DNA of 22,443 nucleotides, taken from positions 1-22,443 of the IMG/VR virus record IMGVR_UViG_3300018049_002704; one strand, 5' to 3'. Below are positions 1-22,443 of this stretch, piece after piece. Source of the stretch: a virus. Position 1 is the stretch's first letter. Each line of letters starts with the position of its first letter. The notes under the pieces are model-generated. The model was not told where the DNA came from and did no database searches. It worked only from the letters and a program-made list of their open reading frames with translations. A program made the translations under genes and the position numbers.

Positions 1-483
1 ATGTTCTACAAGTTGGTACGTATTAAACATAAGTTCGTCAAGGTTGCTGTTGTTATCAATAGTGAAATCTGCCATCCATTGTTCTAAACTCATTGAGTCT
101 TTTGCTTCAGGAGGAAGATGATCACTACGATCGACCCAAATAGCATAATCAAATACATTTGTATTTTTCATAGCGTAGAATTCACGCTTATTACGTAGTC
201 CACAATAGATATCGTGTTGTTTAAATATTTCTCGACCTAAGCGAGCTCCATCGCCTTTATTAAAATCGCAGATAGCATCATACCATTCTGCTCTGTGATT
301 ATGCCTGTCAGCATAGCACTCTTCTTCATCAGCATATCCATACTTGTCCTTTAGCATATCATAGATAAAAAGTTTTGAACAGAATCGACTGCTTGATTCA
401 AAACTTAGATTATAATTTTGTTGTAAAATTTCGCACACAGTATCTTTACCGTGGCGACCGTGTCCGATAACTAATAATTTCAT
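1..483 (-). CDS. Deoxynucleoside monophosphate kinase-like P-loop protein (3' end cut by window edge)
   Basis: Reading leftwards from the ATG at 483, the frame stays open for 161 codons to the window edge, so the C-terminus is missing. The start MKLLVIGHGRHGKDT holds a Walker A P-loop (GHGRHGKDT, residues 7-15) on a first beta strand, placed as in T4 gp1 (GVKRSGKDT), the phage dNMP kinase. Further on come a run of charged residues and a VDRSDHLPPE segment, compatible with the substrate lid and core of this fold. Such kinases phosphorylate dNMPs to supply phage DNA synthesis in the cytoplasm. The gene follows gp13 on the same strand with a 52-bp gap holding a sigma70-like promoter and an AGAGG ribosome-binding site. 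The P-loop kinase fold is secure; the dNMP specificity is inferred from family resemblance. Confidence 0.78.
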   Translation of the reverse strand, partial: MKLLVIGHGRHGKDTVCEILQQNYNLSFESSSRFCSKLFIYDMLKDKYGYADEEECYADRHNHRAEWYDAICDFNKGDGARLGREIFKQHDIYCGLRNKREFYAMKNTNVFDYAIWVDRSDHLPPEAKDSMSLEQWMADFTIDNNSNLDELMFNTYQLVEH

Positions 484-503
484 AAAAGATATACCTCTAT
501 ATT

Positions 504-539
504 AATTTATAGTGTATAGTCTTTAATGCAAATTGTCAA
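504..539 (-). promoter_or_regulatory. Sigma70-like promoter for the P-loop kinase gene
   Basis: On the minus strand a consensus TTGACA (534-539) is followed after 17 bases by TACACT (511-516), which matches TATAAT at four of six positions. An alternative -10, TATACA, lies at 513-518 with a 15-base spacer. Initiation would fall near 504, leaving a leader of about 20 bases that includes AGAGG. The -35 hexamer contains the TGA stop of gp13 (536-538). No late octamer is present here, which suggests early or host-polymerase transcription independent of gp13. Confidence 0.6.
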
Positions 540-1294
540 CCAATAAGAAAACCGTATCCAGTACCGCCACTAACTGCAAGTGATACATCAGCTTCTAGCT
601 TTTCTAATTCTGCTTGTGCTTCAGCTTTTAGTGCATCACCGTTAAGTGTTGAACCACCTTGTGGTCCAGCAATAGTAGCAAACTTTGAACGTGCTTCGCC
701 TAACATATATTTACAACTTGCAAGTGTATAATCTTTAATCCATTGCACTGCTAAGTAATCACTTAATAGTTCCGAATCTGGACGATAGTTGTAACAATAA
801 AGTAATAGTTCTTCTTCTGCTCTAGGGCGTTGTAGTAATGTAAGTTTTTTACTTGTATTACTCCACTTAAACTCGATAAATGATCCAAACATACGTCCTA
901 CAAGTTCTTGGTGTTGTGCAAACAAATCATATGTTGCTAGTCCGCCCATTTTAGAGCTAGATAGCAAGTATGTATTTGTGTATGCTAAATTAAATGGCTC
1001 AAACAAACTGCCGCCATCACCGCCACCAGTTCTAGAACCTATACTTCTACGGAATAATTTACGAACTTCTATAACTTCATTTGGCAATGTATACTCATTT
1101 TGATCTACTACAGTTGTTAAAAACATATATGATTCTTCAACACTATTATCACTACGTTGTCTAAATTTAGTCAATGCTTTTGTTAGAGCTGTTTCATAAT
1201 GTATTGGGTCAAGTTCTACATCAACCATTCCACCGCCGAGAAATGTGTTTACATAGTCGTATACTTCTTGTTTTTGTGTTGCTAAATCTGCCAT
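536..1294 (-). CDS. 13: Neck protein, T4 gp13-like
   Basis: This 252-residue protein resembles T4 gp13 (309 residues) at both ends. Residues about 18-40 (FLGGGMVDVELDP..YETAL) match the T4 segment LGAPIINVELTP..IYDCIQRAL. The C-terminal part (WIKDYTLASCKYMLGEARSKF, a glycine-rich loop, DGDALKAEA-type helix, GYGFLIG end) matches WVKDYATALAKEL...LPGG...DGQRLIEEA...FGILVG. In T4, gp13 and gp14 form the neck that closes the filled head and receives the tail. The ATG at 1294 is preceded by GGAG and by a GATAAATA late promoter. The protein is about 60 residues shorter than T4 gp13, mainly in the centre. It points away from gp14, whereas in T4 genes 13, 14 and 15 run in one direction. Confidence 0.82.
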   Translation of the reverse strand: MADLATQKQEVYDYVNTFLGGGMVDVELDPIHYETALTKALTKFRQRSDNSVEESYMFLTTVVDQNEYTLPNEVIEVRKLFRRSIGSRTGGGDGGSLFEPFNLAYTNTYLLSSSKMGGLATYDLFAQHQELVGRMFGSFIEFKWSNTSKKLTLLQRPRAEEELLLYCYNYRPDSELLSDYLAVQWIKDYTLASCKYMLGEARSKFATIAGPQGGSTLNGDALKAEAQAELEKLEADVSLAVSGGTGYGFLIG

Positions 1295-1312
1295 ATAAGT
1301 TTCTCCACATAG

Positions 1313-1320
1313 TATTTATC
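1313..1320 (-). promoter_or_regulatory. Late promoter octamer (GATAAATA) for gp13
   Basis: The minus strand reads GATAAATA, one base from the T4 late promoter TATAAATA. If it occupies -13 to -6, transcription begins near 1307. That gives a leader of about 13 bases with the GGAG ribosome-binding site at its 5' end, then ATG at 1294. It forms the left arm of a perfect inverted repeat (1313-1321 with 1325-1333). Confidence 0.65.
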
Positions 1321-1325
1321 GTTAC

Positions 1326-1333
1326 GATAAATA
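1326..1333 (+). promoter_or_regulatory. Late promoter octamer (GATAAATA) for gp14-gp15
   Basis: This is the same octamer on the plus strand, and the right arm of the inverted repeat TATTTATCG-TTA-CGATAAATA. With T4 late-promoter spacing, +1 falls at about 1339, the first base of the preferred gp14 start codon, implying a leaderless or nearly leaderless message. No Shine-Dalgarno-like sequence precedes this ATG. Confidence 0.6.
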
Positions 1334-1338
1334 TGTAT

Positions 1339-2511
1339 ATGCCAAGACTATCTTTATATAAACCAGAGCGCGGAAATGATTATCACTTTATAGACAAACA
1401 AGTTTATGAAATGTTTACCATTGGCGGTACTGACATTAATGTACACAAATATATAGGACCTAACAATCCTGCCGACGGTGAAGCTACAGCTGATCAGCCG
1501 CAATATGATGTAGTAAAAGAAACTAACATTCAAGATTTGTTATTCTTAGAAAATAGAGATAGAAAATATGATCCTGATGTATACTCAATGCGTGGCATTT
1601 ATAATGTACAAGATATTGACTTTGATCTAAGTCAATTTGGGTTATTTTTAAGTAATGATACACTGTTTATGACTATACATATTAACAGTTCAGTTAAAAC
1701 ACTTGGTAGAAAAATTATGAGTGGGGATGTAATAGAATTACCTCACTTAAAAGACGAATATGCACTAAATGATTATAGTATTGCACTCAAAAGATTTTAT
1801 GTTGTAGAAGATGTGAATCGTGCAGCAGAAGGGTTTAGCCAAACTTGGTATCCGCATTTATATAGAATAAAATTAAAACAAATCGTAGACAGTACAGAAT
1901 TTAAAGAAATACTAGATCTTCCTGCTGAAGAAGGTAGCGATAACACATTACGTGATATACTTTCTACTTACGAAAAAGAAATGCAAATAAACAATGCTGT
2001 TGTTGCACAAGCAGAAGCTGATGCTCCTAAATCAGGGTATGATATTAATCATTATTATACTGTTGCTACAAATGACGACGGTAGTATTGATTTACGAACA
2101 GCAGATAACGAAGACTTAGATGCAAGCGGATTTACAGTTAGTGCCGACGAAATTACTAATAGACCTGAACGCGAAGGATATTCGGGATACTTAGTAGGTA
2201 CTGGAGATGTTGCGCCAAACGGTGCGCCATTTGGTTTTGGTATACAGTTTCCTAGAGATAATAATGAAGGAGATTATTTTTTAAGGACAGATTTTTTACC
2301 AAATAGAATGTTTAGATATGACGGAGCAAGATGGGTGAAAGTTACAGACGATATTAGAATGACCTTAAGTAACACTCTTGAAAGACAAACTTATAAAACA
2401 TCGTTTATCAACAACACTAACACAAGTAATATAAGTGGCGAACAAGTTGAAGAAAGACAAAGTTTATCTAAAGCACTCAGACCAAAAAAACCAACAGCGG
2501 ATAATAACTAA
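1339..2511 (+). CDS. 14: Neck protein, T4 gp14-like
   Basis: This roughly 390-residue protein sits where gp14 is expected, next to gp13 and directly before gp15. The middle resembles the gp14 family: a Y-x-MRG segment, a substrate-like GDVIELPHL segment equivalent to the T4 GDLIYFP stretch, and a following FYVVEDVNRA...WYPHLYRIKLKQI region matching the T4 FEINWVEPYDPFYQ.. region in position and character. T4 gp14 forms the neck with gp13. Two ATGs lie in frame (1333, 1339). I chose 1339 because the late promoter would start transcription there, but 1333 is possible. Continuous frame extends upstream to 1174 on the plus strand but overlaps gp13 antisense and is not credible as coding. The last 100 residues contain an FRYDGARWVKV segment that echoes the gp15 C-terminus. 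The stop overlaps the gp15 start by one base (TAATG). Confidence 0.75.
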   Translation: MPRLSLYKPERGNDYHFIDKQVYEMFTIGGTDINVHKYIGPNNPADGEATADQPQYDVVKETNIQDLLFLENRDRKYDPDVYSMRGIYNVQDIDFDLSQFGLFLSNDTLFMTIHINSSVKTLGRKIMSGDVIELPHLKDEYALNDYSIALKRFYVVEDVNRAAEGFSQTWYPHLYRIKLKQIVDSTEFKEILDLPAEEGSDNTLRDILSTYEKEMQINNAVVAQAEADAPKSGYDINHYYTVATNDDGSIDLRTADNEDLDASGFTVSADEITNRPEREGYSGYLVGTGDVAPNGAPFGFGIQFPRDNNEGDYFLRTDFLPNRMFRYDGARWVKVTDDIRMTLSNTLERQTYKTSFINNTNTSNISGEQVEERQSLSKALRPKKPTADNN

Positions 2512-3923
2512 TGCAACACTTTTATGACGGACAAGTTAGAAGATATCTTACTCAAATGATGCGTATTTTGAGTAACTTTCCTATCAAAGAAGGTGACGGA
2601 AATATAAAAGATGTACCAGTTACATATGGAGATCTTACAAGACAAGTTGCAAATATAATAAGAGAAAATTCAGAAAATAAATTACCTAGCGCACCAAGAA
2701 TTGCTGTTTACTTAACTGGCTTAGAGTTAGACAAAGATAGACTTACTGATGCAACTTATACTCGTAAAACAAATATTAGAGAACGTGCTTATGACGAAAC
2801 TAATCAAGAATATCTTAACTATCAAGGTAAAAATTATACTGTAGAGCGTTTAATTCCTACACCGTATATGATGAGAGTCAATGCAGACATATGGACAACA
2901 AACACTGATCAAAAATTACAATTACTAGAACAAATTTTAGTATTGTTTAACCCTAGTTTAGAAATGCAAACTACTGACAATTTTATTGATTGGACAAGTA
3001 TTACTGTTGTTAATTTAGAAAATGTGCAATGGTCAAATCGAAGTGTACCAGTTGGAGTTGATTCAGAAATAGACATTGCTACATTAACATTTAGTGTTCC
3101 AATTTATATTAGTCCGCCTACTAAAGTACGTAAAATGGGTGTTATTACTAATATCATTACTAGTATGTTTGACGAAGATAGGGGAACTATTGAAGATGGA
3201 GTTACTGCTCCACAATTAAATCAGTTCGATGATTATCCAACATCTGGTATAACTTCAAACGAGTTTGGAAATCTTGCGCAAACTAGTATTGCAGATAATA
3301 CTGCTAATGTAAATTATAACAAGTATGGTGTTTACTTAGATACTGACACAGCGCAACTTTATTCTAATGGTATAGTAGGAAATAGAAACTGGAGAGAAAT
3401 ATTTGAAGCACTTCCAGGTACATATGCAGCCGATGTAAGTCGTATATTTTTAACCAATCTAGATAACGATGCAACAGTTACAGGTACATTTACACTAAGT
3501 CCATTTGACGAGGGCAAAATTTTAATTAATTGGGATGCTGATAGTTTTCCAACAGATACAGTGATAGATGGTAGAACTACTATTGATTACATAATTAATC
3601 CTGTAAGTTTTAACCCTGCCTCTATAAAAATATCCGGTTTAAGATTATTGTTATTAGAAGATTTAGGAGATCCTAATGCCATTAATATTCCGGTAGCGTG
3701 GCAAAATACAGACGGCACAGGATTAATAGCAAAAGCAAATGATATTATAGAATGGGATGGTGCAAAATGGAACATTGTATTTGATTCAAGTTCTGTGTCT
3801 GCTACAACTTATACAACAAATCTAAATACAAGCGTACAATATAGATTTAAAAATGGCGAGTGGTTTAAGTCTGTAGACGGTGATTATCCAGTTGGGTCTT
3901 GGCGCATAGAGCTTGCCGGCTAA
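2511..3923 (+). CDS. 15: Tail completion / sheath terminator protein, T4 gp15-like, with long C-terminal extension
   Basis: The first 220 residues resemble T4 gp15: FYDGQVRRYLTQMMRILSNF with the IK..GDG and VPVTYGD blocks, matching T4 FYNSSFRRYATLMGDLFSN..IK and IRVPITY. Later YTVERLIPTPYMMRVNADIWT is followed by EQILVLFNPSLE, matching YNPSPIKMIYELSIFT and EQILPYFQPHF. gp15 caps the tail tube and sheath and joins the tail to the neck. At 470 residues it is far longer than T4 gp15 (about 272). The added half is rich in Asn, Asp, Thr and Ser, with IEWDGAKW and FKNGEWFKSVDG segments suggesting appended beta domains. It is coupled to gp14 by TAATG. Downstream, where T4 has gene 16, there is a Nudix gene instead. 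Confidence 0.85.
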   Translation: MQHFYDGQVRRYLTQMMRILSNFPIKEGDGNIKDVPVTYGDLTRQVANIIRENSENKLPSAPRIAVYLTGLELDKDRLTDATYTRKTNIRERAYDETNQEYLNYQGKNYTVERLIPTPYMMRVNADIWTTNTDQKLQLLEQILVLFNPSLEMQTTDNFIDWTSITVVNLENVQWSNRSVPVGVDSEIDIATLTFSVPIYISPPTKVRKMGVITNIITSMFDEDRGTIEDGVTAPQLNQFDDYPTSGITSNEFGNLAQTSIADNTANVNYNKYGVYLDTDTAQLYSNGIVGNRNWREIFEALPGTYAADVSRIFLTNLDNDATVTGTFTLSPFDEGKILINWDADSFPTDTVIDGRTTIDYIINPVSFNPASIKISGLRLLLLEDLGDPNAINIPVAWQNTDGTGLIAKANDIIEWDGAKWNIVFDSSSVSATTYTTNLNTSVQYRFKNGEWFKSVDGDYPVGSWRIELAG

Positions 3924-3931
3924 TTACATAT

Positions 3932-4372
3932 ATGAACAAACATATTACTTGTAGTGGAGCACTATTCTACACTCTCCAGTCTAATCGTTTTTTATTTTTA
4001 CATAGAGCTAACGGCAAGCGTAGCAATATGTGGGGATTGGTCGGAGGCACTAATGAAGGTGCAGAAACACCCTGGGAGGGATTAAAAAGAGAAATTGAAG
4101 AAGAAATTGGATTTTTGCCTGATATCAAAAAAACTCTTCCGTTAGAAAGTTTTATAAGTGCAGACAGTAAATTTTATTTTCATACATACCTCTGCGTAGT
4201 ACAACAAGAATTTATTCCTCAACTCAATTCTGAACACGACGGTTATGCTTGGTGTTCATTTACAAAATGGCCTAAACCGTTACACCACGGATTACGCAAC
4301 ACACTTCAAAGTAAAATTAATTTATCTAAGTTAGAAACTGTTTTTCAAACTATTAATTTACTTGACACTTAA
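3932..4372 (+). CDS. Nudix hydrolase
   Basis: This 146-residue protein has a perfect Nudix box, G-x5-E-x7-REUxEExGU, at residues 39-61 (GTNEGAE, then REIEEEIGF), the Mg-binding catalytic helix that cleaves nucleoside diphosphates linked to another moiety. The order (strand with CSGALF, RSNMWGLVGG before the box) is the usual MutT-like layout and the length is typical. Substrate cannot be read. An in-frame TTG at 3899 lies inside gp15 and would add 11 residues unlike the family, so the ATG at 3932 is preferred, although no clear Shine-Dalgarno precedes it. It lies 8 bases after gp15, so it could be read from the late promoter. Its final codons contain the -35 element of the heptose-cassette promoter. 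Confidence 0.88.
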   Translation: MNKHITCSGALFYTLQSNRFLFLHRANGKRSNMWGLVGGTNEGAETPWEGLKREIEEEIGFLPDIKKTLPLESFISADSKFYFHTYLCVVQQEFIPQLNSEHDGYAWCSFTKWPKPLHHGLRNTLQSKINLSKLETVFQTINLLDT

Positions 4373-4390
4373 TACAAAGTAAAGTATAAT
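4362..4390 (+). promoter_or_regulatory. Consensus sigma70-type promoter of the heptose cassette
   Basis: TTGACA (4362-4367) and TATAAT (4385-4390) are separated by exactly 17 bases, a full match to the bacterial consensus. The -35 lies in the last codons of the Nudix gene (Leu-Asp-Thr-stop). Seven bases downstream of TATAAT lies 4397, the A of the hldE ATG, so the predicted transcript begins at or within a base or two of the start codon. There is no strong Shine-Dalgarno sequence between promoter and start. Confidence 0.8.
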
Positions 4391-4396
4391 AAACTT

Positions 4397-5536
4397 ATGA
4401 AAGTCTTAGTTATTGGCGACATAATTACTGATAGATATATTTACGGTACTTCAGAACGTCTAAGTCCCGAGGCACCTGTGCCTATTGTTAGACAAAAACG
4501 TATTGAAGAAACTGTAGGCGGAGCAGGATTAGTTTACGAAAACTTAAAAAGTTTAGGTGTAGATGTAGAACTTTATGATAGCGGCTGGCGCAGGAGTTTA
4601 AAAACTCGTGTAATTTGTGATGGACATTATGTTACACGCATAGACGATGACTTTATTGTTCCAGGTAACGAATTCCTAGACAATATAAAACTTGTTAACT
4701 TTAGCAAATACGATTATGTAATACTAAGTGATTATAATAAAGGTACATTAGACTATGCAATTGAGATCATTGCACACATTAACAAATTTAATTGTAAAGT
4801 TATTGTAGATCCTAAACGTCAAGCTAGACATTATGAGGGTGCTTGGTTAGTTAAACCTAATAGTTCTGAATTTGAAGGCTTAGGATTTACAAAATGGCTA
4901 GGTAATATTATAACTACAAATGCTGCTAATCCTGTAATAGCAGAAATTGACAAAGAATATTATACTGTATCAGTGGACCCTGTAGAAGTATCAGACGTAA
5001 CAGGAGCAGGCGACTGTTTTTTAGCAGGGTTTGTATATGGGTTATCTAGAGGATATAATTACAAAACTTGTTTAGAGATGGCAGTTAAAGGTTCTACAAA
5101 AAGTGTAAAGCATACTGGTACTTATATTCTTAAAGTAGAAGATTTAGAAGAACGTGTCATTTTTACAAATGGAGTGTTTGATATATTACACAAAGGACAT
5201 TTTGAATTATTAAATGAAGCACGTAGTTTAGGCGACAAATTAATTGTAGGTATTAACTCAGACGCTAGTGTAAAGAGATTAAAAGGCGAATTACGTCCAA
5301 TTAATGATGTTACAAGACGAATTGCACAGTTAGAAATGTTACCTTGGGTAGACGAGGTAGTTGTGTTTGAAGACGATACTCCATATAATTTAATTAAAAA
5401 AATAAAACCACACACTATAGTAAAAGGTGGTGATTATACTATAGATACAGTTGTAGGAAATGATTTAGCTAATGTACATTTAGTAAAAACTGTTGAAGGT
5501 TATTCTACAACTAGCATAATAGAGGCAGCATTATGA
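4397..5536 (+). CDS. hldE: HldE-like bifunctional heptose 7-phosphate kinase / heptose 1-phosphate adenylyltransferase
   Basis: The protein (379 residues) follows E. coli HldE (477) domain for domain. The N-terminal ribokinase-type kinase has GDIITDRYIYG, RLSPEAPVP, VGGAG, LSDYNKG, VDPK and the catalytic DVTGAGDCF near residue 200. The C-terminal nucleotidyltransferase, from about residue 252, has FTNGVFDILHKGH (HxGH), GINSDASVKRLKG, EDTP and VKGGDY, ending YSTTSIIEAAL like HldE. The kinase phosphorylates D-glycero-D-manno-heptose 7-phosphate at C1; after dephosphorylation the second domain attaches AMP to give ADP-heptose. The kinase is about 70 residues shorter than in E. coli, with losses in the sugar-lid region and before DVTGAGD, but the catalytic motifs remain. 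The start matches the family. The stop overlaps hldD by four bases (ATGA). Confidence 0.93.
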   Translation: MKVLVIGDIITDRYIYGTSERLSPEAPVPIVRQKRIEETVGGAGLVYENLKSLGVDVELYDSGWRRSLKTRVICDGHYVTRIDDDFIVPGNEFLDNIKLVNFSKYDYVILSDYNKGTLDYAIEIIAHINKFNCKVIVDPKRQARHYEGAWLVKPNSSEFEGLGFTKWLGNIITTNAANPVIAEIDKEYYTVSVDPVEVSDVTGAGDCFLAGFVYGLSRGYNYKTCLEMAVKGSTKSVKHTGTYILKVEDLEERVIFTNGVFDILHKGHFELLNEARSLGDKLIVGINSDASVKRLKGELRPINDVTRRIAQLEMLPWVDEVVVFEDDTPYNLIKKIKPHTIVKGGDYTIDTVVGNDLANVHLVKTVEGYSTTSIIEAAL

Positions 5537-6363
5537 AAATATTAGTAACAGGATACAAAGGGTTTATAGGTGCAAACATTGCACAATATTTACAAGCACA
5601 AGGCCACGAAGTAGAAGGATGGGACTATGTACCCAATGCTATTCCAGATCCAGAAGGCTATGACTGGGTAGTACACTTAGGTGCAAATAGTTCTACAACA
5701 GAAACAGATGTTGAGCTTATATTAGAACAAAATTTAGAAATGAGTACTAGACTTGTACAAGCTTGTGGTCATTTTGGTGTAAATTTACAATATGCATCTA
5801 GCGCAAGTGTGTATGGTAGCTGGAAACCTACACATTTTAAAGAAGATGGACCTCTCTTACCACAATCTCCATATGCTTGGAGTAAGTATTTGTTTGACAG
5901 GTTTGTAAATCAATATAAAGACGAATTTGATATTACAATACAAGGCTTCCGTTATTTTAATGTATACGGACAATACAATGAAGAACAAAAGGGTAATATG
6001 GCTAGTCCGTTTACTAAGTTTACAAAACAAGCAAAAGAAGAAGGTTACATTGAATTGTTTAAAGGTTCAGAAAACTATTTAAGAGATTTTATTTGTGTAG
6101 AAGATGTTTGTCGTGTACACGAAAAGATGTTTGACGTTAAAGAATCAGGTATTTGGAATGTAGGAACAGGTCGTGCAGTAAGTTTTAAAACTGTGGCAGA
6201 TTGTATATCAAGAAAATACGGATCAACAATTAGCTTTATTGAAATGCCAGAAAATTTAAAAGGACAATACCAAGAGTTTACTTGTGCAAACTTGACCAAG
6301 CTAAACAATACTATAGACATAGAATGGACAAAAATAGAGGATTATATAAATGCAGCGTCTTGA
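5533..6363 (+). CDS. hldD: HldD-like ADP-L-glycero-D-manno-heptose 6-epimerase
   Basis: This extended short-chain dehydrogenase/epimerase has an NAD(P)-binding GYKGFIG (residues 7-13), HLGANSSTTETD, SSASVYG (about 86-92) and the catalytic YxxxK (Y114, K118 in YAWSKYLFD). The family-specific stretches GFRYFNVYG, NMASPF, LFKGSENYLRDF, VEDV, GIWNVGTGRAVSF and LKGQYQEFT match E. coli HldD closely, so it is HldD-type rather than a generic GalE-type epimerase. It converts ADP-D-glycero- to ADP-L-glycero-D-manno-heptose, the last step before heptosyl transfer. At 276 residues it is about 30 shorter than E. coli HldD. An AGAGG ribosome-binding site lies inside the hldE end, and the gene overlaps the cupin start by 14 bases. 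Confidence 0.92.
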   Translation: MKILVTGYKGFIGANIAQYLQAQGHEVEGWDYVPNAIPDPEGYDWVVHLGANSSTTETDVELILEQNLEMSTRLVQACGHFGVNLQYASSASVYGSWKPTHFKEDGPLLPQSPYAWSKYLFDRFVNQYKDEFDITIQGFRYFNVYGQYNEEQKGNMASPFTKFTKQAKEEGYIELFKGSENYLRDFICVEDVCRVHEKMFDVKESGIWNVGTGRAVSFKTVADCISRKYGSTISFIEMPENLKGQYQEFTCANLTKLNNTIDIEWTKIEDYINAAS

Positions 6364-6751
6364 AGGATTTGTTAAAAAAGGTTGGGGCTACGAATTAATT
6401 TGGGCTACTAACGACAAATACTGCGGTAAAATTTTAGTATTTGAAAAAGCAGGAAATATGTTTAGTATGCATTTCCATAAAGAAAAAGATGAAACTTGGT
6501 TTGTAAATTCTGGTAAATTTAGAGTGCGCTGGATCGATACAACAAACGCTAAACTTCACGAAAAAGATTTAGGTGAAGGCGAAACCTGGCACAATCCTCC
6601 ATTGCAACCACATCAGATAATAGCACTTGTAGACGGTAGTAGTCTTACTGAAGTAAGTACAGCAGATAGTGTTGAAGACAACTATCGTGTTGCACCCGGA
6701 GACAGTCAAAGAGCACAAGAAGAATTAGAGAAAGACGAATCAAATGGCTGA
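6350..6751 (+). CDS. Cupin domain protein, sugar-phosphate isomerase-like
   Basis: This 133-residue single-domain cupin contains a perfect cupin motif 1, G-x5-HxH-x4-E-x6-G (metal ligands H41, H43, E48), and a second motif around HNPPLQPHQI supplying H88. KKGWGYELIW with KILVFEKAG near the N-terminus resembles the type II mannose-6-phosphate isomerase / AlgA cupin domain. It lies between hldD and gmhB with overlaps on both sides and an AGAGG ribosome-binding site, so it is translated with the cassette. Its reaction is unknown. Because the pathway isomerase GmhA is missing here, a role as a metal-dependent aldose-ketose isomerase is a reasonable guess, since cupin phosphoglucose isomerases exist in archaea. 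A regulatory or other sugar-modifying role is equally possible. Confidence 0.85.
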   Translation: MQRLEGFVKKGWGYELIWATNDKYCGKILVFEKAGNMFSMHFHKEKDETWFVNSGKFRVRWIDTTNAKLHEKDLGEGETWHNPPLQPHQIIALVDGSSLTEVSTADSVEDNYRVAPGDSQRAQEELEKDESNG

Positions 6752-7358
6752 AATTTATTGGGGTGATGAATCACAACAACCAAACTATATTGCACCTAAA
6801 TGTGTTGTAGGATTAGATCGTGATGGTGTTATAAACGTAGACATTGGCGACTATGTTTATAAAATAGAAGATTTTGAATTTGAAGAAGGAAGTCTAGAAG
6901 CAATAGTAAAACTTAGACGTTTAGGCCATAAGGTTGCTATTATAACAAATCAAGGCGGCATTGAAAAAGGTATATACACCCAAGACGATGTTGACACTAT
7001 ACATAATTATATGCTTGACGAATTTGGTAAGGCTGGATGTAGCAGTATTGATGGCTTATACTACAGTGCAAGTAGTGCCAAAAATGATATGTATGCAAAA
7101 CCAAATATAGGAATGTTTAAACGCTGTGAAAAAGAAGTTCCGCACGTAAAATTTTCTAAAGGATTTTACGTAGGCGATAGGATACGCGACTTAAAAGCAG
7201 CAATGAAAATAGGCGCAAGACCAATTCTAGTGCGTACTGGGCACGGTAAAGAAACAGAAGAATTAATTAACAAACGTTTTACATATCAAAAGATAAAAAA
7301 AGCGACAAAAGTTTTTGACAACCTAGCCGCTTTTGTTGATTATTTAGAAACGCTTTAA
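6744..7358 (+). CDS. gmhB: GmhB-like D-glycero-D-manno-heptose 1,7-bisphosphate 7-phosphatase
   Basis: This HAD-superfamily phosphatase of 204 residues carries motif I GLDRDGVIN (nucleophile D25, acid/base D27), motif II TNQGGI (from T68), the AKPNIGMF lysine motif and motif IV VGDRIRDL, followed by ILVRTGHG. These align with E. coli GmhB (FLDRDGTIN, TNQSGIARG, RKPHPGM, VGDKLEDM, VLVRTGK), which removes the C7 phosphate between the two HldE steps. The zinc-binding loop of E. coli GmhB (Cys-x-His ... Cys-x-Cys) is replaced by YYSASSAKNDMY with no Cys or His, so this is a zinc-less form. A related histidinol-phosphate phosphatase role is the main alternative; the neighbouring genes favour GmhB. 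The stop overlaps tail-to-tail with the stop of the gene on the opposite strand. Confidence 0.88.
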   Translation: MAEIYWGDESQQPNYIAPKCVVGLDRDGVINVDIGDYVYKIEDFEFEEGSLEAIVKLRRLGHKVAIITNQGGIEKGIYTQDDVDTIHNYMLDEFGKAGCSSIDGLYYSASSAKNDMYAKPNIGMFKRCEKEVPHVKFSKGFYVGDRIRDLKAAMKIGARPILVRTGHGKETEELINKRFTYQKIKKATKVFDNLAAFVDYLETL

Positions 7359-10300
7359 GCCTGCGCTTCACCCCATCTTAAAATTAAGTTAGCATCAATA
7401 GGGCTACCACTAACTTTATATACGTTAATTGCAAGCACATCAGGACCGTTTGGATATGTACCTCGGCCTCCTAATGGTGTGTTTGTTAATTCTTTCAATT
7501 CTGAAAAATCAACAGTTGCTCTTTCTCCTGGAGCAGCAATAAACGAAAATACTGTTTCCCCCGGTTCTGCATATTGTGCAGTACTTAGATTGAATACCGT
7601 ATTAGAACCTGATGAAATACTTTGTGTGGATGTAGCATTGTAAAATACTTCATAGAAGGTTGTCCCACCATAGGTAATTTCATTTATTTGAGAAATTCTT
7701 GTACCTGCTGGCCAACTAGTATCACTACTATCAACTTCTGTATTTAACCCTACTCCGGCTGCTTCAGCAGCTTGCCAACTTGTTTGAGTATATGGCAGGT
7801 TGTTTGTTTTACCATATGTGGATCCAGTTCTTGCTCTAGTCATTGTGACTGTTTGAGTACCGCTAACGTCATTGCCGCCGGGCCCATTATAATCATTACT
7901 GACAGTTATTCTTGCAAAATATTCAAAATTGCCATAGCTACTTAAACCATATTCATTATAATAACTTATACTTTGAATGGTTGTTCCTCCTGGAAAACTA
8001 CCAGTCGAAACGCCTGTAATAGTGTCACCAACATTGATATCGTTATTAAGAACGTCATTTGTAGTAATATAAAATCTGTCATTACCATCTTCTAATGTGT
8101 CTTGGTTGTTATTGCCTATTCTCTGTTGTAGATTAAATGTTCCACTTATTGCGCCTGCTACAACTGAATTACTATCAGTTACAACATTTGCCGTACCCCA
8201 GTTAATACCGCCGCCTGAAGCAATTTGTGCAAAACTTGGCTGTCCACCTTGTGCAAGTCCACTTAGTCCTGACCAGTTAACATCGGCCGGATTTTCAGGA
8301 TAGTTATTAGGATTAAGCACACCTTCAACAACAATGCCGCCCAATGCAATATAATCTGAAGTAACTTCTAAACTCTGTAACAGTAACTGGGCTCTGTTTA
8401 GTAGTTCACGCTCGCCTAAATCACCAACAAGAGCGTTTGATACTGAAGGTGACAGTCTAATCAAGAATGCTGTTTGTTTAGTTGTACTAACTTCGATTCC
8501 TGTTTCAGCGTATGAGAAAATGTAACCACGATCTTCGTCAAAACCACCGTCTGTTAGGAACGCAGAACCCCAGTGGCTAATTAATGGTGTAATAGTTTGT
8601 GAAATTAATATTACACCTGTTCTTGCTAGATGAGTTGCAGCAGCACCTGCTACATATTGTCTAGTTGCTCCTGCTTGGAAATTCTCAAATGTTGCACCTC
8701 TAATACAACCAGTTAATCGATTACTTGTATCATCTTTTCCGGTAAAGTCTATAATTTCATTATCTATATACACAGTTCCTGATTCAGGAAAGAAACTACT
8801 GTCAACTAATGGTATAAAGTTTTGATCAGAGGACATATCTGCTGCAAGTTTGCCGTTTGGTCCTTCGTTTGTAACTTCATAACGTACAGGCAAGTTACCT
8901 GAACGCATAAATGCTTCTGTGTTTACGTTTGAATTACGCATTCTGTGACAGAATACAAAATTACCATCTGAGCCACGTAACATAAAATCAATAAATCCAG
9001 CACCGTACCAACTGTATTGAATACCAATCATCTGCATCTTAGCAATATCAATATCGTATCCGCTTGGCCCTGTACCATCTAAACGATCTAGATTAAAATC
9101 ACGCTGTTTAACTTTTTTGTCTACAACAAGGTTAGCTTTAGTACCAGTAATATTAACAACGCCGCGCCAGTCCGGAGTAACAGTTAGTTCTGTTTGACTG
9201 TTTACGTGTGTAACAACGTGTGTCATACCTTTGATAATAATCCTATCCCCTGCATTTAACTGGTCACGGAATCTTGTGTTTGTACCTGTTACTAAGTTGT
9301 CATCTACTTGCATAGCAATAGTGCCTGCTAACTGACGTGTACCTGTACGCTGATTTACACTTACATTTGTGCCGTCGTATTCCCAGAAAATACCATTTTG
9401 ATCATCAAAGATACCCGAACGTACTGTAGCACCGTGCCAACTAACAACACTCATTTGGGCTCCAAAACCGAGCACCGCATTTGTTGAACCTAATCTACGT
9501 TGTGCTCTAATTTTAAACGTTCTTTCGTCAACAATTTCTGCAACTTCATAATCAAATCTTGGAGGAACTGCTGTTTCATTTCCGCTGTTATAACCTGGAG
9601 TTTCTACACCTAGTATTCTAATTATACCACCTTGTTGTACGCCGTGATCATTGTCATCAGTTACTACAGTAATTAATGATCCTACTTCAACGTCTTCTGC
9701 TGTTAAGCTACGCAAATCGTATGATGGTGCAAATAGCGCACCAGTAGTATACATAATACCTTTACCTGACTGGTAACGAATATACTTTTTACTTTGACGT
9801 ATTGCTTGCGCACCGTGTTGCGGGCCGCCTGTGCCTAACTGCACACCACCGTCATATGGTCTATGAATAAAGAATGAATCCGGTCTTGGATATACTGACC
9901 CTTCGATAGGTAGAGAATTAAGTGTTCCAGTGTCTATAGTTCCTTCTGCTCTTGCTTGGAATTCTAAAGTATCAATAGCAGGAATATTTGTTACAATATG
10001 TGATCCTGCCGCAAGATTGTGATTGTTTACGCCGTCATCTGATGTTATAGATGTAATAAAAGTATTTCCAGGAACAAGTCCGTGTGCATTTGGAAACTGT
10101 ACTTGTAAAGTAGCTAACGCACCATATGTAATAGCTGTTGCAGCAGGCATAGCAGCAGTTGATGCTTCAGACATAGTTATTGTTGATATTAAATCAAAAT
10201 AATTTCCGTATGCTGCTTCTTCATAACTTAACTGGGTGCTTGTAATTCCTCCAGAGGGATTTACATTTTGTACACGAATTATTAAATCATTTAATGGTGT

Positions 10301-13300
10301 TATTCCACCTAATTGACTACCAGGAATTACAATTCTATTACCAATTTCATAACCAGTACCGTTATTAGTAATCAAAAGATTGCTATACTGTGCATTGTCT
10401 CTTAAAATACTAAATTCTGCGTTAGATCCTGTATTAGGATCATTTACGCCTAACACGTCAATATAAATTCCGATTGGCTCGTAACCAGTACCACTAGTTG
10501 ATATTCCGGTTATATTTCCTGTAACTAAGCTATCAATACTAGTTACTGTAATTGTTACATCATTGGCTGGAGATTCTCCGCCAAATACTGTTCCTGCAAT
10601 AACTAACTCTTGTCCAACATTGTAGCCGCTTCCTGGAGTTTGTAAATCACCTACATACACTGCTGCGTTTTGACTTACATTAAATGTTGCTCCTGTACCT
10701 ATTATATGTATAGCTGCTTGTTCTACAGTTTCACCATTAAAAGGAGTTCCAGATACTGTAAAATTAGTAATAGATCCATTGCCATCAACGTTATCTATAA
10801 CAATAGTACAATCGTGAGTAGGTGAAAGGCCGCCTAAATCTGTGCCAGCTATTGTAAAATTTTCTGTTGCAAGATAGTTTACACCTGCATTTACAAATTC
10901 AGCTGAATATGTTGTACCGCTAGATGTAATATTAATTATTGCACTAGCACCAGATACAGACGTTGTAGTATATGTTACTCCGAAATATTCTCTAAAACTG
11001 TTAGGAGCAGTACCAGCAGTTGAAATTGAAGTAATGCCGCCATTTACATCTACTGCATCTACTGAAATATATAATGCTTGCACAGGGCTTGCTAAATCAG
11101 ATAAAATACTTCCATCTACTTTTAATAAATCACCGACTACATATCCTGTACCTGCTATTGCTACTGTTGTAGAAGTAAAGTTATTATTTTCAAAGCTTAT
11201 ATTAAAACTTGCGCCTTCGCCAGTGCCTCCTGAATACGTTGCAGTTAATCCTGTAATATATTGATCTGTATTAATATGTGTTCCGAAGATATCAGCAGAA
11301 GCAATAGAATTTGCGCTATCTAAAACATCTGTAACTATTATTAATGCATCGTGTTCGGGAGATGTTCCTCCTAAACTTGTGCCAGGAATAATAATTCTAT
11401 CACCTATTTCATATCCTTCGCCGCCGTCATTTGCAATAGCGTCTAATATATATGTAAAACTAGAATCCGAAGCAAATGATATATCAAATCTTGCATTTTC
11501 CCCAATTGAGTCGCCATTATTGCCTGTTAAATTTGTATACTGTGTTCTATTTCCTATTACAGGTTCTGTAAAAGGACTATTAAATGTAATAGTATTTCCT
11601 GCTATACTTTGAACATAGATTGCATATCCGTCGCCTCTATCAAATGCTAAATCTTCAACTATTCCAGTAACGTTTTGTACATCAACTTGAGAAGTACCTG
11701 CTTGCACATCACCTTCAGTTAAAGCAGTTAGATATAGGCCACCTCCTGCACTTTGATCAACAACACCAGTAACCTGAGAACCTAAAGGAATAGCACCATT
11801 TGCAGCTACAAGCGGAGCACCAATTGACGGCGCTTGATCGTCAAACGGAATAATAGTTGATCCTTGTAATACTGCTAGTTGGGTTACCATTGAACCTGCA
11901 GAGCCATTACTAACAACTTGTATATCAGGATTACCTATACTTGCTCCAGTATAAAATCCAGCTTGTCTTAGCTGAGTATAAGTTGTGCTTAAAACATCTC
12001 CGTTAGTTGTTCCAACCTTTGATTTTGCAAAATATTGAAACTGTGTTGGACTTACAATATTAACAATTACAAAAGATCCTTCAGCTCTTGCTGCACCAAC
12101 TACACTATCTTCTAGTGCTTTAATTGTAATTGGAGTTCCTACTCCAAAACCGTGAGCGCCATTTGTTGTCACAGTAATTAATGATTGGCCGACTCCGCCT
12201 GTGCCAGAAGAAGCATCTGTAGTTACAGTTACTACAGGAGTGTCTGTACCTGGTAATTCATAAATTGACGGATAACCTCTTAGAGTACCAATCGCCGCCC
12301 ATTTTGTAGGCTGTAACCCATACTCAAAGTCAGCGTCAAGCATTGATAATGGATTTGCAACACGATTACGTTCAATAGCATCAGTACCAAAATCATAAGG
12401 TCTAGTAGTTACAACACTTTTACCATTTTCTATTCGTTCAACAAAAATTTGTATTTCGTCGTCTGCACTGTGAGTAGATGTATCATAATTTAGTTCAATA
12501 GTTGTAACCGCATCAGTAGTTTGTAAATATGTGCCAAAATCACTATCAGTAGTTGAATCGTTAATTAATACTTTTGCACCAGTAGCAACGTTTGTAAAAT
12601 TATACATAACTTCGCTTCGTGTTGCATTTGATATAAGCAATAATTCGTCTGCATTATAACGCCCTTGTATTTTTACATAACCTAATCCAATTGGAACTAA
12701 AACAGGTTGTGCAGTTAATCCATTACTTATTACATCAACAGTATTAAATGCAAGAGTTTTAATTTTTGCAGGGGCGCCTGCGGTAATAGCATTTGTTGTT
12801 GCACTCACAAATGTGTGTGTACTTGTATCCGAACTTACACCTACATTAACTGTAATAGTAGTGCTTGTTGTACTAGTCACAGCAACAGGAGCATAATAAA
12901 ATTTGTCTTTGCCGTATTCATTAGGTACACCTGATCTTCGAGGATAAGGATGAAGTGTAGCATTTCCGTCTAAACCGCAAGTAAAAGTAAGTCCTGCTGG
13001 CGCAATTTGTATTTCGTCTCCAGTACTAATACTATGAGCACCTATTGTTAAAACCATTTCTCCTGTAGACGGGTTATAGTTTGCTCCTGAAGGTGTGTAA
13101 CTTAGTGCAGTAACAGTTTTTGTTGCGTCTATAGTTTGACTAACTTCAGTATTTAATGCAGAAAATGCACTGTTTGTAAATATATAATCTGTAATTAATC
13201 TTTGTATAAAATTATGTGCTGCAATTTCAGGTCCGCGATCTCCGTCGACCTGAGCTACTGTTTGATCCCAATAATACTTGATTACATTTCTAATAGATTG

Positions 13301-13879
13301 GTTGCCACCGTATCGCAAATCTTCTAAATATGCATCGATAACATATCCTACATCTCTTTCACACTTTGCTTGACTTGTATTTGTATAGTTATAAAAAGTA
13401 TCTGATACTGAGTTTGCTGTTGCACTTACAAATGTGTGTACACTTGTGTCAGAACTAATACCAATGTTAACAGTAATAGTAGTTGATGTAGTATTTAAAA
13501 TTTGTATAGCTTTATTATAATACGGATCGGTACCCGTATCATTAGGTACACCGCTTGCTCTTGGATATGCGTGTGTAGTTGCGTTACCGTCTAGCTCACA
13601 AGTAAACACTAGTCCTTCTTCAGCAATAGTGATTGCATCACCAACATTAAACGTATGAGAACCAATTGTAAGTACTAGCACTCCGGTTGTAGGAGTATAT
13701 GTTGCGTTTGTAGGAGTATATTGAGCAGCGTTACTTATTCTGCTAGTAATGTATGCATTAGCTTCTTTTTGTATAAATGTTTTGTTACTTTCTAATAGAC
13801 TATATGCATCAGGAAATCGATTTGATAGTGTTCCTAAGCCTGGTTTAAATACATAATTTTTTATTTGTGTTTTTGCCAT
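7355..13879 (-). CDS. Giant modular virion structural protein (tail fibre / baseplate-associated, 2174 aa)
   Basis: This is the largest gene in the window and is rich in Thr, Ser, Gly, Asn and Ile, as expected of beta-structured tail fibres. An N-terminal anchor-like segment (residues 1-53) is followed by a roughly 107-residue module present twice (about 54-160 and 261-366), separated by a helical segment with CERDVGYVIDAYLEDLRYGG. Residues about 796-1240 hold five diverged repeats of about 88 residues around a GTGYxxGD..xIxGTxLGG..P core. A conserved-looking region follows (FIHRPYDGGVQLGTGGPQHG near residues 1325-1345), then a long C-terminal part ending in DANLILRWGEAQA. Related large proteins occur in marine T4-like phages as virion structural proteins, but I cannot assign a T4 gene number. 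It starts three bases after the 295-residue gene ends and closes the late operon. No terminator separates it from gmhB. Confidence 0.88.
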   Translation of the reverse strand: MAKTQIKNYVFKPGLGTLSNRFPDAYSLLESNKTFIQKEANAYITSRISNAAQYTPTNATYTPTTGVLVLTIGSHTFNVGDAITIAEEGLVFTCELDGNATTHAYPRASGVPNDTGTDPYYNKAIQILNTTSTTITVNIGISSDTSVHTFVSATANSVSDTFYNYTNTSQAKCERDVGYVIDAYLEDLRYGGNQSIRNVIKYYWDQTVAQVDGDRGPEIAAHNFIQRLITDYIFTNSAFSALNTEVSQTIDATKTVTALSYTPSGANYNPSTGEMVLTIGAHSISTGDEIQIAPAGLTFTCGLDGNATLHPYPRRSGVPNEYGKDKFYYAPVAVTSTTSTTITVNVGVSSDTSTHTFVSATTNAITAGAPAKIKTLAFNTVDVISNGLTAQPVLVPIGLGYVKIQGRYNADELLLISNATRSEVMYNFTNVATGAKVLINDSTTDSDFGTYLQTTDAVTTIELNYDTSTHSADDEIQIFVERIENGKSVVTTRPYDFGTDAIERNRVANPLSMLDADFEYGLQPTKWAAIGTLRGYPSIYELPGTDTPVVTVTTDASSGTGGVGQSLITVTTNGAHGFGVGTPITIKALEDSVVGAARAEGSFVIVNIVSPTQFQYFAKSKVGTTNGDVLSTTYTQLRQAGFYTGASIGNPDIQVVSNGSAGSMVTQLAVLQGSTIIPFDDQAPSIGAPLVAANGAIPLGSQVTGVVDQSAGGGLYLTALTEGDVQAGTSQVDVQNVTGIVEDLAFDRGDGYAIYVQSIAGNTITFNSPFTEPVIGNRTQYTNLTGNNGDSIGENARFDISFASDSSFTYILDAIANDGGEGYEIGDRIIIPGTSLGGTSPEHDALIIVTDVLDSANSIASADIFGTHINTDQYITGLTATYSGGTGEGASFNISFENNNFTSTTVAIAGTGYVVGDLLKVDGSILSDLASPVQALYISVDAVDVNGGITSISTAGTAPNSFREYFGVTYTTTSVSGASAIINITSSGTTYSAEFVNAGVNYLATENFTIAGTDLGGLSPTHDCTIVIDNVDGNGSITNFTVSGTPFNGETVEQAAIHIIGTGATFNVSQNAAVYVGDLQTPGSGYNVGQELVIAGTVFGGESPANDVTITVTSIDSLVTGNITGISTSGTGYEPIGIYIDVLGVNDPNTGSNAEFSILRDNAQYSNLLITNNGTGYEIGNRIVIPGSQLGGITPLNDLIIRVQNVNPSGGITSTQLSYEEAAYGNYFDLISTITMSEASTAAMPAATAITYGALATLQVQFPNAHGLVPGNTFITSITSDDGVNNHNLAAGSHIVTNIPAIDTLEFQARAEGTIDTGTLNSLPIEGSVYPRPDSFFIHRPYDGGVQLGTGGPQHGAQAIRQSKKYIRYQSGKGIMYTTGALFAPSYDLRSLTAEDVEVGSLITVVTDDNDHGVQQGGIIRILGVETPGYNSGNETAVPPRFDYEVAEIVDERTFKIRAQRRLGSTNAVLGFGAQMSVVSWHGATVRSGIFDDQNGIFWEYDGTNVSVNQRTGTRQLAGTIAMQVDDNLVTGTNTRFRDQLNAGDRIIIKGMTHVVTHVNSQTELTVTPDWRGVVNITGTKANLVVDKKVKQRDFNLDRLDGTGPSGYDIDIAKMQMIGIQYSWYGAGFIDFMLRGSDGNFVFCHRMRNSNVNTEAFMRSGNLPVRYEVTNEGPNGKLAADMSSDQNFIPLVDSSFFPESGTVYIDNEIIDFTGKDDTSNRLTGCIRGATFENFQAGATRQYVAGAAATHLARTGVILISQTITPLISHWGSAFLTDGGFDEDRGYIFSYAETGIEVSTTKQTAFLIRLSPSVSNALVGDLGERELLNRAQLLLQSLEVTSDYIALGGIVVEGVLNPNNYPENPADVNWSGLSGLAQGGQPSFAQIASGGGINWGTANVVTDSNSVVAGAISGTFNLQQRIGNNNQDTLEDGNDRFYITTNDVLNNDINVGDTITGVSTGSFPGGTTIQSISYYNEYGLSSYGNFEYFARITVSNDYNGPGGNDVSGTQTVTMTRARTGSTYGKTNNLPYTQTSWQAAEAAGVGLNTEVDSSDTSWPAGTRISQINEITYGGTTFYEVFYNATSTQSISSGSNTVFNLSTAQYAEPGETVFSFIAAPGERATVDFSELKELTNTPLGGRGTYPNGPDVLAINVYKVSGSPIDANLILRWGEAQA
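10158..11494 (-). repeat. Five tandem beta-repeats (about 88 aa / 265 bp) inside the giant structural gene
   Basis: Five consecutive units share a pattern: a short (A)xFxIS strand, a G-x-GYxxGDxLxI(P/A)G turn, an LGGxSPxxD segment, then a (T)IxVxxVDxxGxIT strand. The cores lie near 11390, 11120, 10860, 10600 and 10330, a regular spacing near 265 bp. The first, fourth and fifth keep the consensus best; the second and third are most diverged. The units probably form a beta-rod or stacked domains. Confidence 0.75.
12782..13720 (-). repeat. Duplicated 107-residue module near the N-terminus of the giant structural gene
   Basis: Copy one (13403-13720) and copy two (12782-13099) both run from YTP...YxPxTG through LTIG.H....GD.I.IA..GL.FTC.LDGNAT.H.YPR.SGVPN to TTSTTITVN.G.SSDTS.HTFVSAT. 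The DNA is also visibly similar. About 300 bp of unrelated, more helical coding sequence separates the copies. Confidence 0.85.
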
Positions 13880-13882
13880 TAT

Positions 13883-14770
13883 TTACAATCCAAATGCTAT
13901 AGATAGTGCTAACGCAGTACTATCTGTATATTGTTTATTCGACACATCGGTATCCTGTGTTGGTAACGTATTAACTTGCGCAGTAGAAAATTCTGCGGTA
14001 GCAGGAGTAATATTACCAATTACTGTATTATTTATAGTACTGTTGATTATTGTTGATGATAAACCCGAATCACTTATAGTTGTAATTTTACTTCCGTCAA
14101 TCTTTAACTGTATTTCGTTAACAGCTTCTAATTCTAAATTATTTCCTGAAAATAGATTTGATATGCCTGTGCCACCAACATTAAGAGTTCCGCCAACAAA
14201 TATGTCTTTTTCTACACCTATGCCGCCTGCAACAGTTAAAGCACCTGTAGTTGGTGATATTGATTCGATAGTATCATTTATAGTTACAGAGGAAAATTGT
14301 CCTACTGGATCAATTATATTAATTTGTCCAAATACATTTCCTGCTGTATCGCCATAATATAAAATATCTGGAGCAGTTAGAGAAACAGAAAATCTAAGGG
14401 TGCCGTCATCTTTACCTTGCGCATCTACTCCTGACGAACCATCTGAGTGTGTTATACCGTTATTATAAGTATCTGCGCCCTGTACATTGTTTGTGTAAAT
14501 ATAAAATCTTAGTGTAGGAACTTGTAAGTCAAACACATATGTTCTCTGTCTTGCAAGAGTTAAAGTTGGATTAGCACCGGATCCAGCTTGTGCAATGTTG
14601 TAAGCATTTTGTGATTCTATTACTACAAAGTCAAATGTATTTGCAACTTCATCATCGGGAGTAGTTGCAGTAATGATAGAATTAGCAACAATGTTTCCTT
14701 GATCGTCAACTGAGAACCCAGGACCTTTGAAACCAAATTTTGATACAAATGGTGCATTTGCTACTGCCAT
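13883..14770 (-). CDS. Virion structural protein, tail-fibre-like (295 aa)
   Basis: This beta-rich protein starts MAVANAPFVSKFGFKGPGF and has three recognisable parts. Residues about 60-160 contain RTYVFDL...LRFYIYT and a GITHSDGSSG..QGKDDGTLRFSV segment ending in LYYGD, similar to jelly-roll or cupredoxin-like domains common in marine T4-like structural proteins. A TTGALTVAGGIGVEKDIFVGGTLNVGGTG stretch (shown here only as its motif) is typical of repetitive phage fibre shafts. The C-terminus, LPTQDTDVSNKQYTDS, resembles fibre trimerisation or end segments. The gene lies between the 139-residue gene and the giant protein, with its own GATAAATA late promoter and a TAGGAG ribosome-binding site. 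A fibre or baseplate component is likely; the exact T4 equivalent is unknown. Confidence 0.8.
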   Translation of the reverse strand: MAVANAPFVSKFGFKGPGFSVDDQGNIVANSIITATTPDDEVANTFDFVVIESQNAYNIAQAGSGANPTLTLARQRTYVFDLQVPTLRFYIYTNNVQGADTYNNGITHSDGSSGVDAQGKDDGTLRFSVSLTAPDILYYGDTAGNVFGQINIIDPVGQFSSVTINDTIESISPTTGALTVAGGIGVEKDIFVGGTLNVGGTGISNLFSGNNLELEAVNEIQLKIDGSKITTISDSGLSSTIINSTINNTVIGNITPATAEFSTAQVNTLPTQDTDVSNKQYTDSTALALSIAFGL

Positions 14771-14788
14771 AATTCTACTCCTATATGT

Positions 14789-14796
14789 TATTTATC
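14789..14796 (-). promoter_or_regulatory. Late promoter octamer (GATAAATA) for the 295-aa structural gene
   Basis: The minus strand reads CTGATAAATAAC. Predicted initiation near 14783 gives a 13-base leader beginning TAGGAG, so the ribosome-binding site sits at the very 5' end. The TGA inside the motif (14795-14797) is the stop codon of the upstream 139-residue gene. Confidence 0.6.
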
Positions 14797-15214
14797 AGAC
14801 TACAGGAGGGTTAAGTGTATGAAAGTATTGTCCGGTATATATAACCTTTGCACCAGTGAAGTTTTGTTGGGCTTCTGCATTTATTATAGGTGTAACACTC
14901 AAGTCTACATAACTATCATTTACTGTTACACTTATATCTATAATGTCAGTTAACGTACTATTTCTCGAGAACACTACAACACTGGCACGATCTTTTGTAG
15001 CAGTTACAAGAGCTTTTATAATTTCTTTATTAGACATATCATAATCAGCACTTATAGTATATTCTACTGTTGAAAAATCGCCTATATGCCATCTATCTAA
15101 TAGAGTAGTACCTATTACTTGTTTCCAAGGACCGCTATGACTTACGCCAGAATTATTTTTAAACAATATTGTATTTTTTAATCCCTGAGTCAAGTAATTT
15201 TTTAAATTTTGCAT
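14795..15214 (-). CDS. Small protein of unknown function in the late structural operon (139 aa)
   Basis: I do not recognise this protein. It begins MQNLKNYLTQGLKNTILFKN with a short amphipathic helix, then has alternating beta and helical segments, including a KDRASVVVFSRNSTL stretch and a VDLSVTPI strand, and ends HTLNPPVV. It has no cysteine, no signal peptide and no membrane segment. It lies between the carbamoyltransferase and the 295-residue structural protein, with its own GATAAATA late promoter and an AGGGG ribosome-binding site, so a small virion or assembly protein is the likeliest role. That rests on position only. Confidence 0.72.
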   Translation of the reverse strand: MQNLKNYLTQGLKNTILFKNNSGVSHSGPWKQVIGTTLLDRWHIGDFSTVEYTISADYDMSNKEIIKALVTATKDRASVVVFSRNSTLTDIIDISVTVNDSYVDLSVTPIINAEAQQNFTGAKVIYTGQYFHTLNPPVV

Positions 15215-15235
15215 TTTATACCCCTGCTAATAAAA

Positions 15236-15243
15236 TATTTATC
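15236..15243 (-). promoter_or_regulatory. Late promoter octamer (GATAAATA) for the 139-aa gene
   Basis: The minus strand again reads CTGATAAATA, and its TGA (15242-15244) is the stop codon of the upstream carbamoyltransferase. Predicted initiation near 15230 leaves a 16-base leader containing AGGGG. The arrangement repeats that at 14789-14797. Confidence 0.6.
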
Positions 15244-17035
15244 AGTTTTTTAAGGTAATTAATTTTCCATATTCTGGCAAGTACAAATATTCAATTTCAC
15301 TGTTGGCAAGAGTTCTTACAGCATCGTCTAGTGTTTCTACTAATGGTTCACCACCTAAATTAAAACTTGTATTAAAAATTATAGGACATCCTGTCTTGTC
15401 TTTGAATGCTTTAATAATATCATAATAATGTGGATTTTGTTCTCTACTAACAGTTTGTATGCGACAAGTTCCATCTACGTGAATAATAGCAGGAATTTTC
15501 TCTTCGACACCCGGATGACAGTTTACAGCATACATCATTGTAGGAGAACTTTCCATACCGCGCAAATCAAACCATTCGTGTGCATCCTCTTCTAATATTG
15601 AACCTGCAAATGGACGGAAGTATTCTCTATGTTTAACATTATTAACGTGATCTTTTCCATTAGGATCGGTAGGATCATAAAGAATACTTCTGTTACCTAA
15701 TGCACGAGGTCCGTTTTCAGATCTGCCTTGAAACAGTGTTACAATATTTCTGCCGGTAATTAACTCAACAATATCTTGATGTGTTGCATCTTGTATTTGT
15801 GCATTATATTTTTCAGCTGTTTCATTAATTTCAGAATTATCAAAAATATATTCTGGTCCTAAATAAACATCATTTTGTCTGGTACGTATATTGGAATCGT
15901 TTGTAATACTATGATACCAAAACAGGGCGGCGCCCATAGCTGTTCCTGCATCATTAGAAACAGGTTCAACGTATAAATTAATACCTTCGTCTTCAAGTTC
16001 TTTTAGGTAAAAATAATTAGCAACACAGTTTAAACCGTATCCGCCTGATATAACTACATTTTTATTTCCTGTTTTATTAACTGCATATCTAATCAAGTCA
16101 GCTACAGCTTGTTGGGTTTCGGTCTGTACTGCATATGCTAAGTCTCTTCTATTTTCTAAAAGTGTTACATCGTCATTATTGTGGTCATTTAAAAAATTAT
16201 AAGAACAATAGTTTACAATAGCACCATTTGGATATCTTGGTATAATCATATTTCTATTGGTAGTTGGCAATGGAAAATCATTATCTTCAAATAATTTGGC
16301 AAATTTATCATTTGGTTTGCCATACGGAAATAGTCCCATCGTTTTACCTGCTTCAATAGAACTCCAACCGCAGTATTCTGTTACTGCTTCGTATGCTTTT
16401 ACTATACCTGCTCTATCGTGTATTAAAACATCATATACTGCATCTTGTTCCCAATCTGCTGCATCGAAATCTTTCATAAACATATTTTGTATTATGCTTC
16501 TTGCACCTAGTGTTTTGTGTATAGTTTTTATGTTTGCTGGATAATTACATTCGAAAATACTTTCAGTTTCCCATACAGTCATTTGTTCTTCAGGTGTTGC
16601 TGTAGGAAGAAATGTTCCTGCACCATCTACAATTACTGCTGTTGCATTTTCAAAACCTGAACGATAAAATGCCATTGCGGCGTGCATTTTATGATGAAGC
16701 ATAGCAACATCAACAACTTGTGATCTTCCATCGGATTGCATTCTAGAATTTATTAATCCAAGTTTTCTTGCTAATCCTGTATAAACATCTTCGCCAGTAT
16801 AATCAAGCTTGCCTGCTGTGCCTTCTAGCCCTGTAGTATGTGCAATTACTAGATAATCTAATTTATCTGTATACTCTTTAATCTTTAACATCGATGCAAG
16901 AGGTCCTCCATCATACTTTTGACGGGTTAATCTTTCTTCTTCTATACTAAAGATTATTTCGCCATCTTTCATTAAGCACACACCTGCATTGTGTCCTCTA
17001 GCTATTCCAGCAATCCATAATGGCTTTTTGCTCAT
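15242..17035 (-). CDS. NodU/TobZ-family O-carbamoyltransferase
   Basis: This 597-residue protein is a full-length member of the family. The N-terminal Kae1-like part has GIARGHNAGVCLMKDG, IEEERLTRQK, the metal-binding HHKMH (residues 114-118), VIVDGAGT, ISGGYGLNCVAN and EPVSNDAGTAMGAA. The C-terminal YrdC-like part has GPRALGNRSILYDP, YFRPFAGSI and PIIFNTSFNLGGEPLVET. These enzymes make carbamoyl-AMP from carbamoyl phosphate and ATP and transfer the carbamoyl group to a hydroxyl, usually on a sugar. The gene lies directly after the SGNH gene and the heptosyltransferase-like gene, suggesting that the acceptor is a glycan. A carbamoylated heptose occurs in Pseudomonas aeruginosa LPS core, attributed to WapO of this family, which fits the heptose genes in the window. 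All key motifs look intact. Confidence 0.93.
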   Translation of the reverse strand: MSKKPLWIAGIARGHNAGVCLMKDGEIIFSIEEERLTRQKYDGGPLASMLKIKEYTDKLDYLVIAHTTGLEGTAGKLDYTGEDVYTGLARKLGLINSRMQSDGRSQVVDVAMLHHKMHAAMAFYRSGFENATAVIVDGAGTFLPTATPEEQMTVWETESIFECNYPANIKTIHKTLGARSIIQNMFMKDFDAADWEQDAVYDVLIHDRAGIVKAYEAVTEYCGWSSIEAGKTMGLFPYGKPNDKFAKLFEDNDFPLPTTNRNMIIPRYPNGAIVNYCSYNFLNDHNNDDVTLLENRRDLAYAVQTETQQAVADLIRYAVNKTGNKNVVISGGYGLNCVANYFYLKELEDEGINLYVEPVSNDAGTAMGAALFWYHSITNDSNIRTRQNDVYLGPEYIFDNSEINETAEKYNAQIQDATHQDIVELITGRNIVTLFQGRSENGPRALGNRSILYDPTDPNGKDHVNNVKHREYFRPFAGSILEEDAHEWFDLRGMESSPTMMYAVNCHPGVEEKIPAIIHVDGTCRIQTVSREQNPHYYDIIKAFKDKTGCPIIFNTSFNLGGEPLVETLDDAVRTLANSEIEYLYLPEYGKLITLKN

Positions 17036-17037
17036 AA

Positions 17038-17898
17038 TTAAAATCCTCTATAAAAACTTTGAAAGTTTGGAAGCATTCTATAACACGCTTCTCCAAACGT
17101 TTCTATTTCTGTTGTCTGTGTTCGTAACTCGTTTGTAATATCTATCCATTTTTTTGCAGTTGGATGCAAAATCTGACTTATTCCTAATTTATCTTTAAGT
17201 ATGTCATTCATCCAAGATAAATGTAAAAACACACTAGGGTGAGGGTCTAACCAAGGTTTTTCATCAACTTTACTATCATACCAATGATACATATCATCCT
17301 TGTTATTCCAGGTATATAGACCTATAGGTTGTGTCCATTTTTCTGTATTAAGATATTGTTTATAACAATCAAAATCAGAATATTTTTCAAATAAATTTAC
17401 TTTATTTCTTTTTTCATTATATCCTGCTGCTTCTAAAAAGTCACTTCCTAAGTTTTCTATATTACCTATAGTTGTCATTGCATAATTACAGCCTATCTTA
17501 TCTAATATTTCGGTTGCTGTTGCAATTGCATTTAGCATATGCATTGTATAAGATTTTTCATCAAAGAATTCCATTACCCATTTTTTATCATACTTTTCTG
17601 TATTAATGTAATTAAAAATACTTCCTTTAGTTTTCCAACCTGTTGCATCATCACGAGGAGGATATCTAAATGTATGGTAATCATTACGGATATGACTAGT
17701 CCATTGTATAATTACAATGTCATCTTTTGTAAAATGATTTTTAGCGTGACATTCGATTAATCGTTCTACAATTGCTCTGTTGCCTAATCCAGCCCAGCCC
17801 CAGTTTTCATAGATTTCAAATTCTAAGCCTAAAAAATCTGCCCACGTCGGCCAAGAATATTTTGTAAAAGAACATCCAAATGTAAACAGTCTTGTCAT
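17038..17898 (-). CDS. SGNH/GDSL-type hydrolase or O-acyltransferase-like protein
   Basis: This 286-residue protein begins MTRLFTFGCSFTKYSW, where FGCSFT is a block I motif with the presumed nucleophilic serine. A WAGLGNRAI segment (block II glycine), an IQWTSHIRND stretch in the block III position and a late DPHPSVFLHLSW, giving the D-x-x-H dyad of block V, complete the expected order. There is no signal peptide, so it acts in the cytoplasm or on the virion. SGNH enzymes remove or transfer acyl groups, often on sugars. The substrate is not readable; the glycosyltransferase on one side and the carbamoyltransferase on the other argue for glycan trimming or acylation. Gaps to both neighbours are one or two bases, so the three genes form one translational unit. 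Confidence 0.78.
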   Translation of the reverse strand: MTRLFTFGCSFTKYSWPTWADFLGLEFEIYENWGWAGLGNRAIVERLIECHAKNHFTKDDIVIIQWTSHIRNDYHTFRYPPRDDATGWKTKGSIFNYINTEKYDKKWVMEFFDEKSYTMHMLNAIATATEILDKIGCNYAMTTIGNIENLGSDFLEAAGYNEKRNKVNLFEKYSDFDCYKQYLNTEKWTQPIGLYTWNNKDDMYHWYDSKVDEKPWLDPHPSVFLHLSWMNDILKDKLGISQILHPTAKKWIDITNELRTQTTEIETFGEACYRMLPNFQSFYRGF

Positions 17899-17899
17899 T

Positions 17900-18853
17900 T
17901 TATTTTTTCTTTTTAAGACTTTTAGATACCTCTTCGATTATTACTTCTTCTATTTTATCGTTCATATGCATAATACCTTCATTTCGTCTGTCGGTAAATT
18001 CATCTATAGTAATTCTAATAGGACTATACCTTTTTACTCCCTCACCCATATCTAGAGTTTTAAATGTATCACTATCAGGATATGAAACATTTTCAACAAA
18101 CGTACTGCCTAATACTACTGTAGAAGGCACATCAAAACTATACGATATGTGTTGTCCTACACTATCACACCCTAAGAAGTGATCACATAAATTTATAATT
18201 GCAGACCATTCACGCAATCCAATTCCTTGTGGAATTGCAACAGGATCGGTAATACCGTGTTTTTGAAATTCTATTGCAATTTCTCCCATAAAAATCACAG
18301 CGTATTTTTTTGATAATTTTTTTACAATATTAACTACACTTTCAGGTTCAAAGCTTCTTCCTCCAAAATCTGTAATCATACCTTTTTCTTCTATTGTACC
18401 TCGTCCAAAAGGTTGAAATACTATCACTTGATCTTTTTTTGTTTTTTCTTTAACGTCGTTGATTACATTTTTTGCAACCATAAGTTCTTGTTTGCTAAGA
18501 CGTATTAATGGTTTTTGTAAATCTCTTACACCTTTGTTGTTTATTTCAATATCATATGCTTGAGATAAACTACATTTTTGGTTGTAATATTCCCACACTC
18601 TATATGGTTCAGGACTATGTAGAGTCATATGCTTTAGTTTATCTTCAAACAAATTTTTATGCCAGACATCATATGCCTTTTCGTGCAAGAACGGATGGCC
18701 TTTATAAAAATCAGTTCCGCCCTCACAAACAATAATAAAATTGTCGTCAGGATTTTCTTCTTTATATTTTTCTAGTGCAGGTATTGAACAAATAACTCTG
18801 CCGGCGCCTCCATTAATAAAAAAGGCGGAATCTCGTTTGTTTTCGTTAGACAT
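17900..18853 (-). CDS. GT9-like glycosyltransferase, ADP-heptosyltransferase type
   Basis: This 317-residue protein looks like a divergent GT-B enzyme of family GT9. The N-terminus has GGAGRVICSIPALEKYKEENPD, placed as the family's glycine loop and P-AL..L...P segment. The middle has VIVFQPFGRG. The C-terminal nucleotide-sugar site has FLGCDSVGQHISYSFDVPS followed by VVLGSTF, equivalent to the GT9 D..x.HxA.A...P.V.LFG signature. GT9 enzymes include WaaC/WaaF, which transfer L-glycero-D-manno-heptose from ADP-heptose, the product made by the cassette at 4397-7358. The gene heads the late operon behind a perfect TATAAATA promoter. The protein ends in KKKK. The acceptor is unknown: host LPS core or a virion protein. 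GT9 assignment is fairly secure; donor specificity is inferred. Confidence 0.78.
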   Translation of the reverse strand: MSNENKRDSAFFINGGAGRVICSIPALEKYKEENPDDNFIIVCEGGTDFYKGHPFLHEKAYDVWHKNLFEDKLKHMTLHSPEPYRVWEYYNQKCSLSQAYDIEINNKGVRDLQKPLIRLSKQELMVAKNVINDVKEKTKKDQVIVFQPFGRGTIEEKGMITDFGGRSFEPESVVNIVKKLSKKYAVIFMGEIAIEFQKHGITDPVAIPQGIGLREWSAIINLCDHFLGCDSVGQHISYSFDVPSTVVLGSTFVENVSYPDSDTFKTLDMGEGVKRYSPIRITIDEFTDRRNEGIMHMNDKIEEVIIEEVSKSLKKKK

Positions 18854-18889
18854 TTTATATCCTATAATTAAATGGGTATTTTACTAAGA

Positions 18890-18897
18890 TATTTATA
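18890..18897 (-). promoter_or_regulatory. Late promoter octamer (TATAAATA), exact T4 consensus
   Basis: The minus strand reads CTATAAATATC, an exact match to the T4 late promoter. Predicted initiation near 18884 gives a leader of about 30 bases with TAGGA in front of the ATG at 18853. It drives the glycosyltransferase, SGNH and carbamoyltransferase genes and perhaps the whole operon to 7355. Confidence 0.75.
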
Positions 18898-18919
18898 GGA
18901 TATATTTTTTAGGCAAGAC

Positions 18920-18947
18920 CAAAGTGAAAGTAAAAACTTTCACTTTG
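18920..18947 (-). terminator. Perfect 12-bp hairpin after the adhesin operon (putative terminator)
   Basis: CAAAGTGAAAGT (18920-18931) and ACTTTCACTTTG (18936-18947) are exact inverted repeats around a four-base loop. The hairpin begins five bases past the TAA of the 296-residue gene. The loop reads UUUU in the minus-strand RNA. The stem is AT-rich and no clean U-tract follows on the minus strand (GTCTTGCCTA), so termination may be weak, or the structure may protect the 3' end of the message. Confidence 0.6.
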
Positions 18948-18952
18948 ATATT

Positions 18953-19843
18953 TTATGATAATGGATTATCCATTCCTGTGATTTTCCAAGGATCGATAGT
19001 TTTTTCTTTTGATACTGAAATACTCAGTCCTGTGCCGTTTGCACTATTAGAAGACCAATAAACATAACTAAAAGTTACAGCAGGTTTATGATAGAATACT
19101 CTATTATTCTTTTTTGATGTTCCAGTAATTGCACCTGACTCATCTACTGAAGTTACCGTTAGTATAATATCACCTGCGGTAGTTCCCATTTTTATATCAG
19201 GATCACTAATACTAATTTTATCGCCTACAGCAAATCCTGATCCTGCGTTGTCTAGTGTTATATCCCACGCGACACCATAGATTTTAGGAAAGTCGCGTAG
19301 CCAAGTTCTATAAGCTGTTATTTTTGCAGCTACAGGTGCCGGAAGATCTTCGCTATAAGTTCTGTCGCTATTACGTAAATCCGTATCTCTTTTTACTAAT
19401 CTTTCATCCCAACTTATACCGTGCTCTAAATATGGAAAAGGTTTAATCCAACTTTGTGATGCAAAGTTATATTCTACATTTCTTTCTGAATAGGTATGGT
19501 TTGGCATTGGGGGATCAACCCGCACATAAGGATCTGATTGTGGAATATCTTCGGAAATAGTTTCAAGAACATCGGGATCGTAATCCTGCACTAAAGCACA
19601 AAGAAGTGTTTCTTCATTACAATCTACACGCACTGCTCTTTGATGATCAGTTTGATCATTAAAATTATCTATTTCTTCAACTGGTATAACGCCACCACTT
19701 AATTTATTAGTATCTAAATCTACTACTAATGCAATTTCAGCAGGACCTTCATATATCCTAGTTGCAGATTTAGCAAGATCATCTGTTGTATAGTATTGAT
19801 CGTCTGGTAATTTGTATGTGTATTCTTTGCTTATATTTGTCAT
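18953..19843 (-). CDS. Tail-fibre assembly chaperone-like protein with inserted beta-domain (296 aa)
   Basis: This protein is a paralogue of the 218-residue product of 21408-22064. Shared points in order are FTYN/YTYK with an adjacent aspartate, ATxxYxGP, DxDT, a TY(E/S)R(D/N) segment, ASxSWxxP, (E/V)KR(N/D) and a C-terminal YRxxLRDxPxxYG, ending WKIxxP. The YRxxLRDxP block resembles the C-terminal motif of phage tail-fibre assembly chaperones. Between YG and the terminal WKI this copy has about 90 extra residues containing GSGFAVGDKISI and VTSVDESGAITG, the same beta-repeat found five times in the giant structural protein. The gene starts 14 bases after the Cys/Gly-rich gene at 19858-20622 and is the last of its operon. 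Chaperone versus virion component cannot be decided from sequence. Confidence 0.78.
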   Translation of the reverse strand: MTNISKEYTYKLPDDQYYTTDDLAKSATRIYEGPAEIALVVDLDTNKLSGGVIPVEEIDNFNDQTDHQRAVRVDCNEETLLCALVQDYDPDVLETISEDIPQSDPYVRVDPPMPNHTYSERNVEYNFASQSWIKPFPYLEHGISWDERLVKRDTDLRNSDRTYSEDLPAPVAAKITAYRTWLRDFPKIYGVAWDITLDNAGSGFAVGDKISISDPDIKMGTTAGDIILTVTSVDESGAITGTSKKNNRVFYHKPAVTFSYVYWSSNSANGTGLSISVSKEKTIDPWKITGMDNPLS

Positions 19844-19857
19844 TTTCTATTCCATTT

Positions 19858-20622
19858 TTAGTAATATACTACGTATACCATTCCGCCTGCACCCGGTGAA
19901 CCACAGCAACAAGTGTTTCCTGCGGTTGCTACACCTTGGCCGCCACCACCTGGGAAGTGACCAAATCCTGCGCTGCCGCCTTGTCCGCAACAAGGATTCC
20001 AACTCATAAATGGATTTCCGCCTGTCATTGGTGCTGTTGCAGCAGTCATCCAAGCATCATCTCTACAATATTGTGTGCGTCTATGATGTCCCATAGTTCC
20101 TACCCAGCATTGGTCTACATTATCTGCTAAACCCCTGCAGCAGTAACACATAGAACAGCAGGTATAACAGTTGTTATCCATAAAGCAACACGCATACGGA
20201 TAACTATAGTGACCGCCACAAACTTTAATAAGACAGGTTGTACCGCCGCCTTGACCTTGGTTACACACTGTTGAGCAGCAGCCGTGGCATCCACACGCAC
20301 CGTTTGTCATTTGTGTTGAACATTGTGTGCTAGTAGCAGCACAAATAATAATAGCATCGTCAGGACAAACATTTAATGCTTTGATAGCATAACCGCCATT
20401 TCCAGCACCTGGTCCTTGTATACAGCAACACCCGCCGGCTGCGCCGCCACCACCGGCCCATATTTCAAAAACAGCATAACTTACGCCTGCAGGAACAATC
20501 CAACAGCAACATTGACCGCCGTTTGAGTGCGATGTTACGTTTGTATTATATACAACAAACTCTCCCGGAACTATAGCTGTACCTTCTTCATAACCGTAAA
20601 CATAATCTTTTAAACTTGCCAT
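19858..20622 (-). CDS. Cysteine- and glycine-rich adhesin-like protein (254 aa, 31 Cys)
   Basis: By my count 31 of 254 residues are cysteine, in clusters such as QCCCW, GGCCCI, NNCYTCCSMCYCC and NTCCCGS, among glycine runs. The framework is that of phage glycine-rich receptor-binding domains: a WIVPAGVSYAVFEIWAGGGG strand-and-glycine block near residue 41, a second glycine region, and a C-terminal GGGG...GSPGAGGMVYVVYY. In gp38-type adhesins such glycine-rich motifs form polyglycine-helix sandwiches at the fibre tip. The N-terminal 35 residues (MASLKDYVYGYEEG.. up to VVYNTN) are ordinary and may attach to a fibre. There is no signal peptide. The ATG follows AAGGA. Adhesin function is inferred from domain layout and neighbours; the role of the cysteines is unknown. 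A metal-binding protein is less likely given the glycine framework. Confidence 0.82.
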   Translation of the reverse strand: MASLKDYVYGYEEGTAIVPGEFVVYNTNVTSHSNGGQCCCWIVPAGVSYAVFEIWAGGGGAAGGCCCIQGPGAGNGGYAIKALNVCPDDAIIICAATSTQCSTQMTNGACGCHGCCSTVCNQGQGGGTTCLIKVCGGHYSYPYACCFMDNNCYTCCSMCYCCRGLADNVDQCWVGTMGHHRRTQYCRDDAWMTAATAPMTGGNPFMSWNPCCGQGGSAGFGHFPGGGGQGVATAGNTCCCGSPGAGGMVYVVYY

Positions 20623-20632
20623 ATCTTATCCT

Positions 20633-21403
20633 TTAGCTAACCACCGGGTAATAAATCATAACTAAACCACCTGCTCCAGCTGCGCCGCAAGCAAGAGTGT
20701 TGTTGTGAGTTCCTGCTGTTGCGCCACCGCCGCCTGGGAAAGCTGCGTAGCCGCCATAGTCACAACCAGCACATCCTGAAGCTGAACCTGAACAACCGTT
20801 TTTAGTTACTCTGCCGCCTGTAGGGGTAAATGGTGCGCTTGGCATAATTTGCCAAGATTGTGAAGAGCAAAAAGTATTTCCCTTTGCTGCTCCAGCTGAT
20901 CCGCAAATACCCATTCCTCCGCACCAACTACCGCATTGACAGTTTTGTCTGCCGCCGCAGCCGTCGCCTATCATAAACCAACAACAAGCACCGCCACAGA
21001 CGCCGCCGCTTGCACAAGCCTGCACTGCGCCACCATTTATTGAAACAAAACTGGGATATCCTGCACAGCCCCAGCATTTACAAGTGCTACAGTTAGTTGT
21101 TCCTGCAGCACATATAGTGTAGCTTTCGCCGCCGTCTCCGGACAATCCTGTGATAAATTTTCTTGAATACGAACCTGCGCCACCTGGCCAGCCACCCATA
21201 CAGCAACAAGCACCAGAGCCTCCTCCGCCGCCTCCCCATATTTCTACAGCAAACCAGGAAACACCTTGAGGTACAGTCCATAGACAGCAGGATCCGCCAT
21301 TTTCAGCAGTTGTTGTATTAGTATTATAAACATTTAGAATGTCATAATTTACTGTTCCGCCTACTCCTGCGCCGTATTCAAATAATGCTCTAAGTCCTGC
21401 CAT
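20633..21403 (-). CDS. Cysteine- and glycine-rich adhesin-like protein (256 aa, 24 Cys)
   Basis: This is a paralogue of its downstream neighbour with the same order: N-terminal segment ending VYNTNTTTAENGGSC, WTVPQGVSWFAVEIWGGGGGGSG, CCCMGG, ESYTICAAGTTNCSTCKC, a long Gly/Cys middle, FPGGGGATAG and a terminal GAAGAGGLVMIYY. I count 24 cysteines. The framework positions match, but the Cys/Gly-rich loops in between have diverged strongly, as expected for exposed receptor-binding loops. The ATG at 21403 follows AGAGGGA within the end of the chaperone-like gene, four bases away. It lies ten bases upstream of the next gene, in one transcription unit. Confidence 0.82.
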   Translation of the reverse strand: MAGLRALFEYGAGVGGTVNYDILNVYNTNTTTAENGGSCCLWTVPQGVSWFAVEIWGGGGGGSGACCCMGGWPGGAGSYSRKFITGLSGDGGESYTICAAGTTNCSTCKCWGCAGYPSFVSINGGAVQACASGGVCGGACCWFMIGDGCGGRQNCQCGSWCGGMGICGSAGAAKGNTFCSSQSWQIMPSAPFTPTGGRVTKNGCSGSASGCAGCDYGGYAAFPGGGGATAGTHNNTLACGAAGAGGLVMIYYPVVS

Positions 21404-21407
21404 TTTA

Positions 21408-22064
21408 TTATCCCTCTTCCGGTGTTAAAGGAAAATATATCTTCCACGCTTCAACTTCGTCCGCAGTTCCGTATCCATAAGTTGCAGGCAAATCACGCAA
21501 TGATTGTCTGTAATCAATCCAAGGTTGCTTAACTGCATCTGGCATATCTGGCGATATTTTTCCATCACTTGCTGTTAAAGCATTATTGCGCTTTTCTATT
21601 GCCCAAGTCCAATCATATGGTGCTTGTACCAAGTCTGGGGTGTTCCAACTTGCGTTTGCTATATCATATGTTAAAGAATCTCTTTCATATGTTTGATCTA
21701 CTTCTGTTATAGTATTGTATTCTAAAACGTGACCGCAGGGTAAAGTTTCTTGTGTAGTAGTTTGTCCGTCTACACTTACATTTGCAGCAAATACTAAACT
21801 CATTACTAACGGATCATCCGCTGCTACTATTTCTACTTTAGTGGTTCCTACTGGAGTAGGAACTTCTGCACCATTATCTACTGTAGTTAATGGTGGTGAA
21901 CAAGAAGATATAACTCCTGTATCTGTATCTACAAATATCCAGCATCTATCCGGACCTGTATATGTTGCTGTAGCTGTTTTATTTTGACTCATTGACTGAC
22001 TATACATACTGTCAGCGATATTATAAGTAAAATTTACTGTTACTTCTGTAATTGGACTTGGCAT
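21408..22064 (-). CDS. Tail-fibre assembly chaperone-like protein (218 aa)
   Basis: This protein is a paralogue of the 296-residue product downstream but lacks its inserted beta-domain. The C-terminal half has YDWTWAIEKRNNALTASDG, ISPDMPD and WIDYRQSLRDLPATYGYG followed by WKIYFPLTPEEG. The YRQxLRDLP block before a proline-containing end is characteristic of phage tail-fibre assembly chaperones. The N-terminal half is beta-rich (ATATYTGPDRCWIFVDTDTG). The ATG at 22064 follows AGAGGAAAG. It stands between two Cys/Gly-rich adhesin-like genes, suggesting that each chaperone-like protein serves an adjacent adhesin. Assignment rests on the C-terminal motif and position; a minor fibre protein is the alternative. 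Confidence 0.78.
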   Translation of the reverse strand: MPSPITEVTVNFTYNIADSMYSQSMSQNKTATATYTGPDRCWIFVDTDTGVISSCSPPLTTVDNGAEVPTPVGTTKVEIVAADDPLVMSLVFAANVSVDGQTTTQETLPCGHVLEYNTITEVDQTYERDSLTYDIANASWNTPDLVQAPYDWTWAIEKRNNALTASDGKISPDMPDAVKQPWIDYRQSLRDLPATYGYGTADEVEAWKIYFPLTPEEG

Positions 22065-22075
22065 TTTCTTTCCTC

Positions 22076-22443
22076 TTATGTATATGTTACTTTAACAAAA
22101 CCGCCCTGACCGTGGGTACCATAGCAGTATCCTCCGCCACAAGCAACGGCGTGCATACCTGAACCACTTGGCCAAGATGCGCAAGATGGATCTAAGTTTT
22201 CACCAGTTCTTGACATCTGCGTACACTGATCGTTAGTCCAGCGTCCTGTTTGAGCGCCGCTATTTCTATATGTTATTAGGGCTTGTCTGCAAAAGTTGTT
22301 ATTTAATATTGTTCCACCACCGCCCGGCATTACAACATCGCCTAAGCCGCAGCTTGATAAAATCCCCCAGCAACACGCTTGTCCGGCACAGTGTTGTCCT
22401 CTAGACATTTGTATGCATCCGCCAGCGCCTCCTGGTGCACACG
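22076..22443 (-). CDS. Third cysteine- and glycine-rich adhesin-like protein (5' end beyond window)
   Basis: The frame is open to the window edge, so the N-terminus is missing. Codons upstream of the first in-frame ATG (22408) read CAPGGAGGCIQ, the same Cys/Gly-rich composition, so that methionine is internal. The visible part has CAGQACCWG, VVMPGGGGTIL, several single cysteines and a C-terminal CYGTHGQGGFVKVTYT, matching the GAGGxVxxxY end of the two complete paralogues. The cysteine density is lower here than in the other two. It is the first gene seen of the leftward operon, 11 bases before the 218-residue chaperone-like gene. Confidence 0.8.
   Translation of the reverse strand, partial: CAPGGAGGCIQMSRGQHCAGQACCWGILSSCGLGDVVMPGGGGTILNNNFCRQALITYRNSGAQTGRWTNDQCTQMSRTGENLDPSCASWPSGSGMHAVACGGGYCYGTHGQGGFVKVTYT

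Follow-up and report, generated by a model that had tools for sequence, protein, structure and literature searches.

A putative heptose and carbamoyl modification gene set linked to adhesin-like genes in an environmental phage

The window analysed here, the whole stretch of 22,443 nucleotides of IMG/VR record IMGVR_UViG_3300018049_002704, belongs to a phage from an environmental sample and carries genes resembling those for ADP-heptose synthesis and, at a distance, genes resembling those for sugar transfer and carbamoylation. This raises the question of whether the two groups of genes serve one pathway and, if so, which molecule would be modified. The initial annotation proposed that heptose is made, transferred and carbamoylated, either on the fibres of the phage or on host LPS. 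The genes that it named were confirmed as intact open frames and are given here with their neighbours.

4397..5536, plus strand: HldE-like bifunctional kinase/adenylyltransferase with a compact kinase domain of about 250 aa (profiles, invariant residues)
5533..6363, plus strand: HldD-like ADP-heptose 6-epimerase (TIGR02197, PDB 1eq2, conserved residues)
6350..6751, plus strand: cupin (phrog_7851), candidate sugar-phosphate isomerase (metal-ligand pattern HxH(x4)E...H)
6744..7358, plus strand: GmhB-like HAD phosphatase without Cys zinc loop (PRK08942, HAD motifs)
7355-13879, minus strand: virion protein of 2174 aa
13883-14770, minus strand: gene downstream of 14795-15214 in minus-strand order
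14795..15214, minus strand: small protein, a neighbour of the GT-CT cassette at many loci of jumbo type
15242..17035, minus strand: NodU/TobZ-type O-carbamoyltransferase (CT), phrog_1601 (both domains, conserved blocks)
17038..17898, minus strand: putative SGNH-like protein (GCS, GxGN and DxHPS motifs)
17900..18853, minus strand: GT9-fold glycosyltransferase (GT), phrog_8954, putative heptosyltransferase (AlphaFold model)
18953..19843, minus strand: phrog_9740 protein adjoining GT (family relatives function in tail-fibre assembly)
19858..20622, minus strand: Cys/Gly-rich adhesin-like protein, phrog_4205, putative acceptor (31 Cys in 254 aa)
20633..21403, minus strand: Cys/Gly-rich adhesin-like protein, phrog_4205, putative acceptor (24 Cys in 256 aa)
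21408..22064, minus strand: phrog_9740 protein (weaker matches to tail-fibre assembly families)
22076..22441, minus strand: third Cys/Gly-rich adhesin-like protein, incomplete at the edge of the window

The first cassette (4397-7358, plus strand) contains the HldE-, HldD- and GmhB-like genes reported before and also the cupin gene, which had been overlooked. The second (15242-18853, minus strand) comprises the CT, SGNH-like and GT genes, and its GT lies 12.4 kb after HldE. It had been described as leading the fibre operon, which proved incorrect, since the minus-strand order runs from the adhesin genes (22441 to 18953) through GT, SGNH, CT, 14795-15214 and 13883-14770 to the virion protein. 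Judged by gp15, the closest relatives of this phage are the jumbo phages PA5oct, Atu_ph07, Phosso and SCTP-2 (31-34%). A Nudix gene (3932-4372) was rejected as a part of the system because it also follows gp15 in HldE-less records and in some PA5oct-like phages.

Profile searches matched the first protein to HldE (NF008454, E 8e-83; rfaE domain II, 4e-48; phrog_8133 and phrog_7878). As expected of HldE, it consists of a PfkB kinase with GAGD and a nucleotidyltransferase with HxGH, and G203 and D206 of the former and D262, H265 and H268 of the latter were invariant in 37 of 37 representatives. HldD matched TIGR02197 (9e-70), and its best PDB match was an HldD (1eq2, 4e-42), the alignment including the YxxxK and KGxMAS stretches. 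Both the Tyr/Lys pair of SDR enzymes and the second Lys of HldD (K178 in E. coli) are present (Y114 in 56/56, K118 in 55 and K153 in 54). GmhB matched PRK08942 (2e-39) and carries the HAD motifs DxDG, K and GD as GLDRDG, AKP and GDRIRD, with the first Asp kept in 30 of 33 rows. The Cys-rich zinc loop is absent, the window reading YYSASS...YAKP where 3l8e reads YYCPHH...CDCRKP, and this stretch is without any Cys across the 33 rows. At three loci GmhB has lost the nucleophile Asp; two of the three are in HldE-less records, which suggests decay of GmhB once HldE is gone. The only models to reach their cut-offs were general domain models (TIGR00125, TIGR01662), and all three proteins score below the function-specific NCBIfam cut-offs: HldE with 278.6 of 521 bits for the equivalog (domain I, 166 of 345; domain II, 162.8 of 181.5), HldD with 235 of 274.6 bits for TIGR02197 and GmhB with 135 of 178 bits.

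A search for GmhA, the sedoheptulose-7-phosphate isomerase (TIGR00441), was negative in all 18 phage records, and the host or the cupin could supply this step. The 'phosphoheptose isomerase' of P-SSM2 was rejected as a filler of the gap: it is a protein of 114 aa with the sequence DIDGTICT that resembles a small HAD phosphatase, although its Pfam matches are weak (LNS2 0.025, HAD_PNKP 0.079, Hydrolase_3 0.14). The window cupin, which may replace GmhA, has the metal ligands H41, H43, E48 and H88, conserved in 90% or more. Its best PDB profile scores were to two-domain oxalate decarboxylases (4.9e-7), followed by D-lyxose isomerase 2y0o (5.7e-5, positions 17-109). Fold scores were tied and non-discriminating (CapF 15.4, quercetinase 14.6, phosphomannose isomerase 13.9, lyxose isomerase 13.4), NCBIfam gave matches to oxalate decarboxylase and WbuC cupins, and there were sub-threshold Pfam matches to families other than isomerases. 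HldE tracks the cupin rather than the adhesin array.

The GT matched phrog_8954, a family of unassigned function (2e-146). Neither Pfam nor NCBIfam gave a match up to 1e-3, and no solved GT9 chain matched the GT profile A1 up to E 10. The AlphaFold model of the GT (pLDDT 89.4, pTM 0.89) gave structural matches to 3tov (GT9, Z 23.9), WaaF (21.7), WaaC (19.5) and TibC (19.3), then to plant NDH-complex chains (Z 18-19), and the first different fold appeared at Z 12.7. The modelled fold is clearly of the GT9 heptosyltransferase type (GT-B), common with WaaC and WaaF over 251-273 aligned residues at 13-14% identity. The description of this protein as GT9-like thus holds for the predicted fold and not for sequence-profile membership. 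R19 of the GT is invariant (55/55) and was put at D13 of WaaC, the catalytic Asp, from alignment end points only (model 7-317, WaaC 1-324). If the invariant Arg does stand in for that Asp, the mechanism would have to differ. The GT also carries a DSxGxH stretch that presumably resembles GT9. The family is almost confined to viruses, with 460 stretches in viral contigs. A bacterial home was rejected: two short peptide patterns, the only queries used on 84,980 species genomes, matched 7 loci, all on MAG contigs with phage gene order. In Vibrio phage K479 a homologue (25% identity) is flanked by virion genes, and the HldE-C match is absent. No column of the GT alignment separated HldE-bearing from HldE-less phages at the thresholds used (32 vs 9 rows, L054 being counted as HldE-bearing through a near twin only), and mapping the HldE-less label onto the GT tree takes 8 changes (17 rows, including L034, L038 and L043, which were not searched whole). 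The presence of the GT without HldE, together with the lack of a separating column, is also compatible with a donor that has nothing to do with HldE.

The identification of a NodU-type carbamoyltransferase was borne out by matches to Carbam_trans_C (1e-60) and phrog_1601 (8e-168). As in the NodU/TobZ enzymes, among which the initial annotation had named WapO, the CT has N- and C-terminal carbamoyltransferase domains and the conserved blocks HHxxH and GPRALGNR. It was found at most 2.5 kb from the GT in 79 of 80 GT loci, and the remaining locus, L012, is cut. The SGNH-like family, present in 47 of the 80, has C9 and S10, G39 and N40, and H220 invariant in profile A5. No Pfam match was obtained up to E 10 and no PDB profile match better than E 0.9, so that the SGNH label is suggested by the motifs and not by profile recognition.

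Among the same 80 GT loci, many of which are the same contigs or close kin so that the counts are not independent, a phrog_4205 gene or a short phrog_9740 gene lies at most 4.5 kb from the GT in 74, and the other six are cut on the adhesin side; a looser count that includes the large fibre gene gives 79. In 17 of the 74 the GT is on the strand opposite the nearest adhesin gene, still adjoining the array. A scan anchored on the adhesins, with profile A2 built from GT-bearing loci and therefore liable to miss adhesins of a GT-less class, recovered the GT by profile in 70 of 78 loci and one GT start at a contig end (71/78). The seven adhesin loci without GT end 0-604 b after the last adhesin gene. 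When 16 named phages were searched with the GT profile, adhesin and GT were both present in 5 and both absent in 11; phrog_4205 occurs in 5 of 18 named phages and is absent from the distant-GT phages K479 and HJ05. The window's own adhesin as query gave only a near-identical contig among viral contigs and one weak match among phages. We infer that the Cys/Gly-rich proteins are adhesins. Genes may share an operon without the enzymes among them acting on the other products.

The relation between the two cassettes was looser. The 23 phage records in which a close GT was found, which are also the 23 closest phage relatives of the CT, all carry HldE (one as a fragment) and a CT at at least 44% identity. 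P-SSM2, S-CAM1, S-SSM7 and Sf-FS3 have a single cluster of GT, CT, HldE-C, HldE-N, a HAD-like gene, cupin and HldD. The GT was present in 24 of the 33 HldE-bearing viral records examined, and the other 9 end 0.1-7.3 kb after HldE. However, HldE is missing from 22 of the 46 GT-bearing records (lengths up to 223 kb, nine of the 22 above 80 kb), and HldE(-C) occurs without this GT in S-T4, P-TIM68, Sf-CH8 and S-SM2. It had been proposed that the occurrence of either cassette without the other in related phages would speak against a common pathway, and this was found in part: the cassettes are linked, and strict dependence of one on the other was rejected.

Judged from their sequences, the phage enzymes appear capable of synthesising an activated seven-carbon sugar, transferring it and capping it. 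Since the transfer enzymes adjoin phage adhesin genes in relatives, the phage's own grip proteins, and not the host surface as is usually supposed, are probably decorated. We give a probability of roughly 0.5 to the reading that the phage runs a two-part glycosylation system, heptosylation plus carbamoylation, for its own adhesins. The phage would make ADP-heptose where the host does not, and the part inside the adhesin operon would act during adhesin production, with the GT9-fold enzyme transferring heptose to the Cys/Gly-rich adhesins or, alternatively, to their phrog_9740 partners. The NodU-type enzyme would O-carbamoylate the transferred sugar, with possible acylation or trimming by the SGNH-like protein. 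Such a modification would alter how the tail tip binds its receptor, how stable it is or how well it is shielded. The gene content, the GT9 fold of the model, the conserved catalytic motifs of HldE, HldD and CT, and the GT-CT-adhesin and HldE-cupin linkages were observed; we infer heptose as the donor sugar, the acceptor, the product, the carbamoylation site and the benefit. The whole set is present in Sf-FS3, for which Synechococcus WH8102 is recorded as host, and the LPS of this strain contains neither heptose nor Kdo according to the available part of PMC4515613.

Of the two acceptors initially considered, the adhesin linkage favours the phage's own fibres, leaving host LPS as the lesser rival. 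It is somewhat unlikely that carbamoylated heptose instead goes onto LPS or a different envelope glycan of the host in the course of infection, excluding competing phages (superinfection exclusion). WaaF is the best fold match of the model among characterised enzymes, and HldE without this GT lies near other glycosyltransferases in S-T4, P-TIM68 and Sf-CH8. Host-surface modification is the published interpretation of the rfaE and glycosyltransferase genes that marine T4-like phages carry in their host-recognition region; such genes are interpreted as O-chain synthesis in the available part of PMC7029224, and T4-GC 304, 305, 307 and 308, four genes of the cyanophage cluster, are listed as LPS genes in that of PMC3037559. 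However, the GT tracks the adhesin and not HldE, a surface-altering enzyme would presumably need no fixed place in a virion operon, and LPS without heptose is described for the marine Synechococcus strain CC9311 as well as for WH8102 (PMC4515613, same part).

That the cassettes are functionally separate, the HldE/HldD/GmhB/cupin sugar nucleotide being used elsewhere and GT and CT working on another donor such as a host ADP- or UDP-sugar, appears rather unlikely. The records with only one of the two halves favour it, as do the lack of GmhA in the 18 phage records, the GmhB without zinc loop and the compact HldE kinase domain; the shared presence in 24 of 33 HldE records with the rest cut short, the single cluster in four cyanophages and the apparent decay of GmhB in HldE-less records speak against it. 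In other phages, enzymes of both kinds, carbamoyltransferases and glycosyltransferases, act on DNA, and a further reading is that heptose and carbamoyl groups are placed on phage DNA bases. The CT of S-RIM44 (41.1% identity over 76%) overlaps a thymidylate synthase annotation, and the window ORF 1-483 matches deoxynucleoside monophosphate kinase (5e-9) and, more weakly, thymidylate synthase (3e-7) families. However, this GT and the adhesin are both missing from S-RIM44, profile searches recognised no base-hydroxymethylating enzyme in the window, and the GT is linked to adhesins, which makes DNA hypermodification very improbable.

The adhesin glycosylation reading has a wider form, a self-sufficient viral protein-heptosylation pathway in cyanophages and jumbo phages, which as a joint claim we regard as unlikely. 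A lyxose/phosphomannose-isomerase-type cupin would replace GmhA and, by the same C1/C2 chemistry, convert sedoheptulose 7-phosphate to D-manno-heptose 7-phosphate, and HldE, GmhB and HldD would finish ADP-heptose. A phage-only GT9-fold family without the usual Asp would decorate adhesins, perhaps via cysteine sulphur, before the carbamoyl cap, and phages of heptose-making hosts would keep the transfer half only. If true, the missing pathway step would have a novel solution in the cupin. Apart from this wider form, GT and CT are tied to one adhesin-like family across Prochlorococcus phages and uncultured jumbo-type phages, and heptose and carbamoyl are predicted on tail-tip adhesins. This offers a reason for heptose genes in phages of heptose-less hosts; if true, receptor-binding proteins of some ocean phages would be glycoproteins, with a bearing on host-range prediction from sequence.

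No paper title or abstract describing the GT-CT-adhesin link was among those listed in searches of open-licence papers. A precedent for adhesin heptosylation is provided by TibC/AAH, the bacterial autotransporter heptosyltransferases (BAHT): in the available part of PMC4358343, TibC heptosylates adhesin proteins with ADP-heptose as donor and takes the D,D form, whereas the window has HldD. The GT shares the modelled fold but has no sequence match to TibC/AAH, has Arg at what is probably the WaaC Asp position and would act on acceptors of a different kind; the BAHT/TibC group is defined by a dodecamer with bound iron. Glycans are also carried by virion proteins of mycobacteriophages, namely capsid and tail-tube subunits (Freeman 2023, as cited in the available part of PMC12619734), whereas the putative acceptors in the window are adhesin-like proteins. 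The gene families of the window are common to the cyanophage 'LPS gene' cluster of P-SSM2/S-SSM7 (T4-GC 302-308), in which GC 302, the GT, is annotated as 'hypothetical' in the record. The four co-occurring LPS genes were left unexplained in the available part of the 2010 paper, possibly as stuffer DNA (PMC3037559). In contrast to that single cluster, the set in the window is split in two, its HldE is fused with the kinase first, and GmhB occupies the place of the small HAD-like gene.

The window, a virus record of 22,443 bases, holds a GT9-fold glycosyltransferase-like gene (GT, phrog_8954), a NodU/TobZ-type O-carbamoyltransferase-like gene (CT) and a separate set of ADP-heptose synthesis-like genes (HldE, HldD and GmhB), arranged as follows.

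Left part: gp13-like gene (minus), next a virion protein occupying the gp14 position, and gp15 (plus)
3932-4372, plus: Nudix gene, directly after gp15
4397-7358, plus: HldE, HldD, cupin and GmhB, convergent with the minus-strand virion operon
22441-18953, minus: adhesin-like genes, first in the virion operon (read right to left)
17900-18853, minus: GT, after the adhesin-like genes
17038-17898, minus: SGNH-like gene, between GT and CT
15242-17035, minus: CT, followed by a pair of smaller genes and a virion protein of 2174 aa, also minus

Gene calls reproduced the coordinates of the initial annotation exactly. The GT cassette, which it had placed at the operon head, occupies a mid-operon position preceded by the adhesin-like genes. 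Among the matches listed (15 of 148 records), the named phages closest in gp15 were the jumbo phages Phosso, PA5oct, SCTP-2 and Atu_ph07 (31-34%). Related records retain the Nudix gene after gp15 whether or not they carry HldE.

Searches of viral contigs for GT relatives gave 460 stretches, and the best 80 loci were analysed. CT lay within 2.5 kb of GT in 79 of the 80, the exception (L012) being a cut contig. A gene of the phrog_4205 type (Cys/Gly-rich adhesin-like proteins) or a short one of the phrog_9740 type (their partners) was found within 4.5 kb of GT in 74 loci, the Cys/Gly-rich gene proper being present in 72 of the 80; the remaining six loci (L017, L038, L043, L062, L082 and L087) had at most 2.9 kb remaining on the adhesin side. 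In 17 of these 74 loci GT and the adhesin gene closest to it are on opposite strands, with GT still adjoining the array. The SGNH-like gene occurred in 47 of the 80 loci and is therefore optional. The reverse scan, anchored on an adhesin profile built from GT-bearing loci, yielded 78 new loci, many on contigs already seen, and GT was found in 70. At L275 our own reading of the sequence shows the GT start past a 2OG-Fe(II) dioxygenase-like frame. Of the seven remaining loci, four stop no more than 83 bases past the last adhesin gene; the other three continue for 544-604 bases, occupied by this dioxygenase-like frame.

The same linkage was observed in whole phage records. The S-SSM7 adhesin matched 21 of 50,697 records, 20 of them with GT; the 21st is another contig labelled with the same single cell (AG-345-E02) as a GT-bearing one. 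Adhesin and GT were both present in five of 16 named phages and both absent in 11, and the independent family phrog_4205 recovered the same five among 18 named phages; it was not found in Vibrio phage K479 or Aeromonas phage HJ05, which carry distant GT homologues. A close GT (at least 39% identity) occurs in 23 records, and these same 23 accessions rank first among the CT matches (44-62% identity, with 98-99% of the query covered); the next CT matches reach at most 41.1% over 76% (S-RIM44) among the matches listed (60 of 143). The Cys/Gly-rich proteins (mean of 72 representatives, 9.7% Cys and 19.3% Gly) would be adhesins, judging from gene position and from phrog_9740 relatives named as tail-fibre assembly proteins. 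Those of the window (19858-21403, minus) are fast evolving, with 9-12% Cys and 18-24% Gly; the richest has 31 Cys in 254 aa. Two contigs with the phage gene order of the GT locus are titled Neomarinimicrobiota MAG (PBPT01000016.1, 335 kb; PBPT01000082.1, 153 kb) and are probably misbinned phages.

The system is real and widespread, and was previously half-described. One publication reads the genome region as surface modification against competing phages (PMC7029224), another as being of unknown use (PMC3037559). The initial annotation had proposed that the phage makes, transfers and carbamoylates heptose, on its own fibres or on host LPS. Its observation was confirmed and its interpretation borne out in part. 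Our linkage results favour the adhesins as acceptor, because GT and CT track one adhesin-like family and adjoin it even when inverted. In some phages GT and CT also adjoin dioxygenases annotated as, or similar to, prolyl hydroxylases, as might be expected of protein-modifying enzymes. A 2OG-Fe(II) dioxygenase-like frame separates adhesins and GT at the contig ends of L254, L257, L261 and L275 and in Sf-FS3 (L008:8345-8977), where it is annotated prolyl 4-hydroxylase; hydroxylation may possibly precede glycosylation. TibC, of the same fold, is described as heptosylating adhesins (PMC4358343), so a GT9-type fold is capable of this reaction. The weight of evidence is on adhesin modification, a putative form of virion protein glycosylation.

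Both NodU/TobZ-type domains are present in CT. The sole annotation of GT was a PHROG without assigned function, and its relation to GT9 structures was invisible to sequence profiles. The structural model (pLDDT 89.4, pTM 0.89) matched 3tov (Z 23.9, 282 residues, 3.3 A), WaaF (Z 21.7, 273 residues, 3.6 A), WaaC (Z 19.5, 251 residues, 3.4 A) and TibC (Z 19.3, 270 residues, 3.4 A), with plant NDH-complex chains at Z 18-19 and the best other fold at Z 12.7; as modelled, GT fits GT9 enzymes far better than other folds. NGGxGR, EPYR, YxNQ and DSxxQH are invariant over 55 aligned members, and the Arg of NGGxGR is retained in both distant homologues examined, K479 (25%) and HJ05 (24%). The predicted fold is of the heptosyltransferase type, yet the base would differ from the usual one, because this Arg presumably aligns with the catalytic Asp of WaaC. 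In one lineage (L079, L080, L081 and L089) CT is flanked by two GT copies.

All 37 HldE representatives retain GAGD and HxGH. The kinase half of HldE is short; 36 of the 37 carry NIITT or something close to it (GNIITTNA in the window) at a site where L079, which is of the longer type, reads IITDGAKG. In HldD the Tyr and the two Lys are conserved across almost all 56 rows. GmhB retains the HAD motifs and has no Cys zinc loop, unlike the aligned solved enzymes. Three GmhB-like proteins encoded near CT have lost the nucleophile Asp (to Ala/Thr/Ser) and the motif Lys (to Phe/Leu):

L071:12936-13592
L072:12903-13574
L076:4973-5626

Whole-record searches, made for L071 and L072, gave no HldE match. 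By sequence these would be pseudo-enzymes, either in a new role or decaying. The P-SSM2 'phosphoheptose isomerase' (L002:13113-13457), annotated GmhA, resembles a small HAD phosphatase in the GmhB place and is likely misannotated. The sugar would be heptose, judging from enzyme families whose members here score under curated cut-offs.

The claim that the two cassettes are one system held in part. They share one cluster in P-SSM2, S-CAM1, S-SSM7 and Sf-FS3 (with additional genes inserted in the last two), HldE occurred in all 23 close-GT records (once as a fragment only), and GT in 24 of 33 HldE-bearing viral records, the nine misses stopping 0.1-7.3 kb past HldE. However, among 46 GT records picked from 81 mainly by length, HldE was not found in 22, and one of the 24 matches was a fragment. 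Nine of these 22 records are over 80 kb (223, 185, 176, 165, 111, 109, 96, 83 and 80 kb), and in several the slot behind Nudix is visibly devoid of HldE. HldD was searched in 17 GT records, 16 without HldE plus L042 with it, and matched in two (L042 and L071). A simple, putative account would be that the host supplies the donor if it makes ADP-heptose and the phage does if the host does not. Marine Synechococcus WH8102 is described as having LPS without heptose (PMC4515613). Its phage Sf-FS3 carries the complete gene set. K479 and HJ05 gave no match to the C-terminal, nucleotidyltransferase part of HldE (HldE-C); their hosts, Vibrio and Aeromonas, are heptose makers.

The cupin and HldE-C occurred together in 90 of 172 sequences, the cupin alone in two (L011 and L070, whose whole records contain HldE) and HldE-C alone, by tally, in 18. 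Nine of 18 named phages have HldE-C and the same nine a strong cupin match, with an additional weak one in S-SCSM1 (E 1e-8); four of the nine lack GT. Since the cupin goes with HldE even in GT-less phages, it belongs with sugar-nucleotide synthesis. GmhA was not found in 18 phage records (controls: E. coli positive, Synechococcus elongatus negative). We propose that the cupin may fill this step, because GmhA shares its ketose-aldose chemistry with phosphomannose and lyxose isomerases. The metal site is conserved, and sub-threshold Pfam matches linked the window cupin to mannose-6-phosphate isomerase (0.019) and all four tested cupins to D-lyxose isomerase (0.003-0.03), along with other cupin families. 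Two-domain oxalate decarboxylases topped the PDB profile scores, and D-lyxose isomerase 2y0o (5.7e-5) was best below them and two-domain SLL1358. The kinship of the cupin is weak by these scores, and fold comparison did not discriminate among the candidate families. In P-TIM68, a phage without this GT, a transketolase-like gene (L006:8847-9992) directly ahead of the HldE cluster might be a source of sedoheptulose 7-phosphate.
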